Below are positions 1 through 64,000 of a stretch of DNA of 64,000 nt, piece after piece. The notes beneath the pieces were generated by a model that was given only the letters and a program-made list of their open reading frames with translations, ran no database searches and was not told where the DNA came from. Position numbers and translations under genes: made by a program. Location: contig NZ_CP102664.1 in assembly GCF_026427355.1 (NCBI RefSeq), positions 682,001 through 746,000 of the forward strand, written 5' to 3'. The DNA is from Sphingobium sp. JS3065. Its GTDB lineage: Bacteria > Pseudomonadota > Alphaproteobacteria > Sphingomonadales > Sphingomonadaceae. Within the stretch, counting starts at the first letter, position 1. Each line of letters opens with the position of its first letter.

Positions 1-2
1 CC

Positions 3-926
3 GCCCAGCCCAGGGTGCTGGTGGTGGCGCCCATGTCCGGCCATTTCGCGACCCTGCTGCGGAACACCGTCCAGACCCTGCTGCGCGACCATGACGTCTA
101 TATCACCGACTGGAAAAATGCCCGCGACGTGCCGCTCAGCGCCGGGCGTTTCGGTTTCGACGATTATGTCGACTATATCATGACCTTCATGCAGGAAATG
201 GGGCCGGGATCGCATCTGGTGTCGGTGTGCCAGCCCTGCGTTCCGGCGATGGCGGCGGTGTCGATCATGGCGGAGGACAAGGATCCGGCGACCCCGCGTT
301 CCATGACGCTGATGGGCGGGCCGATCGATACGCGCGCGGCGCCCACGGTTGTCAACGAACTCGCCAACGACCGATCGATCAAGTGGTTCGAGGAAAATCT
401 GATCAGCATGGTGCCGATGCGCTATGCGGGTAGAGGGCGGCGGGTCTATCCCGGCTTCCTCCAGCTTTCCGCCTTCATGTCGATGAACATGGACCGGCAT
501 GGCGCGGCGCATCGCGAACTCTATCAACTGCTGGCCGACGGCAAGAAGGTCGAGGCCGACCGGATCAAGACCTTCTATGAGGAATATTTCGCCGTGCTGG
601 ACATGACGGCGGAATTCTACCTCGAAACCGTGGAGAAGGTGTTCCAGCGGACCCTGCTGGCCAAGGGCGAACTCACCTATCGCGGGCGTGTGGTCAATCC
701 GGGCGCCATCCGCAACACCGCGCTGCTGACCGTAGAGGGCGAGAAGGACGATGTCTGCGCCGTGGGCCAGACGGCGGCCGCCCATGCGCTCTGCACGGGC
801 CTGCGTCCGCATCTGAAGCGCCATCACCTTCAACCCGGCGTCGGCCATTATGGCGTGTTTTCCGGCAGCAAATGGGAAAAGCAGGTCTATCCGCAGGTGC
901 GGAACATGATCCTGGCGATGAACTGA
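3..926 (+). CDS. phaZ: Intracellular polyhydroxyalkanoate depolymerase, C-terminal part (5' end outside window)
   Basis: Hydrolyses stored poly-3-hydroxybutyrate granules in the cytoplasm. The reading frame is already open at the window edge (codons A-Q-P-R precede the GTG at 15), so the N-terminus lies upstream; about 308 residues are visible and the family is usually near 400. The lipase-box-like motif SVCQPC carries a Cys nucleophile rather than Ser, as in the Ralstonia PhaZa1 type. A late Asp (EGEKDD) and His (GVGHYG) fit the other two catalytic positions. The 3' end is followed within 12 bp by the convergent DUF454 gene. No operon partner is visible because the gene is cut by the edge. 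Confidence 0.85.
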   Translation, partial: AQPRVLVVAPMSGHFATLLRNTVQTLLRDHDVYITDWKNARDVPLSAGRFGFDDYVDYIMTFMQEMGPGSHLVSVCQPCVPAMAAVSIMAEDKDPATPRSMTLMGGPIDTRAAPTVVNELANDRSIKWFEENLISMVPMRYAGRGRRVYPGFLQLSAFMSMNMDRHGAAHRELYQLLADGKKVEADRIKTFYEEYFAVLDMTAEFYLETVEKVFQRTLLAKGELTYRGRVVNPGAIRNTALLTVEGEKDDVCAVGQTAAAHALCTGLRPHLKRHHLQPGVGHYGVFSGSKWEKQVYPQVRNMILAMN

Positions 927-937
927 GCTTGCATCTC

Positions 938-1291
938 TTATCCCTCAGGCCGCGTCCAAATCCATGTCCCGCCGATCAACGCAGCCGCAACCGGGATCAA
1001 GAACCACGGAAAAGGTGAAAATACCAACGCCAGCACCACGCTGAACGCAAAGGCCGTCAACGCCGCCTTCTTCCCCCTCCGGCTGATCGCGCCCTTTTCC
1101 CGCCAGCGGCGGATATGCGGCCCGAAATGGCGATGGTCCACCAGCCGCGCCTCCAGCGCCGGACTAGACCGCGCAAAGCAGAATGCCGCCAATATCATGA
1201 ACGGCACGGTCGGCAGCAGCGGCAGGAAAGCCCCGATCGCCCCCAGGCCAAGCGACAGCAACCCGCAAACCAGATAGAAATGCCGCCGCAT
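938..1291 (-). CDS. DUF454 (YbaN-like) inner-membrane protein
   Basis: A 117-residue protein with an N-terminal hydrophobic hairpin (about residues 5-40, containing the family-typical LPLLPTVPF stretch and a Cys-Phe-Ala-Arg-Ser turn) and a second hairpin near residues 78-112. Length and pattern match DUF454/YbaN. The function is unknown. Its ATG abuts the stop of the histidine kinase at 1291, so it is probably co-transcribed with the two-component pair. Confidence 0.8.
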   Translation of the reverse strand: MRRHFYLVCGLLSLGLGAIGAFLPLLPTVPFMILAAFCFARSSPALEARLVDHRHFGPHIRRWREKGAISRRGKKAALTAFAFSVVLALVFSPFPWFLIPVAAALIGGTWIWTRPEG

Positions 1292-2643
1292 CAGGCCGCA
1301 GGCAGCCGCAACCGGACCAGCGCGCCGCCCAGATCCTCGCTTTCCTCCAGAGCGACCGACCCGCCATAGATTTCCGCGACATCCCGCACGATGGCCAGGC
1401 CAAGGCCCGTGCCCGGCTTCCCCGAATCGAGCCGCACGCCCCGGTCGAAGATGCGCGTCCGATCCACCTCCGGAATCCCCGCGCCGTCATCCTCGACCAA
1501 TATCTCGACCATCGCTCCATGGCGCCCGACCGTCGCGAACACGCTGCCGCCGCCATATTTGGCGGCATTCTCGACCAGATTGCCCAGCATTTCGTCCAGA
1601 TCCTGCCGCTCGACCCGGACGGCAGCGTCCTTCACGCCATCCATGTCGATCCGCACATCGGGATAGAGCCGCTGGACCGCCCGCTCGACCGCCTCCAGGC
1701 TGGTCCACACCTCCGCCCGGCTCTGCGCCGCGCCGCGCCGTCCCACGGCGCGGGCGCGGGCGAGGTGGTGGTCCACCTGCCGCCGCATCGTCGTCGCTTC
1801 CCGGATCACCGTGTCTCCCAGATCGGGCGATTGCGCGGTCGCCGCGTTCATGATCACCGTCAGCGGCGTCTTGAGCGCATGGGCGAGGTTGCCCGCATGG
1901 GTCCGCGCCTCCTCCGCCTGCCGCTCATTATGGGCGAGCAGGGCGTTCAGTTCCTCGACCATCGGCAGCACTTCGGCGGGCATCGGCTCCGTCACGCGGT
2001 TCTTCTCGCCGCCGCGCATCCGCACGATCTCATGCCGCACCTTGCGCAGCGGCAACAACCCGTAAAGCGTCTGCAACGTCGCCAGCACGATCAGCCCCAG
2101 CGCCAGCAACGCGAAGCTCTGGAACAGGGTCGAGCGCAATGTCTTGATCTGCGCGTCCAGCCCTTCGCGCGCCTGCGCCACCATGAACATCCAGCGCGTG
2201 TTCGATCCCGGCAGGATGATGCTGCGTTCCATGACGCGCAGATCCTCGCCGGGGAACTGGTTGCTGTCATAAAAATGCGGCGCGTCGTCCTTATGCTCCG
2301 CCTGCACCTTGAGCGCCCGGTCCCACAGCGACCGCGACCGCCAATCCTCATGCCCCTTGCCGCTGATCTGGTAATAAAGGCCGCTATTGGGTTCCAGAAA
2401 GCGCTGGTCGGCGGGTTCCCGGTTGAACAGAACCTCTCCGTCCGGCCCGATTTCGGCCGACGCGATCATGGCGGTCAGCACATAGTTCATGCCGTCGTCG
2501 AAATTGCGCGTGATCGCGTCGGACAGCACCCGATCCAGCGCCAGCCCGCCGCCCAGCAGCAGCAGGCTGATCCACAATGCCGCGATGCCGATCATGCGGC
2601 GGCTGAGCGATCCCGTGGAGGTAACTTGGGGCTGGTCAGTCAA
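1291..2643 (-). CDS. Sensor histidine kinase, PhoQ/EnvZ-like
   Basis: A 450-residue membrane sensor kinase. TM1 lies near residues 18-37, a periplasmic sensor at about 40-170 and TM2 at about 172-195. The dimerisation motif AHALKTPL carries the phospho-acceptor His (about residue 255). The ATPase domain shows an N-box (NLVENAAKYG), a G1 box (EDDGAGIP) and a G2 box (GTGLGLAIV). It should phosphorylate the OmpR-type regulator encoded 111 bp upstream on the same strand; a REP-like palindrome sits between the two. The stimulus cannot be deduced; a PepSY protein and DUF454 flank the pair. Confidence 0.88.
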   Translation of the reverse strand: MTDQPQVTSTGSLSRRMIGIAALWISLLLLGGGLALDRVLSDAITRNFDDGMNYVLTAMIASAEIGPDGEVLFNREPADQRFLEPNSGLYYQISGKGHEDWRSRSLWDRALKVQAEHKDDAPHFYDSNQFPGEDLRVMERSIILPGSNTRWMFMVAQAREGLDAQIKTLRSTLFQSFALLALGLIVLATLQTLYGLLPLRKVRHEIVRMRGGEKNRVTEPMPAEVLPMVEELNALLAHNERQAEEARTHAGNLAHALKTPLTVIMNAATAQSPDLGDTVIREATTMRRQVDHHLARARAVGRRGAAQSRAEVWTSLEAVERAVQRLYPDVRIDMDGVKDAAVRVERQDLDEMLGNLVENAAKYGGGSVFATVGRHGAMVEILVEDDGAGIPEVDRTRIFDRGVRLDSGKPGTGLGLAIVRDVAEIYGGSVALEESEDLGGALVRLRLPAA

Positions 2644-2661
2644 AGACGCAGAAGCCTTTGT

Positions 2662-2745
2662 TTCCGTTCGCCCTCAGCTTGTCCAAGGGCCGCGCTCTTC
2701 TTTGAGAAGAAAAACAGGGCTTCGGCAAGCTCGGCCCGAACGGAA
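2662..2745. repeat. REP-like palindromic element, copy 1
   Basis: An imperfect inverted repeat of about 84 bp between the response regulator and kinase genes. It opens with TTCCGTTCG and closes with CGAACGGAA; the next arm bases (CCTCAGCTTG / CAAGCTCGGCC) also pair. The centre holds a small hairpin (CTCTTCTTTGAGAAG). Related copies are at 3843-3997, 13319-13370 and 14872-14970. Confidence 0.7.
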
Positions 2746-2754
2746 GGTGAGTGA

Positions 2755-3420
2755 TTACCGCCCCGGCTCGTCGAGGCTGTAGCCCAGGCCCCGGATCGTC
2801 GTGATGACATCCGCGCCCAGCTTCTTGCGGATGCGCGTCACGAACACCTCGATCGTATTGGAATCGCGGTCGAAATCCTGGTCGTAAATATGTTCGATCA
2901 GTTCGGTGCGGCTCACCACCTTGCCCTTGTGGTGCAGCAGGTAGGAAAGCAGCTTATATTCCTGCGCGGTCAGCTTCACCGGCTCGCCCTTCAGCGTCAC
3001 CTTGCCCGACCGCGTGTCCAGCCGGACATCGCCGGCGTTCAATTCGCTCGACGCATTGCCCGAAGCGCGGCGGATCAGCGCGCGCAGGCGGGCGATCAAC
3101 TCCTCGCTCTGAAACGGCTTGGCCAGATAATCGTCCGCGCCCGCGTCCAGACCCGCCACCTTGTCCGACCAGCTATCGCGCGCGGTCAGCACCAGCACCG
3201 GAAATCCCCGGCCTTCCTTGCGCCAGCGGTCCAGCACGGTCAGCCCGTCGATGGTCGGCAGGCCCAGGTCCAGCACCACCGCGTCATAGCTTTCCGTCGT
3301 GCCCAGAAAATGGCCGTCTTCCCCATCGGTCGCCAGGTCCACGGCATAGCCCGCGCCCTCCAGCGTATTGCGGAGCTGTTGCCCAAGGCTAGGTTCATCT
3401 TCGACGATCAGCAGACGCAT
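2755..3420 (-). CDS. OmpR/PhoP-family response regulator
   Basis: A 221-residue DNA-binding regulator. The receiver domain (1-115) has the acidic pocket VEDE, phospho-acceptor Asp51 (VLDLGLP), the conserved Thr (LTARD) and Lys (AKPF). A winged-helix output domain (about 125-218) ends in a family-typical RGLGY stretch. It pairs with the downstream histidine kinase. The PhoP-like length and the family-typical DQDFDRDSNTIEV loop support a PhoP/QseB-type assignment, but the target genes cannot be read from the sequence. Confidence 0.9.
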   Translation of the reverse strand: MRLLIVEDEPSLGQQLRNTLEGAGYAVDLATDGEDGHFLGTTESYDAVVLDLGLPTIDGLTVLDRWRKEGRGFPVLVLTARDSWSDKVAGLDAGADDYLAKPFQSEELIARLRALIRRASGNASSELNAGDVRLDTRSGKVTLKGEPVKLTAQEYKLLSYLLHHKGKVVSRTELIEHIYDQDFDRDSNTIEVFVTRIRKKLGADVITTIRGLGYSLDEPGR

Positions 3421-3456
3421 ATAGCCCCGTTTCCGTTATTATGCCTGTAAGCGCGA

Positions 3457-3771
3457 CTAACGCGCCCAGCCGATTATATCGCCCGTGCGACCGTCCGCAT
3501 CAACCCATAGCACCTTGCCGTCCTTCACATATTTCAGGCGATAGCGGTTGGATGAAGGGTTGAATTCGCTGCCCAGATAGGTCGCCCCGCCCATGGCGGC
3601 GTCGACCCGGCGCTTGATGACGGAAAAGGGCATGACCTGCCCGTCCAGCATGGCGCGCCGGGCGGCATCCTGCTCGTCGCGCTGGCTGCTGGAATAAGCG
3701 GCGGGATTCGTGACGAAAAGCGCCGCCATGGCTCCCAGGCCCGCAATCAGTCTGAACCGCATCATTCGCAT
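3457..3771 (-). CDS. Small exported PepSY-domain protein
   Basis: About 104 residues from the ATG at 3771 (further ATGs follow at once; a longer start at 3795 is possible). There is a signal-peptide-like N-terminus with a hydrophobic run (RLIAGLGAMAALF), then a PepSY-like domain with the conserved pattern ending YVKDGKVLWVDADGRTG. PepSY proteins often inhibit proteases or sit next to two-component systems. Here the gene lies directly upstream of the response regulator on the same strand (36 bp), so it may feed into or be controlled by that system; this is inference from context. Confidence 0.7.
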   Translation of the reverse strand: MRMMRFRLIAGLGAMAALFVTNPAAYSSSQRDEQDAARRAMLDGQVMPFSVIKRRVDAAMGGATYLGSEFNPSSNRYRLKYVKDGKVLWVDADGRTGDIIGWAR

Positions 3772-3842
3772 GACCTTGGCATAGCCGCGCAGCATTGAAC
3801 AGGTGGTGAATGGGATAATGGGTGGAAGGCGGGCGTTCAGTT

Positions 3843-3997
3843 TTCCGTTCGGGCTGAGTCCTTCGTCTGCCTGCCAAGGCAGGCGCTCAGGATAAACTTG
3901 CCTCCGGCAAGTCGAAGCCTTCAGCCGAGCGGAGCGAGGCTTCCATGCTTCGCCTCCGCTCAGCAGAGCCCTTCGACTTCGCTCAGGGCGAACGGAT
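3843..3997. repeat. REP-like palindromic element, copy 2 (compound)
   Basis: About 150 bp between the PepSY and SIMPL genes. It starts TTCCGTTCGGGCTGAG and ends CTCAGGGCGAACGG, an inverted pair. Inside are nested hairpins, including TGCCTGCCAAGGCAGGC and a CTTCGACTTCGCTCAG arm also seen in the copy at 14872-14970. It looks like two elements fused or nested. Confidence 0.7.
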
Positions 3998-4038
3998 ATC
4001 TAATGTCAGCAACTGGCCACTTCCCACCACAGCGCGCC

Positions 4039-4767
4039 TTATTTCTCCAGCGCGTACTGAACCGTCAGCGTCACCGAAGACCCGACCTGTCCCGGCTCGA
4101 CCGGCGTGGCGGGCGCCGCATCCGCCTTGAACTGCGCCCTCACCATCATCGGCATGGGCGGCTGGCCGCCGCTGTTGCTCTCCGCCAGCGAAACCAGCCG
4201 CGCCGATCGATAACCCGTTGCCTGCGCATAGAAATCCGCCTGCGCCTTCGCGCTCTTCAACGCCGCGGCCCGCGCCTGCGCCAGCATCGGCGTCGGATCG
4301 TCGATCGAGAAGCTAGGCCCGTTCACATTGGTCGCCCCGGCCTCCACCATCGTGTCGAGCAGCGTGCCGACCTTCTTGATGTCGCGCAGCTTCACCGAAA
4401 GCTGGTTCGACGCCTCATAACCGATGAAGCGCGGCCCCGAAGGCTGTCCGTCGCGATTGCTGTAATCATATTGCGCGCTGAGGTTGATGCCGCTGGTCTG
4501 GATATCCTTCTTCGGGATTCCCGCCTTCACCAGCGCGGCGATCAGCTTGTCCATCTGCACCGCATTGTCGCGCATCGCCTGCGCGGCGGTCTGGGCGCGG
4601 GTCTGGACCCCGGTGCCGACCGTCGCCACGTCCGGCGCGGCTTCCACGGTTTCCGTAATGTTCAACGTCACGACCGGCGCGGTTTCGGCAATGGTGACGC
4701 TGGTCTGCGCGACCGCCGCGACGGGCAGGGCGGCGCCAAGGGCGGCCAGGACAAATGTTGATTTCAC
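4039..4767 (-). CDS. SIMPL-domain (DUF541) periplasmic protein
   Basis: A 242-residue protein with a clear Sec signal peptide (hydrophobic core FVLAALGAALPVAAVA, cleavage near residue 20) and a SIMPL/DUF541 body: an N-terminal strand ITETVEAAPDVATVGTGV, a middle ALxKAGIPKKDIQTSGINL block and a late ARAAALKSAKAQADFYAQATG helix. All three are family hallmarks. Members are periplasmic and have been linked to oxidative or envelope stress; the biochemical role is not established. It is transcribed alone, divergent from the ABC-F gene. Confidence 0.85.
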   Translation of the reverse strand: MKSTFVLAALGAALPVAAVAQTSVTIAETAPVVTLNITETVEAAPDVATVGTGVQTRAQTAAQAMRDNAVQMDKLIAALVKAGIPKKDIQTSGINLSAQYDYSNRDGQPSGPRFIGYEASNQLSVKLRDIKKVGTLLDTMVEAGATNVNGPSFSIDDPTPMLAQARAAALKSAKAQADFYAQATGYRSARLVSLAESNSGGQPPMPMMVRAQFKADAAPATPVEPGQVGSSVTLTVQYALEK

Positions 4768-4905
4768 AGGGCTTTCTCCTCAAGAAGCGTTGCACGTCTA
4801 TTGTGACGGCTGCGATGAACGGACGCTGACATGCGTTGAAAGCCGTCAGACAGCTTCCGGTTCCCCCTCTTGCCCCGGCCCCTGAGAAAGCCTAGCTGCA
4901 CGCCC

Positions 4906-6684
4906 ATGGCGGCTCCTATCCTTTCCTTCGAAAATCTCGGCCTTTCCCAGGGCACCCATTGGCTTTTCCGCAATCTCGACATTTTCGTCGGAGAACGCGA
5001 CCGGCTGGCGCTGATCGGCCGCAACGGCGCGGGCAAGACCACGCTGCTGAAGCTCATCGCCGGCCAGATCGAACCGGATGAGGGCAACCGCTCGGTCCGC
5101 CCCGGCGCCCGCGTCATCATGCTGGAGCAGGACCCCGACGTCAGCGGTTTCGCCACGCTGCGCGATTTCGCGCTGGCGGGCCAGTTCGCGCCGCCCGCCC
5201 ATGAGGTGGACGCCATCGCCAGCCAGCTCGGCACCGATCTCAACCGCGAAGCCGCCACCGCCAGCGGAGGCGAACGCCGCCGCGCCGCCATCGCCCGCGC
5301 CCTGGCCAGCGAACCCGACCTGCTGCTGCTGGACGAGCCGACCAACCATCTCGACATCGACGCCATCGACTGGCTGGAGGGCTGGCTCAGCCGCTATAAC
5401 GGCGCCTTCATCGTCATCAGCCACGACCGCGCCTTCCTGACCCGCCTGACGCGCCAGACGCTGTGGCTGGACCGGGGCGGCATCCGCCGCAACGAAATCG
5501 GCTTCGGCGGTTTCGAGGAATGGATGGAAGCCGTCTATGCCGAGGAAGCCCGCGCCGCCGAAAAGCTGGACGCCAAGCTGAAGATCGAGGCCCATTGGCT
5601 GGAACGCGGCGTCACCGCCCGGCGCAAGCGCAACCAGGGCCGTCTCGCGAAACTCTGGGAAATGCGGGCGCAGCGCGCCGCCATGGTCGGGCCGCAGGGC
5701 GTCGCGAAAATCGCCGTCGCCAGCGACGACAACAAGACGAAAAGCGTCATCACCGCCGAACATGTCACGAAAAATTTCGGCGACAGGACCGTCATCAAGG
5801 ATTTCTCCCTGCGCATCCAGCGCGGCGACCGCATCGGCATCGTCGGCGGCAACGGCGCGGGCAAGACCACGCTCTTGAAGCTGCTCACCGGCGAACTTGC
5901 GCCCGACTCCGGCCAGGTCAAACAGGCCAAGTCGCTCGACATGATCTTCATCGACCAGCAGCGCAGCCTGATGCAGCCCGACAAGCGCGTCCGGGACGTG
6001 CTGGCCGAAGGCGGCGACTGGATCGACGTGCGCGGGGTGCGCAAGCATGTGCACGGTTATCTCAAGGAATTCCTCTTCGACCCCTCGCTGGCGGAAGCGA
6101 GGGTGGGGACGCTTTCGGGCGGTGAACGCTCCCGCCTTCTGTTCGCGCGCGAATTCGCCCGCGAATCGAACCTGCTGATCCTGGATGAGCCGACCAACGA
6201 CCTCGACCTCGAAACGCTCGACCTGCTCCAGGAAGTGATTGCCGATTATGAAGGCACGGTCCTGATCGTCAGCCACGACCGCGACTTTCTCGACCGCACC
6301 GTCACCGTGACATTGGGCCTCGACGGCTCCGGCACCATCGACGTGATCGTCGGCGGCTATGCCGATTGGGTCGCCAAGCGCCAGCCGAAGAACGCGCCCA
6401 GGGCCGAGAAGAAGGCCGCCGCGCCGCCGCCGCAGAAAACCGCCTCGACCAAGCTCAGCTACAAGGACCAGCGCGACTACGACCTGATCCCCCAGCGCAT
6501 CGAGGAGATAGAGGCCGCCATCGCCCGCGACGAGGAAGCGCTGGCCGATCCCAATCTCTACAGCCGCGACCCGAAGAAATTCGACACGCTCACCAAGGCC
6601 ATCGAAAAGGCCCGCGCCGAAAAGGACGCGGCGGAGGAACGCTGGCTGGAACTGGCGGAAAAGGCGGAAGGCCTGGGCGCTTAG
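4906..6684 (+). CDS. uup: ABC-F family ATPase, Uup type
   Basis: A cytoplasmic tandem-ATPase protein of 592 residues without membrane segments. ABC domain 1 has Walker A GRNGAGKTT, signature SGGERRR and Walker B LLLLDEPTNHLD. After the inter-domain linker, domain 2 has GGNGAGKTT, SGGERSR and LLILDEPTNDLD. A basic, alanine-rich linker and a C-terminal coiled coil (about the last 80 residues, RIEEIEAAIARDEEAL) identify the Uup branch, implicated in ribosome-associated functions and transposon precise excision. The ATG at 4906 is preferred over the upstream in-frame start at 4870 because MAAPILSFENLGL aligns with the normal family N-terminus. Confidence 0.9.
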   Translation: MAAPILSFENLGLSQGTHWLFRNLDIFVGERDRLALIGRNGAGKTTLLKLIAGQIEPDEGNRSVRPGARVIMLEQDPDVSGFATLRDFALAGQFAPPAHEVDAIASQLGTDLNREAATASGGERRRAAIARALASEPDLLLLDEPTNHLDIDAIDWLEGWLSRYNGAFIVISHDRAFLTRLTRQTLWLDRGGIRRNEIGFGGFEEWMEAVYAEEARAAEKLDAKLKIEAHWLERGVTARRKRNQGRLAKLWEMRAQRAAMVGPQGVAKIAVASDDNKTKSVITAEHVTKNFGDRTVIKDFSLRIQRGDRIGIVGGNGAGKTTLLKLLTGELAPDSGQVKQAKSLDMIFIDQQRSLMQPDKRVRDVLAEGGDWIDVRGVRKHVHGYLKEFLFDPSLAEARVGTLSGGERSRLLFAREFARESNLLILDEPTNDLDLETLDLLQEVIADYEGTVLIVSHDRDFLDRTVTVTLGLDGSGTIDVIVGGYADWVAKRQPKNAPRAEKKAAAPPPQKTASTKLSYKDQRDYDLIPQRIEEIEAAIARDEEALADPNLYSRDPKKFDTLTKAIEKARAEKDAAEERWLELAEKAEGLGA

Positions 6685-6739
6685 GCCTTGCGCCTATCCC
6701 CTCATCTGATAGCCAGGACAGCCAGTCTGGGGAAAGCGC

Positions 6740-7465
6740 ATGGAACAGTCCGCGACGATGCAGGACAAGGACATGATCGACGGCCATCATGCGGTCCATT
6801 ATGTCAACCGCGTAGGCTGGCTGCGCGCCGCCGTTCTGGGCGCCAATGACGGCATCGTCTCTACCGCCAGCCTGCTCACCGGCATCGCGGCGTCCGGCGC
6901 GGCGCGGGAGACTATCCTGCTTTCCGGCATAGCCGCGCTGGTCGCCGGGGCCATGTCTATGGCGGCGGGCGAATATGTCTCCGTCAGCGCCCAATCCGAT
7001 ACGGAGCGCGCCGATCTGGCCAAGGAAAAGAAGGCGCTGGCCCAGCAGCCGCATGTGGAATGGGAGGAACTGCGCGACATCTATGCCGCTCGCGGGCTGA
7101 CACCGGACCTTGCCGGTCAGGTGGCGACCCAGTTGATGAATGTCGACGCGCTGGCCGCCCATGCGCGGGATGAACTGGGCATTTCCGAAATCAGCACCGC
7201 CCGCCCGATCCAGGCCGCGCTGACATCCGCCGCGACCTTTTCCGTCGGAGCCGTCGCGCCCGTATTGGCGGCGGTGGCCAGCCCATCCCATGCCATCATG
7301 GCCGTTGCGGTCACGTCCCTGCTTTGCCTGGCCGTGCTGGGCTATATCGGGGCGCGGCTCGGCGGCGGCGGGATCGTGCGCGCCGTCGCTCGCGTCGTCT
7401 TCTGGGGCGTGTTCGCGATGCTGGCGACCTCCGGCGTGGGCAAGCTTTTCGGAGCGGCAATTTGA
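6740..7465 (+). CDS. VIT1/CCC1-family membrane transporter
   Basis: A 241-residue membrane protein. The N-terminal motif HYVNRVGWLRAAVLGANDGIV followed by an Ala-rich helix and SMAAGEYVSVSAQSD is diagnostic of the VIT (vacuolar iron transporter / nodulin-21-like) family. TM helices are predicted near residues 30-50, 60-80, 155-175, 180-200 and 215-238, with a charged metal-binding-like middle region (about 90-145). The likely substrate is Fe(II) or Mn(II). It is followed after 36 bp by glutathione peroxidase on the same strand, a plausible metal/oxidative-stress pairing. Confidence 0.85.
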   Translation: MEQSATMQDKDMIDGHHAVHYVNRVGWLRAAVLGANDGIVSTASLLTGIAASGAARETILLSGIAALVAGAMSMAAGEYVSVSAQSDTERADLAKEKKALAQQPHVEWEELRDIYAARGLTPDLAGQVATQLMNVDALAAHARDELGISEISTARPIQAALTSAATFSVGAVAPVLAAVASPSHAIMAVAVTSLLCLAVLGYIGARLGGGGIVRAVARVVFWGVFAMLATSGVGKLFGAAI

Positions 7466-7501
7466 CGGCGCGACCCGCCGCCTGTTTTTCAAGGAGATGA
7501 T

Positions 7502-8050
7502 ATGATGACCGATATTCAGCAAATCCCGCTCAAGACCATCAAGGGCGCCGACGCCAGCCTGACCGACTATGCCGGCAAGGTGGTGCTGGCGGTCAATGTC
7601 GCCTCCAAATGCGGACTGACCCCGCAATATGAGGGGCTGGAAAAACTCTATGCCGATTACAAGGATCGGGGGCTGGTGGTCGCCGGATTCCCCGCCAATG
7701 ATTTCGGCGCGCAGGAGCCGGGCAGCAATGAAGAGATCGCGACCTTCTGCACCACCAATTTTGGCGTCGATTTCCCGATGTTCGAAAAGATCGTCGTCAC
7801 TGGCCCGGAAAAGCACCCGCTCTACGCCGCGCTGACCAACGCCCAGCCGGAAGCGCAGGGCGACGGCGCCGCCTTCCGCGAAAAGCTGCAAGGCTATGGC
7901 ATCACGCCCAATCCCGAACCTGAAGTCCTGTGGAATTTCGAAAAATTCGTGATCGGCAAGGACGGGAGCGTGGTTGCCCGTTTCGCGCCGACGACCGCGC
8001 CCGATGACGCCGCCCTGATCGCCGTGATCGAGGGTGAACTCGCGAAATAG
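7502..8050 (+). CDS. Glutathione peroxidase (thiol peroxidase type)
   Basis: A 182-residue cytoplasmic peroxidase that reduces peroxides with thiol donors. The peroxidatic Cys is residue 37 (ASKCGLT), replacing the selenocysteine of animal enzymes. The remaining tetrad residues are visible as Gln (FGAQEPGS), Trp and Asn (LWNFEKF). A second Cys in IATFCTTNFG fits the resolving position of thioredoxin-dependent bacterial members. The start is the first of two adjacent ATGs, preceded by AAGGAGATG. It is probably co-transcribed with the VIT1-like gene. Confidence 0.92.
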   Translation: MMTDIQQIPLKTIKGADASLTDYAGKVVLAVNVASKCGLTPQYEGLEKLYADYKDRGLVVAGFPANDFGAQEPGSNEEIATFCTTNFGVDFPMFEKIVVTGPEKHPLYAALTNAQPEAQGDGAAFREKLQGYGITPNPEPEVLWNFEKFVIGKDGSVVARFAPTTAPDDAALIAVIEGELAK

Positions 8051-8105
8051 GGATTCCCGCTTGAGATGGCTCGACAGAAGCGGCTGACGGCGGTTAACTC
8101 CGCCC

Positions 8106-8738
8106 ATGCTGCAACCTGCCATCGCCTTTCACCAGATCGGTCCGGTCCTCGAAACGCTGAGCATCGTCGGCATTTTCGTCTTCGCTGCCTCCGGCGCGCT
8201 GGCGGCGGCGCGCCTGAGGCTGACGATGGTGACCTTCGCTTTCTTCGCGCTGGTGACGGGGGTGGGGGGCGGCACGGTCCGCGACCTGCTGATCGGCGCG
8301 CCGGTCTTCTGGGTGCATGACGCAGTGCCCGCCATCACCTGCATGATCGCGGCGCTGCTCGTCTGGTTCACGCCGCGCCGCCTGTGGAGCGAGCGCGCCC
8401 TCGACTGGCTCGACGCCGTGGGCCTGACCGCCTTCGCCGTCTATGGCGCGGCCAAGGCGATGAGCTATGGGGTTCCGCCCTTCGTCGCGGCGATGATGGG
8501 TATCGTCACCGGCTGCGTCGGCGGCATCATGCGCGATCTGCTGGCGGGGGAACCGTCGATCCTGTTGCGTCCGGAACTTTATGTGACGGCGGCGGCGCTG
8601 TCGTCGGGCCTGTTCGTGGTGCTGCACTGGTGGGGGCTGGACGTTCCCGTCGCCGGGCTGATCGCCGCGCTGCTCGGTTTCCTGCTGCGGGCGGCGGCGA
8701 TCTGGCGAGGTCTCGGCCTGCCGCATTACAAGGCCTGA
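8106..8738 (+). CDS. TRIC-type (UPF0126) trimeric cation channel
   Basis: A 210-residue membrane protein with two tandem UPF0126 units of three helices each (about residues 15-85 and 105-185). Both contain the glycine-rich signature: GVGGGTVRDLLIG in the first and GCVGGIMRDLLAG in the second. This duplicated VxGGxxRD motif defines the prokaryotic TRIC/YadS family of K+-permeable channels. It stands alone, facing the convergent sppA gene, with a hairpin directly on the stop codon. Confidence 0.88.
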   Translation: MLQPAIAFHQIGPVLETLSIVGIFVFAASGALAAARLRLTMVTFAFFALVTGVGGGTVRDLLIGAPVFWVHDAVPAITCMIAALLVWFTPRRLWSERALDWLDAVGLTAFAVYGAAKAMSYGVPPFVAAMMGIVTGCVGGIMRDLLAGEPSILLRPELYVTAAALSSGLFVVLHWWGLDVPVAGLIAALLGFLLRAAAIWRGLGLPHYKA

Positions 8739-8757
8739 TCCTCCCACAGGGAGGATC
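8737..8757. terminator. Perfect hairpin between convergent genes
   Basis: GATCCTCCC-ACA-GGGAGGATC: a perfect 9-bp stem with a 3-nt loop, beginning inside the stop codon of the TRIC gene and lying between it and convergent sppA. There is no U-tract, so it is a terminator-like or RNA-end structure rather than a textbook intrinsic terminator. Confidence 0.5.
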
Positions 8758-8778
8758 TGGACAGGTCCGTCTCCCGCC

Positions 8779-10710
8779 CTACCGCCAGAAGCCCAGCAGC
8801 ACGGCCATCAGCCCCCGCTCATCCGCGGCCTTCGCCACTCGCGGCGCGCCATAGCCGCGGCATTCCAGGCAATCCGCCCGCACTCCGGCGCCGCTCACCA
8901 GCGCGCGCACGTCGGAAACAGCCTGCAAGGCCCAGTTCCGCTGCACCATCGCCTGCCGTCCCAGCAGGTCGCGCCCCATCAGGCTATCGGGCGCCCCGGC
9001 ATCATCCTCATCCTCGCGATCCACGATGGACTGGACGAATTCCGCGAATTTGTCCGGCTCCTTGGCGATGCGATAGGGTTTGGCCTTGGCCGGATCGATC
9101 TTCGCCAGCTTCGCCGCCTCGGCAATCGCGTCCTCCAGCCCGCCGAAGCGATCCACCAGCCCGATCTGCCGCGCCGTGCCGCCGTCCCACACACGGCCCT
9201 GCGCGATGGCGTCGATCTGCTGCGGCGTCTTGCGCCGGGATTGCGCGACCAGCCCGACGAAGCGGCCGTAAATATCCTCGACCCCCATCTGCATGATCCG
9301 GTCGAATTCCGGCGTCGTGCCCCCGGCCACGTCGGGCTGGCCGGAAAGCGGCGTCGTCTTCACCCCGTCGGTGGTCACGCCGATCTTCGCCAACGTGCCC
9401 TCGAAACTTGGGAGGATGCCGAACACGCCGATCGACCCGGTGATCGTGTCCGGCTCGGCAAAGATGACGTTCGCGGGCGTCGACACCCAATAACCGCCGC
9501 TGGCCGCGACATTGCCCATGGACACCACGACCGGCAGTCCGTCGGTCTTGGCCTCCATGATGGCGCTGCGGATCTTCTCCGACGCCATCACCGATCCGCC
9601 CGGCGAATCGACCCGCACCACCAGCGCCTTCAAATCCTTCTCCGCCAGCGCCTTGCGCAGCAGCCCCGAAATCGTGTCGCCCGCCGCCGTGCCCGGCCCG
9701 GCCTCGCCATCGACGATATCGCCCGCGATGGTCAGCACGCCGATATCCCCGTCATCGGCGGGCTTGTGCGCCTTCATATAGGTGCGCAGGTCGATGGCCG
9801 CGAAGTCCCCGTCCTTGTCGTCCGGCGCGTCGCCCGCCACCTCCGCCACCCGCGCCCCAAAGGCCGCTTCGTCGCCCAGCCTGTCGATCAGGCCCGCGCC
9901 CAGCGCCGCCTTTGCCAGATTGCCGCCAGCCGCCTCCGCCAGGCCCGCCGGATTGCCGACATAGGCCGCCAGCCTGGCCTTGGGCCGCGCCCTGGCGACG
10001 TCCTGCTTCCAATCCTCCCACAGCGCATCGGCCAGCGCCTGGTTGGCCTGCTTCGCCTCCGGCGACTGGCCGGTCCGTGTGAAGGGTTCGACAAAGCTCT
10101 TATAGGTGCCGACGCGATAGACATGGGTGTTGACCCCCAGCTTGTCGATCAGCCCCTTATAGTAAAGCCCCGATCCGCCGCGCCCGGTGATCGCCACGCC
10201 GCCCAGCGGATTGACCCAGCTTTCGCTGGCATGGGCGGCCAGTTGATAGCCGTCGTCGCTATAGATGGTCGCATAGGCGAAGACCGGCTTCTTCGCGGCG
10301 CGCACGGCGTCCAGCGCCTTTCCCACCCGCGCCAGCGCCACCTGACCGCCGCCCGCGAACCCGTCCAGGTTCAGCACCACGGCCTTGACCTTCTTGTCAT
10401 CCCTGGCGGCGTCCAGCGCGGCGACGATGTCGGCCAACCCATATTCCTTCGCCCGGTCGTTCCCGCCCGTCAGCAGCGCCATCGGATCGACCTCGGAAGG
10501 CTGCTCGACGATGCTGCCCTCCAGCTTCAGCAACAGCGCGCCGCTGCGCACGCTCTGCGCGGGCTTGGGCGACCAGGACAGCGCCGCATAGAGAAGGCCG
10601 AAGAAGCCCAGCAGGAACAGCAGCACCAGCCCGTCCTTGATGGCGACCAATATGCGCCACATGCCCTTCACGAATGCCAAGTCGCCGCTTCCTTCTTCCA
10701 ACGCCCGCAT
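8779..10710 (-). CDS. sppA: Signal peptide peptidase SppA, 67-kDa type
   Basis: A 643-residue inner-membrane serine protease that degrades cleaved signal peptides in the periplasm. There is an N-terminal TM anchor (about 26-46, [17 protein letters not shown]) and two tandem S49 domains. The general-base Lys sits in the first half in [12 protein letters not shown]; the nucleophile Ser is in the second half in NVAASGGYW, preceded by DSPGGSV. This Lys-in-one-half, Ser-in-the-other layout is that of E. coli SppA. A C-terminal tail of about 60 residues with a CLEC pair is an addition I do not recognise. Transcribed alone. Confidence 0.92.
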
Positions 10711-10834
10711 GGGCTATCCCATCGACGGATCGACTGCAATGTGGGGGCGGGCGGGGGTTGCGCAAGCTTGCGCTGGATATTTCCAACGCTATGGGAGGGC
10801 GCAACATTTAGCTCTTGTCCAGGAGACGCGCCCC

Positions 10835-11521
10835 ATGCCCACCCTCGTCCTCATCCGCCACGGCCAGTCCGCCTGGAATCTCGAAAACCGCTTTACCGGC
10901 TGGTGGGACGTGGACGTGACCGAAAAGGGCGCGGAGGAAGCCCGCGCCGCCGGTCGCCTGCTCAAGGAAAAGGGGCTGGATTTCGACCAGTGCTACACCT
11001 CCGTCCAGACCCGCGCGATCAAGACGCTGAACCTGGTGCTGGAGGAGATGGGCCGCCTCTGGCTGCCCGTGGAAAAGGACTGGCGCCTCAACGAACGCCA
11101 TTATGGCGGCCTCACCGGCCTCAACAAGGCGGAGACGGCGGCCAGGCATGGCGACGATCAGGTGAAGATCTGGCGCCGCAGCTTCGACACGCCGCCGCCG
11201 CCGCTGGAGGCGGGCAGCGAATTCGACCTGTCGAAGGACCGCCGCTATGCGGGCATCGCCATCCCCTCGACGGAATCGCTGAAGGACACCATCGCCCGCG
11301 TGCTCCCCTATTGGGAGGAACGCATCGCTCCCGACCTGAAGGCGGGCAAGCGCGTCGTCATCTCCGCCCACGGCAACTCGCTCCGCGCACTGGTGAAGCA
11401 TCTGTCGAACATCCCCGATGACGAGATCACCGAACTGGAAATCCCGACCGGCCAGCCCATCGTCTATGACCTCGCCGACGACCTGACGGCCAAGGACCGC
11501 TACTATCTGTCGGAACGCTAA
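10835..11521 (+). CDS. gpmA: 2,3-bisphosphoglycerate-dependent phosphoglycerate mutase
   Basis: A 228-residue cytoplasmic glycolytic enzyme interconverting 3- and 2-phosphoglycerate. The histidine phosphatase motif [10 protein letters not shown] starts at residue 5, followed by [11 protein letters not shown], the acid/base region [14 protein letters not shown], and the second active-site His in [14 protein letters not shown]. The ATG at 10835 follows a good ribosome-binding site (AGGAGA, about 10 bases upstream); a longer frame opening at 10637 overlaps sppA and is not used. A long inverted repeat separates it from purE. Confidence 0.95.
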
Positions 11522-11525
11522 AAAG

Positions 11526-11650
11526 TCCCCCACCCTTTCAAGGGAAGGGCTAGGGGTGGGTGCGAGCGCAGCGAGCTCCTGTCCTAACCGCTACGGATTG
11601 CCGCTCGCCCGGCACACCCACCCCCGGCCCCTCCCTTGAAGGGGCGGGGA
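11526..11650. repeat. Long inverted repeat between gpmA and purE
   Basis: The left arm (11526-11576) and the reverse complement of the right arm (11603-11650) share ACCCACCCC(T/C)(A/G)GCCC followed by TCCCTTGAA-GGG and a GCTCGC outer part, with a few mismatches. The transcript could fold into a long stem. It looks like a miniature, non-coding repeat element different in sequence from the CCGTTCG family elsewhere in the window. It may also end the gpmA transcript. Confidence 0.65.
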
Positions 11651-11728
11651 GAAAGAAGCATTGCCCCTCCGCCAACCTCCCGCTAAGGGGCTTTGCTTTC
11701 CGCACCATCCAGGGAAGCGCCAAGCGAA

Positions 11729-12223
11729 ATGACCGGGGCAGTCGAAGCCGCAAAAGTCGGCATCATCATGGGCAGCCGATCCGACTGGGAAACGATGCGC
11801 CATGCGTCCGAAACCCTCGAAGCGCTCGGCGTCGCCCATGAATGCAAGGTCGTTTCCGCCCACCGCACCCCGCAGCGCCTCTACGACTACGCCACCGGCG
11901 CGGTCGACCGTGGCCTGAAAGTCATCATCGCCGGTGCAGGCGGCGCCGCGCACCTCCCCGGCATGGCAGCATCGATGACCCGCCTCCCGGTCCTGGGCGT
12001 CCCCGTGGAATCCAAGGCATTGAAGGGCATGGACAGCTTGCTCTCCATCGTCCAGATGCCCGGCGGCATCCCCGTGGGCACGCTCGCCATCGGCAAGCCC
12101 GGCGCGATCAACGCGGCGCTGCTGGCCGCCTCCATCCTCGCCACCACCGACGAAGCGCTGGCCCAGCGGCTGGACGCCTGGCGCGCCAAGCAGACCAACG
12201 ACGTAGCGGAAACCCCGGAATAA
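11729..12223 (+). CDS. purE: N5-carboxyaminoimidazole ribonucleotide mutase
   Basis: Purine biosynthesis: converts N5-CAIR to CAIR. 164 residues from the ATG at 11729. It has the class I PurE signatures [13 protein letters not shown] near the N-terminus, [12 protein letters not shown], and [14 protein letters not shown]. The stop TAA is immediately followed by the ATG of purK (1 bp between), so the two are translated as a pair. The upstream in-frame start at 11693 would add 12 non-conserved residues. Confidence 0.95.
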
Positions 12224-12224
12224 G

Positions 12225-13908
<1,684 letters not shown>

Positions 13909-13916
13909 CGCGCCTC

Positions 13917-14855
13917 ATGGAGCGGCTGCACAGCAGCGCCCCGATGCCCGCCCATCTGCGCGGCAGCATCATGGCGCTGGGGAATTTCGACGGATTTCAC
14001 GCCGGGCACCAGGCCGTTGCCCGCCGCGCCATAGCGCTTGCCAGCGCGCAGGGCCGCCCGGCGATCATCGCCACCTTCGACCCGCATCCCATGCGGCTGT
14101 TCCGCCCGGAAACGCCCTGGTTCCGCCTGACGACGCTCGATCAGCGCGAACGCCTGTTCGCCAGGGCGGGCGCCGACGCGATGCTGGTCTTCGACTTCAC
14201 CCGCGGACTGGCCGCGCTCGACCCGCAGGCTTTCGTCGATCTGCTGGCGCAATGGGGCGTCGCCGGAGTCGTGACCGGGGAGGATTTCACCTTCGGCAAG
14301 GACCGCGCCGGTTCCATCGCAACCCTTGCGGAACTGGGCGCGCCCCTCGGCATCGCCGCGCAGGCCGTGGCCCCGATCACGGGGCAGGATGGCGACATCA
14401 TCTCCTCCACCCGGATCCGGCAGGCGCTGAAATCCGGCGATTGCGCCATGGCCACCCGCCTGCTGACCCGCCCCTTCACTATAGAGGGTACGGTCCAGCA
14501 TGGCGACAAGCTGGGCCGCACCATCGGTTTCCCGACCGCCAATGTCGACCTGGGCCATTATCTGCGCCCGGCCTATGGCATCTACGCCGTGCGCGGCCTG
14601 CTCCCGGATGGCCGGGTGCTGGACGGCGCCGCCAATCTCGGCATCCGCCCCAGTTTCGATCCGCCCAAGGAATTGCTGGAACCGCATTTCTTCGACTTCG
14701 CCGAAAGTCTCTACGATCAGCGGATAGAGGTTCAGATGATCCACTTCCTCCGCCCCGAAGCGAAGTTTGACGGCCTCGACGCCCTGATGGCCGCCATTGC
14801 GAAGGACTGCGACGATGCGCGGCAAATCCTTGCGGGAACGCCCCACCTCGCGTAG
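13917..14855 (+). CDS. ribF: Bifunctional riboflavin kinase / FAD synthetase
   Basis: Makes FMN and then FAD from riboflavin. 312 residues from the ATG at 13917. The adenylyltransferase half begins ALGNFDGFHAGHQ (HIGH-like) and includes TFDPHPMRLF and GEDFTFGKDR, with ISSTRIRQAL closing the domain. The C-terminal flavokinase half has GRTIGFPTANV and ANLGIRPSF. An earlier in-frame start at 13599 lies inside folA and lacks homology. A REP-like element follows before ileS. Confidence 0.94.
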   Translation: MERLHSSAPMPAHLRGSIMALGNFDGFHAGHQAVARRAIALASAQGRPAIIATFDPHPMRLFRPETPWFRLTTLDQRERLFARAGADAMLVFDFTRGLAALDPQAFVDLLAQWGVAGVVTGEDFTFGKDRAGSIATLAELGAPLGIAAQAVAPITGQDGDIISSTRIRQALKSGDCAMATRLLTRPFTIEGTVQHGDKLGRTIGFPTANVDLGHYLRPAYGIYAVRGLLPDGRVLDGAANLGIRPSFDPPKELLEPHFFDFAESLYDQRIEVQMIHFLRPEAKFDGLDALMAAIAKDCDDARQILAGTPHLA

Positions 14856-14871
14856 GGCCACCCTTCATTAT

Positions 14872-14970
14872 TTCCGTTCGGGCTGAGCGAGGTCGAAGCC
14901 CCCACTGAGCGGAGCGAAGTGTTTCGCTACGTTCGGTTTGGCCCTTCGACTTCGCTCAGCATGAACGGCG
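14872..14970. repeat. REP-like element, copy 4
   Basis: A complete palindromic copy between ribF and ileS: TTCCGTTCGGGCTGAGCGAGGTCGAAG at the left and CTTCGACTTCGCTCAGCATGAACGG at the right form long inverted arms. It ends about 26 bp before the ileS ATG, so it lies in the ileS leader and may affect mRNA stability or translation there. Confidence 0.75.
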
Positions 14971-14995
14971 TTTGCATTTCACCGCCGGACCCAAA

Positions 14996-17917
14996 ATGAC
15001 CGACCAGCCAGACTATAAGAGCACCGTCTTCCTTCCCGTCACCGACTTCCCGATGAAGGCGGGCCTCGCGCAGAAGGAACCGGCCATTTTGGCGCGCTGG
15101 GAGGAAATGGACCTCTACGGCAAGCTGCGCGAACGGCGGAAGGGCCGGGAACGCTTCATCCTCCACGACGGCCCGCCCTATGCCAATGGCGACATCCATA
15201 TGGGCCATGCGATGAACAAGGTGCTGAAGGACATCATCGTCCGCAGCCAGTCGCTGCTCGGCAAGGACGCGCCCTATGTCCCCGGCTGGGACTGCCACGG
15301 CCTCCCCATCGAATGGAAGATCGAGGAGGAATATCGCAAGAAGAAGCAGAATAAGGACGAGGTTGCGCCCCAAGAATTCCGCGCCGAATGCCGCGCCTAT
15401 GCGGACAAATGGGTCGGCGTTCAGAAGGAGCAGTTCAAGCGCCTTGGCGTCATGGGCGACTGGGACGATCCCTATCTCACCATGAAGTTCGACGCCGAAG
15501 CGACCATCGTGTCCGAACTGCTGAAATTCGCCGAAAGCGGCCAGCTTTATCGCGGCGCCAAGCCCGTCATGTGGTCCCCGGTCGAAAAAACCGCGCTGGC
15601 CGAGGCGGAGGTCGAATATGAGGATATCGTCTCGACCCAGATCGATGTGGCGTTCGAGATTGTCGAAGCGCCGAACGCGCCGGAACTGGTCGGCGCCCAT
15701 GCGGTGATCTGGACGACGACGCCTTGGACGATCCCGGTGAACCAGGCCTTGGCCTATGGGCCGGAGGTTGAGTATGTTTGCGTTTGGTCACGTTTTGAGC
15801 GTGGGCAATGGGCTGGTCGTAAATTTGTCGTAGCCAAAGAATTGCTCGGTTCTTTCATCAATCGGTTGGATGGTGCGATCAAGGCGCAATTCGTGGCTGA
15901 TTTTCCAGACGAAGTCGTCCCTGAAGTTCAATTCGAAAATACCCCGGCTTTTAAAGGCACCGACCTCGCCGGAGCCGTCGCCCGCCACCCGATGCACCAT
16001 CTCGGCGGCTTCTTCGCCAAGCCCCGCCCGTTCCTCGCGGGCGATTTCGTCACCACCGACGCGGGCACCGGCCTCGTCCATATGGCGCCCGACCATGGCG
16101 AGGACGACTTCGCGCTCTGCAAGGCGAATGGCATCAACCCCGTCTTCGCGGTCGAAAATGACGGCAAATATCGCGACGACTGGCTCTGGCTTGGCGGTCA
16201 GGGATCGGTCATCAACCCGAAATTCGTCAGCAAGGACGGCCCGATCTGCACCGACCTGCGCGAAGCAGGCGGGCTTCTGGCGGCGTCCGACGACTTCAAG
16301 CACAGCTATCCCCATAGCTGGCGCTCGAAAGCGAAGATCATCTTCCGCTGCACCCCCCAATGGTTCATCCCGATGGATCGCAGCGCGCCGTGGTCTCCCT
16401 CTCCTGCGGGAGAGGGAAGGGGCCCGCTCGCGCAAGCGAGTGGGAAGGGTGAGGGCGACAACGCCGCCACCCTACGCGACCTCGCCCTCAATGCCATCGA
16501 ACACACCCGCTGGGTTCCCGAACGCTCGATCAACCGCATCCGCTCGATGGTGGAGGGGCGTCCCGACTGGGTGATCAGCCGCCAGCGCGCCTGGGGCGTG
16601 CCCATCGCCCTCTATGTCCATCGCAAGACTGGCGAATATCTCGTTGATAAGGCAGTCAATGCCCGCATCATCGAGGCGTTCAAGGGCGCAGGCGCCGACG
16701 CATGGTTCGGCGCCGACCATCAGGCCCTGCTCGGCCCGGATTACGACCTCAACGACTATGAGGTGGTGAACGACATCCTCGACGTCTGGTTCGACAGCGG
16801 CTCCACCCACAGCTTCGTGGTAGAGGGCCGCTATGGCCCCAATGCCCGCGCCGACCTCTATCTCGAAGGTTCCGACCAGCATCGCGGCTGGTTCCAGTCG
16901 TCCCTGCTGGAAAGCAGCGGTACCCGCGGCCGCGCGCCTTATGACGCCGTTCTCACCCACGGCTTCGCGCTGGACGGGCAGGGCCGCAAAATGTCGAAGA
17001 GCCTCGGCAATGTGGTCGACCCGCTGAAGGTCATCGCGGAAAGCGGCTCCGACATCCTCCGCGTCTGGGTCGCAAGCACCGACTATTTTGACGACGTCCG
17101 CATCGGCAAGGAAGTGCTGGCCGGTTCGTCGGACGCCTATCGCAAACTTCGCAACAGTTTCCGTTACTTGCTGGGTGCTCTTTCCGATTTCTCTGATGAT
17201 GAAAAGCTGCCCGTCAGCGAGATGCCGGAACTGGAGCGCTACATGCTCCACCTGTTGGCGAAGCTCGACGCCGACCTCAAGGGCGTGGTCGAAAAGGCGG
17301 CGGGCAGCGAAAACTGGCTCGAATTCAGCCGCTACACCCGCGCCCTGTTCGACTTCGCCAACGGCGACCTGTCGGCCTTCTTCTTCGATATCCGCAAGGA
17401 CTGCCTCTATTGCGACGCGAAGTCCGACCCCAAGCGCCGCGCCTATCGCACGGTCCTGAACACGCTGTTCCACGCCCTGGTCCGCTACGCCGCGCCGATC
17501 ATCCCCTTCACCGCTGAGGAAGTGTGGCAAAGCCGCTACGCAAACCCCGAAGAAAGCGTCCATTTCCTGGAATGGCCGGAAGTCGATGCAGCATGGCTGG
17601 ACCGGAGCCTGGACGACAAATGGACCGAAATCCGCAACCAGCGCGATCAGGTCAACGAAGCCATCGAACCGCTCCGCCGCGAAAAGATCATCCGCTCCAG
17701 CCTGGAGGCCGATGTCACCATGGGGCTGACGGTCCCCAGCGACGGTGTGAACTTCGCCGAAATCGCCATCGTCGCCCGCATCGAAACGGGCAAGGGCGAC
17801 GGTATCGCAGTGAAACCCAGCGACTGGCACAAATGCGGCCGCTGCTGGCGCCTGCTGCCGGAAGTGGAAGAGGACGGCGCGCTCTGCGGCCGCTGCGACG
17901 AGGTGCTCGCCAGCTAA
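14996..17917 (+). CDS. ileS: Isoleucyl-tRNA synthetase (with an in-frame REP-like insertion)
   Basis: Charges tRNA-Ile with isoleucine. 973 residues from the ATG at 14996 (a TTG start at 14972 is less likely). The class I HIGH motif is in PPYANGDIHMGHAM, KMSKS in GRKMSKSLGN, and a C-terminal zinc knuckle CGRCWRLL...CGRC is present. The editing domain lies at roughly residues 190-400. Two oddities occur. Bases 15765-15960 are AT-richer with codons unlike the rest. About 25 residues after FIPMDR (bases about 16388-16462) are encoded by a two-hairpin palindrome. Despite this the frame is intact to the end, so the enzyme is probably functional. Confidence 0.93.
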   Translation: MTDQPDYKSTVFLPVTDFPMKAGLAQKEPAILARWEEMDLYGKLRERRKGRERFILHDGPPYANGDIHMGHAMNKVLKDIIVRSQSLLGKDAPYVPGWDCHGLPIEWKIEEEYRKKKQNKDEVAPQEFRAECRAYADKWVGVQKEQFKRLGVMGDWDDPYLTMKFDAEATIVSELLKFAESGQLYRGAKPVMWSPVEKTALAEAEVEYEDIVSTQIDVAFEIVEAPNAPELVGAHAVIWTTTPWTIPVNQALAYGPEVEYVCVWSRFERGQWAGRKFVVAKELLGSFINRLDGAIKAQFVADFPDEVVPEVQFENTPAFKGTDLAGAVARHPMHHLGGFFAKPRPFLAGDFVTTDAGTGLVHMAPDHGEDDFALCKANGINPVFAVENDGKYRDDWLWLGGQGSVINPKFVSKDGPICTDLREAGGLLAASDDFKHSYPHSWRSKAKIIFRCTPQWFIPMDRSAPWSPSPAGEGRGPLAQASGKGEGDNAATLRDLALNAIEHTRWVPERSINRIRSMVEGRPDWVISRQRAWGVPIALYVHRKTGEYLVDKAVNARIIEAFKGAGADAWFGADHQALLGPDYDLNDYEVVNDILDVWFDSGSTHSFVVEGRYGPNARADLYLEGSDQHRGWFQSSLLESSGTRGRAPYDAVLTHGFALDGQGRKMSKSLGNVVDPLKVIAESGSDILRVWVASTDYFDDVRIGKEVLAGSSDAYRKLRNSFRYLLGALSDFSDDEKLPVSEMPELERYMLHLLAKLDADLKGVVEKAAGSENWLEFSRYTRALFDFANGDLSAFFFDIRKDCLYCDAKSDPKRRAYRTVLNTLFHALVRYAAPIIPFTAEEVWQSRYANPEESVHFLEWPEVDAAWLDRSLDDKWTEIRNQRDQVNEAIEPLRREKIIRSSLEADVTMGLTVPSDGVNFAEIAIVARIETGKGDGIAVKPSDWHKCGRCWRLLPEVEEDGALCGRCDEVLAS
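16396..16450. repeat. REP-like double hairpin inside ileS
   Basis: Two adjacent stems lie in the coding sequence. TCCCTCTCC-TGCG-GGAGAGGGA (16396-16417) has a 9-bp stem. CCCGCTCGC-GCAA-GCGAGTGGG (16423-16444) has a 9-bp stem with one G-T pair. A GGGTGAGGG tail follows. This arrangement resembles the intergenic repeats of sphingomonads, but here it is read through in frame. Confidence 0.75.
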
Positions 17918-18060
17918 AACTTCCCCTGTCCTACATCCGCGTTCCTCGGCTATAGCGCTGTGGGACGCAGGCTGTAGCAAGTGAACAATAAAGCAATGGC
18001 GCTTATCTGGGGTTCTTTCGTGTCACCTATGTTACCCAACTACTTTCGGGCACAGTGCTG

Positions 18061-18573
18061 ATGGCGGCCCTCAACCACCGCCCCCTCGGCCTGATCGTCG
18101 CGACCGTCACGCTCGCGCTCGACCAACTCGTCAAATATACCGTCACCTATCCGCTGGCGCTGAAAAGCCGGATGGACGACGGCATTGAAATCCTGCCGGT
18201 CTTCCGCCTGCGCTGGCTGGAAAATCGCGGGGTTTCGATGGGTTTCTTCCATGCCGAAACGGATGTGATGCGCTGGATACTGGTCGGCATGACCATGCTG
18301 ATCGCGGGCTTTGTGGGGGTGTGGATGTGGCGCGAAAAGGAGCGGCAGGATGTCGCGGCGCTCGGCCTGGTCCTCGGCGGCGCGATCGGCAACATCATCG
18401 ACCGCGTGCGCCTGGGCTTTGTGATCGACTATGCCGACCTGCATTTCGGCGAATGGCGGCCTTTCCTGATTTTCAACCTGGCCGATGCGGCCATCACTTT
18501 CGGCGTGCTGATCCTGCTTGCGCGGGCGCTTCTGCTGCGCGAGAAGGGCGCAAAGACGGAGTCTCTGAACTGA
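18061..18573 (+). CDS. lspA: Lipoprotein signal peptidase (SPase II)
   Basis: An inner-membrane aspartyl protease that removes signal peptides from diacylglyceryl-modified prolipoproteins. 170 residues, four TM helices (about 8-28, 68-88, 93-110, 138-158). The conserved blocks are ALDQLVKY, the first catalytic Asp in GGAIGNIIDR with FVIDY following, and the second in FNLADAAI. The ATG at 18061 is chosen over GTG 18055. The TGA overlaps the ATG of the downstream lipoprotein gene, which encodes a likely substrate. Confidence 0.93.
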   Translation: MAALNHRPLGLIVATVTLALDQLVKYTVTYPLALKSRMDDGIEILPVFRLRWLENRGVSMGFFHAETDVMRWILVGMTMLIAGFVGVWMWREKERQDVAALGLVLGGAIGNIIDRVRLGFVIDYADLHFGEWRPFLIFNLADAAITFGVLILLARALLLREKGAKTESLN

Positions 18574-18983
18574 TGCGTAAACTGATCCTCGCCGCTGGCC
18601 TTATTTCCATGTTGTCCGCTTGCGGCGGCGGTGGCGGCCTGTTCAACCGCACCCGCCCCGATGAGTTCGCCGTGTCGCGTCAGGCGCCGCTGGTGATCCC
18701 GCCCGACTTCGCGCTGGTTCCGCCCGCTCCGGGCACCCCGGCCGCCGCGCAGGTGGATTCCAGCAAGGCCGCGATGGAGGCCATGTTCGGCGGTCCCGCC
18801 GCGCGCAGCGCCGCCGAAACCGGCACGCTGAACGCCGCCGGCCGTGCCAATGCCGCCGCAGGCATCCGCTCATCGGCGGGCGATCCGGGCACCGAAGTCG
18901 TGGACAAGGGCGCCACCACCCGCGACATCATCGCCGCCCCGGAAGGCGACGGCCAGGACGCCCGCGCCTCCACTCCGCAATGA
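18573..18983 (+). CDS. DUF3035 lipoprotein (BamF-like)
   Basis: A 136-residue lipoprotein: signal peptide with lipobox LSAC (Cys at about residue 18), then the DUF3035 signature PDEFAVSRQAPLVIPPDFAL and a low-complexity Ala-rich tail. I recall this alphaproteobacterial family being connected with BamF, an accessory of the outer-membrane beta-barrel assembly complex, but hold that link loosely. Its ATG overlaps the lspA stop (TGATG), so translation is coupled to the peptidase that would mature it. Confidence 0.8.
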   Translation: MRKLILAAGLISMLSACGGGGGLFNRTRPDEFAVSRQAPLVIPPDFALVPPAPGTPAAAQVDSSKAAMEAMFGGPAARSAAETGTLNAAGRANAAAGIRSSAGDPGTEVVDKGATTRDIIAAPEGDGQDARASTPQ

Positions 18984-18992
18984 ACCAGTAAC

Positions 18993-19322
18993 TTAGGGCT
19001 GGTTCTCGGCAAATTCCTTGAACCGGCCCAAAGTCCCGTCCCACTGACTCCCGACCTTGTCGAGCCAGTCCCGCGCTTCTGCGACGACCTCCGGACGCAG
19101 GGTGAACAGCACCTCCCGCCCGCTCCGGGTCCGCCGCACCAACCCGGCGCCAAGCAGCACATCCAGATGCTTCGCCACCGCCTGACGGCTGATCGGCAAT
19201 CCATCGCCCAACTGGACGATAGACCGCTCCCCACCCTCGGAAAGCCGCCCGATCAACCCCAGCCGCGTCGTATCCCCCAGCGCCGCAAACAGCCGGGCAG
19301 GGGAGCCATCAACCCTCGACAT
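18993..19322 (-). CDS. ArsR-family helix-turn-helix regulator
   Basis: A 109-residue winged-helix protein: GDTTRLGLIGRL at the start, recognition region LPISRQAVAKHLDVLLGAGLVRRTRSGRE, and a Trp-rich tail typical of the SdpR/AHSA1-linked subgroup. No metal-binding cysteines are visible, so it is unlikely to be a metal sensor. It overlaps the end of the SRPBCC gene by 14 bp and is the second gene of that operon. Two copies of a palindrome upstream of the operon are likely operators for it. Confidence 0.85.
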   Translation of the reverse strand: MSRVDGSPARLFAALGDTTRLGLIGRLSEGGERSIVQLGDGLPISRQAVAKHLDVLLGAGLVRRTRSGREVLFTLRPEVVAEARDWLDKVGSQWDGTLGRFKEFAENQP

Positions 19323-19764
19323 AGTCGCGGATATTCTTCACCTGTTCGGCCCAGCCGCCGTCGTTGGACCGCATGATATTGCTCCGCCGGGGTTCCGGCA
19401 CCTTGTCGAACCCGCTCTCGGTGACGGTCAGTCGCGTGCCTTCTCCCACCGGCTCCAGCATGAATTCCACCAGCGTCCATTCGGGCGCCGGCACGCCGCT
19501 CTCCATCAATTCCTTGTCGTCCCCGGTCGCGGGCCATTCATAGGCGAAGCGCGTCATCGGTTCGATCGCCACGACCCGCGCTTCCCAGCGATAATGTTCA
19601 TAGCCCGGATAGGTCATCTGCCCCGTCGAGGCCCGACCCACGGCAAAGGGCTGGTCCAACGCCACGCGGAACCAAGCTCCAAACTTCTCATGATCGATCA
19701 GCGCGTCCCAGACCTTGTCGATGGGCGCAGCGATCTCGATGGTCTTGATGATGGCATCGGTCAT
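19309..19764 (-). CDS. SRPBCC/AHSA1-family ligand-binding protein
   Basis: A 151-residue START-like protein beginning with IEIAAPIDKVWDALIDHEKFGAWF and ending around LTVTESGFDKVP, the AHSA1 (activator of Hsp90 ATPase-like) pattern. Partners of ArsR regulators in such operons are thought to bind small hydrophobic ligands; the ligand here is unknown. First gene of a two-gene operon with the ArsR regulator, an order opposite to the more common regulator-first arrangement. Confidence 0.85.
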   Translation of the reverse strand: MTDAIIKTIEIAAPIDKVWDALIDHEKFGAWFRVALDQPFAVGRASTGQMTYPGYEHYRWEARVVAIEPMTRFAYEWPATGDDKELMESGVPAPEWTLVEFMLEPVGEGTRLTVTESGFDKVPEPRRSNIMRSNDGGWAEQVKNIRDYVEG

Positions 19765-19767
19765 ATC

Positions 19768-19785
19768 GGCAACCTCCTGGTTGCC
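19768..19785. promoter_or_regulatory. Palindrome, probable ArsR operator 1
   Basis: GGCAACC-TCCT-GGTTGCC, a perfect 7-bp inverted repeat directly upstream of the SRPBCC start codon (ATG at 19764), followed by AAT. Its position would let a bound repressor block initiation. Confidence 0.6.
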
Positions 19786-19810
19786 AATATAGGTGCGCCA
19801 GGAAGTTCAT

Positions 19811-19826
19811 GCAACCTTCCGGTTGC
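19811..19826. promoter_or_regulatory. Palindrome, probable ArsR operator 2
   Basis: GCAACC-TTCC-GGTTGC, then CAAT: a second copy of the same motif about 42 bp further upstream, just past the dxs stop. The two copies share GCAACC-N4-GGTTGCCAAT. Confidence 0.6.
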
Positions 19827-19829
19827 CAA

Positions 19830-21764
19830 TCAGGCCCGCACCTCCGTCCCGATGCCCGCGCTATTATGGCGCAGCGCCGTCAGCACCGTATCAACAATGG
19901 CCTCCGCATCCAGCCGTGCATCGGCATATTGCTTCTCAGGCTTGTCCTGATCCTGGAAGATGTCGGGCAGGCGCATGGTTCGCAGCTTGAGGCCATTGTC
20001 GATCAGCCCCTGGTCGCTCGCCAAAGTCAGCACATGCGCGCCAAGGCCGCCGATGGACCCTTCCTCTATGGTGACGGCGACTTCATGGGTGGTCAGCAAC
20101 TTGCGGATCAGGGCCTCGTCCAACGGCTTGGCGAAGCGCAGGTCGGCAACGGTGGTCGAAAGCCCCTTGGCCTCCAGCGCTTCCGCCGCCTTCAGCGCCT
20201 CCTCCAGCCGGGTGCCGAGCGACAATATCGCGACTTGCCGTCCTTCACGGACGATGCGGCCCTTGCCGATCTCCAGCCGCTCCGGTGTCTCGGGCAGGGC
20301 GATCCCCGTACCATTGCCGCGCGGATAGCGCACCGCGATCGGCCCGTCGTCATGCACGGCGCAGGTGTGGACCATATGGACCAGCTCCGCTTCGTCAGCG
20401 GCCGCCATGACGACGAAATTAGGCAGGCTGGCAAGGTAGGTCACGTCGAAGCTGCCCGCATGGGTCGAACCGTCCGCACCGACCAGCCCCGCCCGGTCGA
20501 TGGCGAAGCGCACCGGCAGATTCTGGATCGCCACGTCATGCACGACCTGATCATAGGCGCGCTGGAGGAAAGTCGAATAGATCGCGCAGAAGGGCCGCAT
20601 TCCCTGCGCTGCCAGACCCGCCGCGAAGGTCACGGCGTGTTGCTCAGCAATGCCGACGTCGAACGTCCGGTCGGGAAAGGCGGCGGCGAATTTGTCCAGC
20701 CCCGTGCCCGAAGGCATGGCGGCGGTGATCGCGCACACCGCCGGATCGCGTTTCGCCTCCGCGATCAGCGCCTTGGCGAAGACGCCGGTGTAGCTGGGCG
20801 GTCCCGGAGGCGCCTGGGCCTGCGTGCCGGTGATGATGTCGAACTTCTGCACGCCATGATATTTGTCCGCCGCCGCCTCGGCCGGGGCATAGCCCTTGCC
20901 CTTCTGCGTCACGACATGGACCAGGCACGGCCCCTCCGCCGCGTCGCGGACATTTTCCAGCACCGGGATCAACTGGTCCAGATTATGCCCGTCTATCGGC
21001 CCGACATAGTAAAAGCCCAGTTCCTCGAACAATGTCCCGCCCATCGCCATGCCGCGCGCGAACTCGTCGGTCTTGCGCGCCGCGTTGTGGAGCGGGCGGG
21101 GCAGCTTGCGCGCCAGCCGCTTGGCCAGGTCGCGCAGACCCAGAAACTCCCGGCTCGACACCAGCCGCGCCAGATAGGCCGACAGGCCGCCGACGGGGGG
21201 CGCAATCGACATGTCGTTGTCGTTCAGGATCACGATTAGCCGGTTCCCGGCCTCCCGCGCATTGTTCATCGCCTCATAGGCCATGCCCGCCGACATGGAG
21301 CCGTCGCCGATGACGGCGATGCCCTTGCCCGGCTTGCCCTGCATCTTGTTCGCCACGGCAAAGCCCAGCGCCGCGCTGATCGAGGTGGAGCTATGCGCCG
21401 CGCCGAAGGGGTCGAACTCGCTCTCCGTCCGCTTGGTGAAGCCGCTCAGCCCGCCGCCCTGGCGCAGGGTGCGGATGCGGTCCCGCCGCCCGGTCAGTAT
21501 CTTGTGCGGATAGCATTGATGGCCGACATCCCAGACCAGCTTGTCGTTGGGCGTATCGAACACATAATGGATGGCGGTGGTCAGCTCCACCACGCCCAGC
21601 CCGGACCCCAGATGGCCGCCCGTCACGCCCACGGCGGAAATCACTTCCTGCCGCAGCTCGTCGGCCAGTTGCCGAAGCCGGTCGGGTTGCAGTTTGCGCA
21701 GGTCGGCAGGCCAGACGACCTGGTCAAGCAGCGGGGTGGAGGGGCGATCGTTCATGTAAGACAT
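19830..21764 (-). CDS. dxs: 1-deoxy-D-xylulose-5-phosphate synthase
   Basis: First step of the MEP isoprenoid pathway: condenses pyruvate and glyceraldehyde-3-phosphate using thiamine diphosphate. 644 residues. TPP/Mg-binding [17 protein letters not shown]...[11 protein letters not shown] is in the first third, substrate-handling [16 protein letters not shown] near residue 90, the transketolase-like middle domain contains [12 protein letters not shown], and a C-terminal transketolase domain follows. The annotated start is 21764; MNDRP at 21755 is an alternative. In sphingomonads this pathway feeds carotenoids and quinones. Confidence 0.95.
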
Positions 21765-21813
21765 AGACTCCCGACCGCGCTAGGCCGTTCCGGGCCGAAG
21801 CGCAACGTCTCCC

Positions 21814-22284
21814 TCACGCCGCGCATTTGGCGCAGGTGCCCAATATCTCGATGACCGGGCGTTCCGGCTGGAAACCCTCCGCCCTGGCGACGGCGCGGAC
21901 CTTGTCCGTCACCTTGTCGTCATCGACATGGGTTGCCTGCTTGCAGCCTTTGCACACCAGGAAGATGCAGTCGTGATGGCAGCCGGGATGCACATTGGCG
22001 ATATAGGCGTTGGCGCTTTCCACCCGCATCGCGATATTGTTGGCCACGAACAGGTCCAGGATGCGGTAGACGCTGTTGGGCGCCACCCGCTTTCCCCGCG
22101 CCTTCGACACGGTATCGGCTATGTCATAGGCCGATGCGGGCGTTTCCTCCGCCGCCAGAGCGTCGAAGATGGCGGCGCGCATCGGCGTCCATTGTTCCTG
22201 GCTCGCCTCCAGCGTGGCGCGCGCGGCATCCGCCAGACTGTCGCCTGCCGGTTCATGATGGTCGTGGTGGTGGTGATCGGCCAT
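21814..22284 (-). CDS. zur: Fur-family regulator, Zur-like
   Basis: A 156-residue metalloregulator. A histidine-rich leader (HHHHDHHE) precedes the winged-helix domain (about 30-95: WTPMRAAIFDAL...YRILDLFVANNIAMRVESANAYI). The dimerisation domain carries HPGCHHDCIFLVCKGCKQ and a terminal CAKCAA pair, giving the structural zinc site. The PxSAYDIADTV and HVDDDKV features resemble Zur more than Fur. The extra N-terminal His run may help sense or buffer zinc. No target operon is adjacent. Confidence 0.82.
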   Translation of the reverse strand: MADHHHHDHHEPAGDSLADAARATLEASQEQWTPMRAAIFDALAAEETPASAYDIADTVSKARGKRVAPNSVYRILDLFVANNIAMRVESANAYIANVHPGCHHDCIFLVCKGCKQATHVDDDKVTDKVRAVARAEGFQPERPVIEILGTCAKCAA

Positions 22285-22329
22285 ATGTTCAATCTAAGCG
22301 TGGGTGAGGGCGGGGGCAAGTGGCGGCGA

Positions 22330-22656
22330 TCAGCCGCGCCAATAGATCCAGGCGGCCCATAGCCAGCCGGCGATCATCAGCGTCCCGCCGATGGGCGTCA
22401 CTGCGCCCAGCCATTTGGGCGCTCCCAATGCCATGGCATAGAGGGTGAGGGCAAATATCGCCGCCCCGCCCAATTGCAGCGCCGCCGGACCCCGCGCTAC
22501 CCCCATGATGGCGATCGCGGCCACGGCATGGATGAGCTGATAAAGGCCGCCGGTGCGCAGCCATTCCGCCGCCTGCGGGCTGGCCGCGCCATGCGCGCCA
22601 AAGGCCCCCGCCGCAATCGCCAAAGCCGCCGACAATGCCGCCAGAACCGCAATCAT
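22330..22656 (-). CDS. DUF423 small membrane protein
   Basis: A 108-residue inner-membrane protein with four TM segments. The family signature GAFGAHG is near residue 20 and GTLMIAGWLWAAW close to the end. DUF423 proteins have no settled function. Overlaps the stop of the upstream antiporter gene by 4 bp (22653-22656), so it is translationally coupled. Confidence 0.85.
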   Translation of the reverse strand: MIAVLAALSAALAIAAGAFGAHGAASPQAAEWLRTGGLYQLIHAVAAIAIMGVARGPAALQLGGAAIFALTLYAMALGAPKWLGAVTPIGGTLMIAGWLWAAWIYWRG

Positions 22657-24473
22657 GCCTCTTCCTCTCCTTCGCCCCGCGCCAGCAGACGCATGCGGTT
22701 GCCGGGCCGGTACATCAAATCCTTGGCCGCCAGCAAATCGCCATGTTCGCCCTGCAGGGCCATGCGCTGTTCGTCATTCAGGCGATATTGGCGCTCGACT
22801 TCCTCAACCTCCTCCGACGGCACGCCCAGCGCCTGCATCGCCTGCACGCCCATGCAGATGGCGGATTCGAACACTTCGCGCACCACGCCTGACAAATCCA
22901 TGTCCTGCAACGCCAGTAACTGCCGCCGGTCGAAGGCGCGGACCACCAGCGCCGCCTGCGGGAAAGCCTCCGCAATCGGCTCCAGCACCCGCGCGTCGAG
23001 CGAGGGGTCGTCGATGCAGAAGGCGATCAGCCGCGCCTCCTCCGCGCCCGACCGGCGTAGCAGGTCGATCCGCGTGCCGTCGCCATAATAGACCTTCATG
23101 TCAAACTGGCTGGAAACCTCGATCTGGGAGGGTTTCTTGTCGATCGGCACAACGCCGAAACCGTGGCCCATCAACATTTGCGCGACGGTCTGCCCGAATC
23201 GGCCATAGCCCACGATGATCGCGGTGCCGCGCGGCGCGTCTTCGGGCCGGGGCAGGTCCGGCCCAGTCTTGGGCCGGGCAAATTCCAGCCTGCGCGCGAA
23301 CAGCATCAGGAAGGGGGTCGTCGCCATGGAGAAGGTGACGATGGCGCTGAACAGGCTGGCCGCCTGGGGCGCGATCAGCAGGGCGTTCTGCGCCTGCGCG
23401 AACAGGACGAAGCCGAATTCGCCGCCCTGGCTCAGCAGCAGTCCCGCGCCGATGGCCTGGTTCCGCTCCATGCCGAACAGCCGGGCGAGCCCCATGATCA
23501 GCCCCGCCTTGGTCAGCACCAATATCGCCGCCATGCCGATCACGAACAGGGGGTTGGCCGCCACTACATGCAGGTCCAGCACCATGCCGACCGCCAGGAA
23601 AAAAAGGCCCAGGAGGATCGAGCGGAAGGGTTCGACATCCGCCTCTATCTCATGCCGATAGGGCGAATCGGCCAGCATCACGCCTGCGATAAAGGCGCCC
23701 AGCGCGGTCGAGAGGTGCAGCGTGTGCATCAGCGCCGCCGCCGCCAGCACGGTGAACAGCCCGACCGTGACGAAAAGTTCCCGTTCGCCCAGTCGCCCGA
23801 CCAGCCGCAGCAAGGGGCGCAGGACGAATCGCCCCGCCAGCACCAGTCCGGCGATCGCCGCGACCGTATAGCCCGCCGTCATCCATCCCGGCGTGCCGCC
23901 CGCATCGGAGGGATTGCGTGAGAGGGCCGCGACGATGGTGATCAGCGGAACGATCGATAGATCCTGGAACAGCAGGATCGAAAACACTTTCTCGCCAAAG
24001 GGCGAATTGATGCGGCCGCTGCTCTTGAGGCCCGGCAGAACCTGCGCGGTGGAGGAAAGCGCGAGCGGCAGCCCCAATGCGATGGCCGCGCCCCAGGTAA
24101 AGCCGGTGGTGTAGAAGATGATCGCTGTCAGCGCGCATCCGCACAGCACCACCTGCGCCGTGCCCAGCGCGAATATGTCGCGCTTCAACCGCCATAGCCG
24201 CGCCGGATGCAGTTCCAGCCCGACCAGGAACAGCAGCAGGACGATGCCGATCTCCGCGATGGCGAGCTTCGATTCCGCACCGCCCACCAGCCTCAGCCCC
24301 TGCGGCCCGACCAGCGCGCCCGCGACCAGATAACCCAGCACCGCGCCCAGCCCAAGGCGGCGGAACAGCAAGACGAACAGCACCGCCGCGCCCAGCAGGA
24401 CCACCCCTTCGGAAAGCAATATATCGGTGGCGGAAACCGGCGGAGCGCCGACCTGCGCAACTTGTCCGTGCAT
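22653..24473 (-). CDS. CPA2-family cation:proton antiporter with TrkA-N domain (KefB/C-like)
   Basis: A 606-residue membrane protein. Residues about 20-400 form a 12-helix Na+/H+-exchanger domain. A Rossmann NAD-binding (TrkA-N/RCK) domain follows, starting IIVGYGRFGQTVAQML, then a short polar C-terminus. The architecture is that of K+ efflux antiporters such as KefB/KefC. No KefG/F-type ancillary subunit is adjacent. Its ATG overlaps the stop of the upstream IscU-like gene, and DUF423 follows. Confidence 0.88.
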   Translation of the reverse strand: MHGQVAQVGAPPVSATDILLSEGVVLLGAAVLFVLLFRRLGLGAVLGYLVAGALVGPQGLRLVGGAESKLAIAEIGIVLLLFLVGLELHPARLWRLKRDIFALGTAQVVLCGCALTAIIFYTTGFTWGAAIALGLPLALSSTAQVLPGLKSSGRINSPFGEKVFSILLFQDLSIVPLITIVAALSRNPSDAGGTPGWMTAGYTVAAIAGLVLAGRFVLRPLLRLVGRLGERELFVTVGLFTVLAAAALMHTLHLSTALGAFIAGVMLADSPYRHEIEADVEPFRSILLGLFFLAVGMVLDLHVVAANPLFVIGMAAILVLTKAGLIMGLARLFGMERNQAIGAGLLLSQGGEFGFVLFAQAQNALLIAPQAASLFSAIVTFSMATTPFLMLFARRLEFARPKTGPDLPRPEDAPRGTAIIVGYGRFGQTVAQMLMGHGFGVVPIDKKPSQIEVSSQFDMKVYYGDGTRIDLLRRSGAEEARLIAFCIDDPSLDARVLEPIAEAFPQAALVVRAFDRRQLLALQDMDLSGVVREVFESAICMGVQAMQALGVPSEEVEEVERQYRLNDEQRMALQGEHGDLLAAKDLMYRPGNRMRLLARGEGEEEA

Positions 24474-24895
24474 CAGGCGTCGGCCATGCGCGCGGCTTCG
24501 GCAATGGCTTCGAAACCAAGCCGAATGGAGGCATGGCGCGCCGGATAGCCCCGCGCCGGCGCCAGCACCGCCAGCCCCGGCCAGAAATCCAGATCGTCGC
24601 TTTCCCCGGCCAGATAGGCGGTCAACCGGTCCCGCGCATCGGCCAGCTCATCGGCGGAGAGGCCAATCGCCTGCGCCGCCATCAGCGCCGCCGAAGCCTG
24701 CCCCAGCGCGCAGGCCTTCACGTCCAGCCCGATCTCCGCGATTCGCCCCGCCGCCATCCTGACATCCGCCGTCACCCGCGACCCGCATGTGGGGGAGCGC
24801 TTCTCCACGCTCGCCTGCGGATCGGACAGCCGCCGGTGATGGGGAATGTTCGCGGCCAGCCGCAAAATGTCCTTGTTGTAGAGGGGAGCGCTCAT
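24473..24895 (-). CDS. Iron-sulfur cluster assembly scaffold-like protein (IscU/NifU-N family)
   Basis: 140 residues from the ATG at 24895 (a start two codons earlier is possible). IscU-like layout: NKDILRLAANIPHHRRL at the N-terminus, first Cys in SPTCGSRV, second in VKACALGQASAALM. The third cluster-ligand Cys of canonical IscU/SufU is absent: the equivalent region reads APARGYPARHASIRLGFEA. Such two-Cys members occur widely in alphaproteobacteria. It may bind clusters differently or be an accessory. Overlaps the antiporter gene at the single-base level. Confidence 0.78.
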   Translation of the reverse strand: MSAPLYNKDILRLAANIPHHRRLSDPQASVEKRSPTCGSRVTADVRMAAGRIAEIGLDVKACALGQASAALMAAQAIGLSADELADARDRLTAYLAGESDDLDFWPGLAVLAPARGYPARHASIRLGFEAIAEAARMADA

Positions 24896-24973
24896 GCCCA
24901 TCCATGTAGGTCAGGACGCGCCGGGGAGAAAGAGCGCAAGTCCATGTTTTGTTGCTGCCGCGCCGCTTTCAAA

Positions 24974-27040
24974 TCAGGGCTTTTGATCGCTGGCGGCCGG
25001 ATCGGCCGGAACGATGATGCGCGGCGGCGGCGTGCCGGGCTGCGGTCCGGGCGCGCCCGGCGAAGGTTCGGGCGGCTGGTCGATCGGCAAACGAAGCTGT
25101 CCGCCGCCGATATTCACGGTCACGCCCTGCGTATCCAGGCCGACGCTCATATTGCCCAGGCCCGCCTCGCTCGCGACATTGGCGATGGCGTTGACCAGAT
25201 CGCTGTCCTTCGTCTCCTCCGGCGCGTCCTCGACCGGCTCGTTGATGGCGCCCGCCATGAAATTGCGCCAGATCCGCGCAGGCACGCCGCCGCCCGCCGC
25301 ACCGCCGGGCAGGGGGGTGTTGTCGTCATTGCCGATCCACACCGCCGTCACCAGCCCGCCCGCATAGCCGACGAAGATCGCGTCCCGGCTGTCCTGCGTC
25401 GTGCCGGTCTTGCCGAAAGTGCTGGTCCGCAGCGCCGCCGCGCTGCCGGTGCCGCGATTGGCGGCAGAGGACAGCAGGTCGCGGATCATCTCCAAATGGT
25501 CGTCGCTGAAGGTTTTTTGGCGGCCCAGCAGCCGGTCGAACCAGCCCTGTTCCTCCGGCGGCAGGCCATGGGCCAGCACCGGATAGGCGCCCGCCGCCAC
25601 CGCCGCATAGGCCTCCGTCAACTCGACCAGCGGGATTTCCGACGTGCCTAGAGCCAGGCTCAGATCCTCGGTCAGGGGCGCGGTGACGCCCAGGTCGCGC
25701 GCCACCTTGATCACATTGTCGACGCCCACCTTCTGCGTCAGCCGCACCGCCGCGACGTTGCTCGACGCGGCAAAGGCCTGCCGCAGCGTGATGCGCCCGC
25801 GATATTTGCCGCCATGATTGGCCGGGCGGTAGTTTCCGGTGGTGATCGGCGTGTCCTCGATGAAATCATCGGGCGTCATGCCTGCGCGGAAGGCCGCGAG
25901 ATAGACGAACAGCTTGAAGGTCGATCCCGGCTGGCGCTTGGCCTGCACAGCGCGGTTGAAGGCGCTTTTGCCGTAATCCTTGCCGCCCACCATGGCGACG
26001 ACGCTGCCGTCGGGTTTCATCGCGACCAGCGCCACTTCCGCCTTGCCCAGCGGTGCGCGGCGGATCGCGGCTTCCGCCAGCCTTTGAATGCGCCAGTCGA
26101 GCGTGGTCGTCACATTTTGCGCGCCATAGACCGCGCCCGCCCGGTCGCGCGCCTGGGGCAGCACCCAATCCGCGAAGAAGGTGCCGCTGGTCGGATCGGG
26201 CGCTTCATGCACGTTCAGCCTGGCAGGCGACAGGGCGTCCCGCTGCGCCTTGCTGATATAGCCAGCCTCGACCATCGCCTGCGTCACCAATGCCGCCCGA
26301 TCCCGCGCTCCCTTCAAATTGGTCGTCGGCGCGAGGCGGGAGGGCGCTTTCAGCAGCCCCGCCAGCATCGCCGCCTGCGGAATGGTCAGCCGTTCCGGCT
26401 GGCGGTTGAAATAGTGCAGCGACGCCGCCCTGAGGCCATAGACATTGTCCCCGAAATAGACGTTGGAGAGGTAGCGCTCCATGATCTGGTCCTTGGTCAG
26501 CCACGCCTCCAGCCAGAAGGCGATCAGCGCCTCCCGCGCCTTGCGTCCGAAGGTCCGGTCGGCGGAAAGGAACACGCCCTTGGCGAGTTGCTGCGTGATC
26601 GTGCTGCCGCCCTGCGACGATCCGCTGGACCAGAGATTATGCCAGGCCGCCCGCGCTATGCCGCGTGGGTCCACGCCCCAGTGGCTGGTGAATCGCCGAT
26701 CCTCTATCGCCATGAAGGCCTGCGGCACATGTTTGGGCAGGGTGACGACCGTCACGGGCCTGTCGATGATCGCGCCCCGCCGCGCGATCAGATGGCTGTC
26801 CGCCGACATCAGGCTGATGCTGGGCGGCGCGATGGGCTTCAGGGAACGGGATAGCGGCGCGGTCACCGCCAGCCAGGCGATGACGATCATCAGCAACGCC
26901 AGCATCGCCGCCACCGCCCATCCGGCGATCTGCACCCGGCGTTTCCAGGGCTTTGGCGGCGCGAAGGCGCTGGGCGGACCGGCGCCGAAGGCGCGGGGCG
27001 GCAGGGTTTCAGGCTCCGGATTCGGCTGGGGGTCGTTCAT
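24974..27040 (-). CDS. Class A penicillin-binding protein (transglycosylase/transpeptidase)
   Basis: A 688-residue bifunctional peptidoglycan synthase. Short Pro-rich cytoplasmic tail, TM anchor (about 38-62), GT51 domain with the catalytic Glu in EDRRFTSHWGVD and GGSTITQQLAK, then the transpeptidase with SxxK in GSTFKLF, SxN in SSNVAA and KTG in FGKTGTTQ. A Pro/Gly-rich periplasmic tail (PGAPGPQPGTPPPR) closes it. PBP1A/PbpC-like; I cannot pick one name. Transcribed alone, divergent from the 65-aa gene. Confidence 0.92.
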   Translation of the reverse strand: MNDPQPNPEPETLPPRAFGAGPPSAFAPPKPWKRRVQIAGWAVAAMLALLMIVIAWLAVTAPLSRSLKPIAPPSISLMSADSHLIARRGAIIDRPVTVVTLPKHVPQAFMAIEDRRFTSHWGVDPRGIARAAWHNLWSSGSSQGGSTITQQLAKGVFLSADRTFGRKAREALIAFWLEAWLTKDQIMERYLSNVYFGDNVYGLRAASLHYFNRQPERLTIPQAAMLAGLLKAPSRLAPTTNLKGARDRAALVTQAMVEAGYISKAQRDALSPARLNVHEAPDPTSGTFFADWVLPQARDRAGAVYGAQNVTTTLDWRIQRLAEAAIRRAPLGKAEVALVAMKPDGSVVAMVGGKDYGKSAFNRAVQAKRQPGSTFKLFVYLAAFRAGMTPDDFIEDTPITTGNYRPANHGGKYRGRITLRQAFAASSNVAAVRLTQKVGVDNVIKVARDLGVTAPLTEDLSLALGTSEIPLVELTEAYAAVAAGAYPVLAHGLPPEEQGWFDRLLGRQKTFSDDHLEMIRDLLSSAANRGTGSAAALRTSTFGKTGTTQDSRDAIFVGYAGGLVTAVWIGNDDNTPLPGGAAGGGVPARIWRNFMAGAINEPVEDAPEETKDSDLVNAIANVASEAGLGNMSVGLDTQGVTVNIGGGQLRLPIDQPPEPSPGAPGPQPGTPPPRIIVPADPAASDQKP

Positions 27041-27082
27041 CGCTCCGGCTATGCTGTGTTATTTATATGATACAGTCAAGCA

Positions 27083-27099
27083 TGTCCCGTCGCGGGACA
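27083..27099. promoter_or_regulatory. Short perfect hairpin upstream of the PBP gene
   Basis: TGTCCCG-TCG-CGGGACA, a 7-bp perfect inverted repeat between the divergent PBP gene and the 65-aa gene. A second palindrome, GGAATA-ACGA-TATTCC, lies at 27115-27130. Either could be an operator; no matching regulator is adjacent. Confidence 0.35.
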
Positions 27100-27161
27100 G
27101 CTCAGGATTAACCAGGAATAACGATATTCCAAAAGGTAAAGAATCTCTTAACCTGTCGATC

Positions 27162-27359
27162 ATGAGCACGAGACCTCTAGTCCTGTCGAGCGAGTCGGCG
27201 CGCCATCCGTTCCGCCAGCGGCTGCCGCGCCATGTCCTGCGCGTCGCAGAGCCGAGCGGTACACGCGAACGCGCGCCGGTTTCGGACGATAATGACTGGA
27301 AGCTGTTCATGCTGAGCTTCGGCGCCTTCTTCACTGCCTTCTACAGCTTCATCTTCTAA
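27162..27359 (+). CDS. 65-residue protein with C-terminal membrane helix
   Basis: Small protein from the ATG at 27162. The first 45 residues are basic and polar (HPFRQRLPRHVLRV), then DDNDWKLFMLSFGAFFTAF forms a strongly hydrophobic, Phe-rich tail anchor ending at IF-stop. I do not recognise a named family but believe similar short tail-anchored proteins occur in related genomes. Evidence that it is real: separate leader with palindromes, sensible codon use, no overlap with the convergent MFS gene (15 bp away). The longer frame opening at 26481 runs antisense to the PBP gene and is ignored. Confidence 0.6.
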   Translation: MSTRPLVLSSESARHPFRQRLPRHVLRVAEPSGTRERAPVSDDNDWKLFMLSFGAFFTAFYSFIF

Positions 27360-27374
27360 CTCGCCGCTGCCGCC

Positions 27375-28670
27375 TCAATCGCATGCCTTGTGCAGCGTCC
27401 ACGCAATCCACGCGCAGGGCACGCACAGCGCCGCCACCAGCAGCAACTGGTTCACCACCGATACGCCCGCGATGCTGAGGCTGATGGTGATCAGCGATCC
27501 GATCACCATCGCGCCAGAATTGACGATATTGTTCGCCGCGACCGTCCGCGCCGCCTCGCATTTCTCGACCGTGGTGGTGAGGAAGGCATAGAGCGGCACC
27601 ACGAACATGCCGCCGAAGGTCGCCACGCACAGCAGGCAGATCGACAGCGGAATCGCCAGCGGATGCGACAGAAATCCCGTCAGTGAAAGCATCCGCCCGT
27701 CCGACCCCGCCATCCAGAGATCGCACACGATATGGAAGGCGACGATGCTGATTCCCATGCCGATCACGGAAGCCGGGGCATATTTGGCCGACACATGGCC
27801 CCCCAGCAGCCGGTTGATCGCGACCGACCCGATGGCGATGCCGACGGAAAAAATGGCCAGGAACAGGCTGGCGACCGATTTGTCGGCGCTCAGCACATTC
27901 TTGACCAGCGGCGGGAACTGGATGAACAGCACCGTGCCCACCGCCCAGAAGAAGCTGATCGCCATGATGGCGAGGTAAAGCCGCCTGATATGCATCGTCC
28001 CCCGCACCAACGCGACCGAAGAGCGGATGATGTGAAAATCGATCGGCTGCCGATCCAGCAGGGACGGCGCGGCAGGCACTTCGCGGCCGGCCAGCCAGCC
28101 GATCACCGCGGTCAGGACGATGCCGACCGCCGCCGCCTGTACCGGGATGATCCCGGCCAATATGGTGCCGGCTAGAATGGCGATATAGGTTCCCGCTTCG
28201 ACCAGCCCGGTTCCGCCCAGCACTTCCTCATCATGCAGATGCTGCGGCAGAAGCGCATATTTGATCGGCCCGAAGAAGGTCGAATGCACCCCCATGGCGA
28301 ACAGCGCGACCAGCAGCAGCGGAATGGCGAGCGTGTGGACCGCGATCCCGCTCCAGATCAGCGCCAGTCCGGCGGCGCCCACGGCCATGATGACGATTTC
28401 GGCGGCCTTGACGATGCGGATGATGGTCGCCTTGTCCCGCTGGTCGGCCAATTGCCCGGACAGGGCGGAAAGCAGGAAAAAGGGCAGGATGAAGACGCCG
28501 GTCGCCAGCGCGCTGAACCAGGTTTCCGATTTCTCGTCATTATAGACGGTATAGACGACGAACAGCACCATCGCGTTCTTGAACAAATTGTCGTTGAAGG
28601 CGCCGAGCAGTTGCGTGATGAAAAGCGGCAGAAAACGTCGCTTGGTAAGGAGCCTGAGAGAGGCTTGCAT
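27375..28670 (-). CDS. MFS transporter, lysophospholipid transporter (LplT)-like
   Basis: A 431-residue 12-TM major facilitator protein. The N-terminal motif ITQLLGAFNDNLFKNAMVLFVVY matches the LplT family (and the permease half of some Aas fusions), which flips lysophospholipids to the inner leaflet for re-acylation. Other blocks: HSTFFGPIKYALLPQHL and EVLGGTGLVEAGTY. No acyltransferase gene is adjacent, so the lysophospholipid role is family inference. Divergent from pgsA, another phospholipid gene. Confidence 0.82.
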   Translation of the reverse strand: MQASLRLLTKRRFLPLFITQLLGAFNDNLFKNAMVLFVVYTVYNDEKSETWFSALATGVFILPFFLLSALSGQLADQRDKATIIRIVKAAEIVIMAVGAAGLALIWSGIAVHTLAIPLLLVALFAMGVHSTFFGPIKYALLPQHLHDEEVLGGTGLVEAGTYIAILAGTILAGIIPVQAAAVGIVLTAVIGWLAGREVPAAPSLLDRQPIDFHIIRSSVALVRGTMHIRRLYLAIMAISFFWAVGTVLFIQFPPLVKNVLSADKSVASLFLAIFSVGIAIGSVAINRLLGGHVSAKYAPASVIGMGISIVAFHIVCDLWMAGSDGRMLSLTGFLSHPLAIPLSICLLCVATFGGMFVVPLYAFLTTTVEKCEAARTVAANNIVNSGAMVIGSLITISLSIAGVSVVNQLLLVAALCVPCAWIAWTLHKACD

Positions 28671-28817
28671 GGGCGATGGGGTCTTCTTCGCTGTGGATGA
28701 GCGTCGCGGGGTCTAGCCATAGATGACCGGTCTGTCCAACCCTCCCGTGCGCGAAGGCCTGTCGCCTTGCTCGTGCGCCCGCTTGTGCATGGGCGCTGAC
28801 TGTGGCAGTCCGCCGCC

Positions 28818-29381
28818 ATGCTGACGCTGCCCAATTTGCTGACGCTTTCGCGCATATTGACCGTGCCGTTGCTGGTCGCCCTGCTCTGGCCCGCCGAAAT
28901 CGGCGCGCGCTGGACCACCGGCTATATGCTGGCCTTCGCGCTCTATTGCCTGATGGGCGTCACCGATTATTTCGACGGCTATCTCGCCCGGGCGCAGGGC
29001 GCGGTGTCGAGACTCGGCATTTTCCTGGATCCCATCGCCGACAAGATCATGGTCGGTGCGGTGATCCTGATGCTGTCGGCCACCCGCGACATTTCCGGCA
29101 TCCATATCGCCGCCGCGATGATCATCCTGCTGCGGGAAATCGCCGTGTCGGGCCTGCGCGAATTTCTGGCCGGACTCCAGGTATCCGTGCCGGTATCCCG
29201 CCTCGCCAAATGGAAGACCGCCTTTCAGTTGATCGCCCTGGGCGCGCTGATTCTGGCGGGCGCCGTTCCGCAATTCCCCTTCGTGCAACTGGTCGGCATC
29301 GCCACGCTCTGGGCGGCGGCGATGCTGACCCTGGTCACGGGCTGGGACTATCTGCGCGTCGGCATCAAGCATATGGATTGA
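28818..29381 (+). CDS. pgsA: CDP-diacylglycerol-glycerol-3-phosphate 3-phosphatidyltransferase
   Basis: The committed step of phosphatidylglycerol synthesis in the inner membrane. 187 residues. The CDP-alcohol phosphotransferase motif is complete: DYFDGYLARAQGAVSRLGIFLDP shows D-x2-D-G-x2-A-R-x8-G-x3-D, and a following DK completes the last Asp spacing. N-terminal NLLTLSRI is typical. Followed after 3 bp by moaD and then moaE, so molybdopterin synthase subunits share its transcript. Confidence 0.93.
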   Translation: MLTLPNLLTLSRILTVPLLVALLWPAEIGARWTTGYMLAFALYCLMGVTDYFDGYLARAQGAVSRLGIFLDPIADKIMVGAVILMLSATRDISGIHIAAAMIILLREIAVSGLREFLAGLQVSVPVSRLAKWKTAFQLIALGALILAGAVPQFPFVQLVGIATLWAAAMLTLVTGWDYLRVGIKHMD

Positions 29382-29384
29382 GCT

Positions 29385-29645
29385 ATGGCAGGGCTTAACC
29401 TCGTCTATTTCGCCTGGGTCCGCGAAGCCATCGGCCGCGATGAGGAGCAGGTCGAGCGGCCTGCCGCCAATGTCACCATCGGCGCGCTTGTCGCCACGCT
29501 GGCGGCGCGGGGCGGCGGCTATGCCGAGGCTTTCGCCCAGCCGGACAAGCTGCGCGCCGCGCTCGACCAGCGGTTCGTCCCGCTCGACAGCCTGATCGGG
29601 GAAGCGAAGGAACTGGCGATCTTCCCTCCGGTCACCGGGGGATGA
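29385..29645 (+). CDS. moaD: Molybdopterin synthase small subunit (sulfur carrier)
   Basis: An 86-residue ubiquitin-fold sulfur carrier. It ends in PPVTGG, the Gly-Gly tail that is thiocarboxylated to donate sulfur to precursor Z. N-terminal VYFAWVREAIGRDEEQVE fits MoaD. Its stop overlaps the moaE start by 4 bp, so the two subunits are produced as a pair. It lies 3 bp after pgsA. Confidence 0.92.
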   Translation: MAGLNLVYFAWVREAIGRDEEQVERPAANVTIGALVATLAARGGGYAEAFAQPDKLRAALDQRFVPLDSLIGEAKELAIFPPVTGG

Positions 29646-30082
29646 ACCGGGTTTCCATCCAGGCCGAGGATTTCGACCCGGCGGCCGAACTCGCCGCGCT
29701 GGAGGCCAGCGGCGGCGGCGGCGTCGCCAGCTTCACCGGCATCGTGCGGGGGGATGGCGGGCTGATCGCGCTGGAACTGGAACATTATCCGGCGATGACG
29801 ACCGCCCAGGTCGACCGCATCGTCGCGGAGGCGAGCGAGCGCTGGCCCTTGCTGGGGGTACGGGTGATCCATCGCTTCGGGCGGCTGGAGCCGGGCGAGC
29901 GGATCGTCTTCGTCGGCACCGCCTCGCGCCACCGCACGGCGGCGCTGGAGGCCTGCGCCTTCCTCATCGACTGGCTGAAATCGCAGGCGCCCTTCTGGAA
30001 GAAAGAATATTTCGCGGATCGCACCGCCTGGGTCGAATCCCGCGCCGATGATGAGGCCAGGGCCGAAAGCTGGAAGCGCTGA
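29642..30082 (+). CDS. moaE: Molybdopterin synthase catalytic subunit
   Basis: A 146-residue large subunit that binds the MoaD tail and makes molybdopterin. Motifs GGVASFTGIVRGD, LELEHYPAMT, VIHRFGRLEPGERIV and the catalytic region SRHRTAALEACAFLIDWLKSQAPFWKKE with its two Lys are classic. It is convergent with oxyR, only 6 bp away. Confidence 0.93.
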   Translation: MNRVSIQAEDFDPAAELAALEASGGGGVASFTGIVRGDGGLIALELEHYPAMTTAQVDRIVAEASERWPLLGVRVIHRFGRLEPGERIVFVGTASRHRTAALEACAFLIDWLKSQAPFWKKEYFADRTAWVESRADDEARAESWKR

Positions 30083-30088
30083 TCAAGC

Positions 30089-31015
30089 TCAGGCCGCCGC
30101 GCTGACCTCCGGCAGGTCAGCCGCATCGCGCAGCAGCGCCGCCAACAGCCGGAATTCCTTTTCGCGCGGACTATTCTTGCGCCACACCAGCGCGATGTCG
30201 CGATGCGCCCGTTCCGACCGCAGCGGGCGCGCCGTGATCTGCGTATGGTCCAGCAGGCCGCTGGCTATCGCCATTTCCGGCATGATCGTCATGCCCAGAC
30301 CGTTGTCGACCATCTGCACCAGCGTGTGGAGGGACGTGCCCATCATCATCGCGCTCGCCCGAATCTCCGGCCGGTTGCACGCCGCCAGCGCATGGTCCTT
30401 CAGGCAATGCCCATCCTCCAGCAGCAGCAGCTTGGTCTCGTCGATCATCTCCGGCGCGATCCATTCGGGCGGATCGCGGGGATCGTCGCGGGGGAAGGCG
30501 ACATAGAGCCGATCCTGGAACAGCAATTCGCTGTCCAGTTCCCCGGTCGGGAAGGGCAGGGCCAGCAGCACGCAATCCACATTGCCGTGCCGCAGCGATT
30601 CGATGGCCGCCTGCGTCGTCTCCTCGCGCAGGTAGAGCTTCAGTTCGGGCCTCTCGCTGCGCAGCTTGGGCAGCAGGCGGGGCAGCAGGAATGGCGCGAT
30701 GGTGGGAATGACGCTCATGCGCAATTCGCCGGTCAGCGGCTTGCCCGACGCCTCCGCAATGGCGGCCAGTTCCTCCGCCTCGCGCAGCACGCGATGCGCC
30801 TTTTCCACGATGCGGTCGCCCAATGCCGTGAAGCGCACCACCCGCCGCGTCCTTTCGACCAGCGTGATGCCGATCAGCGACTCCAACTCGCGGATGCCCG
30901 CCGACAACGTCGACTGGGTGACGAAACAACTGTCCGCCGCCTTGCCGAAATGGCCATGCTCCTTCAGCGCCACAAGATATTGTAGCTGCTTGAGCGTTGG
31001 CAGGTAGCTCGACAT
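30089..31015 (-). CDS. oxyR: Hydrogen peroxide-responsive LysR regulator
   Basis: A 308-residue LysR-type activator. N-terminal winged helix LKQLQYLVALKEHGHFGKAAD...QSTLSAGIRELESLIG. The redox-active Cys pair of OxyR is present with correct spacing: GHCLKDHALAAC, eight residues between the two. It should form an intramolecular disulfide with peroxide and induce antioxidant genes. Upstream on the same strand is a TauE/SafE exporter; a short hairpin (31021-31040, GCCTTCC / GGAAGGC) lies in its leader. Confidence 0.92.
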   Translation of the reverse strand: MSSYLPTLKQLQYLVALKEHGHFGKAADSCFVTQSTLSAGIRELESLIGITLVERTRRVVRFTALGDRIVEKAHRVLREAEELAAIAEASGKPLTGELRMSVIPTIAPFLLPRLLPKLRSERPELKLYLREETTQAAIESLRHGNVDCVLLALPFPTGELDSELLFQDRLYVAFPRDDPRDPPEWIAPEMIDETKLLLLEDGHCLKDHALAACNRPEIRASAMMMGTSLHTLVQMVDNGLGMTIMPEMAIASGLLDHTQITARPLRSERAHRDIALVWRKNSPREKEFRLLAALLRDAADLPEVSAAA

Positions 31016-31054
31016 TGATCGCCTTCCTCGATTGGAAGGCTTAATATAAGTGGC

Positions 31055-31828
31055 TTAACCGATATATCCAAGCCATTTGGCCACGCCGAACAGCGACGTC
31101 AGCGTCAGGATCGATCCCACGGCGATGAACAGCGTCCGGGGCGAGACATGCCGGGCCAGCATCGCACCGAAGGGGGCCGCGATCACGCCGCCGATCAGCA
31201 GTCCGATCGTATAGGTGGTGAAGGTCTCCCACCCCAGGTGCAGCAGGAAGGTGATGCTGATGGAGGTGGTCAGGATGAATTCGACGCTGTTGACCGTGCC
31301 GATGGTGTGCCGGGGGCTGGAACCCTGGATCAGCAGGTTCGACGTCACCACCGGTCCCCAGCCGCCGCCACCGGTCGCGTCCATGAAGCCGCCCACCAGC
31401 CCAAGCGGACCGACCCATTTGGGATTGCGCGCCTGGGGCGGATAATGGAAACCGCGCCAGACCAGATAGACGCCGATCGCCGTCAGGTAGAATTGCACGA
31501 ACGGCTTGATGACGGCGCCATCGACATGGGACAGCAGATAGGCCCCGGCCACCCCGCCGATCACGCCCGGAATGACCAGCCGCGCAAACAGCCGCCAGTC
31601 GACGTTGCGATGGATGATATGGCTGATCGCGGACACGCCGGTGGTGAAGGTTTCCGCCGCATGCACGCTGGCCGACGCCCTGCTGGGCGGTACGCCTAGC
31701 GCCAGCAGCAGCGTGCTGGAGATGACGCCATAGGCCATGCCGAGGGCGCCATCGATCATCTGGGCGCCGAAACCGATAAGAATGAAAGGCAGAATTTCGC
31801 CGAAATGGGCGATAAAGGTGTCGATCAT
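31055..31828 (-). CDS. TauE/SafE-family sulfite/organosulfonate exporter
   Basis: A 257-residue membrane protein with about eight TM helices. The family motif GFGAQMIDGALGMAYGVI occurs near residue 20, and GLVGGFMDATGGGGWGPV marks the second half of the internal repeat. Members export sulfite, sulfoacetate or other small anions. Flanked by oxyR downstream and the divergent serine acetyltransferase gene, so a role in sulfur or sulfite detoxification is plausible. Confidence 0.87.
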   Translation of the reverse strand: MIDTFIAHFGEILPFILIGFGAQMIDGALGMAYGVISSTLLLALGVPPSRASASVHAAETFTTGVSAISHIIHRNVDWRLFARLVIPGVIGGVAGAYLLSHVDGAVIKPFVQFYLTAIGVYLVWRGFHYPPQARNPKWVGPLGLVGGFMDATGGGGWGPVVTSNLLIQGSSPRHTIGTVNSVEFILTTSISITFLLHLGWETFTTYTIGLLIGGVIAAPFGAMLARHVSPRTLFIAVGSILTLTSLFGVAKWLGYIG

Positions 31829-31988
31829 TCAATGGTCCCTGTCGTGATTGTCTACCATCTTGATTGGTATATCACGGCCCGCCAAGAAACTTTCTGTTTT
31901 ATCGGGCGAAGCCGAAATAGCCCGCCATCTGGAAAAATCATCCTTTTGCGCTTATGTAGCTTTGGGTTGGTTTCATCAGGGGCGCTGC

Positions 31989-32699
31989 ATGCTGCGCAAT
32001 CTTATTGCTTATCTGGACTCGGTCAAATCCCGTGATCCCGCCCCGCGTTCGCGCGCCGAAATCCTGCTCTATCCGGGCGTCTGGTCGCTGGTTTTCCACC
32101 GGGTCGCGCATCGGCTCTATCGCGCCCGGCTCTATTTCCTGGCCCGCGCGGTGAATCACTTTTCCCGATTCCTGACCGGAAACGACATTCATCCGGGCGC
32201 TCGCATCGGCAGGCGTTTCTTCATCGACCATGGGTTCACCGTCATCGGGGAAACGGCGGAAATCGGCGACGACGTCACCCTTTACCAGAATGTGACGCTG
32301 GGTGGGACCGATCCCGCCAACGGCATTGCGGGCAAGCGGCATCCCACGCTGGAGGACGGCGTCATCGTCGGTTCCGGCGCGCAGGTTCTGGGTCCGGTGC
32401 GGGTCGGCGCCCGCGCGCGAATCGGCGCCAACGCGGTCGTAACCAGGGATGTGAAGGAAGGCGCCACGATGGTCGGCATTCCCGCGCGCGCCATGCTGGT
32501 CGACGTGACTGCCTATCAGCGCGAATTCCTGCCCTATGGCACGCCCTGCGCCGACACTCTCGATCCCGAAAAGCAGAAGCTGGAACAACTCCAGGCGGAG
32601 GTCGAGCAATTGCGCAAGCGCCTGGCGGAACTGTTGGCGGAACGCGGCGGCGCGCCCGATGACGATGTCTCCAGCATCAAGGAGCGTGGCCGCGCCTGA
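31989..32699 (+). CDS. cysE: Serine O-acetyltransferase
   Basis: Makes O-acetylserine, the carbon skeleton for cysteine. 236 residues from the ATG at 31989. Left-handed beta-helix hexapeptide repeats run from about residue 60, with the catalytic DIHPGARIG and FIDHGFTVIGETAEIGDD histidines. It is the short EpsC/plant-like form that lacks the long N-terminal helical domain of E. coli CysE. The C-terminus carries a leucine-zipper-like coiled coil (QKLEQLQAEVEQLRKRLAEL) of about 40 residues, possibly for assembly. Its TGA overlaps the ATG of the next gene. Confidence 0.9.
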   Translation: MLRNLIAYLDSVKSRDPAPRSRAEILLYPGVWSLVFHRVAHRLYRARLYFLARAVNHFSRFLTGNDIHPGARIGRRFFIDHGFTVIGETAEIGDDVTLYQNVTLGGTDPANGIAGKRHPTLEDGVIVGSGAQVLGPVRVGARARIGANAVVTRDVKEGATMVGIPARAMLVDVTAYQREFLPYGTPCADTLDPEKQKLEQLQAEVEQLRKRLAELLAERGGAPDDDVSSIKERGRA

Positions 32700-33070
32700 T
32701 GAGCAATGTGACGCCGTTTCCTTTGCAAACCGGCCAGGGATCGGGCCAGGGATCGGGGGCATCCGTCAGTCAGACCGGTTTCGATCGCCTAGAACTTCAG
32801 AGGATCATGGATTTATACGGCCGCATGGTCGCCGCCGGTCATTGGCGCGACTATGCGATAGATATGGGGCGGGAGGCCGCGATCTTTTCCGCCTTCCGCC
32901 GCGCCGCCGAACGCCCGGAATTCCGCATCGAAAAACGCCCCTCCCTGCGTCACCGCCAGGGGATGTGGGCGCTGATCGGGGAGGCTGGCCATGTGCTGAA
33001 GCGCGGGGCGGAACTTCAGGGAATTCTCGCGCCGGTCGAACGCCGCCTGCTGAAGATCGTGGGGGACTGA
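32699..33070 (+). CDS. DUF2794 protein
   Basis: A 123-residue soluble protein. After a flexible Gln/Gly/Ser leader comes the conserved DUF2794 core ELQRIMDLYGRMVAAGHWRDYAIDM and a family-typical RRAAERPEFRIEKRPSLR block. Alphaproteobacterial family of unknown function. Coupled to cysE by a 1-base ATG/TGA overlap. Confidence 0.85.
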   Translation: MSNVTPFPLQTGQGSGQGSGASVSQTGFDRLELQRIMDLYGRMVAAGHWRDYAIDMGREAAIFSAFRRAAERPEFRIEKRPSLRHRQGMWALIGEAGHVLKRGAELQGILAPVERRLLKIVGD

Positions 33071-33203
33071 CTCCGTTCGGCTTCCCGTCATGTTGAGACG
33101 GGGATGCGCCTTTCCCCATTCGCCCGGCCACGAAATTCGGCCTTTTGCCGCGCCCCGGTAAATGATAGCGCCTTTCCAACATCAAGAAGGAGAGGCTGGG
33201 CCC

Positions 33204-34136
33204 GTGAGTTTGCCGGCATTTTTGGAAGGCCGTTTGTCCCTGCCGCTGATCGGTTCGCCGTTGTTCATCATTTCGCAGCCGGCGCTCGTGATCGCCCAGT
33301 GCCGCGCCGGGATCATCGGCGCCTTTCCTTCGCTCAATGCCCGGCCGTCCGGCGTGTTCGAACAATGGCTGCAACAATTGGGGGAGGCGCTGACGGAAAA
33401 GGACGCCCCCTTCGCCGTCAACCTGATCGTCCACAAGACCAACAGCCGGCTGGAGGAGGATCTCGCCCTCTGCGTCAAATATCGCGTTCCCATCGTGATC
33501 ACGTCGCTCGGCGCGCGGAAGGATGTGAACCAGACGGTGCACAGCTATGGGGGGATCGTCCTGCACGACGTCATCAACAATGTCTTCGCGCGCAAGGCGA
33601 TAGAGAAGGGCGCCGACGGCCTGATCGCCGTGGCGGCGGGGGCGGGCGGCCATGCCGGCACCCTGTCGCCCTTCGCGCTGGTGGAGGAGATTCGCGCCTG
33701 GTTCGACGGCCCGCTGGCCCTGTCGGGTTCCATCGCCACCGGCCGTTCGATCGCAGCGGCGCGAATGATGGGCGCGGACTTCGCCTATATGGGCTCTCCC
33801 TTCATCGCGACGGAGGAAGCCAATGCCGACCCCGCCTACAAGCAGATGATCGTGGAGAGCGGCGCGGGCGACATCGTCTATTCGGATTATTTCACCGGCG
33901 TCCTCGGCAATTATCTGCGCCCCAGCATCACCGCGGCGGGGCTGGACGCCGACAATTTGCCCAAGGCGGCCGACATGGATTTTTCCAGCGCGGCGCGGGG
34001 CGAAAAGAAGGCGTGGCGCGATGTCTGGGGCGCCGGCCAAGGGATCGGCGCGGTTCGGGAGGTTCAGTCCGCCGGCGCCTTCATAACGCAACTGAAGGCG
34101 GAATATCAGGCCGCCGTCGCCGGCTTCCGCGCCTGA
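33204..34136 (+). CDS. Nitronate monooxygenase (FMN-dependent)
   Basis: A 310-residue TIM-barrel flavoenzyme of the 2-nitropropane dioxygenase family that oxidises alkyl nitronates. Recognised by GAFPSLNARP, the FMN phosphate loop GAGGHAGTLSPFALV, and ALSGSIATGRSIAAARMMGADFAYMGSPFIAT. The GTG at 33204 has an AAGGAGAG site 8 bases before it; an in-frame ATG at 33162 would add unconserved residues. Transcribed alone and convergent with the hydrolase. Confidence 0.9.
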   Translation: MSLPAFLEGRLSLPLIGSPLFIISQPALVIAQCRAGIIGAFPSLNARPSGVFEQWLQQLGEALTEKDAPFAVNLIVHKTNSRLEEDLALCVKYRVPIVITSLGARKDVNQTVHSYGGIVLHDVINNVFARKAIEKGADGLIAVAAGAGGHAGTLSPFALVEEIRAWFDGPLALSGSIATGRSIAAARMMGADFAYMGSPFIATEEANADPAYKQMIVESGAGDIVYSDYFTGVLGNYLRPSITAAGLDADNLPKAADMDFSSAARGEKKAWRDVWGAGQGIGAVREVQSAGAFITQLKAEYQAAVAGFRA

Positions 34137-34148
34137 TCGGCGGTTCTT

Positions 34149-34184
34149 CCCCCGTCACCCCGGTAAAGGCAGGGGTGACGGGGG
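34149..34184. terminator. 13-bp perfect hairpin, bidirectional terminator or dispersed repeat
   Basis: CCCCCGTCACCCC-N10-GGGGTGACGGGGG sits exactly between the convergent nitronate monooxygenase and hydrolase genes. The stem is perfect over 13 bp with a 10-nt loop. Such GTCACCCC palindromes are common dispersed repeats in sphingomonads and could end transcripts from both sides. Confidence 0.6.
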
Positions 34185-34201
34185 AATTGCTCATGCTCCG
34201 A

Positions 34202-35074
34202 TCACAGGAATCCGCGCAATTCCGCGATGAAATGGTCGAATTGGTCATGATGCAGCCAATGGCCCGCATTCGCGAATTCGACCAGCCGGGCATCCTGAAA
34301 ATGCGCTGCGCGTCCGTCCTTAACAGGATTGGACGCCCAGCTATCCAGCCCCAGGCACAACAGCGTCGGACAAGATATCCGGCTCCAGAATTCGGGCAGG
34401 TCCGCATCGTTCCAGGCCTGGGGCGCCGGATCGTACACATAGGGGTCGAATTTCCAGCGGTAGCTGCCATCCTCGTTACGATTGACGCCGTGGATGGTGA
34501 GGTGCATCGCCTGTTCGACCGACAGATGGTCGTTACGTTCCCGCATGCGCGCCACCGCCGCCTCTATGGTCGGGTAATGCCGCCTGGTCTGGCGCGCGCG
34601 CGTCCGCCTTTTCTCGATCCACCGGAGCCATTGTTCGGGCGCGGGTCTCCCCGCATATTCCGCGATCCGGATGGGTGAGAGGCCCAGCCCCTCAATCGCG
34701 ACCATCTTGGCGACCTTTTCCGGGAACAACCCGGCATAGCGCAGCGCGATCGATCCGCCCAGCGAATGGCCGACCAATATCACCGGATCCCGGCCCAACT
34801 GTTCCACCAACTGCGCCAGGTCATAGACGTAATTGGCCATCATATAGGAACCTTCGGCCGACCAGGCGCTGTCGCCATGGCCGCGCAGGTCGGGCGCGAT
34901 GACATGATAATCCTTCGCCAGTTCCCGCGCCGTCCAGTCCCAGCTTCGCGCATGGTCGAACCCGCCATGCACCAGGATCAGCGTCGGCGCCGCGCTGTTG
35001 CCCCAGTCCAGATAATGGAGGCGCATGCGCAGCGACGTATAGAAATGCGAAGTCGGCGCGGCTTGCCTGTTCAT
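34202..35074 (-). CDS. Alpha/beta-hydrolase
   Basis: 290 residues from the ATG at 35074 (an upstream start at 35146 is possible). Oxyanion-hole region ILVHGGFDHARSW, nucleophile elbow VGHSLGGS, late Asp in CLGLDSW and His in NAGHWLHHDQF give a full Ser-Asp-His triad. It resembles epoxide hydrolase / lactonase-type members; substrate unknown. Transcribed in the same direction as, and about 130 bp downstream of, the hybrid kinase gene. Confidence 0.85.
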   Translation of the reverse strand: MNRQAAPTSHFYTSLRMRLHYLDWGNSAAPTLILVHGGFDHARSWDWTARELAKDYHVIAPDLRGHGDSAWSAEGSYMMANYVYDLAQLVEQLGRDPVILVGHSLGGSIALRYAGLFPEKVAKMVAIEGLGLSPIRIAEYAGRPAPEQWLRWIEKRRTRARQTRRHYPTIEAAVARMRERNDHLSVEQAMHLTIHGVNRNEDGSYRWKFDPYVYDPAPQAWNDADLPEFWSRISCPTLLCLGLDSWASNPVKDGRAAHFQDARLVEFANAGHWLHHDQFDHFIAELRGFL

Positions 35075-35206
35075 GCGATCCTGCGAATTGGTGGAAAGGG
35101 GCGGGCGATATTCATGTCTCTTTGGCGAACTGCCCGCCGCATGCAAGAGGCGATGGCAGAAAATCGATGCTTTACCTATGTTTCGCCCGGCTTGGTAAAG
35201 ATCGCG

Positions 35207-36784
35207 TTACAGATCGTCCGGTGGGGCGGCCAGCCTGACGAGCTTGCGCCCCTCCTGCGTCGCGGACGTCACCATGCGCGCCAGTTCGGCCTGCCTGAAC
35301 GGCTTGTCTAGCCTTGGCCGCCGGGTCATGTTCGGCGGCAATTCCGCAAAGCCGGTGATGATGACGACAGGCAGGCCGGGCAATCTCTTCTCGATCTCGT
35401 CGCCCAATTGCATGCCGTTCATGCCCGGCATGGCGAAATCGGTGATGACCAGGTCGACGCTGCCCTGTTCCAGCACGCGCAGCGCGTCCAGCCCCGATGT
35501 CGCCAGGAACACCGTGTGCCCCAGTTCCTCCAGCATGCCAGCGGTGTTGGTCAGCACCAGATCGTCGTCGTCCACCGCCAGTATGACCAGCGGCTCCGTG
35601 ACCGGCGGGGCAAAGGGAGCCGCAATGTCGGTGGTCTCTTCCGCCTCCCCGGCGGCGGGAGCGACCGGTAGCCATAGCGACACGGTGGTGCCGTGGCCCT
35701 GCTGGCTGACGATGGTCAGCGATCCGCCGCATTGTTCGGCGAAACCATGCACCATCGACAGGCCCAGCCCCGTGCCCTTGCCGACCCCCTTGGTCGTGAA
35801 AAAGGGTTCGCGCGCCCGTTCCAGCGTAGCCGCGTCCATGCCTTCGCCCTCGTCCACGACGGACAGGCGCACATAGCGGCCAGCTTCCGGAACGGTCCGC
35901 TGTGCCGGCGGCAAGCTGTCCTCCACGCCCTCTATGACGATCCGCCCACCGTCCGGCATGGCGTCCCGCGCATTGATCGCCAGGTTGACCAGCGCCAGTT
36001 CCAGTTGCGCCGGATCGGCAAGGGCGGCGCTCAGATGCAGGGGAAAGCGCGTCTCGATGGTGACCCCGGCGCCCAGCGTCGCCCTCAACAGATCGGCCAT
36101 GTCCCGCACCAGCGCCATGCAATCGACGCTTTGCAGCTTCAGTTCCTGCTTGCGTGCGAAGGCCAGCATGCGCTGCGTCAACGTCGCGCCCCGCTCCGCG
36201 GCGGTCATGGCGTTGTCGATGTAGCGCGTCACGTCGGCGCCGGTCGCCAACCGCTTTTTCGCCAGGTCCAGGCTGCCGACGATCACCGCCAGCAGATTGT
36301 TGAAATCATGCGCGACGCCACCGGTCAGCTTGCCGATGGCGTCCATCTTCTGTGCCTGGAAAAGGGTCTCCCGCGCTTCTTCCAGCGCCAGTTGCGCCTC
36401 CCGCCGTTCGGTGAGGTCGCGGGTGATCTTGGCGAAGCCGATCAGTTCGCCGTTCGCCTCCCGGATCGCGTCGATGATGACATGCGCCCAGAAACGCGAT
36501 CCATCCTTGCGGATGCGCCACCCCTCCGCCTCGAACCGTCCTTCGCGCATCGCGGTTTCCAGCGCCCTGGAGGGCATGCCGGCCATGCGGTCCTCTTCCG
36601 GATAGAAGCAGGCGAAGTTCCGGCCCAATATCTCTTCGGCCTCATATCCCTTGAAGCGGCGCGCACCGGCGTTCCAACTGACGATGATACCGTCGGGCGA
36701 CAGCATGTATATCGCATAGTCGGTGACGTTCTGGACCAGCAGTTCGAACCGGTTTCCAGATCCTTCCGCCGCCGCCAAGCTCAT
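35207..36784 (-). CDS. PAS-domain hybrid histidine kinase with C-terminal receiver
   Basis: 525 residues from the ATG at 36784, preceded by CACGGGAA; a TTG at 36823 is a weaker alternative. No TM segments, so it is cytoplasmic. Order: PAS domain (about 15-125, with GRNFACFYPEED), HisKA with the phospho-His in GVAHDFNNLLAVI (about residue 159), ATPase domain ending GTGLGLSMVHGF, then a receiver (about 400-515) with Asp in VITDFAMPGMNG. No cognate output regulator is adjacent. The input signal (light, redox or a small molecule) cannot be read. Confidence 0.88.
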   Translation of the reverse strand: MSLAAAEGSGNRFELLVQNVTDYAIYMLSPDGIIVSWNAGARRFKGYEAEEILGRNFACFYPEEDRMAGMPSRALETAMREGRFEAEGWRIRKDGSRFWAHVIIDAIREANGELIGFAKITRDLTERREAQLALEEARETLFQAQKMDAIGKLTGGVAHDFNNLLAVIVGSLDLAKKRLATGADVTRYIDNAMTAAERGATLTQRMLAFARKQELKLQSVDCMALVRDMADLLRATLGAGVTIETRFPLHLSAALADPAQLELALVNLAINARDAMPDGGRIVIEGVEDSLPPAQRTVPEAGRYVRLSVVDEGEGMDAATLERAREPFFTTKGVGKGTGLGLSMVHGFAEQCGGSLTIVSQQGHGTTVSLWLPVAPAAGEAEETTDIAAPFAPPVTEPLVILAVDDDDLVLTNTAGMLEELGHTVFLATSGLDALRVLEQGSVDLVITDFAMPGMNGMQLGDEIEKRLPGLPVVIITGFAELPPNMTRRPRLDKPFRQAELARMVTSATQEGRKLVRLAAPPDDL

Positions 36785-36947
36785 CTGAGGGTTCCCGTGG
36801 AATATCTCGTTCGTTATGGACAACGCTTCCGCATGCCGAACGTTCCGCTTGCGAAAGCGAATGTCCGGGACCGCCCGCCGGTCTCTGAAATTCTCCGCGG
36901 CGATGTCGTTGACGCCATCGGGATCAACGGCTAAGCCGCGCAGACAG

Positions 36948-37021
36948 GCGGGTGTAGCTCAATGGCAGAGCAGAAGCTTCCCAAGCTTACGACGAGGGTT
37001 CGATTCCCTTCACCCGCTCCA
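36948..37021 (+). tRNA. tRNA-Gly, anticodon CCC (36980-36982)
   Basis: A 74-nt cloverleaf with encoded CCA end. Acceptor GCGGGTG pairs with CACCCGC, D stem GCTC/GAGC, T arm GAGGG-TTCGATT-CCCTT. The anticodon loop TTCCCAA gives CCC, reading GGG. It very closely resembles E. coli tRNA-Gly(CCC). Its 3' end (37001-37021) is the attachment site of the integrated element that follows. Confidence 0.95.
37001..37021 (+). repeat. attL: tRNA-Gly 3' end
   Basis: CGATTCCCTTCACCCGCTCCA, the last 21 bases of the tRNA gene. The same sequence less one C occurs at 59259-59278. tRNA 3' ends are the usual targets of tyrosine integrases, and the integrase gene starts 196 bp away. Confidence 0.75.
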
Positions 37022-37171
37022 ATTCTCGATCTCAGGACATCCCCGACAGCTTTACAAACCGCTGAAATATGCGGTATTTTTCGGGTCATCCGGCTCGTGA
37101 AATCTCCCTTCATGTCATGGAAGCCCAGGCAAAAGTGGGGCCTTTTTCGAAAATAGCGGGCCAAAAAATGC

Positions 37172-37199
37172 ACGAGGCCCCCAAGGGTGGGGGCCTCGT
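37172..37199. terminator. Strong hairpin between tRNA and integrase
   Basis: ACGAGGCCCCC-AAGGGT-GGGGGCCTCGT: an 11-bp perfect stem, 6-nt loop, ending 17 bp before the integrase ATG. No T-run follows. It could terminate tRNA read-through and so isolate int expression from the tRNA promoter. Confidence 0.5.
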
Positions 37200-37216
37200 C
37201 GTGGAAGGCCTGAACT

Positions 37217-38449
37217 ATGTCACTGACTGATATAGCAATTCGTCGAGCCAAGACGCGCGATAAACCCTACAAGCTTTACGATGAGCTGGGGCTCTTTCTG
37301 GTGATCTCCCCGTCTGGCTCCCGACTCTGGCGAATGAAGTTCCGTCACGGCGGCTCTGAAAAGAAACTGGGCTTTGGCTCTTACCCTCAGGAGAGTCTGC
37401 GCGACGCGCGTAAAATGCGCGATGACGCTCGCGACCTGCTCGTGGAGGGCAAGGACCCCGCCCTTGAGAAGCAGCGCGAGAAGCTCCGAGCGGGCGCGCT
37501 GGCCGAAAACACCTTCACCAGCATTGCCAGTGAATATTGCCGCAAGCGGCGCCGCGACGGCGACAAGGCCTGGGCACCGGCCACCGCTGCGCGCTGCGAA
37601 TATCTTCTCAGCCTGTTGGACAGCTCCATCGGCAAGATGCCGATCCATGAGATTGAGCCGATCGACGCCCTTGCCGCGATCCGCAAGATCGAGAAGCGGG
37701 GCAAGCTCGAAAGTGCGCGACGCACCTTGCAGCTGGCCAGTGCCGTGTTCCGCTATGCCGTTGCGACGGCCCGCCTGCGGTCTGACCCGACGCGGGACCT
37801 GCGCGGTGCGCTGACCATTCCAACGGTCACGCACTACGGGGCAGTCACCGATGCCAGTGAGGTTGGCGACCTGCTCAGGGCCATCGACGGCTACGAAGGC
37901 CAGGGCATGACGAAATGGGCTCTGCAACTGGCACCGCATGTCTTCGTGCGTCCTGGCGAGCTTCGTCATGCGCGATGGGATGAGATCGACCTCGACGCCG
38001 CACTATGGACCATCCCGGCCGAAAAGATGAAGATGCGCAAACCGCATCACGTGCCGCTCTCGCGTCAGTCAATCGCGATTCTGGAAGAAATCCGCTTGAT
38101 CACCGGGTCGTCAGGTTACGTTTTCCCCTCGATGCGATCAAGAACGCGGCCGATGTCGGAGAACACCCTTAACGCAGCGCTGCGCCGCCTTGGTTATTCC
38201 AGTAACGAAATGACGGCACATGGCTTCCGGGCGATGGCGAGCACTCTGCTCAACGAATCGGGCAAGTGGTCCCCGGATGCTATCGAACGGGCGCTGGCTC
38301 ATGGCGACAGCGACAAGGTGCGCGCGGCCTACCATCGCGGCGCCCATTGGAAGGAACGGGTCGCGATGGCGCAGTGGTGGTCCGATCTCTTGGATTCGTT
38401 GCGGAGTGGAGCCACCATCCGGCCCTTCCCGGGGGCAATGGCTGGCTGA
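37217..38449 (+). CDS. Tyrosine-type site-specific integrase (P4-like, DUF4102)
   Basis: A 410-residue recombinase that integrates and excises the island at the tRNA. The N-terminal DUF4102 arm-binding domain (LTDIAIRRAKTRDKPYKLYDE...GLFLVISPSG) is followed by an SAM-like core-binding domain (about 100-200) and the catalytic domain. Catalytic residues visible are Arg in VRPGELRHARW, His-x-x-Arg in AHGFRAM, and the nucleophile Tyr in VRAAYHRGAHW. Full length, no lesions. Orientation and distance from the tRNA are typical for this class. Confidence 0.93.
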   Translation: MSLTDIAIRRAKTRDKPYKLYDELGLFLVISPSGSRLWRMKFRHGGSEKKLGFGSYPQESLRDARKMRDDARDLLVEGKDPALEKQREKLRAGALAENTFTSIASEYCRKRRRDGDKAWAPATAARCEYLLSLLDSSIGKMPIHEIEPIDALAAIRKIEKRGKLESARRTLQLASAVFRYAVATARLRSDPTRDLRGALTIPTVTHYGAVTDASEVGDLLRAIDGYEGQGMTKWALQLAPHVFVRPGELRHARWDEIDLDAALWTIPAEKMKMRKPHHVPLSRQSIAILEEIRLITGSSGYVFPSMRSRTRPMSENTLNAALRRLGYSSNEMTAHGFRAMASTLLNESGKWSPDAIERALAHGDSDKVRAAYHRGAHWKERVAMAQWWSDLLDSLRSGATIRPFPGAMAG

Positions 38450-38629
38450 CCGTCTTGGGATCTGCCCGACTTCCGTTTCACCCGATTGCCTCCCCACGGT
38501 GATCAACTGGATGGCCGATAGGCGACCGTCCGGTTTGGAGCCGGATTGCGGGCATCGCAGCCGCTCACTTGGGGTCGGCCCAGCCGCGTGATAGATTAAG
38601 TCTCGACCGCTGGGCGGGCAGAAATTCTG

Positions 38630-39439
38630 CTAGTCACGTGAATCTGAAGTTCGGTTCATTGTTTTTTGGCAGAAGCGTTTGACCGCGGCGAGGATCTCGT
38701 CGGCTGACTTCACCCATTTGTAGGGCTTGGGATTTTCATTGTGAGCCGCAATGAAGGCCGTGATGTCGGCTTCGAGTTCGGCCGTGGATCGGTGGACACC
38801 GCGCTGCAACTGCTTGCGGGTCAATTCGGCGAACCAGCGCTCGACTTGATTGATCCAGGAGGCGGATGTCGGGGTGAAGTGGACATGCCAATGTGGACGG
38901 CGCGCCAGCCAGGCCTTGATCTTCGCTGTCTTGTGAGTGGCATAGTTGTCCATCACGAGGTGCACGTCCGGACCCTTGGGCATCTCGGCGTCGATCCTCT
39001 TGAGGAAGTCGAGGAACTCGGTTGCCCGGTGTCGTTTGTAGCACTTGCCGATCACCGCGCCGGTGGCGATGTCGAGCGCCGCGAACAGTGATGTCGTACC
39101 GTTGCGGATATAGGTATGAGTGCGCCGCTCGGGTACGCCAGGCGCCATGGGCAATACCGGCTGCTCGCGATCCAGCGCCTGGATCTGCGACTTTTCATCC
39201 ACGCACAGCACAACCGCCCGGTTCGGTGGCGACATGTACAGGCCAACTATGTCCTGCACCTTGTCGACGAACAGCGGATCGCTCGACAGCTTGAATGTCT
39301 CTGACCGGTGCGGCTGCAGGCCAAATGCACCCCAGATTCGGCGGATGGTGGTGTGCGACAGCCCAGAAGCAGCTGCCATGGTGCGGATCGACCAATGGGT
39401 GGCATCCTTCGGCGTCGTGTTCAGCGTGCGCTCGATCAC
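38630..39439 (-). CDS. IS630 transposase, DDE catalytic part (second frame)
   Basis: About 269 residues, the catalytic half of the transposase. First Asp in [15 protein letters not shown], second in [11 protein letters not shown], Glu in [12 protein letters not shown], i.e. the DDE triad of the IS630/Tc1 group. Continuity with the first frame comes by a -1 shift near 39466 (in-frame reading ...ADP then [15 protein letters not shown]). Its stop codon TAG is completed by the TA target duplication at the IS end. Confidence 0.88.
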
Positions 39440-39793
39440 CTGAGCTACCTGCGCATCCGATACTGTGCGGGGTCGGCCGCACGATATTCATCGGTCAGCC
39501 CTTCAATGCCATCCTGCACGAAGCGACGCCGCCATTTGCCCACAATATGCTCGTGAACACCGAGGCGTTCGGCAACTTCCTTGCTCTGCAGGCCCTCTGC
39601 ACACAGCAGAACCATCCGGCAGCGATCGGACAAAGAACGCGGCGCTTTGTGCCGCCGAACCTGACCTTCGAGAAAAGACCGATCCTCGGCGCTCAATATA
39701 ACCAAATCCGCTTGTCTGCCCGCCATCCCCAATGCCCCTGCCTGTCCGACAACGACATATACAATGATGCCTACTTCAGTTCCAGGTGACTAG
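38631..39793 (-). mobile_element. IS630-family insertion sequence (about 1.16 kb) with TA target duplication
   Basis: The ends are terminal inverted repeats: left GTCACGTGAATCTGAAGT and, reverse-complemented, right GTCACCTGGAACTGAAGT. Each is flanked by TA (38631-38632 and 39792-39793), the expected IS630 duplication. It encodes one transposase in two overlapping frames on the minus strand. It sits a few bases beyond the traD stop codon, separating the integrase from the mobilisation genes. Confidence 0.88.
39445..39732 (-). CDS. IS630 transposase, helix-turn-helix part (first frame)
   Basis: 95 residues with an HTH DNA-binding region ([25 protein letters not shown]) for the terminal repeats. 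The frame closes shortly after EYRAADP. The -1 frame continues as [15 protein letters not shown], so either programmed frameshifting on the GACCCCGC stretch or a one-base deletion separates the two parts. Many IS630 members use such a shift, so the element may be active. Confidence 0.85.
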
Positions 39794-39798
39794 CGCTT

Positions 39799-40020
39799 TC
39801 ATTCATTCCCGGCGTCATCGGAATCGGCAAAAGCCCGCATTCCACGTCGTCGCCATAAGGCCAGCGCCTGCTCGCGATCCGGCCAGCGCATTTTCGCCGC
39901 TGCCTCGACCAGCAGCCCGAGGATCACGGCGCGATCGTCGTCGGTGAGCTCGACGAGGCCCGCCTTGGCAACGAGCCCTCCCAGCTCGATCAGATGCCGC
40001 GTGCGTTTGCGCCGCTTCAC
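39799..40020 (-). CDS. traD: Conjugal transfer protein TraD (Ti-type)
   Basis: 73 residues from the GTG at 40020, preceded by CAGGGA. The sequence HLIELGGLVAKAGLVELTDDDRAVILG and the ending ALALWRRRGMRAF match the small TraD of Agrobacterium/Rhizobium-type transfer regions, a relaxosome accessory. It is downstream of traC by 16 bp on the same strand. The longer frame upstream overlaps traC and is not used. IS630 begins right after the stop. Confidence 0.8.
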   Translation of the reverse strand: MKRRKRTRHLIELGGLVAKAGLVELTDDDRAVILGLLVEAAAKMRWPDREQALALWRRRGMRAFADSDDAGNE

Positions 40021-40036
40021 ATGCCAGTCCCTGTGA

Positions 40037-40360
40037 TCATGCCGCGCCTGCTTCGCCTGAAGGCGATAGCGTGCGATCGTCGTCCTTCGCAGCGCTGCCT
40101 TGCTGGCCGCCAGTGCTGCGGCCAGCGTCTTCGCGTTCCCCCCGAAAGAACGCGGCGCCCCGCTTGCGCCACGCCTCCCGCGTTGAGCGCTCGGCAGTGG
40201 CAGCGCCAAGCAAGACGCCGGCCAGCTCCTCGATGCTGAGTCCATCGGCGCCGGTTGCCATGACCAGCTCGCCAAGCTGGCTTTGCTTGCGGCTCTTGAG
40301 TTGTCGCGCCTTATCATTGAGAGCCTTGAGTTCGGCGTCATAGTTCCTGGGTTTGCGCAT
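40037..40360 (-). CDS. traC: Conjugal transfer protein TraC (Ti-type)
   Basis: 107 residues: KPRNYDAELKALNDKARQLKSRKQSQLGELVMATGADGLS, then AWRKRGAAFFRG, the pattern of rhizobial TraC, a small DNA-binding accessory to TraA at oriT. ATG at 40360 with AGGAAAGGGA upstream. Divergent from traA across the oriT region, exactly the Ti plasmid layout (traCD facing traA). traG, the coupling protein normally next in this operon, is not present; IS630 lies in its place. Confidence 0.82.
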   Translation of the reverse strand: MRKPRNYDAELKALNDKARQLKSRKQSQLGELVMATGADGLSIEELAGVLLGAATAERSTREAWRKRGAAFFRGEREDAGRSTGGQQGSAAKDDDRTLSPSGEAGAA

Positions 40361-40532
40361 GGTTCGTCCCTTTCCTTGATGGAGCGGAACGAACCAGTTA
40401 TCGGGGTTCCCGATCAGTCACAACATCATGAAATCTCCTGAGATTTCGCGTTCCCGAGACTGATGAAATCTTTCGAGGGCGCGCTTATACGTCGTGCCGA
40501 CGTGCGCTTTTGAGTGTAAATGGATTGCCGTC
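40361..40532. other. Origin of transfer (oriT) region
   Basis: Intergenic region between traC and traA. AGGGCGCGCTTA at 40476-40487 reads, on the minus strand, TAAGCGCGCCCT, one base off the RSF1010/Ti-family nick sequence TAAGTGCGCCCT; nicking would fall at about 40479/40480. Next to it is ACGTCG-TGC-CGACGT (40489-40503), the usual relaxase-binding hairpin. Other palindromes include GAAATCTC-CT-GAGATTTC (40430-40447), ATCGGG-GTT-CCCGAT (40400-40414) and GGTTCGT...ACGAACC (40361-40395). Confidence 0.8.
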
Positions 40533-43478
40533 ATGGCGATCTACCACTTCTCGGCCAAAGTGATTTCCCGCGCCGCCGGCTCCTCGGCGGTGGCAGCGGC
40601 CGCCTATCGCTCGGCCTCGCGCCTGCGTGATGAGCGCCTGGGCCGCCACCACGACTTCTCCAATAAGCCCGGCGTCGTGCACAGCGAAATCATGCTGCCC
40701 GATGGCGCGCCGGAGGAATGGCGCGACCGTGAACAGCTCTGGAATGATGTCGAGGCGGCGGAACTGCGCAAGGACGCGCAGCTCGCCCGCGAGATCGAGT
40801 TCGCCATTCCCCGCGAGATGAACCAGGCGGACGGGATCGAGCTTGCCCGCGACTTCGTGCAGCGTGAATTCGTCGACTGGGGCATGGTCGCCGATCTCAA
40901 TGTCCATTGGGATATCGGACCTGACGGAAATCCCAAGCCCCATGCCCATGTTATGTTGGGGATGCGCGAAGTCACCGAAGAAGGCTTTGGCGCCAAAGTC
41001 CGCGACTGGAACAGGACCGAACTTCTGACCCACTGGCGCGAGGCCTGGGCCGAACATGTCAATCAACGCCTCGCCCAGCTCGATATCGACGCCCGGATCG
41101 ATCACCGATCTTTGGAAGTGCAGGGCATTGACCTCGAGCCGCAGCACAAGATCGGTCCCGCCGCCTCGCGCATGGTCGAGCAGGGACTGGAGAGCGAGCG
41201 GCTCGACGAGCACCACGCCATTGCCCGTGCCAATGGCGAGAAGCTGCTCGCTGATCCGGCCATCGCCCTGGATGCGATCACCCACCAGCAGTCGACCTTC
41301 ACCACCCATGACCTTGCCATGTTTGTGCACCGGCACAGCGAAGGGAAGGACCAGTTCGATCAGGTGATGGCGGCGGTTCGGTCCTCGCCCGAGCTGGTGA
41401 AACTGGGTAAGGATGGCCGGGGTGAGGACAGGTTCACCTCAAGGTCGATGCTGGAAACCGAGCAACGGCTGGAACGTGCCACCGCAACGCTCGACGCGCG
41501 GCGCCATCATGGCGTGGGCGAGCGGCATCTCGAGCGGGCGTTGGCCCACGCGGCGGATCGGGGAATGCTGCTCTCGCCCGAACAACGCGGCGCGTTCGAA
41601 CATGTGACCAACTCTCGCGGCATCAGCAACGTCATCGGCTATGCCGGCACCGGCAAGAGCGCGATGCTGGGCGTCGCGCACGAAGCATGGGAATCGGCAG
41701 GCTACACCGTGCAGGGCGCGGCCCTATCCGGCATCGCCGCCGAGAACCTCGAAAGCGGCTCGGGCATTGCCAGCCGCACCATTGCCAGCCTGGAGCATCA
41801 ATGGGCTCAGGATCGCGAGTTGCTGACCAACAGATCGATCCTCGTCATCGACGAGGCCGGCATGATCGGCACGCGCCAGATGGAGCGCGTGATGGCCGAG
41901 GCCCAAAAGCGCGGCGCCAAGGTCGTGGCTGTAGGCGATCCCGAGCAGCTTCAGGCGATCGAGGCGGGCGCTTCGTTCCGCTCTATCGCCGAGCGCCATG
42001 GCGCGGTCGAGATCAAGACCGTTCGCCGCCAGTCCGAGGACTGGCAGCGCCAGGCGACGCGACAGCTTGCCAACGGTCGGACGGGCGAGGCACTCGCCGC
42101 CTATGACGAGGCGGGCCATGTCCATGCCGCCGGGACGCGCGAACAGGCACGTGAGACGCTGATCGATCGCTGGGACAAGGAACGGCAGGCACATCCTGAT
42201 GCCAACCGGATCATCCTCACCCATACCAACGAGGAGGTGCGCGAACTCAATGAAGCCGCGCGGGGGCGCATGCGCGCCGCGCAGATGTTGGGTGACGACA
42301 TCAACCTGGTCGTCGAGCGCGGTAGCCGTGCCTTTGCGACCGGCGACCGTGTCATGTTCCTGCAAAACGAGCGCAGCCTGGAGGTGAAGAACGGCACGCT
42401 CGGCACCGTCGAGCATGTCAGTCCGATCGCCATGCGCGTGCGCACCGATGACGGCAGGGCCATCGCCTTCGATCTCAAACACTATGCCCATGTTGATCAT
42501 GGCTATGCCGCCACGATCCACAAGGCGCAGGGCATAACCGTGGGCAATGTCCACGTGCTGGCAACACCGAGTCTCGATCGGCATGCCGCCTATGTCGCGC
42601 TGTCCCGGCACAGGGACAGCGTCGATCTGCATTACGGCAAGGACGACTTCGCCGATCAGTCGAAGTTGGTCCGCGCCCTCAGCCGCGAGCGTGGCAAGGA
42701 CATGGCGTCGGACTATGCCTGCGTGACCGAGCCTGTCCCGCAAGTACAGCCCAGGCGCGGCATCTTCGACGGGCTCAAGCTCAAACCATCACCGCTCGAT
42801 CGGATCCCGACAAATCCGAACTTCGATGGCCTGCGGCTCAAAGTCTCGAAGGATCTGGCACAACCCACCGCGCCTCCGCCGGAGATCGTTTCGACCGCGC
42901 CCGGCGCCGAGAGCCGCGAGGCACAGCTGCGGCACGAGCGGACAGATGCGCTGCAACGCCATGCCAGGGCGATCGATGCGATCTACAGCACGCGGGATCG
43001 TGGCGGCCGGGAAAGCCCCGAGCAGCTCGCCGAGCTCAGGTCTGCGCGCCAGGCGTTTGAGGAGCAGCGCCCGGATGGGCCGCGCGATGCCGAGGTGGCC
43101 TATGCCAAGGACCCACACCTCGCGAGCGAGGCGGCGCAGGGTCGCACCGCCCGTGCGATCCGCGCACTGCAGCTGGAAACCGAGCTGCGCACCAATCCCG
43201 AGTTGCGGGCCGACCGGTTCATCACCCGCTGGAACGACCTCTCCGGTCGGGTTGATCGGCACTATGCCGCCGGGAATATGGACGCCTACAAGTCCACGCG
43301 TTCGGCCATGGCGGATATGGCGAGGAGCCTCCACCGCGATCCGCAGCTCGAATCCCTCCTTGCCATCCGCAAGGCGCAGCTTGGCATCACCATGATGGAC
43401 AGCCAGCGCTCGCTTGGCGCCCAGCTCGCGTTCGACCACGGCATTGATCTTGGCAGGGGACGCGGGCTGGGGCTGTAG
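40533..43478 (+). CDS. traA: Ti-type conjugative relaxase/helicase TraA (MOBQ)
   Basis: 981 residues from the ATG at 40533 (MAIYHFSAKVI). The N-terminal MobA/MobL relaxase domain (about 1-210) has YHFSAKVISR and the metal-binding triad in KPHAHVML, with a Tyr-rich AAYRSASRL helix. A RecD/AAA-type helicase domain follows: Walker A GYAGTGKSAML, DEAGMIG Walker B, and YVALSRHRDS motif VI. The C-terminal 250 residues are charged and poorly conserved. It nicks and unwinds DNA at the adjacent oriT. Full length and apparently intact; a partner T4SS would have to come from another element. Confidence 0.92.
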   Translation: MAIYHFSAKVISRAAGSSAVAAAAYRSASRLRDERLGRHHDFSNKPGVVHSEIMLPDGAPEEWRDREQLWNDVEAAELRKDAQLAREIEFAIPREMNQADGIELARDFVQREFVDWGMVADLNVHWDIGPDGNPKPHAHVMLGMREVTEEGFGAKVRDWNRTELLTHWREAWAEHVNQRLAQLDIDARIDHRSLEVQGIDLEPQHKIGPAASRMVEQGLESERLDEHHAIARANGEKLLADPAIALDAITHQQSTFTTHDLAMFVHRHSEGKDQFDQVMAAVRSSPELVKLGKDGRGEDRFTSRSMLETEQRLERATATLDARRHHGVGERHLERALAHAADRGMLLSPEQRGAFEHVTNSRGISNVIGYAGTGKSAMLGVAHEAWESAGYTVQGAALSGIAAENLESGSGIASRTIASLEHQWAQDRELLTNRSILVIDEAGMIGTRQMERVMAEAQKRGAKVVAVGDPEQLQAIEAGASFRSIAERHGAVEIKTVRRQSEDWQRQATRQLANGRTGEALAAYDEAGHVHAAGTREQARETLIDRWDKERQAHPDANRIILTHTNEEVRELNEAARGRMRAAQMLGDDINLVVERGSRAFATGDRVMFLQNERSLEVKNGTLGTVEHVSPIAMRVRTDDGRAIAFDLKHYAHVDHGYAATIHKAQGITVGNVHVLATPSLDRHAAYVALSRHRDSVDLHYGKDDFADQSKLVRALSRERGKDMASDYACVTEPVPQVQPRRGIFDGLKLKPSPLDRIPTNPNFDGLRLKVSKDLAQPTAPPPEIVSTAPGAESREAQLRHERTDALQRHARAIDAIYSTRDRGGRESPEQLAELRSARQAFEEQRPDGPRDAEVAYAKDPHLASEAAQGRTARAIRALQLETELRTNPELRADRFITRWNDLSGRVDRHYAAGNMDAYKSTRSAMADMARSLHRDPQLESLLAIRKAQLGITMMDSQRSLGAQLAFDHGIDLGRGRGLGL

Positions 43479-43634
43479 AACAGCCCAAGGCCCGAGTCGT
43501 GGGGGTCTTCACCACCTGCCACAATCTCAGGCCGCCTCAGTTGCAGGCGCGCCAACGCGGCCGCGAATCTCATCGCTTCCAGCGATGTTTCAGCCTCTGG
43601 CATTCCGAACGGAGCAAGGTCTAGCCTGCCGTTC

Positions 43635-44201
43635 ATGACCGAGACCACCGACACCGAAGTAACCACTGCCCAGGCCTTCGAGGCCGTGCGGCATGAACTC
43701 AGCCTCCTGCACAATGCCGTTGCCAACCTGACGGCGGCGCGCGAGCGGATCCCCGATCACACGGCGGCGCTTGATGGCATCGATCGACGTCTGGGGAATG
43801 TCTGTGGCCGGCTTGCCGCCGTCGAACAGACACCGGCGATCTCGCTCACACCCGCCGAAATGGCGCAGCAGATCAACCGAGCCGCTGAAGCCGTGCGCGT
43901 TGAGGATCGGCGCATGCTCGACACCGCGCGCGCCGCGCTCGACCGGTCGGCTGGGCAAATCGACAGAGTTGTAAAACGGGGGCAGGCGGCCGACCGGCAG
44001 ATCGAACGCCAGATATGGTGCGTGGCAGCGGGCATGCTCGCCGGCATCCTCGTATGGGCGGTGCTGCCCGGAACCGTTGCACGATCCCTGCCGGCCAGTT
44101 GGCATGTGCCCGAATGGATGGCGGCGCGGACCATGAACATGGAGCAGAGGGTCGCTGGCGAGCGACTGATCGCGACGGCGCGCAAGCCGGAACGACCGTG
44201 A
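43635..44201 (+). CDS. DUF6118-like membrane protein
   Basis: 188 residues: an acidic, Ala-rich coiled-coil N-terminal part (VTTAQAFEAVRHELSLLHNAVANLT), a conserved SLTPAEMAQQI block, and one TM helix near residues 133-152 (CVAAGMLAGILVWAVLPGTV). I associate this layout with DUF6118 proteins that sit beside TraA-type relaxases in sphingomonads. Function unknown; an envelope-anchored accessory of transfer is possible. Separated from traA by 156 bp. Confidence 0.68.
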   Translation: MTETTDTEVTTAQAFEAVRHELSLLHNAVANLTAARERIPDHTAALDGIDRRLGNVCGRLAAVEQTPAISLTPAEMAQQINRAAEAVRVEDRRMLDTARAALDRSAGQIDRVVKRGQAADRQIERQIWCVAAGMLAGILVWAVLPGTVARSLPASWHVPEWMAARTMNMEQRVAGERLIATARKPERP

Positions 44202-44653
44202 GGTTGGACTGTCCGGAACGACAGGTCACACCCGCACAAATGTAATAGCGGACATTCGGATGCGTCGGTATCGGCTTCCGGGTCCGACCCTTCTTTGCCG
44301 TTCAGCGCCTAGTTTTTACTCCTCAGGTGCGGACCGGCTGCTTATCCGTCCTGGGCAAGAAAGGCCAGGTCAAAACTATGGATTGACGGGTTCATCAGGA
44401 ATTTCCGTTTCCAAGACCCCGAAAAATTCAATCGAACGGCGGGAAGTGGCGCGATGTCGAAGGGCTGATGAGGGGGCTTGGGTTGGCCATGCACGAGCCC
44501 CTTTCACGTTGAGTTTACTCGGCTAGAATCAGGCGTTGCGCTGGGATTGTTCCTCATGATCTGACGATCAAACCGGTGGCACGAACGACAACTGGGATTA
44601 GCTTCACTCAACCGCAAGCCTGTCGAAGAAGGCGGAACCACCTCATGGTTTCC
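44202..44653. other. 452-bp region without a recognisable gene
   Basis: A non-coding stretch between the DUF6118-like gene and the convergent diguanylate cyclase. A weak hairpin GGGGCT...AGCCCC (about 44473-44504) may terminate the DUF6118 transcript. A frame at 44260-44526 (88 codons) has no domain features, so I do not call it. Confidence 0.4.
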
Positions 44654-45868
44654 CTACGCCACCGCCAGCTTGACGGCCAACGCATCTTCCCTGGTGCAGA
44701 AATGCAGCGTTGCCTTCCCATTCATCTTGGAACGGTAAAGGGCTGAATCCGCGCAGGAAATAAGCTGTTCAAGGTCCAGGCTGAGGTCAGGAGCTATTGC
44801 AATTCCCACGCTTGCGGAAATACTCATGGATATACCGCCCACCTCATAGGGAGCGCTCAGCCGCTTGATGAGGCGGCGCGCAAGCATTTCCGCCTCGTCT
44901 TCATGGAAGACATCTTTCTGGATCACGATAAACTCGTCACCTCCGACACGGGCCACTATGTCGTCGGCTCTTACCATAGTCTCAAGCTGGGCGGCGACCT
45001 GGCGAAGTATCTCGTCGCCGGCCGGGTGGCCGTATGTGTCGTTGATCGCCTTGAATCCATCGAGGTCAATGAAATGCATAGCGAGTTTACTGCCTGAACG
45101 GATCGTGTCGGTGCTGATTTCCTGAAATCGCTCTCGCAGCAGCAACCTGTTGGCAAGGCCGGTCAATGGATCTCGCTTGGCGAGGTGGGCCATGTCGTGA
45201 CGGGCGGTATGGTGCGCGACCGCTGAACGGTACAGATGGGCGACCGTCTGCAGGCTCAGGGCCGTTATCATCGCGACGAGTAAGGATTCGATCAGAAAAA
45301 GCTCGCTGTGAAGGGGGGTCGGATGCCCTTCGAGAGCGTGGAGCGCCAGGGCGACAACGGTAGGCACCGTGGCGAGCAACAGGCTGACTGCGCAAATGAA
45401 AGGCCGAATAGAGATGCGCGACACCACCCCGGCGCCGAAGCTGAATACCAGGCTCACTGTCAGGAGATGGAAGACCGGGAAAGGATAGGTCAATGCGCGG
45501 GCACTGAGCATCCCGAGCAGGAGGGCGAACGCATAATTGCCCAGGGCATAATAGCGTTCCCATTGTTTGAGCCGGCTTGCATCAACGACAGGACGGGATT
45601 TGTTATACGCTCTGATCAGCAGGCCACGCCCGATCGTGACCAGGCCGCCTGTCACCGCCAGCGTTCCAATGATCGCGTCGCCCAGATGATAGGCCGTCAA
45701 TCCGGCAACGCCGACAAAAACCAGCCCCAATCCCAGAACCGGCAGCCCCATGCTGAACAGCATGTCGATGAAGTCACGGTAGACAGCCTGAGGCAGCGGA
45801 ACTGCCTCAGAAAAGAGCGTCAAGCTCCGGCGCCGAGGCGCCTGTCTCTGCTGGTCTGAACGTCTCAC
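44654..45868 (-). CDS. Membrane-bound diguanylate cyclase (GGDEF)
   Basis: 404 residues from GTG 45868. Five or six N-terminal TM helices (about 35-200) form an MASE-like sensor, then a GGDEF domain (about 230-395). The A-site is intact (VGGDEF in RVGGDEFIV), as are SKLAMHFIDLDGFKAIND and YGHPAGDEIL. An RxxD inhibitory site (RADD) lies five residues before GGDEF, so product feedback inhibition is expected. No EAL domain. It is divergent from the HlyD/PilZ glycosyltransferase operon, which makes it the obvious local c-di-GMP source. Confidence 0.93.
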   Translation of the reverse strand: MRRSDQQRQAPRRRSLTLFSEAVPLPQAVYRDFIDMLFSMGLPVLGLGLVFVGVAGLTAYHLGDAIIGTLAVTGGLVTIGRGLLIRAYNKSRPVVDASRLKQWERYYALGNYAFALLLGMLSARALTYPFPVFHLLTVSLVFSFGAGVVSRISIRPFICAVSLLLATVPTVVALALHALEGHPTPLHSELFLIESLLVAMITALSLQTVAHLYRSAVAHHTARHDMAHLAKRDPLTGLANRLLLRERFQEISTDTIRSGSKLAMHFIDLDGFKAINDTYGHPAGDEILRQVAAQLETMVRADDIVARVGGDEFIVIQKDVFHEDEAEMLARRLIKRLSAPYEVGGISMSISASVGIAIAPDLSLDLEQLISCADSALYRSKMNGKATLHFCTREDALAVKLAVA

Positions 45869-45981
45869 GCGGCCACCTTAACTCGCCGTGGTTAACCAAA
45901 AGTAATTCCCCGAGGAGCTGGGCCCATCAACTCCTTCTTAACCATGACTGCTTACGATGCGTCCATGAGGTCGAGGGCGAA

Positions 45982-47205
45982 ATGAGCGTAGAAGCCAAAT
46001 TTCTAACCGATGACGCAGAGGAACTGCAACTACCCGAACAGCCCAAGCGGCGATGGTTCCACCTGCCGCGCCGGATGCTGGTCGGTGGCCTGCTGTTGGT
46101 CATGGCCTTCGCCGTACTGGTACGCAGCTTTATCTTCACAGCCGGCTACAACACGACATTGGTGGCGGATATGGGCGTCGTCAGGGCGCCGATCTCCGGC
46201 GAGGTCGATCGGCTCGGCGCGAATGTCGGTGATCGCGTGGCGCGGGACCAACTGCTGGGAAGCTTTGCTGCTCCGGTGGGCCTGTCGGCGGCTGTCCGTG
46301 CCGGATCGGAAGATGTGGATCAACTCCAGGCGAAACTGGCCAGCATCGACGGCCGAATGGCCGCTCTGCGCGCTGACGCCGACCATATCCGCAGCGAATC
46401 GGGTATCTATCGTTCTGAAAAGCTGGTGCAGATGGATGCGGTCGCAGACGAAAGCTCCGCAGAACTTTCCGCTGCGCAGGCACGGCTGACCTTCGCACAA
46501 AAGCAACTGGACCGCACCCGTGCGCTAGCCGATCGAGGATTCATCAGCGCCGCCGGACTTCAGCGGGCAGAGCAGGATCAGCGGGCCGCTCTGGCGGACC
46601 AGAATGCGGCCATGGCCCGCCGGCGCACCAATCTGATCGAAGCACGCGCCGCAGGGCAAGGCCTGTTCCTCAACAACGGCTATAGCAATGTCCAATATTC
46701 AACCCAGCGCCTGAGCGATCTCAATCTGGCGTTGAGCGAACTCCAGGGCGAGAGGGAGAACCTGACCGCAGCGCTCGCCACCGCGCAAAAATTGAGCGGC
46801 GGCGGCAAGGTCAGCGCCATGCGGCGGCTGCAACTTCCGTTGCAAGCAAGCATCGATGGCCGGGTCTGGGCAAAGGTCGCCGCTCCGGGGGAATCACTGC
46901 GTGAAGGCGATCCGATCTACATGCTCGCCGACTGTTCGTCCTTCTTCGCCTATTTCACCGTTGGCCGCAGCGCCTACAGCAAGCTCAACATCGGCGCGCC
47001 GGTGACATTCATCGCATTTTCGAGCGGCGATCGCTGGCCGGGTACCATCGTCAACATGGGGGTGAGCGATCCTTCCCAGCTCCGCGTCACCAGCCATGTT
47101 CCCAACCCCGCCCCGGGCGAATATCTGATCGGCGCACGGATCACGCTTGACACGCAGGGCCAGAAGCAGTGCCCGGTCGGCACGGCGGGCCGGGTGGTGC
47201 TGTAA
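45982..47205 (+). CDS. HlyD-like periplasmic adaptor for polysaccharide synthesis
   Basis: 407 residues. Short cytoplasmic N-terminus, one TM helix (about 31-52, LVGGLLLVMAFAVLVRSFIF), then a membrane-fusion-protein fold: VVRAPISGEVDRLGANVGDRV (first half of lipoyl/barrel-sandwich), a long coiled coil (about 110-240), and RVWAKVAAPGESLREGDPIY (second half). The ATG follows GAGGTCGAGGGCGA. It lies 7 bp upstream of the PilZ glycosyltransferase, an order like BgsB-BgsA of Sinorhizobium (mixed-linkage beta-glucan) and functionally like Alg44 with Alg8; the identity of the polymer is not known. Confidence 0.82.
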   Translation: MSVEAKFLTDDAEELQLPEQPKRRWFHLPRRMLVGGLLLVMAFAVLVRSFIFTAGYNTTLVADMGVVRAPISGEVDRLGANVGDRVARDQLLGSFAAPVGLSAAVRAGSEDVDQLQAKLASIDGRMAALRADADHIRSESGIYRSEKLVQMDAVADESSAELSAAQARLTFAQKQLDRTRALADRGFISAAGLQRAEQDQRAALADQNAAMARRRTNLIEARAAGQGLFLNNGYSNVQYSTQRLSDLNLALSELQGERENLTAALATAQKLSGGGKVSAMRRLQLPLQASIDGRVWAKVAAPGESLREGDPIYMLADCSSFFAYFTVGRSAYSKLNIGAPVTFIAFSSGDRWPGTIVNMGVSDPSQLRVTSHVPNPAPGEYLIGARITLDTQGQKQCPVGTAGRVVL

Positions 47206-47212
47206 CGCAGCC

Positions 47213-49159
47213 ATGAATGCCGCCGAAATCCCATCCTATTTCTGGGGCATGGCCACCCTGGGCCTCTGCCTGCTGTTCTTTCCCAAACTCACGCCAGCCA
47301 ACCCCCTGCATCGGCTGATCGTCAGCGGCGCCGCGATCGGATCGATCCTGATCTATATGATATGGCGCCTGGTAGCTACGCTCGACCTGGACACGCCTGG
47401 CGCCGCCCTGCTTTCCGTGAGCTTCTTCATGCTGGAAGTCTGCTCCACGCTGGGCGGAACCCTGGTGCTGATCGTCCTGACGCGAAAGCGTGACCGCTTG
47501 AAGGATGTCCGCAACAATATAGGCTGGTTGCGCGCCAACAGGCCCAGCGCGGCGATCTTCATCTGCACCTATAATGAAGATATCGGGATTCTGGACCGCA
47601 CGATCACCGGGGCGCTCAATCAGAATTATCCTGCAAAGGTTTATCTGCTGGACGACGGCCGCCGGCCGGAGGTCGAGGCGTTATGCGAACGCCGCGAAGT
47701 GGAATGGCTGACGCGCCCAAACAATGTACATGCCAAGGCCGGCAATATGAACGCGGGCATGGCGACATTGGCGGCGCGTGGCGAGACGCCGGACTTCATA
47801 GCCATATTGGACGCGGATTTCGTCGCCCTGCCCAATTTCATATCCCATTGCATGGCGCTGTTCGAGGATCCCGCCGTCGGCGTGGTGCAGACGCCGCAAC
47901 ATTTCTTCAATCCCGATCCGTTGCAACACCGGATCAAGGGACATCTGGACCTGCCCGACGAGCAGCGCTTCTTCTTCGACACCTTGCTGCCGGCCAAGGA
48001 CGGATGGGGCACGGCCTTTTCCTGCGGAACATCGTCGGTCGTCCGCACCAGCGCGCTGACCGACCTCGGCGGATTTCCGACCGACAGCGTCACTGAAGAC
48101 ATGCTGCTGTCGATCCGGATGAAACAGCATGGCTTTGTCACGGCCTATTTAAACGAAAAGCTCAGCCTTGGACTCGCGCCCGAAGGAATTGGCGAATATT
48201 GTACCCAGCGCATCCGCTGGTGCGTGGGAGCGATGCAGATCATGCGTAGCACCCACGGCTTGTTTTCGCGTCGGCGGCTCAGCTGGATCGACAGGATGAG
48301 CTTGCTGGAAACCTTTCTGTACTGGGTGGGTAGCTTTCCCTTTCGCCTCGCCTGCCTGCTGGTGCCGATCCTCTACTGGATGACCGGTCTGACCATCATG
48401 GATGCGCCGATTGGACAGCTTGCGACATTCCTGCTGCCACGGATCCTGGTGGAAGCCTTCGCCATCAGCTGGTATTCCAACGGGCGCATCCTGCCGCTGT
48501 TGACCGACACGTCCCAACTGCTGATCGCGCCGGAAATCGTCGTGGCCTCGTGCCACACCCTTCTGTTCCCGGGTGAGCGCCCCTTCAAGGTGACAGCCAA
48601 AGGCGGCGACCGCTCCCGGACGGTGATCCACTGGAAATTGCTGTCGCGCTTTGCGGTCGTGTTGTTCCTGACCGTCGCCGGGATGCTCTTCAGCTACGGC
48701 TCACCGCTGGCACCGACCTTCTTCTCCGACCAGAAGGGTATTGTGGCGTTCTGGAGCATGTACAACATACTGGTCTGCATCATCGCCATCATCGTCTGTG
48801 TCGAAAAACCGCGACGAGCCGAAGAGCGGGCTCCCATCAGCGGAACAGCGCTTTTCAATGCCGGGGAGAGTGCCACCCCGGTGAGGTTGCTCGACATTTC
48901 ATCCAGCGGCGTGGCCTTTGCCAATGAAGGCAGCTGGCACGTTGGCGATAGGGGTACGATTTCGATCAGGGAAGTGGGCGATGTGCCAGCGATCATTGCA
49001 CGCGTCACCGACCGGGTCGTGGGGGTCAAGATCCTCCTGACGCCCCAGCAGCAGGTCGCTCTCACGCATTTTCAGTTTGCCGGCGATCGCATGCGTACCC
49101 CGGATGTGTCCACGCTCGGCAGCGTCCTGGCCCTGATCAGAGGCCTTGCGCTGAACTGA
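47213..49159 (+). CDS. Family 2 processive glycosyltransferase with C-terminal PilZ domain (BcsA-like)
   Basis: 648 residues from the ATG at 47213. Two or three N-terminal TM helices, then a GT2 domain: TYNEDIGILDRT, LLDDGRRPEV, ILDADFV (metal-binding DxD), FSCGTSSVVR, TEDMLLS and the processivity motif QRIRW. Four or more TM helices follow (about 380-560). The C-terminal PilZ domain has the c-di-GMP motif RRAEERAPISG (RxxxR) and LDISSSGV (DxSxxG). It should extrude a beta-glycan-type polymer when c-di-GMP is bound. Resembles cellulose, curdlan and mixed-linkage-glucan synthases; no BcsB, BcsC or BcsZ gene is nearby. Confidence 0.92.
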   Translation: MNAAEIPSYFWGMATLGLCLLFFPKLTPANPLHRLIVSGAAIGSILIYMIWRLVATLDLDTPGAALLSVSFFMLEVCSTLGGTLVLIVLTRKRDRLKDVRNNIGWLRANRPSAAIFICTYNEDIGILDRTITGALNQNYPAKVYLLDDGRRPEVEALCERREVEWLTRPNNVHAKAGNMNAGMATLAARGETPDFIAILDADFVALPNFISHCMALFEDPAVGVVQTPQHFFNPDPLQHRIKGHLDLPDEQRFFFDTLLPAKDGWGTAFSCGTSSVVRTSALTDLGGFPTDSVTEDMLLSIRMKQHGFVTAYLNEKLSLGLAPEGIGEYCTQRIRWCVGAMQIMRSTHGLFSRRRLSWIDRMSLLETFLYWVGSFPFRLACLLVPILYWMTGLTIMDAPIGQLATFLLPRILVEAFAISWYSNGRILPLLTDTSQLLIAPEIVVASCHTLLFPGERPFKVTAKGGDRSRTVIHWKLLSRFAVVLFLTVAGMLFSYGSPLAPTFFSDQKGIVAFWSMYNILVCIIAIIVCVEKPRRAEERAPISGTALFNAGESATPVRLLDISSSGVAFANEGSWHVGDRGTISIREVGDVPAIIARVTDRVVGVKILLTPQQQVALTHFQFAGDRMRTPDVSTLGSVLALIRGLALN

Positions 49160-49423
49160 GCAAATGACCGCTTTCAGGGGAGCCACTTTACGCCAGGAAC
49201 GGCGGCAATTGGCGCGATGCCGTCGCTAGGTAGCAGCCTCACGGGATCGCAGGAACGGCCGCTATCCGATAGCCGACCTCCAAAGCTGACCGAGCAAATT
49301 GTCCCCAACGATGGTTGATCGTGGCTGCCAAGTTACCTGTAAACGAACGGCAAGTTTCGATGCCACGATCTGAGTCTCGAAACGACAGCTATGTTGGCGG
49401 AAGCAAATATTAACGTGGTTACT

Positions 49424-50278
49424 TCAATGCACCGATCCCTCCAGATGACGCAGCTTGTCGGGATTGCGCATAACGTAGATGGCCCGGATCAAACCGTCTT
49501 CGATCAACAGAGCCGTCGTCTGTAGCATGCCGTCCGGCTCGCGCGTGACGAAGCCGGGAAGACCGTTGACGAAGGAATAGCGTATCAGCTCGGGTGGCCC
49601 GTGACTCAGGCGCAATATCGCAGCGAGGGCCCGCGTGACTTCGCGCGCGCCTTCCAGAATGCGGGCTACAGCCGGTCGTTTACCGCCGCCGTCGGCGTGG
49701 AAACGCACGTCATCGGCGAGGAGCTTGCCGAGATGGGCGATCCCTTCACCGCGTGACGCCTGGAAGAAAGCCTCGGCAATCTCCATGCCTTGTTCCCGGC
49801 CAACGGAATAGCGGGTCCGTTCCTTGCGCACATTGGTTCGCGCCCGGCTCGCAAGCTGGCGGCAGGCCGCAGGGTCGCGACCAATCGCGGCAGCAATATC
49901 CTCGAAGCTCTCCCCAAATACGTCATGCAGCAGGAAGGCCGCGCGCTCCAGTGGTGACAGTCGCTCCAGCGCCAGCATCAGCGGCAGGGTCACGTCCTCC
50001 ACCGGGTGTTCCTCGACCACCGGTTCGGGGAGCCAGGGGCCACCATAGGCTTCTCTGCGTACCCGTGCCGACTTCAGATGATCGAGGCACAGGCGCGTGA
50101 CGATCCGGCGGAGAAAGGCGGCGGGAACGCGCACCGCACCCCTGTCCGCCTGCGCCCAACGGATGAACGCATCCTGCATCACATCTTCCGCATCGCTCAT
50201 CGACCCAAGCATCCGATAAGCGACGCGAAGCAGGTCCGGCCGGTGCGTGTCGAACAGGACGGTGGCGCTATCCGTCAT
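49424..50278 (-). CDS. ECF41-family RNA polymerase sigma factor with SnoaL-like extension
   Basis: 284 residues from the ATG at 50278. Sigma2 (about 5-75, FDTHRPDLLRVAYRMLGS...DAEDVMQDAF), Sigma4 (about 110-160), then a SnoaL_2-like C-terminal domain instead of an anti-sigma factor. All three ECF41 hallmarks are present: WLPEP linker, DGGGK in the extension and the terminal NPDKL. The extension is known to modulate activity within the same protein. Its ATG overlaps the stop of the AhpD-like gene (ATGA), the canonical ECF41 partner arrangement. Confidence 0.92.
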   Translation of the reverse strand: MTDSATVLFDTHRPDLLRVAYRMLGSMSDAEDVMQDAFIRWAQADRGAVRVPAAFLRRIVTRLCLDHLKSARVRREAYGGPWLPEPVVEEHPVEDVTLPLMLALERLSPLERAAFLLHDVFGESFEDIAAAIGRDPAACRQLASRARTNVRKERTRYSVGREQGMEIAEAFFQASRGEGIAHLGKLLADDVRFHADGGGKRPAVARILEGAREVTRALAAILRLSHGPPELIRYSFVNGLPGFVTREPDGMLQTTALLIEDGLIRAIYVMRNPDKLRHLEGSVH

Positions 50279-50727
50279 TTCCAACCGAGTTCCGGCGCAT
50301 AAAGGTTGAAGCCGACCGCTAGCCGGTTCCAGCCGTTGATGACGTTGATCATCATGGTTAGCTTCACCTGCTCTTCCTTGTCGAACTGGCCATCCAGCGG
50401 GGCATAGACGGCATCGGGCGCACGCTTGGTGGCGACCTCGGTCAGATGTTCGGTCCAGGCCAGCGCGGCGCGTTCCCGGTCAGTATAGCACGGCGCTTCC
50501 TGCCATGCGGCCAGCAGATGGATGCGCTGCTCTGTTTCACCCGCCCGGCGCGCGTCGGCAGTATGCATGTTGAGGCAGTTGGCGCAGCCGTTGATCTGAG
50601 AAGCCCGGATCTTGACCAGCTCGAGCAGCGGTTTCTCAAGCCCGCACTCTCCGACCTGTATTGAAAAAGCATACCAGGCCCTAAAAAGGTCGGGAGCGGT
50701 GGCGGTCACATCGGCGCGAGGTGTCAT
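50275..50727 (-). CDS. Carboxymuconolactone decarboxylase (AhpD-like) family protein
   Basis: 150 residues from the ATG at 50727, with AAAGGAT upstream; the longer frame to 50811 would run through the promoter. All-alpha AhpD fold with the redox motif CANCLNMHT (Cys-x-x-Cys followed by His), which supports peroxidase-like or disulfide chemistry. Other conserved parts are LELVKIRASQINGC and NVINGWNRLAVG. This is the protein class (COE) that ECF41 sigma factors typically control; here both are in one two-gene operon behind an ECF41-type promoter. Confidence 0.9.
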   Translation of the reverse strand: MTPRADVTATAPDLFRAWYAFSIQVGECGLEKPLLELVKIRASQINGCANCLNMHTADARRAGETEQRIHLLAAWQEAPCYTDRERAALAWTEHLTEVATKRAPDAVYAPLDGQFDKEEQVKLTMMINVINGWNRLAVGFNLYAPELGWK

Positions 50728-50761
50728 GGCAATATCCTTTCTTTTATAGGGATGCCGACAT

Positions 50762-50788
50762 GACGAGGCAAAGCGGGTCGACGTGACA
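50762..50788 (-). promoter_or_regulatory. ECF41-type promoter of the AhpD-like/sigma operon
   Basis: On the minus strand: TGTCACG (-35) then exactly 16 bases then CGTC (-10). The published ECF41 consensus is TGTCACA-N16-CGTC, so there is one mismatch. It ends 35 bp upstream of the AhpD-like ATG, which implies that the sigma factor activates its own operon. Confidence 0.75.
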
Positions 50789-51186
50789 TGGTCAGAGAAA
50801 TTTTCCTCCAATGTGAGGAGTTATGCAAACGCCACGATCGCGTGCCCCGCCGCTAGAGCGGCCGATGAACGAATGGAAGGTTTCAAGAACCCATCATTCA
50901 ACACTCGAATGACCGTTCTGTTGGCACAGCCGTCACCGCCGGGCCACGCGTGGGAGGGCAGCCACTTTACTTTCGCTGCCAGAAACCTGCCCGACCGAAA
51001 TCCTGTCAGGTCAAGCCGATCAGCGGTCGTTCAGCACGGCGCCAAATTTTGTCGTGGAAATCGGCTTCGCCGACTCCCGAAACAAGACATTAATCGTGAT
51101 AGAGATCGAAGCGAAGCGAAGGATGATCAACTTTAACCGTGCCGTGACACTTCATCCTCGGGGAGGCATATCAACCGCGGTCGGTA
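50789..51186. other. 398-bp stretch with no gene called
   Basis: Sits between the ECF41 operon promoter and the small membrane protein gene of the next cluster. I see no RNA gene, no strong hairpin and no conserved frame; a 117-codon plus-strand frame (50783-51136) has no domain features. Confidence 0.4.
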
Positions 51187-51465
51187 TCAATTTCTCTCTT
51201 GCGCGCCGCGGCTGAACCAGATTGCCAGCGACCAGCCAATCACACCGCAGCCACCGAGCCAGATGAGGAAAGCCGCCGCATCCCCTATCAGAGCGCATAG
51301 AAGGCCAGGAAGACAGGCTGCGGCAGTCAGCACTTGCCGCAGCCGTCCTGTCTGACCCGTTTCCCGCATCCCGGCCGCGCGTTTGCGTTTGGGGTCACTA
51401 AGGCACAAGGCGAGAAGGATCAGCACGGATATGGCGGTCGCAACCAAGACCAACAGCATAGTCAT
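51187..51465 (-). CDS. Small membrane protein of the iron-uptake cluster (DUF3325-like)
   Basis: 92 residues, three hydrophobic segments (about 2-22, 48-66, 66-86). Position as the third gene after a PepSY protein, and the pattern LLALCLSDPKRKR...GLLCALIGDAAAFLIWLG, fit DUF3325, which accompanies PepSY proteins in siderophore receptor clusters. Its ATG overlaps the PepSY stop by 4 bp. The assignment is by position and hydropathy more than by clear sequence motifs. Confidence 0.62.
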   Translation of the reverse strand: MTMLLVLVATAISVLILLALCLSDPKRKRAAGMRETGQTGRLRQVLTAAACLPGLLCALIGDAAAFLIWLGGCGVIGWSLAIWFSRGAQERN

Positions 51466-53045
51466 TCGGCTGGCACCGGACGGGCTGGGAGCAGCAATCG
51501 CCTTGCAGGTAAAGCCGCCACCCGCCAGACCATCCAAATTCCGGCGAGAAGGAAAGCCAAGTCGAGTGCGGCGATGATCGGCTGACCTGCCTCGATTGCG
51601 CGGTCCCAGCCGGGCCCTCCGGAAATCCAGCGGAGTGGGACCAAGCCAGCCATGACCAATCCGGTGCCGAGTTGCAGAATTTGTCCCAGCACAGCCACCG
51701 ACTGTGCAATCGCGCCGCCCAATATGGCCACGCCGGACGCGATCAGGAAGGCGGCAGGGGTCCAATAGGTCGCCGATCCCAGCGGCATTGCGATGAGGAA
51801 GGCGGCGGCCGAGACCACCAGAGCGAAGGGGAGGCCGAAACCCACGACCATGACGGTGCGATCAAGCCATTCCAGCGATCGCATATCCTCCCGTCGCCGC
51901 GCGAGCCACAGCCGCAGCCCCGTAAATGTGACATAGCACATGGCGAACCCCAGCGCGAACCACACAGCTTTGGACAGCATGCCTGAGAAATTGCCGAAAT
52001 GCATGGGCGCCATGATCGCGGCCAGCGTGCCGCCTGCCGACGGCTGCGTGCCGATCGACGGCTTGGTGTGGAGGAACTGCGCTTGTGCCCCGTCATACAG
52101 CAGGGTCACAGGCTCGATGTCACCTGCCTTGGGGGGATGGAAGCTCGTGACCTTCGCGTCGGCGCGGCCGAAATTCTCGATGGTGATGAAGGTCGGAACC
52201 TCGCCCGTCCGGCGAATGGCATCGGTAGCGACCCGGTCCATATTGCCGATGACTGCGGGCCGGGGGTCTGGCCGGCCCGGATTGCCGAAGACGGCGTCGT
52301 TGAGCGCTTGAACATCACCGCCAAAGGCCGCCATGGCGACAATGGGAACGCCGATCGTGCCGAAAAAGGAGAAGAAGCTACCCGTAAAGGCCAGGATGAA
52401 GGCGAAGGGCAGGCTCCACGTCCCGGCCACGCTGTGTCGGTCGCGATCCACCAACACCGGGCTGGCGGATCGGCGCAGAGTGAAGATGTCCTTGAAGAGA
52501 TGGCGATGGATCAGCAGCCCGGAAATCGCGGCCACCAGCATCACCAATCCGACTATACCTGTCAGCAGCAAGCCCCAAGGGTTGGGAACATGCAGGCGGA
52601 CATGAGTATCGACCAGAAAGCTGCTCAGTGCATCGTCGTTGCGTGGCCCGAACACCTCCTCGCCGGTTCCGTGCAGCGCCTTGGCAATATCGCCCTTCTT
52701 ATCGAGCTGGTAATAGACGCCGCGGCTGACCAAGGTACCGTCAGGATCGGTTTCGTGTCGGTGGAAAAAGGCGCCGAGATTATGGTCGCCGATCTCGAAA
52801 AGATCGACACCTTCATGATATTTGGCGGGCGTTTGCGCGGCCAGGCGGCGGATGCTGCCGTCCATCGGCCGCTCGAAGGCCGACTTGGTTTCGACATGGC
52901 CAGCCGACCAGATGCCGATCTCCTCCGCGAACACCGCCGCCATGCCGGTGAAGATCACCGCGTAGAGCAGCAGCCCCAGCACGATGCCCGACCAGCCATG
53001 GACGGCGACCATCAGCTTCGTCTCATCCTTTTTCAGGTGGATCAT
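51462..53045 (-). CDS. PepSY-associated TM protein (siderophore/ferric reductase-like)
   Basis: 527 residues, polytopic. TM1 (about 18-38) follows VAVHGWSGIVLGLLLY, the classic PepSY_TM start. PepSY repeats follow in the periplasm, and then VTLLYDGAQAQFLHTKPS and HFGNFSGMLSKAVWF with a conserved His. The last 150 residues hold about five more TM helices. These proteins are thought to transfer electrons to ferric siderophores at the inner membrane. Both ends overlap its neighbours by 4 bp, so the three genes form one coupled operon divergent from the receptor. Confidence 0.85.
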   Translation of the reverse strand: MIHLKKDETKLMVAVHGWSGIVLGLLLYAVIFTGMAAVFAEEIGIWSAGHVETKSAFERPMDGSIRRLAAQTPAKYHEGVDLFEIGDHNLGAFFHRHETDPDGTLVSRGVYYQLDKKGDIAKALHGTGEEVFGPRNDDALSSFLVDTHVRLHVPNPWGLLLTGIVGLVMLVAAISGLLIHRHLFKDIFTLRRSASPVLVDRDRHSVAGTWSLPFAFILAFTGSFFSFFGTIGVPIVAMAAFGGDVQALNDAVFGNPGRPDPRPAVIGNMDRVATDAIRRTGEVPTFITIENFGRADAKVTSFHPPKAGDIEPVTLLYDGAQAQFLHTKPSIGTQPSAGGTLAAIMAPMHFGNFSGMLSKAVWFALGFAMCYVTFTGLRLWLARRREDMRSLEWLDRTVMVVGFGLPFALVVSAAAFLIAMPLGSATYWTPAAFLIASGVAILGGAIAQSVAVLGQILQLGTGLVMAGLVPLRWISGGPGWDRAIEAGQPIIAALDLAFLLAGIWMVWRVAALPARRLLLPARPVPAE

Positions 53046-53347
53046 GAGCGATGCTCCCTGGCGACTGGACGCTGGTTCAGAAATTTGTGCGCGACCAGTC
53101 CCGCGTGCAAAAGGAAAAGAGCGGCAGCGACAGCCGCTACGCGCGAAAGCCTGCGATCAAGGCAGGCATGGAAGAAGAGCGCAGCCCAGATTAGCGGCAC
53201 AAGAACCAGCGGTAGCACCAGATTGTCGACACCGGCCGCCCCGCCCGGAAGCCACAGCGGCATTCCGGCCATGACGACGAGCGCCACCAGCACCGCCCCC
53301 GGCCCGGCCAACAAGATGCGCGTCCATTTTCGCCAGCTTTGCGACAC
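53042..53347 (-). CDS. Small membrane protein of the iron-uptake cluster (DUF3649-like)
   Basis: 101 residues from the GTG at 53347, which has GGAG at good spacing; a TTG at 53395 is an alternative. Three TM segments (about 14-33, 42-60, 66-86: LPLVLVPLIWAALFFHACL). Position between the receptor and the PepSY protein is that of DUF3649 proteins, although the sequence match is by pattern only. First gene of the leftward three-gene operon. Confidence 0.6.
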   Translation of the reverse strand: MSQSWRKWTRILLAGPGAVLVALVVMAGMPLWLPGGAAGVDNLVLPLVLVPLIWAALFFHACLDRRLSRVAAVAAALFLLHAGLVAHKFLNQRPVAREHRS

Positions 53348-53421
53348 TGAATTCTCCGGCGCCCGATCCGACTGGGCTGGAAAGACCGTTAGCAATGACC
53401 CCTGAAGCAGGCAAGAAGAAT

Positions 53422-53446
53422 GCTATTGAGAGTCTCTCTCAATAGC
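53422..53446. promoter_or_regulatory. Perfect 11-bp palindrome between divergent iron genes
   Basis: GCTATTGAGAG-TCT-CTCTCAATAGC. It lies in the 133-bp divergent gap between the PepSY operon and the TonB receptor. The inner ATTGAGAG...CTCTCAAT part resembles iron-regulator boxes. It would suit a dimeric repressor controlling both directions; Fur or another iron regulator is the likely binder. Confidence 0.55.
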
Positions 53447-54075
53447 GCTAGTGGACGCCCGATCAGGGACAAGGGATGAAATGATGAGAAAATTTGCCGT
53501 CGCCGGGGTTGCCGGTCTTCTGTCGATCCAGCCGGCTTTGGCAGATGTGGATGTCAGCGCGCCGGCGGACAAGGCAGGCGAGGTCAGCGATCAGATCATC
53601 GTCACTGCCAATGCCGGTACGAAGACCGAAACGCCGCTGGTCGAAATGCCGCAGCCGATCACCGTGATCACTTCGGAGCAATATATCTCTCAGGGTGCGA
53701 TCAGCATCAGCGACACGGTCAAATATGCCGCCGGTGTGCTCGCCAGCCCCTATGGGCGCGATACGCGCGTCGACGGTTTCAGCGTGCGCGGTATCGATGC
53801 ACTCCAGTTCCGCGACGGCATGCGCGACATCTTCAGCTATTATGCCAGCATCACGGCGGACCCCTACAACTTCTCCCGCGTGGAGATCGTGCGCGGCCCC
53901 GCGTCGGTGCTGTTCGGCCAAGGCTCGATCGGCGGCCTCGTCAACCTTGTTTCCAAGACCCCTGAGTTCAAGACGGGCGGCCAATTGAGATGGGGTGGTT
54001 GCCGCCCTCCCCAGACGGCACTGAGATGTGCCAGGATAGTGGAATTAGGACCACTGAGCGGAAAGGACGGCAATC

Positions 54076-55107
54076 GTGTCAAAAGATACAATGATCGGCG
54101 TGGACTTGGCAAAGTCCGTGTTTCAGCTTCATGCAGCGTCAATGACAGGCGAACCCAAGTTTCGGAAAAAGCTTCCGCGTTCAGCCTTCGCCGCATTTAT
54201 GGCAGCGCAACCGTCGGCGGTGATCGTGATGGAAGCATGTGGCAGTGCGCATTATTGGGCCCGGGAAATGATCCGGCTTGGCCACGAGGTCAAACTTATC
54301 GCACCACACTATGTTAAGCCGTTCGTGAAGCGACAGAAAAATGATGCCGCTGACGCTGAAGCGATCGTAATTGCGGCTCAACGACCAGAGATGCGGTTTG
54401 TTGATCCAAAGTCGGAAGAGCAGCAAAGCAGGGCGATTCTATTTCGCGGAAGAGAACGGCTGGTTCATCAACGCACGGAACTGGTCAATGCCGTAAGGGC
54501 GGCGCTCTATGAATATGGTCATGTTGTCCCCCAAGGCATAAATCAGCTCTGCAGGATTGCGGACATTCTTGATGAGCTTAACAGCGATTTGCCCGTTTTG
54601 ATGCGGGAGGAATGCCGAGATCTATTGGCACAGATCGCTGAGAAAACTGAGCGTATCAATATACGGACAAAGAAGATCAAAGCGCTGGCGGCTGAAACTG
54701 ACGCGGCCAAGCGGCTACAGACGATTCCGGGAGTTGGCCCTTTAACAGCCTTAGCGGTCGAGGCCTTCGCCCCATCAATGGAGAGCTTCCGATGCGGGCG
54801 GGACTTCGCGGCCTGGCTCGGTCTTGTCCCGCGACAATTCTCCTCGGGCGGAAAGGAGCGCCTTGGACGTATTTCGAAAGCGGGTCAGGCCGATATCCGC
54901 AGACTGCTTATCATAGGTGCAATGTCCCGTCTGAATTGGATGGGTCGAAGATCGATTCCAGAAAATTCCTGGCTCGCAGATATGCTTGCCAGGAAACCGA
55001 GAATGCTTGTGGCAATTGCCCTCGCCAACAAGATGGCCAGAACGATTTGGGCCCTGATAAAAAATGGTAATGAATACAGAATTCCGGCGCAGGCAGCAGT
55101 TGCATGA
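54076..55107 (+). CDS. IS110-family DEDD transposase/recombinase
   Basis: 343 residues from the GTG at 54076 (AAAGGA upstream). N-terminal RuvC-like DEDD domain with Asp10 (GVDLAKS), Glu53 (VIVMEACGS), Asp90 and Asp93 (KNDAADAEA). The C-terminal Transposase_20 domain has TIPGVGPLTALAV and the conserved Ser region SGGKERLGRISKAGQ. IS110-type recombinases work with an element-encoded bridge/seek RNA. Intact, so the element may be active. Confidence 0.93.
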   Translation: MSKDTMIGVDLAKSVFQLHAASMTGEPKFRKKLPRSAFAAFMAAQPSAVIVMEACGSAHYWAREMIRLGHEVKLIAPHYVKPFVKRQKNDAADAEAIVIAAQRPEMRFVDPKSEEQQSRAILFRGRERLVHQRTELVNAVRAALYEYGHVVPQGINQLCRIADILDELNSDLPVLMREECRDLLAQIAEKTERINIRTKKIKALAAETDAAKRLQTIPGVGPLTALAVEAFAPSMESFRCGRDFAAWLGLVPRQFSSGGKERLGRISKAGQADIRRLLIIGAMSRLNWMGRRSIPENSWLADMLARKPRMLVAIALANKMARTIWALIKNGNEYRIPAQAAVA

Positions 55108-55378
55108 TCGGCATGCCAACAAGCTTACCTAACGTCGGATGATGGGGGTGTGAGAAGGCGACGACCCGAATGGGCGAAATGAGCGAACAGATCTGGTTCG
55201 GGAAAACCAGTTACGAGGCGTGAGCATCCCAGCTCGAAAACGAGATTTGGACTCGAACCGCAGATCACCATACCGGCCAGCGGCTTCTGAAACGCCGCAA
55301 CCAAAGGCCTGACAGAAGACCGCACTCGATCACTCGCTCTTCGGATCAGAAACTTCTTGCATCACGGGCGGCAACCAC
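55108..55378 (+). ncRNA. Candidate bridge/seek RNA region of the IS110-type element
   Basis: 271 bp downstream of the transposase and inside the IS, with no frame. In IS1111-type elements the guide RNA lies here. GGCTTCT at 55282-55288 is complementary to AGAAGCC of the receptor target, and GGCCA at 55275-55279 repeats the left target flank. Short matches like these can arise by chance; the RNA itself is an inference. Confidence 0.45.
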
Positions 55379-57121
55379 AGAAGCCTGGTATATGGCAGCT
55401 ACGACCGCAAGGAGGCGATGGGCGATGTCAATATCGCGCTGGCCGACAATCTGGCGATCCGCGCCGTTGGCCGGGTGCGCGACGCCGACACCTATGTCGA
55501 CCATGTTCCGGACGACCGCGTGCTGTTCGCGCCCTCGATCCGCTGGCAGCCGACGCCTGACACGGATGTCGTCCTGACCGGCCTCTATCAGGAGGACGAC
55601 ACCGGCTCGACCGCGCAGTTCCTGCCGATCGTCGGCAATTTCCGTCCGAATCCCGCGAATCCCTCCGAGCGGCTCGATCGCTACACCTTCGTCGGTAAGC
55701 CCGGCTGGGATCGCTACGCCGGCCGTTTACTCCAGGGTGGCGGTTCCATCACCCACAGATTCTCGGACAATATCCGTCTCAGCCTCAAGGCCCGCTATAT
55801 CGACAGCGACCTTGAGTATAAGACTCACTATGCGGATAGCTACACTTACCCAAGCGATCCCTTCTCGGTGTACGGCACCGACGGCCGCACCATCGGTCTC
55901 TATGCCGATGCCAGCGACGCGCGGATGAACGTCTTCTCGACCGACAACAACCTCCAGTTCAACTTCAACACCGGCACCGATATCGAGCACAAGCTGCTCA
56001 TCGGCCTGGACTATAGCTGGAACAAGGTCGGCAAGCGCGGTATCTTCGGCTTCGAAACCGTCGATCTTTACAACATCGACTATGACGCGCTGCTGACCTA
56101 CGAGCCGACCGGGCCCTACGCCAATGTCTCGCAGAAGCAGCTGGGCGTGTATGTCCAGGACCAGATCCGCTTCTTTGAGCGCGTCTCGGTCGTTCTGGGC
56201 GCGCGCCGCGACCATGTCACCAACTCCGCCGGGCAGAAGGACAATGCCACGACCTTCCGCGCCGGTATCATCGGGGAAATCGGCGCGGGCTTCTCGCCCT
56301 TCTTCAGCTATACGGAAAGCTTTCTGCCGGTCGCGGGAAGCCTGACGGGTCCGGGCGGCGTCGTCGGCGATCCCTTCCAGCCCCAGACGGGCACGCAATA
56401 TGAAGCAGGCGTGAAGTGGCAGCCGACCCCTGCGACGCTTGTCACGGTGACGGCTTTCCACATCAAGGAAAAGAACCGCGTCCTTTACCTGCCGAACAAT
56501 GTCACGACCCAGTCCGGCGAACTGACCACCAAGGGCATCGAGGTCGAGGCGAGCCATCGCCTGCCCGGCGACTTCGAATTGCTGGTCAATTACGGCTATA
56601 ACCAGCTGAAGTCGGAGGTGAACAGCAGCCTTGAATATATGCCGCGCCACATCGCGTCGATCTGGTCGACCAAGAGCTTCGGCATGACGGACGGCGCGCA
56701 GCTGCGTCTTGGCGCCGGCGTCGTCTATAGCGGCAAGAGCAAGTCGACCGGCGCCCTTGACCCCTATGGCCTCAATCCCGCCATCCCGGCCGGGACCCTC
56801 TATACGGTGGTCACCCCGTCCCGCACCACCGTCGACGCCCTGGCGGAGATCAACTGGCAGAGCTGGCGCTTCGCACTCAATGCGACGAACCTGCTGAACA
56901 ATAAATTCTACGCATCCTGCCTTGCGCGCGGCGACTGCTTCATGGGCGCACCCCGCAATGTGATGGGCACCGTTAGCTATCGCTTCTGATCGACTGGATG
57001 TGGCCGGGCGCACAGCCCGGCCAGAAAGTGTGACCCAGCCGATCTCCCCCTCAGCCTTCCCGCCGATCCGGTGCTGAAGGGACGCATGCGCGTCATGTGA
57101 AACGTAACCCCAGCAATTGCG

Positions 57122-57150
57122 AATGATAACAATTACTATTGCATATCATT
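57122..57150. promoter_or_regulatory. Fur-box-like palindromic site upstream of the second receptor
   Basis: AATGATA-N15-TATCATT, with the internal run TGATAACAATTACTATT. It is AT-rich against the GC-rich surroundings and close to the classical Fur box GATAATGATAATCATTATC. It lies about 60 bp before the receptor start at 57210. Confidence 0.65.
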
Positions 57151-57209
57151 AGCAATTTGAGATACGGGACGGGCTCGGTCTTGATCGAGGCACATTTGGG
57201 GGATGATCA

Positions 57210-58848
57210 ATGGTTCGTTCTTTCCTTCCGGCCTTCAGGTTCGCACTCTTGGCAGCGACTTTCCTCTCCGCCCCCGCCTTCGCGCAGGACGGCGAAGACG
57301 CTTCGAAGCAGGAGGCGGGAAGCGAAGCGAAGGACGACACCATCGTCGTCTATGGCAGCGGCATTGACCGGAACAACGCTGCCACCGGGCTTGACCTGAC
57401 GCCGCGCGAGACACCGCAGTCGCTCACCATCATCACCCGGGAGCAGATCGACGATCAGGCTGCGTCTACAATCGCCGATGTGCTTGAATATACCACCGGC
57501 TTGTCCGTCAAGCGGGTGGATCGTGGCCGCAACCTCCTGTCCGCTCGCGGCTTCGACATCACCAATTTCCAGCTCGACGGCCTGCCCTTTGCTACCGGCA
57601 ATATCGGTCTGGAGGAAAGCAGCACGGTCATCTTCGATCGAGTCGAAGTCGTTCGCGGCTCGGTCGGTCTGCTACAGGGCGCGGGTGAGCCTTCGGCATC
57701 AATCAACATGGTGCGCCGACAGGCCAACGCCCGCGAATTGACCGGCACGATGACCCTCGAAGCCGGATCCTGGGATCATTTCTCTGCACCGCTGACATCA
57801 GCACGCCATTGACAAGCGACGGGTCGATACGAGCGCGTTTTGCCGCCGAAGTCTATCGTCAGGATGCCTTTGTCGATCTGGAGAGCAGCAAGGGCTTTAC
57901 GCTTTATGGCGTGATCGGAGCCGACCTGGGGCCGGGGACGCGGCTTCGTGCGGGCGCGAGCTATCAGCGGGATGAGCGCAAAGGCGTGATGTGGGCGCAG
58001 CTGCCTTATTGGTATGCCGACGGCTCGGTCGCGAACTGGTCGCGATCAAGGACGACGGGCGCCAAGTGGAACGAATGGGACACGGTCGAAAAGTCCGCCT
58101 TTCTGACGATCGAACAGGACCTGGGGGAAAGCTGGCAGTTGAAGGGGGACATCTCCTATTTCACGCAGACCGAGGATTCCAAGCTGATCTGGCTATGGGG
58201 GAACCCGGATCAGGCCACAGGCCTCGGCATGGATGTCTGGCCCTATTGGTATTTGGCTAAGCCTAAACAATGGAACCTCAATCTCCAGCTCAAGGGAAGT
58301 TACAGCATCTTCGGCCGCCAGCATGAACTTGTCGTTGGCGCGATGTATAATCACCTGAAGAATGGCTGGACCAATCGCGATCCTGATCCCGCGTCGGTCG
58401 CGCCAGTGGGCAACTTCAACGACTGGGAAGGCAGCTATCCCGAACCCGTTTGGGGTGAGCGCTATCGCATGAGCGACTTCGGCACGACGAAGCAGAGTGC
58501 GATTTACGGCGTGACGCGATTCCAATTGCTGGACAGTCTCAAACTGATCGTCGGCGGACGCCTGAGCAACTGGATCCGGGACGAGGAACTGGCGCTCTAT
58601 ACGCCCGAAGCGTACAAGATTAAGAAAAAGAACGTGTTCACGCCTTATGCGGGCCTGATATTCGATTTCAACGATAGCCTATCCGCTTATGCAAGCTATA
58701 CCAGCATCTTCAATCCACAGACCGCGCGGGATCGCAACGGGCGCTATCTGGATCCGCTGGAAGGCAATACAACACCAATTCTTGGTTTGGTGGATATATC
58801 TACGGTGAGCCTCGCAACTTTCGCATGACGTTAAGCTACGGATTTTAA
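57210..58848 (+). pseudogene. TonB-dependent siderophore receptor, frameshifted and internally deleted
   Basis: The first frame (57210-57812) holds a signal peptide ending APAFAQ, a TonB-box/plug region (ETPQSLTIITREQ, VEVVRGSVGLLQGAGEPSAS). Near 57795 the frame shifts: SWDHFSAP should continue ADISTPLTSDGS, found in the second frame to 58828. That frame then drops out at LEGNT, and a receptor C-terminus (YIYGEPRNFRMTLSYGF, stop at 58848) continues in the third frame. Roughly 150-200 barrel residues are missing. So one frameshift plus an out-of-frame deletion; not functional. FhuE/FoxA-like by pattern. Confidence 0.88.
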
Positions 58849-59258
58849 GATCGATGTCCTCGTTGAGCTCATCATCCATCGGTCAGTCTCGAATCCACCC
58901 ATTCCGACCGCAGGGCTACCCAGCGCATTCTCCATACCGGTCATTGGGCGGTCGGCTCGAGTGCATGAATGTATGGCTGGTCACGACGGATGAATTTGGC
59001 CCTGGGAGCGACTGCTCCGTTGGCGGCAGCCGACGTTAGTAATCACAGCAGCAAGAAGAATCTTGGTCAGCGGGCGGTTGGAAATTGCTAGGGCTGGCTC
59101 GACGAGGTATTGTGGCTTTGCACAAGCGTAGCCCGCCAGCGAGCCATGTTTAAGCTCCGAACCCGATTTACGGGAAGGGAATGGGGCCACTGTATGGGGC
59201 CTAATTTTTTGCTGCAGTGCAGCAATTTACTTGATTACAGTCCCTTAGGTGAACCTTG
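58849..59258. other. 410-bp gene-free stretch at the right end of the island
   Basis: Between the dead receptor and the attR copy. No domain-bearing frame, RNA gene or terminal repeat was found. AT content rises towards 59200-59250. It probably is island residue, consistent with decay near the right end. Confidence 0.4.
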
Positions 59259-59278
59259 CGATTCCCTTCACCGCTCCA
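59259..59278 (+). repeat. attR: imperfect copy of the tRNA-Gly 3' end
   Basis: CGATTCCCTTCACCGCTCCA, identical to the tRNA end at 37001-37021 except that one C of the CCC run is missing. Same orientation as the tRNA. The rest of a tRNA is absent, as expected for the distal att site of an element inserted in a tRNA gene. Confidence 0.7.
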
Positions 59279-59295
59279 CCTGAAACATCAGTTCG

Positions 59296-59826
59296 TCACC
59301 CCACCTGCCGCTTCGCCAATTTGCGCGCCAGCGTCCGCCGGTGCATGCCCAGCCGCCGGGCCGCTTCGGAAATGTTGAAGTCGCTGTCTTTCAGCACCTC
59401 ATGGATATGTTCCCATTCCAGCGTCTTGATCGATGTCGGGCGCGGCGCGAGCGGGGTGGAGGGGTCGCCCGTGGACCGGGCAAAGGCCGCCTCTATGTCG
59501 TCGGTGTTGGACGGCTTGGCCAGATAGTTGGACGCGCCCAGCTTGATCGCCTCCACCGCCGTGGCGATGCTGGCGAAGCCGGTCAGCACCACGATCACCA
59601 TCGCCGGATCATGCGCATGAAGAGTCTGGACGCAGACCAGCCCGGACTCTGCGCCCAGCTTGAGGTCGACCACGGCAAAACCCGGCCTGTTGCCTGCCAG
59701 GACCATCTCCAAAGCCGCATGGCTGTCCGCCGTCAGCACCGCATAGCCGCGCCGCTCGAAGGATCGCTTGAGCGTCTTCGCGAACGCCTCGTCATCCTCC
59801 ACGATCACCAGCACGCGCTCAGACAT
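59296..59826 (-). CDS. regA: Redox response regulator, RegA/ActR/PrrA type
   Basis: 176 residues. Receiver with VEDDEAFAKTL, phospho-Asp54 (VVDLKLG), Thr (VLTGFAS) and Lys (AKPSNTDD), then a short proline linker and a Fis-type HTH (FNISEAARRLGMHRRTLARKLAKR), the near-invariant C-terminus of the RegA/ActR family. It controls respiration, and in some relatives photosynthesis and N/C fixation, in response to quinone redox state. It overlaps regB by 8 bp and is the last gene of the cyo-linked operon. Two-gene core of a global redox system. Confidence 0.93.
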   Translation of the reverse strand: MSERVLVIVEDDEAFAKTLKRSFERRGYAVLTADSHAALEMVLAGNRPGFAVVDLKLGAESGLVCVQTLHAHDPAMVIVVLTGFASIATAVEAIKLGASNYLAKPSNTDDIEAAFARSTGDPSTPLAPRPTSIKTLEWEHIHEVLKDSDFNISEAARRLGMHRRTLARKLAKRQVG

Positions 59827-61144
59827 CGGCAGTTTCCTCTTCCAGCGCCAGGGTGCCCAGCGGCAGGCGCAGCAGGATCAGCGCGCCGCCGTCCGCGCCG
59901 TTGCTGGCCGATACGGTGCCGCCCAGCTTGCGCACGACGTTGACGACCAGGAACAGGCCGAGGCCATGGCCTTCCTTGCCCTTGCTCGACCGGTAGGGCT
60001 TGCCGAAATCCTCCAGCATCGCTTCCGAAAAGCCGCTGCCATTGTCCCGCACCGCGATGTTGAGCGACGTGCTGTCGCGCCCGACCAGCAGGTCGATATA
60101 GGTCGCGCCCGCCTCCCGCCCATTGTCGAGCAGATTGCCGATAGCCTGCCGGATCACCGGATCGGCGATGATGCGCGGATAGTCATGCGGCCCGAAATCG
60201 CAGCGCAGCGGCATGCCGGGATTGGCCCTGCGCCACTCCATGGCGATGCCGTCGATGAAATCGCGCACATTGGTCACTTCCGGCGCTTCGCCCCGCGCCT
60301 CGCCGGAGGAGAGGAGGATGCCGGTGACGATTTCCTTGCAGCGCTGGACGGCGGCCTGCATCTCGCCCACCTCCTCGACCAAAGCAGGGTGCGTCGTGAC
60401 CTCCGGCATATGTTTCCAGTCGCCCAGCACCACCGCGAGTTGGGACAGAGGCGTGCCCAGTTCATGCGCCGCGCCCGACGCGAGCAGGCCCATGCGGACG
60501 ATATGCTCCTCCTCAGCCGCCTGCTGCCGCAGCTTCGCCAGATAGGCGTCCCGCATCTGGAGGTTGCGCGTCACGGGCAGCACGAACAGCACCAGCAGCA
60601 CCGCGATCATGGTGAAGCAGATCCAGGTGCCGACGATATGCAGGTCGAACAAATGCCCCTCCAGCGCGCCGCGCAGGTCCAGGGGCCGGTAGTGCAATGC
60701 CAGCAGCCCCGCGCACAGCGCCGACACGAATACGATCCCCCAGATGCTCCAGCGGTCGAGCAGCACCGCGCCCAGCGCCACCTGCACGAGATAGAGCGAG
60801 ATGAAGGGATTGGTCGCCCCGCCCGACAGATAAAGCTGCGCCGTCAGCAGCAGCACGTCGAACAGCAGCGACAGGAACAGTTCGGCATGGGACACGTCGG
60901 TCCGCTTGCGCAGCACGCCGAAACTGAGGCCGTTCATCGCCATCGCCATGGCCGCGACCAGCAGCATCGGCGCCAGGGGCAGGCGGATGCCCATGATGAA
61001 ATGCACCGCCAATATGGTGACGAGCTGGCCCGCGATGGCCAGCCAGCGCAATTGCACCAGCAGCGCCAGATTCTTGCGTCCGGCGGCGTCGGCGGGCCAC
61101 TGGCTGGGCTGCCAGAGGGTGCTGATCGGCAGGTTCCGGTTCAT
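59819..61144 (-). CDS. regB: Redox sensor histidine kinase, RegB/ActS/PrrB type
   Basis: 441 residues from the ATG at 61144. Six TM helices (about 30-210), with the conserved RWLAIAGQ start and the quinone-site motif GGATNPFISLYLVQVALGAVL. Phospho-His in GAAHELGTPLSQL, then N-box (IGNLLDNGREAGA), G1 (VRDNGSGFSE) and G2 (GHGLGLFLV). Partner of RegA. Its ATG overlaps the SURF1 stop (ATGA), placing it directly in the oxidase operon, an arrangement that would allow feedback between oxidase activity and quinone redox state. Confidence 0.93.
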   Translation of the reverse strand: MNRNLPISTLWQPSQWPADAAGRKNLALLVQLRWLAIAGQLVTILAVHFIMGIRLPLAPMLLVAAMAMAMNGLSFGVLRKRTDVSHAELFLSLLFDVLLLTAQLYLSGGATNPFISLYLVQVALGAVLLDRWSIWGIVFVSALCAGLLALHYRPLDLRGALEGHLFDLHIVGTWICFTMIAVLLVLFVLPVTRNLQMRDAYLAKLRQQAAEEEHIVRMGLLASGAAHELGTPLSQLAVVLGDWKHMPEVTTHPALVEEVGEMQAAVQRCKEIVTGILLSSGEARGEAPEVTNVRDFIDGIAMEWRRANPGMPLRCDFGPHDYPRIIADPVIRQAIGNLLDNGREAGATYIDLLVGRDSTSLNIAVRDNGSGFSEAMLEDFGKPYRSSKGKEGHGLGLFLVVNVVRKLGGTVSASNGADGGALILLRLPLGTLALEEETADV

Positions 61145-61866
61145 CCCCGGCGGTCTTTTCGGGCCTGACGCATGACGAACATGTACGCGCCAGCGACCAT
61201 CGCCGCCAGCACGAACCATATGATCGCATATTGCAGGTGGCTGTTGGGGAATTTGACGACGGTAAGCCCGCCGACCGGCAGGCTGTCCGGGCCGTCGACG
61301 GCTTCGGCATCGATGAAATAATCGGCCAGCGGTCCCTTTATCCCGCGTGCGTCGGCGATCGCTTCGACATCGCGCGAATACCAGCGGTCGGCCGCTGGAT
61401 CGTTGGAGCGCAGGAAACCGCCGCCCGGTTCGTTCAGGCGCAATAGCCCCGCCACATGCACCTTTCCCTGCGGTCGGGCATAATCCCGGCGCTTGTCGAG
61501 CGGGACGAAGCCCCGATTGACGATCAACGTGAGGCCCCGGTCGGTGACGAGGGGGGTCAGTACCCAGAAACCGGGGCCGCGCACGGTCACGGCCTGCACC
61601 AGCGCCGTCTGGTCATGAAGGAAATGGCCCGAAATCTTCACCCGGCGATATTCGTCGGCCCTCGCGGCGGCGCGGGGAGCGGGGAGGGGGAGGGCGTGGC
61701 TTCGCGCATCGACGCGGGCGATCAGGTCGCGCTTCCAGCCAAGACGCTGGACCTGCCATGCGCCAAGCGCGCAGAATCCGGCGAAGAAGAAAAGGGCGAT
61801 CAGCGTCAGGCCGATCATAAAGGCCGGGGAGCGGCTGGAGCGCTCCCCGTCTTGCGCCGCTGTCAC
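61141..61866 (-). CDS. SURF1-family oxidase assembly protein
   Basis: 241 residues from the GTG at 61866, which overlaps the cyoD stop (GTGA). Two TM helices: near the N-terminus (MIGLTLIALFFFAGFCALGAWQ) and near the C-terminus (YAIIWFVLAAMVAGAYMFVM). Between them is the periplasmic SURF1 domain with GWKRDLI, VNRGFVP and PNSHLQYA. It helps haem insertion or assembly of haem-copper oxidases; following cyoBCD, it most likely serves the bo3 quinol oxidase here. The longer frame to 61950 runs inside cyoD. Confidence 0.9.
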   Translation of the reverse strand: MTAAQDGERSSRSPAFMIGLTLIALFFFAGFCALGAWQVQRLGWKRDLIARVDARSHALPLPAPRAAARADEYRRVKISGHFLHDQTALVQAVTVRGPGFWVLTPLVTDRGLTLIVNRGFVPLDKRRDYARPQGKVHVAGLLRLNEPGGGFLRSNDPAADRWYSRDVEAIADARGIKGPLADYFIDAEAVDGPDSLPVGGLTVVKFPNSHLQYAIIWFVLAAMVAGAYMFVMRQARKDRRG

Positions 61867-62258
61867 GGCATCTCGCTCATATTGTGCATGGCGCTCATGT
61901 CCATGTCCGCATGCGGCATCATGTTGGCGTTGAGATGATACATGACCCACAGCGATCCCGACAGCACGATGACGACCAGCACGACCGTCAGCATCATCGC
62001 CATGAAGGACCAGCCGCCTTCGACGCGGGTGTTCATGTGCAGGAAGTAGATCATGTGGACCACCACCTGCGCTGCGGCGAAGCCCATGATGACCACGCCG
62101 GTCAGTTGCGGGTCGTTCAGCACGCCACTCATCACCAGCCAGAAGGGGATGGCCGTCAGGATCGCCGACAGGCCGAACCCGATCATATAGCTGCGCAAGC
62201 TGCCGTGCGCGCCTTCCTCATGATGGCCGTGATCGTGAGTGTGGACAGCGTCGCTCAC
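61863..62258 (-). CDS. cyoD: Cytochrome bo3 quinol oxidase subunit IV
   Basis: 131 residues from the GTG at 62258, overlapping the cyoC stop (GTGA). His-rich N-terminus (VHTHDHGHHEEG), then three TM helices (about 25-45, 55-77, 88-110). The motif AQVVVHMIYFLHMNT is the conserved CyoD core. C-terminal Met/His-rich tail (MMPHADMDMSAMHNM) is unusual and could bind copper; this is only inference. Accessory subunit aiding CuB assembly in E. coli. Confidence 0.9.
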   Translation of the reverse strand: MSDAVHTHDHGHHEEGAHGSLRSYMIGFGLSAILTAIPFWLVMSGVLNDPQLTGVVIMGFAAAQVVVHMIYFLHMNTRVEGGWSFMAMMLTVVLVVIVLSGSLWVMYHLNANMMPHADMDMSAMHNMSEMP

Positions 62259-62878
62259 CGCAGGACTCCCATCAGATAGACAAAGGTGAAGACGCCGATC
62301 CAGATGACGTCCAGGAAGTGCCAGAACATCGACAGGCACATCAGGCGGCGTTTGTTGGCCGGGATCAGGCCCTTCTTCGCGACCTGCACCATCAGCGTGA
62401 TCAGCCAGATCGAACCGAAGGTGACGTGCAGCCCGTGCGTGCCGACCAGCGTGAAGAAGGAAGACAGGAACGCCGAACGCTGCGGCCCCGCACCTTCATG
62501 GATGAGGTGAGAGAATTCGTAGAGTTCGATGAACAGGAACGCCCCGCCGAACAGCAAGGTGACGAACAGCCATCCCTGGGTGGGGCTGACCCTGTTCTTC
62601 TCCATCGCCAGCATCGCGAAGCCGTAGGTGATCGAAGAAAACAGCAGCATCGCGGTGTTGAGCGCGATCAGCGGCAGGTCGAACAGATCCTTCGGCCCCG
62701 GCCCGCCGGCATAGCTGCCGCCCAGCACGGCGTAAGTGGCGAAAAGGATGGCGAAGATGAGGCAATCGCTCATCAAATACATCCAGAAGCCCAGATTGGT
62801 GCTGTGGCCTTCGTGAAGGTGCGGTTCCTCGAGCAGATGATATGCCCTGGGTTCCAGCGTTGCAGTGGCGCTGCTCAT
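62255..62878 (-). CDS. cyoC: Cytochrome bo3 quinol oxidase subunit III
   Basis: 207 residues, five TM helices, from the ATG at 62878 4 bp after the cyoB stop. Typical motifs: GFWMYLMSDCLIFAILFATY, ELYEFSHLIHEGAGPQRSAF, LVGTHGLHVTFGSIW and CLSMFWHFLDVIWIGVFTFVY. Core subunit without redox centres, stabilising the complex. Member of cyoBCD-SURF1-regBA. Confidence 0.95.
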   Translation of the reverse strand: MSSATATLEPRAYHLLEEPHLHEGHSTNLGFWMYLMSDCLIFAILFATYAVLGGSYAGGPGPKDLFDLPLIALNTAMLLFSSITYGFAMLAMEKNRVSPTQGWLFVTLLFGGAFLFIELYEFSHLIHEGAGPQRSAFLSSFFTLVGTHGLHVTFGSIWLITLMVQVAKKGLIPANKRRLMCLSMFWHFLDVIWIGVFTFVYLMGVLR

Positions 62879-62882
62879 AGGG

Positions 62883-64000
62883 TCAGACTCCTGCCGCGAG
62901 GATGCGGGTGCGCTCTTCCTCGGTGCGCGTGACGACATCCGCGGGGATGTGGAAGTCGCGCTTGTAGTTGAAGCTGTGGCCGATGGCGACGGCGACCAGG
63001 GCGATGAAGCTAAGGCCCGCCAGCCACCAGATATACCAGATCAGGGCGAAGCCGCAGAGCGTCGCCAGCGCGGCCAGGATCACGCCTGCCCCCGTGCTGC
63101 TCGGCATGTGGATCGGCTGGTAACCGGTCAGCGGGCGTTGATAGTTGTTCTTCTTCATGTCCGCCCAGGTGTCGGTGTCGTAGACGACCGGCGTGAAGGC
63201 GAAATTATACTCTGGCGGGGGCGAGCTGGTCGCCCATTCCAGCGTGCGGCCGTCCCAGGGATCGCCCTCCACCTTCAGCTCGTCGCGCTTCCAGATGGAG
63301 ACGGCGAACTGGACCAGCATGGCGCCGATGCCCACGGCGATGACGGCGGCGCCGATGCCCGCGACGACGAACCAGATTTGCAGCGACGGATCATCGAACA
63401 CGCGCATGCGGCGGGTGACGCCCATCAGGCCCAGCACATAAAGCGGGCCGAAGGCGAGCCAGAAACCGATGTTCCAGCACCAGAAGCTGACATGTCCCCA
63501 GAACTGGTTCAGCCTGAAGCCGAACGCCTTGGGCCACCAGTAATTGATCGCCGCAAACAGGCCGAACAGCACGCCGCCGATGATCACATTATGGAAGTGC
63601 GCGATCAGGAACAGCGAGTTGTGCAGCACGAAGTCCGCCGGCGGAACCGCCAGCAATACGCCGGTCATGCCGCCGATGGTGAAAGTCAACATGAAGGCGA
63701 CGGTCCACATCATCGGCAGTTCGAAACGGATGCGCCCACGATACATGGTGAACAGCCAATTGAAGAGCTTCGCCCCCGTCGGGATCGAGATGATCATCGT
63801 CGTGATGCCGAAGAAGCTGTTGACGCTGGCGCCAGACCCCATGGTGAAGAAGTGGTGCAGCCACACCAGGTAGGACAGCACCATGATGGTGCAGGTGGCG
63901 TAGACCATCGACGTGTAGCCGAACAGGCGCTTGCCGCAGAAGGTGGAGACGACTTCGGAGAAGACGCCGAACAGCGGCAGGATGAGGATATAGACTTCCG
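62883..64000 (-). CDS. cyoB: Cytochrome bo3 quinol oxidase subunit I, C-terminal part (cut by window edge)
   Basis: The frame is open to the last base of the window; about 371 residues of a protein near 660 are seen. The haem-copper core is recognisable: LVWLHHFFTMG (two CuB-ligand His), the K-channel Thr/Lys stretch ISIPTGAKLFNW, and LIAHFHNVIIGGV with the high-spin and low-spin haem ligands. C-terminal helices have WNIGFWLAFGPLYVLGLMGVTRR. Catalyses ubiquinol oxidation with O2 reduction and proton pumping. cyoA is expected outside the window. Confidence 0.96.
   Translation of the reverse strand, partial: EVYILILPLFGVFSEVVSTFCGKRLFGYTSMVYATCTIMVLSYLVWLHHFFTMGSGASVNSFFGITTMIISIPTGAKLFNWLFTMYRGRIRFELPMMWTVAFMLTFTIGGMTGVLLAVPPADFVLHNSLFLIAHFHNVIIGGVLFGLFAAINYWWPKAFGFRLNQFWGHVSFWCWNIGFWLAFGPLYVLGLMGVTRRMRVFDDPSLQIWFVVAGIGAAVIAVGIGAMLVQFAVSIWKRDELKVEGDPWDGRTLEWATSSPPPEYNFAFTPVVYDTDTWADMKKNNYQRPLTGYQPIHMPSSTGAGVILAALATLCGFALIWYIWWLAGLSFIALVAVAIGHSFNYKRDFHIPADVVTRTEEERTRILAAGV

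Follow-up and report, generated by a model that had tools for sequence, protein, structure and literature searches.

What occupies the 22 kb between the tRNA-Gly(CCC) gene of Sphingobium sp. JS3065 and the regulator gene beyond it, and why is the far copy of the tRNA end one base short? The window, which comprises 64,000 nucleotides of contig NZ_CP102664.1 (positions 682,001 to 746,000), has this tRNA gene at 36948-37021 on the plus strand (ARAGORN; Rfam tRNA, 66.8 bits), the sole match in an Rfam scan of 33000-62000. The last 21 bases of the gene (37001-37021) recur in direct orientation as 20 bases at 59259-59278 (plus strand), with one base absent and the remainder unchanged. At up to four edits, with both strands scanned, the repeat occurs at two places only in the window, and its alignment score of 18.0 exceeds that of the next forward place (11.0) and of the best place in the opposite orientation (10.5), which leaves no better direct repeat there; a repeat arising by chance is thereby ruled out. 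The tRNA gene is the restored target (attL) and the short copy the displaced 3' end (attR), in which the position of nucleotide (nt) 70 would fall between 59272 and 59273; loss of nt 68, 69 or 70 is indistinguishable because of a run of three C. The stop codon of a RegA-like response regulator gene (59296-59826, minus strand) lies at 59296, 17 nt beyond the repeat. The initial annotation placed regA here correctly, but its family call was too firm, as the product scores 169 bits against an NCBIfam cut-off of 250. The tRNA-regulator neighbourhood is also present in relatives. The GC content is 60.7% between the repeats, 64.9% in the left flank and 63.8% in the right flank.

A 410-aa P4-type tyrosine integrase gene (37217-38449, plus strand) begins 195 bp after the tRNA gene and is intact, as first described, with arm-binding, central and catalytic domains each above their Pfam cut-offs; relatives of at least 69% identity adjoin tRNA-Gly genes. 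The locus thus has what defines a tRNA-targeted island with a P4-type integrase: a complete tRNA gene at one end with the arm-binding integrase adjoining it, and at the far end a directly oriented 3' fragment. A search for arm-type repeats common to both island ends returned nothing longer than 8-mers. In 12 of 30 relative loci the site is empty, the tRNA end standing 8-37 nt ahead of regA, and in one relative genome the sequence after CCA continues as the window does from 59279; this is the junction of 37021 to 59279 that had been predicted for an empty site. Both island ends occur elsewhere. In the left end (tRNA-integrase interval, 37022-37216, plus strand), positions 37022-37230 are 100% identical in genome G011 and 88% identical in G111, and in the right end (58964-59258, plus strand) 58964-59274 is 91% identical in G011 and 59076-59278 84% identical in G111. 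G011, another species of the same genus, has flanks only 72-78% identical, whereas its ends reach 96% and 91% around different cargo, hence the island ends have moved. Its island shares the tRNA target, both ends and the missing base; it differs in its cargo (a TonB and FecR system and an efflux pump), in a frame-shifted integrase and in the loss of the final four tRNA bases at attR. The proposed tRNA-Gly island of about 22 kb is therefore real: it is a genomic island of 22,257 bp (37022-59278), bounded by the two repeats, with an empty site in relatives and with the same ends elsewhere around other cargo. The island itself is ordinary.

Its content was listed at first as IS630, IS110, relaxase, c-di-GMP/EPS and iron genes, and the families do match, but both TonB receptors are broken. 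An IS630-type transposase frame (DDE_3, Pfam; 38630-39439, minus strand) follows the integrase, and similar DNA to this region (island positions 1609-2772) occurs on Sphingobium plasmids. A 180-aa frame first read as one TraD conceals two TraD-like genes on the minus strand, at 39799-40020 (Pfam PF06412, 75.8 bits) and 40037-40360 (51.9 bits). The oriT-like sequence with a palindrome (40476-40503, plus strand) shares 28 identical bases with the region upstream of traA on plasmid pNP2-R2; we take it to resemble MobQ nick sites. The TraA relaxase-helicase frame (40494-43478, plus strand) exceeds the cut-offs of NCBIfam PRK13889, TraA_Ti and MobQ, and its start is probably at 40533, since the family models begin at residue 14. 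Next comes a DUF6118 gene (Pfam; 43635-44201, plus strand), which also neighbours traA on plasmid pUT1. Among plasmids, the DNA of 43480-44654 returned no near match. Pfam further identifies a GGDEF diguanylate cyclase (44654-45868, minus strand), an HlyD-type membrane fusion protein (45982-47205, plus strand), a glycosyltransferase with a PilZ domain (47147-49159, plus strand), a carboxymuconolactone decarboxylase family protein (50275-50811, minus strand) and a PepSY-associated membrane protein (51462-53045, minus strand). The supposed ECF41 unit does pair a sigma factor with the carboxymuconolactone decarboxylase protein, but the family name matched is SigJ (49424-50284, minus strand; NCBIfam, 364.8 bits against a cut-off of 271). 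One TonB receptor (53451-56989, plus strand) is split by IS110 DNA with a transposase (about 53988-55383), leaving the Plug in its first piece and the barrel in its last; the second (57210-58828, plus strand) consists of two overlapping frames with a Plug and a partial barrel. No phage structural family was among the Pfam matches of the 30 island frames, and in eight frames compared to a defence library TraA alone matched, mainly to helicase-like models.

The missing base had been correctly noted, but not that it recurs in related elements as a scar at one position. A set of 88 elements, seven of them without a tRNA in reach, left 81 for the far-end count; 32 had a strictly detected far end (26 exact, six with the one mismatch permitted if none was exact) and 49, several on short contigs, had none. 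An indel is present in 19 of the 32 far ends and 13 are undamaged. As printed, 18 of the 19 indels agree with tRNA nt 70; the remaining one, G218, was printed at nt 67 and agrees by hand comparison, nt 70 fitting with an equal one mismatch. Whether the target is Gly, Phe, Cys, Thr or Val, the same place is affected; one base or three are lost there, or one is gained. A wrong-orientation control, run with zero mismatches, gave exact matches in none of the 81 elements. Across several target tRNAs, then, the displaced fragment in relatives often has an indel whose single position agrees with nt 70, and the missing base is a recurrent, position-specific scar beyond noise; given the fixed place, random decay is unlikely as its cause.

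These counts depend on how the elements were chosen. Nine (G215, G454, G503, G218, G287, G219, G353, G490 and G335) were picked for their damage, and all except G335 also surfaced in an integrase-first search of 397 genomes; without the nine, 10 of 23 far ends are damaged. From the integrase-first search 27 of 36 listed places were taken, and further elements were hand-picked among the matches listed, mainly on long contigs. The marks in G302 (ins1@60) and L265 (del2@60) reflect the left block edge only and were counted as undamaged, while the weak far ends of G036, G217 and L237 were left uncounted. G011 and G473 stand outside the 19, failing the strict test because right-edge bases are gone; a looser alignment shows the same gap in both, and G473 was included in the tree below. 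The family-wide pattern TTCCCNNNACCGCTCCA had 25 matches in 24 of the 397 genomes, a number that is meaningless since the reversed control pattern had more (about 40). Evidential weight was carried instead by contexts and integrases: of those 24 genomes 16 were searched, and nine of these have an integrase relative upstream of the site on the same contig and in the same orientation.

We propose that the island's own P4-type tyrosine integrase would have put it into the 3' part of tRNA-Gly(CCC), that island DNA would have restored the tRNA and that the original 3' fragment would now lie at the far end beside regA. As a whole, a tRNA island inserted by its integrase, with far-end damage dating from insertion, is the explanation we hold with good confidence. 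The damage probably arose with each insertion or shortly afterwards, and on balance strand exchange would have occurred within about nt 59-69, placing nt 70 just beyond it, in host-derived DNA. The gap could instead have been carried in by attP, its tRNA end being itself one base short, with exchange on the right-hand side of the gap, inside the final 6-7 nt of the tRNA, and the gap passed on to descendants. This would account for the window, G011 and G111, which have the gap together with homologous ends and speak to that extent against damage at insertion, and for small integrase clades of uniform state (G215, G503 and G218 damaged; G084 with G130 and G009 with G373 undamaged). On the integrase tree, however, the damaged state does not cluster, requiring eight changes against a shuffled mean of 8.5 (244 of 500 shuffles were as low), although 29 rows give little power. 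Diagnostic bases point both ways. In G215 the host-genus base (C64, in three of three congeners) is present in attR and absent from attL. In G218 attR has A67, whereas G67 would be expected from the host's own C6 and from congener G279 (congener G125 has A67); taken alone, this would locate strand exchange rightward of nt 67, against our explanation. The 13 undamaged far ends and the lack of excisionase matches also count against it. The tree, the different targets sharing one place and the varied losses and gain, and G215 turn us away from an attP-borne gap, which G218 still favours and which we consider unlikely.

Whether the island can still move is a separate matter. Its relaxase, TraD genes and oriT look intact and mobilisation is possible; a relaxase and an oriT are one part of what defines an integrative and mobilizable element, the other being excision to a circle and helper-dependent transfer. 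No type IV secretion family matches any of the 30 island frames, which excludes an integrative and conjugative element; VirB4/TrbE family matches in the same genome lie outside the island (contigs C4 and C5, and C1:1117128). A plasmid resembling pUT1 or pNP2-R2 may have supplied the module, which could allow a helper to mobilise an excised circle. The label 'mobilisable' finds backing in the relaxase, the two TraD genes and the oriT-like sequence. Against it stand the zero matches to excisionase families among the 30 frames and the 48 other elements (about 2-40 kb of each examined), none of which has a TraA relative at E 1e-20; the missing base, too, may put a cost on precise excision. A true mobilizable element, with traA, traD and oriT as a working module using a helper's secretion system, agrees with the full-length TraA above three family cut-offs, the 28 shared oriT bases and the secretion ATPase genes on C4 and C5; set against the plasmid-like module and these absences, it is a tentative reading with somewhat less than an even chance. 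A fixed composite, immobile today and made of an old insertion, plasmid debris and insertion sequences, the missing base being ordinary decay, would suit the broken TonB receptors and the integrases cut or frame-shifted in both other same-end genomes; the window's integrase and TraA are nevertheless uninterrupted and have their full set of domains, the gap coincides with the position affected in other elements and the repeat is otherwise unaltered, and we find this account improbable.

If, as we read it, the damage is made at insertion and probably on the host side, the tRNA would be left broken by a clean excision, and the island may be unable to leave cleanly without breaking the gene. That precise excision would rebuild the tRNA gene without nt 70 and so tend to hold the island in place is a doubtful proposition. 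Bolder, and rather unlikely, is the view that P4-type tRNA integrases tend, with every insertion, to delete nt 70 from the host end they displace, so that island loss breaks the tRNA; the host would be held hostage because the displaced end is what excision restores. On this view G300, whose tRNA-Gly(CCC) lacks exactly nt 70 and in whose genome no related integrase was found, would carry the scar of an excision, and would tolerate it since the codon can be read by another glycine tRNA. As a position-specific signature, the missing far-repeat base allows sharper boundary calls in tRNA islands, and the scar offers an explanation, open to test, for the persistence of such islands. A tree, attempted here with 29 integrases, can address whether damage is inherited or newly made, and one with more integrases could settle it.

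Related work on attachment-site damage is reportedly found in 'Traffic at the tmRNA gene' (Williams 2003), the tmRNA integrase being said to belong to the P4 subfamily. Islands with such damage are already known: the consulted parts of the Islander report count 148 of 3919 as damaged, damage meaning that the fragment has a small deletion 3 bp ahead of the discriminator (PMC4383910), which is what the window has. Compared with what those parts describe, the present clade is from Sphingobium and related genera, uses Gly, Phe, Cys, Thr and Val tRNA genes as targets and shows damage at 19 of 32 far ends, and the tree test argues against inheritance of the damage. Plasmid pPDL2 of Sphingobium fuliginis, which its authors call an integrative mobilizable element, resembles the island, in the sections consulted, in its integrase, an attP at a tRNA 3' end and helper mobilisation, and differs in being a plasmid, in its seryl-tRNA site and in a proposed transfer protein RepB instead of TraA (PMC3516476). 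With pNP2-R2 (NZ_CP079204) the island shares the traD-traD-oriT-traA order, and with pUT1 (NC_014005) traA-DUF6118 and an IS630; these two are replicating plasmids, and the stretches compared are without the island's ends.

ARAGORN detects a sole tRNA gene in the window, tRNA-Gly(CCC) at 36948-37021, whose last 21 bases recur once, minus one base, at 59259-59278. This one-base-short direct repeat, reported in the initial annotation, is the only such place: no other match to the tRNA end was found on either strand of the window with up to four edits, and the repeat alignment scores 18.0, whereas the runner-up in forward orientation reaches 11.0 and the best site in the wrong orientation 10.5. 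The annotated intact integrase within 200 bp of the tRNA also holds, being a 410-aa tyrosine integrase that begins 195 bp 3' of the tRNA; each of its three expected domains exceeds the Pfam cut-off. The displaced fragment (attR) corresponds to tRNA nt 56-76 (A76 last) without one of C68-C70; the missing base is termed nt 70 by convention, since this is the position common to the other cases.

The neighbouring regulator, regA, was matched in all 61 genomes queried, and the best 30 places, one being the window itself, served as the locus set. The empty site predicted for relatives was found: in 12 of the 30 loci a tRNA-Gly oriented as in the window lies 8-37 nt from the regulator, and in G003 the ten bases 3' of the tRNA CCA are those 3' of 59278. 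The distance is 165 and 187 nt in two further loci, one locus (G011) carries the right end of the island, and four regulator loci have no tRNA match. Of the 29 loci from relatives, 12 contain the left-flank histidine kinase. In ten of the 30 loci (L011, L013, L014, L015, L018, L020, L021, L031, L033 and L034) the tRNA-Gly(CCC) is inverted, its 5' end toward regA, and is accompanied by DNA resembling its upstream region; integrase-like DNA lies 3' of it in L020 and L033.

Each end of the island is present in three of the 94 genomes of the genus, its own included. G011 carries, at the same tRNA, the left end at 96% identity over 1,533 bases (with no difference in the initial 209 past the tRNA) and the right end at 91% over 312 bases. 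Its flanks are only 72-78% identical to those of the window, a far lower value indicating that the island ends have moved. Between the ends, DNA alignment is limited to 167 bases (window 43849-44015, 97.6% identical); ten of the larger frames in G011 include a TonB protein, PepSY, a TonB receptor, FecR, a sigma factor, a transposase and a three-part efflux pump. The G011 integrase has an 8-base gap relative to that of the window, and the matching frame covers residues 169-406 only. In G111 the left (88%) and right (84%) ends lie on two different contigs (L086 and L087), and the integrase match ends after 240 bases; a 51-base match to the 5' part of the tRNA is located some 13 kb away from the attR copy, and together with the split ends possibly reflects a rearrangement. 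The bases 'ctattggc' precede the tRNA fragment at far ends in several genera (L101, L102, L108, L112 and L116), an arm by which one subfamily of elements can be recognised.

The same base is absent in G011 and G111 and in more distant elements, one of which targets tRNA-Gly(TCC); we therefore surveyed integrase relatives from 94 genus and 397 family genomes, seeking far ends in the adjoining DNA. For the strict test, 18-nt templates were built from the tRNA end of the element in question, either intact or with one to three bases lost or one gained at every position. A tRNA was found in 81 of 88 elements and a far end in 32 (26 exact, 6 with one mismatch), while the wrong-way orientation control gave no exact match in 81. 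Nineteen of the 32 far ends are damaged. Among tRNA-Gly elements one base is lost in the window, G021, G107 and the nine damage-first picks (G215, G454, G503, G218, G287, G219, G353, G490 and G335), three are lost in G372 and one is gained in G158; elsewhere one base is lost in tRNA-Phe (G099, L230), tRNA-Cys (L231) and tRNA-Thr (L251), and three in tRNA-Val (G028). The 13 undamaged far ends belong to tRNA-Gly (G084, G009, G130, G302, G373, G322) and other tRNAs (G134, G092, G000C2, G067, L249, L256, L265). Excluding the damage-first picks, 10 of 23 are damaged. In the test output 18 of the 19 indels can be placed at nt 70; that of G218 was placed at nt 67, which ties with nt 70 when compared by hand. 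In the 2003 work of Williams, a P4-type integrase reportedly causes damage as a routine matter, perhaps to adaptive effect.

The damage could have been inherited with the element, as a few small integrase clades with one common state would suggest. In a tree of 29 integrases, few rows for such a comparison, the damaged label nevertheless needs 8 changes against a shuffled mean of 8.5 (244 of 500 shuffles were equally low), and the tRNA-Phe elements G099 and G092 have nearly identical integrases and opposite damage states, their left arms differing too. We lean towards damage made afresh.

Which side of the exchange carries nt 70 is informed by two cases only, and these pull apart. G215 carries T64 in its restored tRNA and C64 in attR; because all three congeners examined have C64, the attR base is the host's. 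G218 carries A67 in attR, although G67 would be expected from the host's C6 and from congener G279; congener G125, however, has A67. Both cases would fit an exchanged segment that takes in nt 64 and nt 67 and has nt 70 at the right-hand edge, if either parent's base may survive within it, as described for the mismatched crossover regions of ICEBs1 (PMC3715440). If nt 70 lies on the host side, precise excision would restore a tRNA gene lacking it. A whole tRNA-Gly(CCC) of 73 nt without the same base as the window attR occurs in G300 (L104, G300:C40:69885-69957), a genome with no integrase match at E 1e-60 and with an intact tRNA-Gly(TCC) 8.4 kb away; it may be a scar left by excision, but mutation or an assembly error could equally account for it. 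In G092 (L089, G092:C1:1238500-1242500) a tRNA-Gly lies between regA and a histidine-kinase homologue with a damaged tRNA fragment about 60 bases on, and the 4 kb examined hold no integrase and no island.

TraA spans the full length of PRK13889 and scores above the cut-offs of TraA_Ti and MobQ. On the opposite strand, upstream of traA, are two TraD genes, and 5' of traA is a 28-base oriT-like sequence that presumably resembles known nick sites. The module looks like a passenger, since nine island proteins used as queries found no TraA relative at E 1e-20 in 48 other elements (about 2-40 kb of DNA each). VirB4/TrbE-type genes occur in the same genome on contigs C4 and C5, and C1 holds one with a weaker score (26.1 bits against a cut-off of 21). 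Matches to plasmids suggest Sphingobium as the genus. A TonB receptor is cut by IS110 at about 53988-55383; the matching region on a Sphingobium sp. V4 plasmid measures about 2 kb against 3.4 kb in the window, thus the plasmid copy appears uninterrupted.

Like the island, plasmid pUT1 has traA-DUF6118 and an IS630, and plasmid pNP2-R2 carries an oriT-like sequence identical over all 28 bases. The Islander paper, which cites Williams 2003, already reports that the displaced fragment can carry small deletions, located 3 bp upstream of the discriminator, and counts 148 of 3919 islands as damaged (PMC4383910). A narrow literature search, including parts of PMC10111431, PMC3146451, PMC3715440 and PMC12884075, found no further treatment of such damage. 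The island is ordinary and its scar, of a known kind, is observed here in more target tRNAs, together with a testable lock-in idea.
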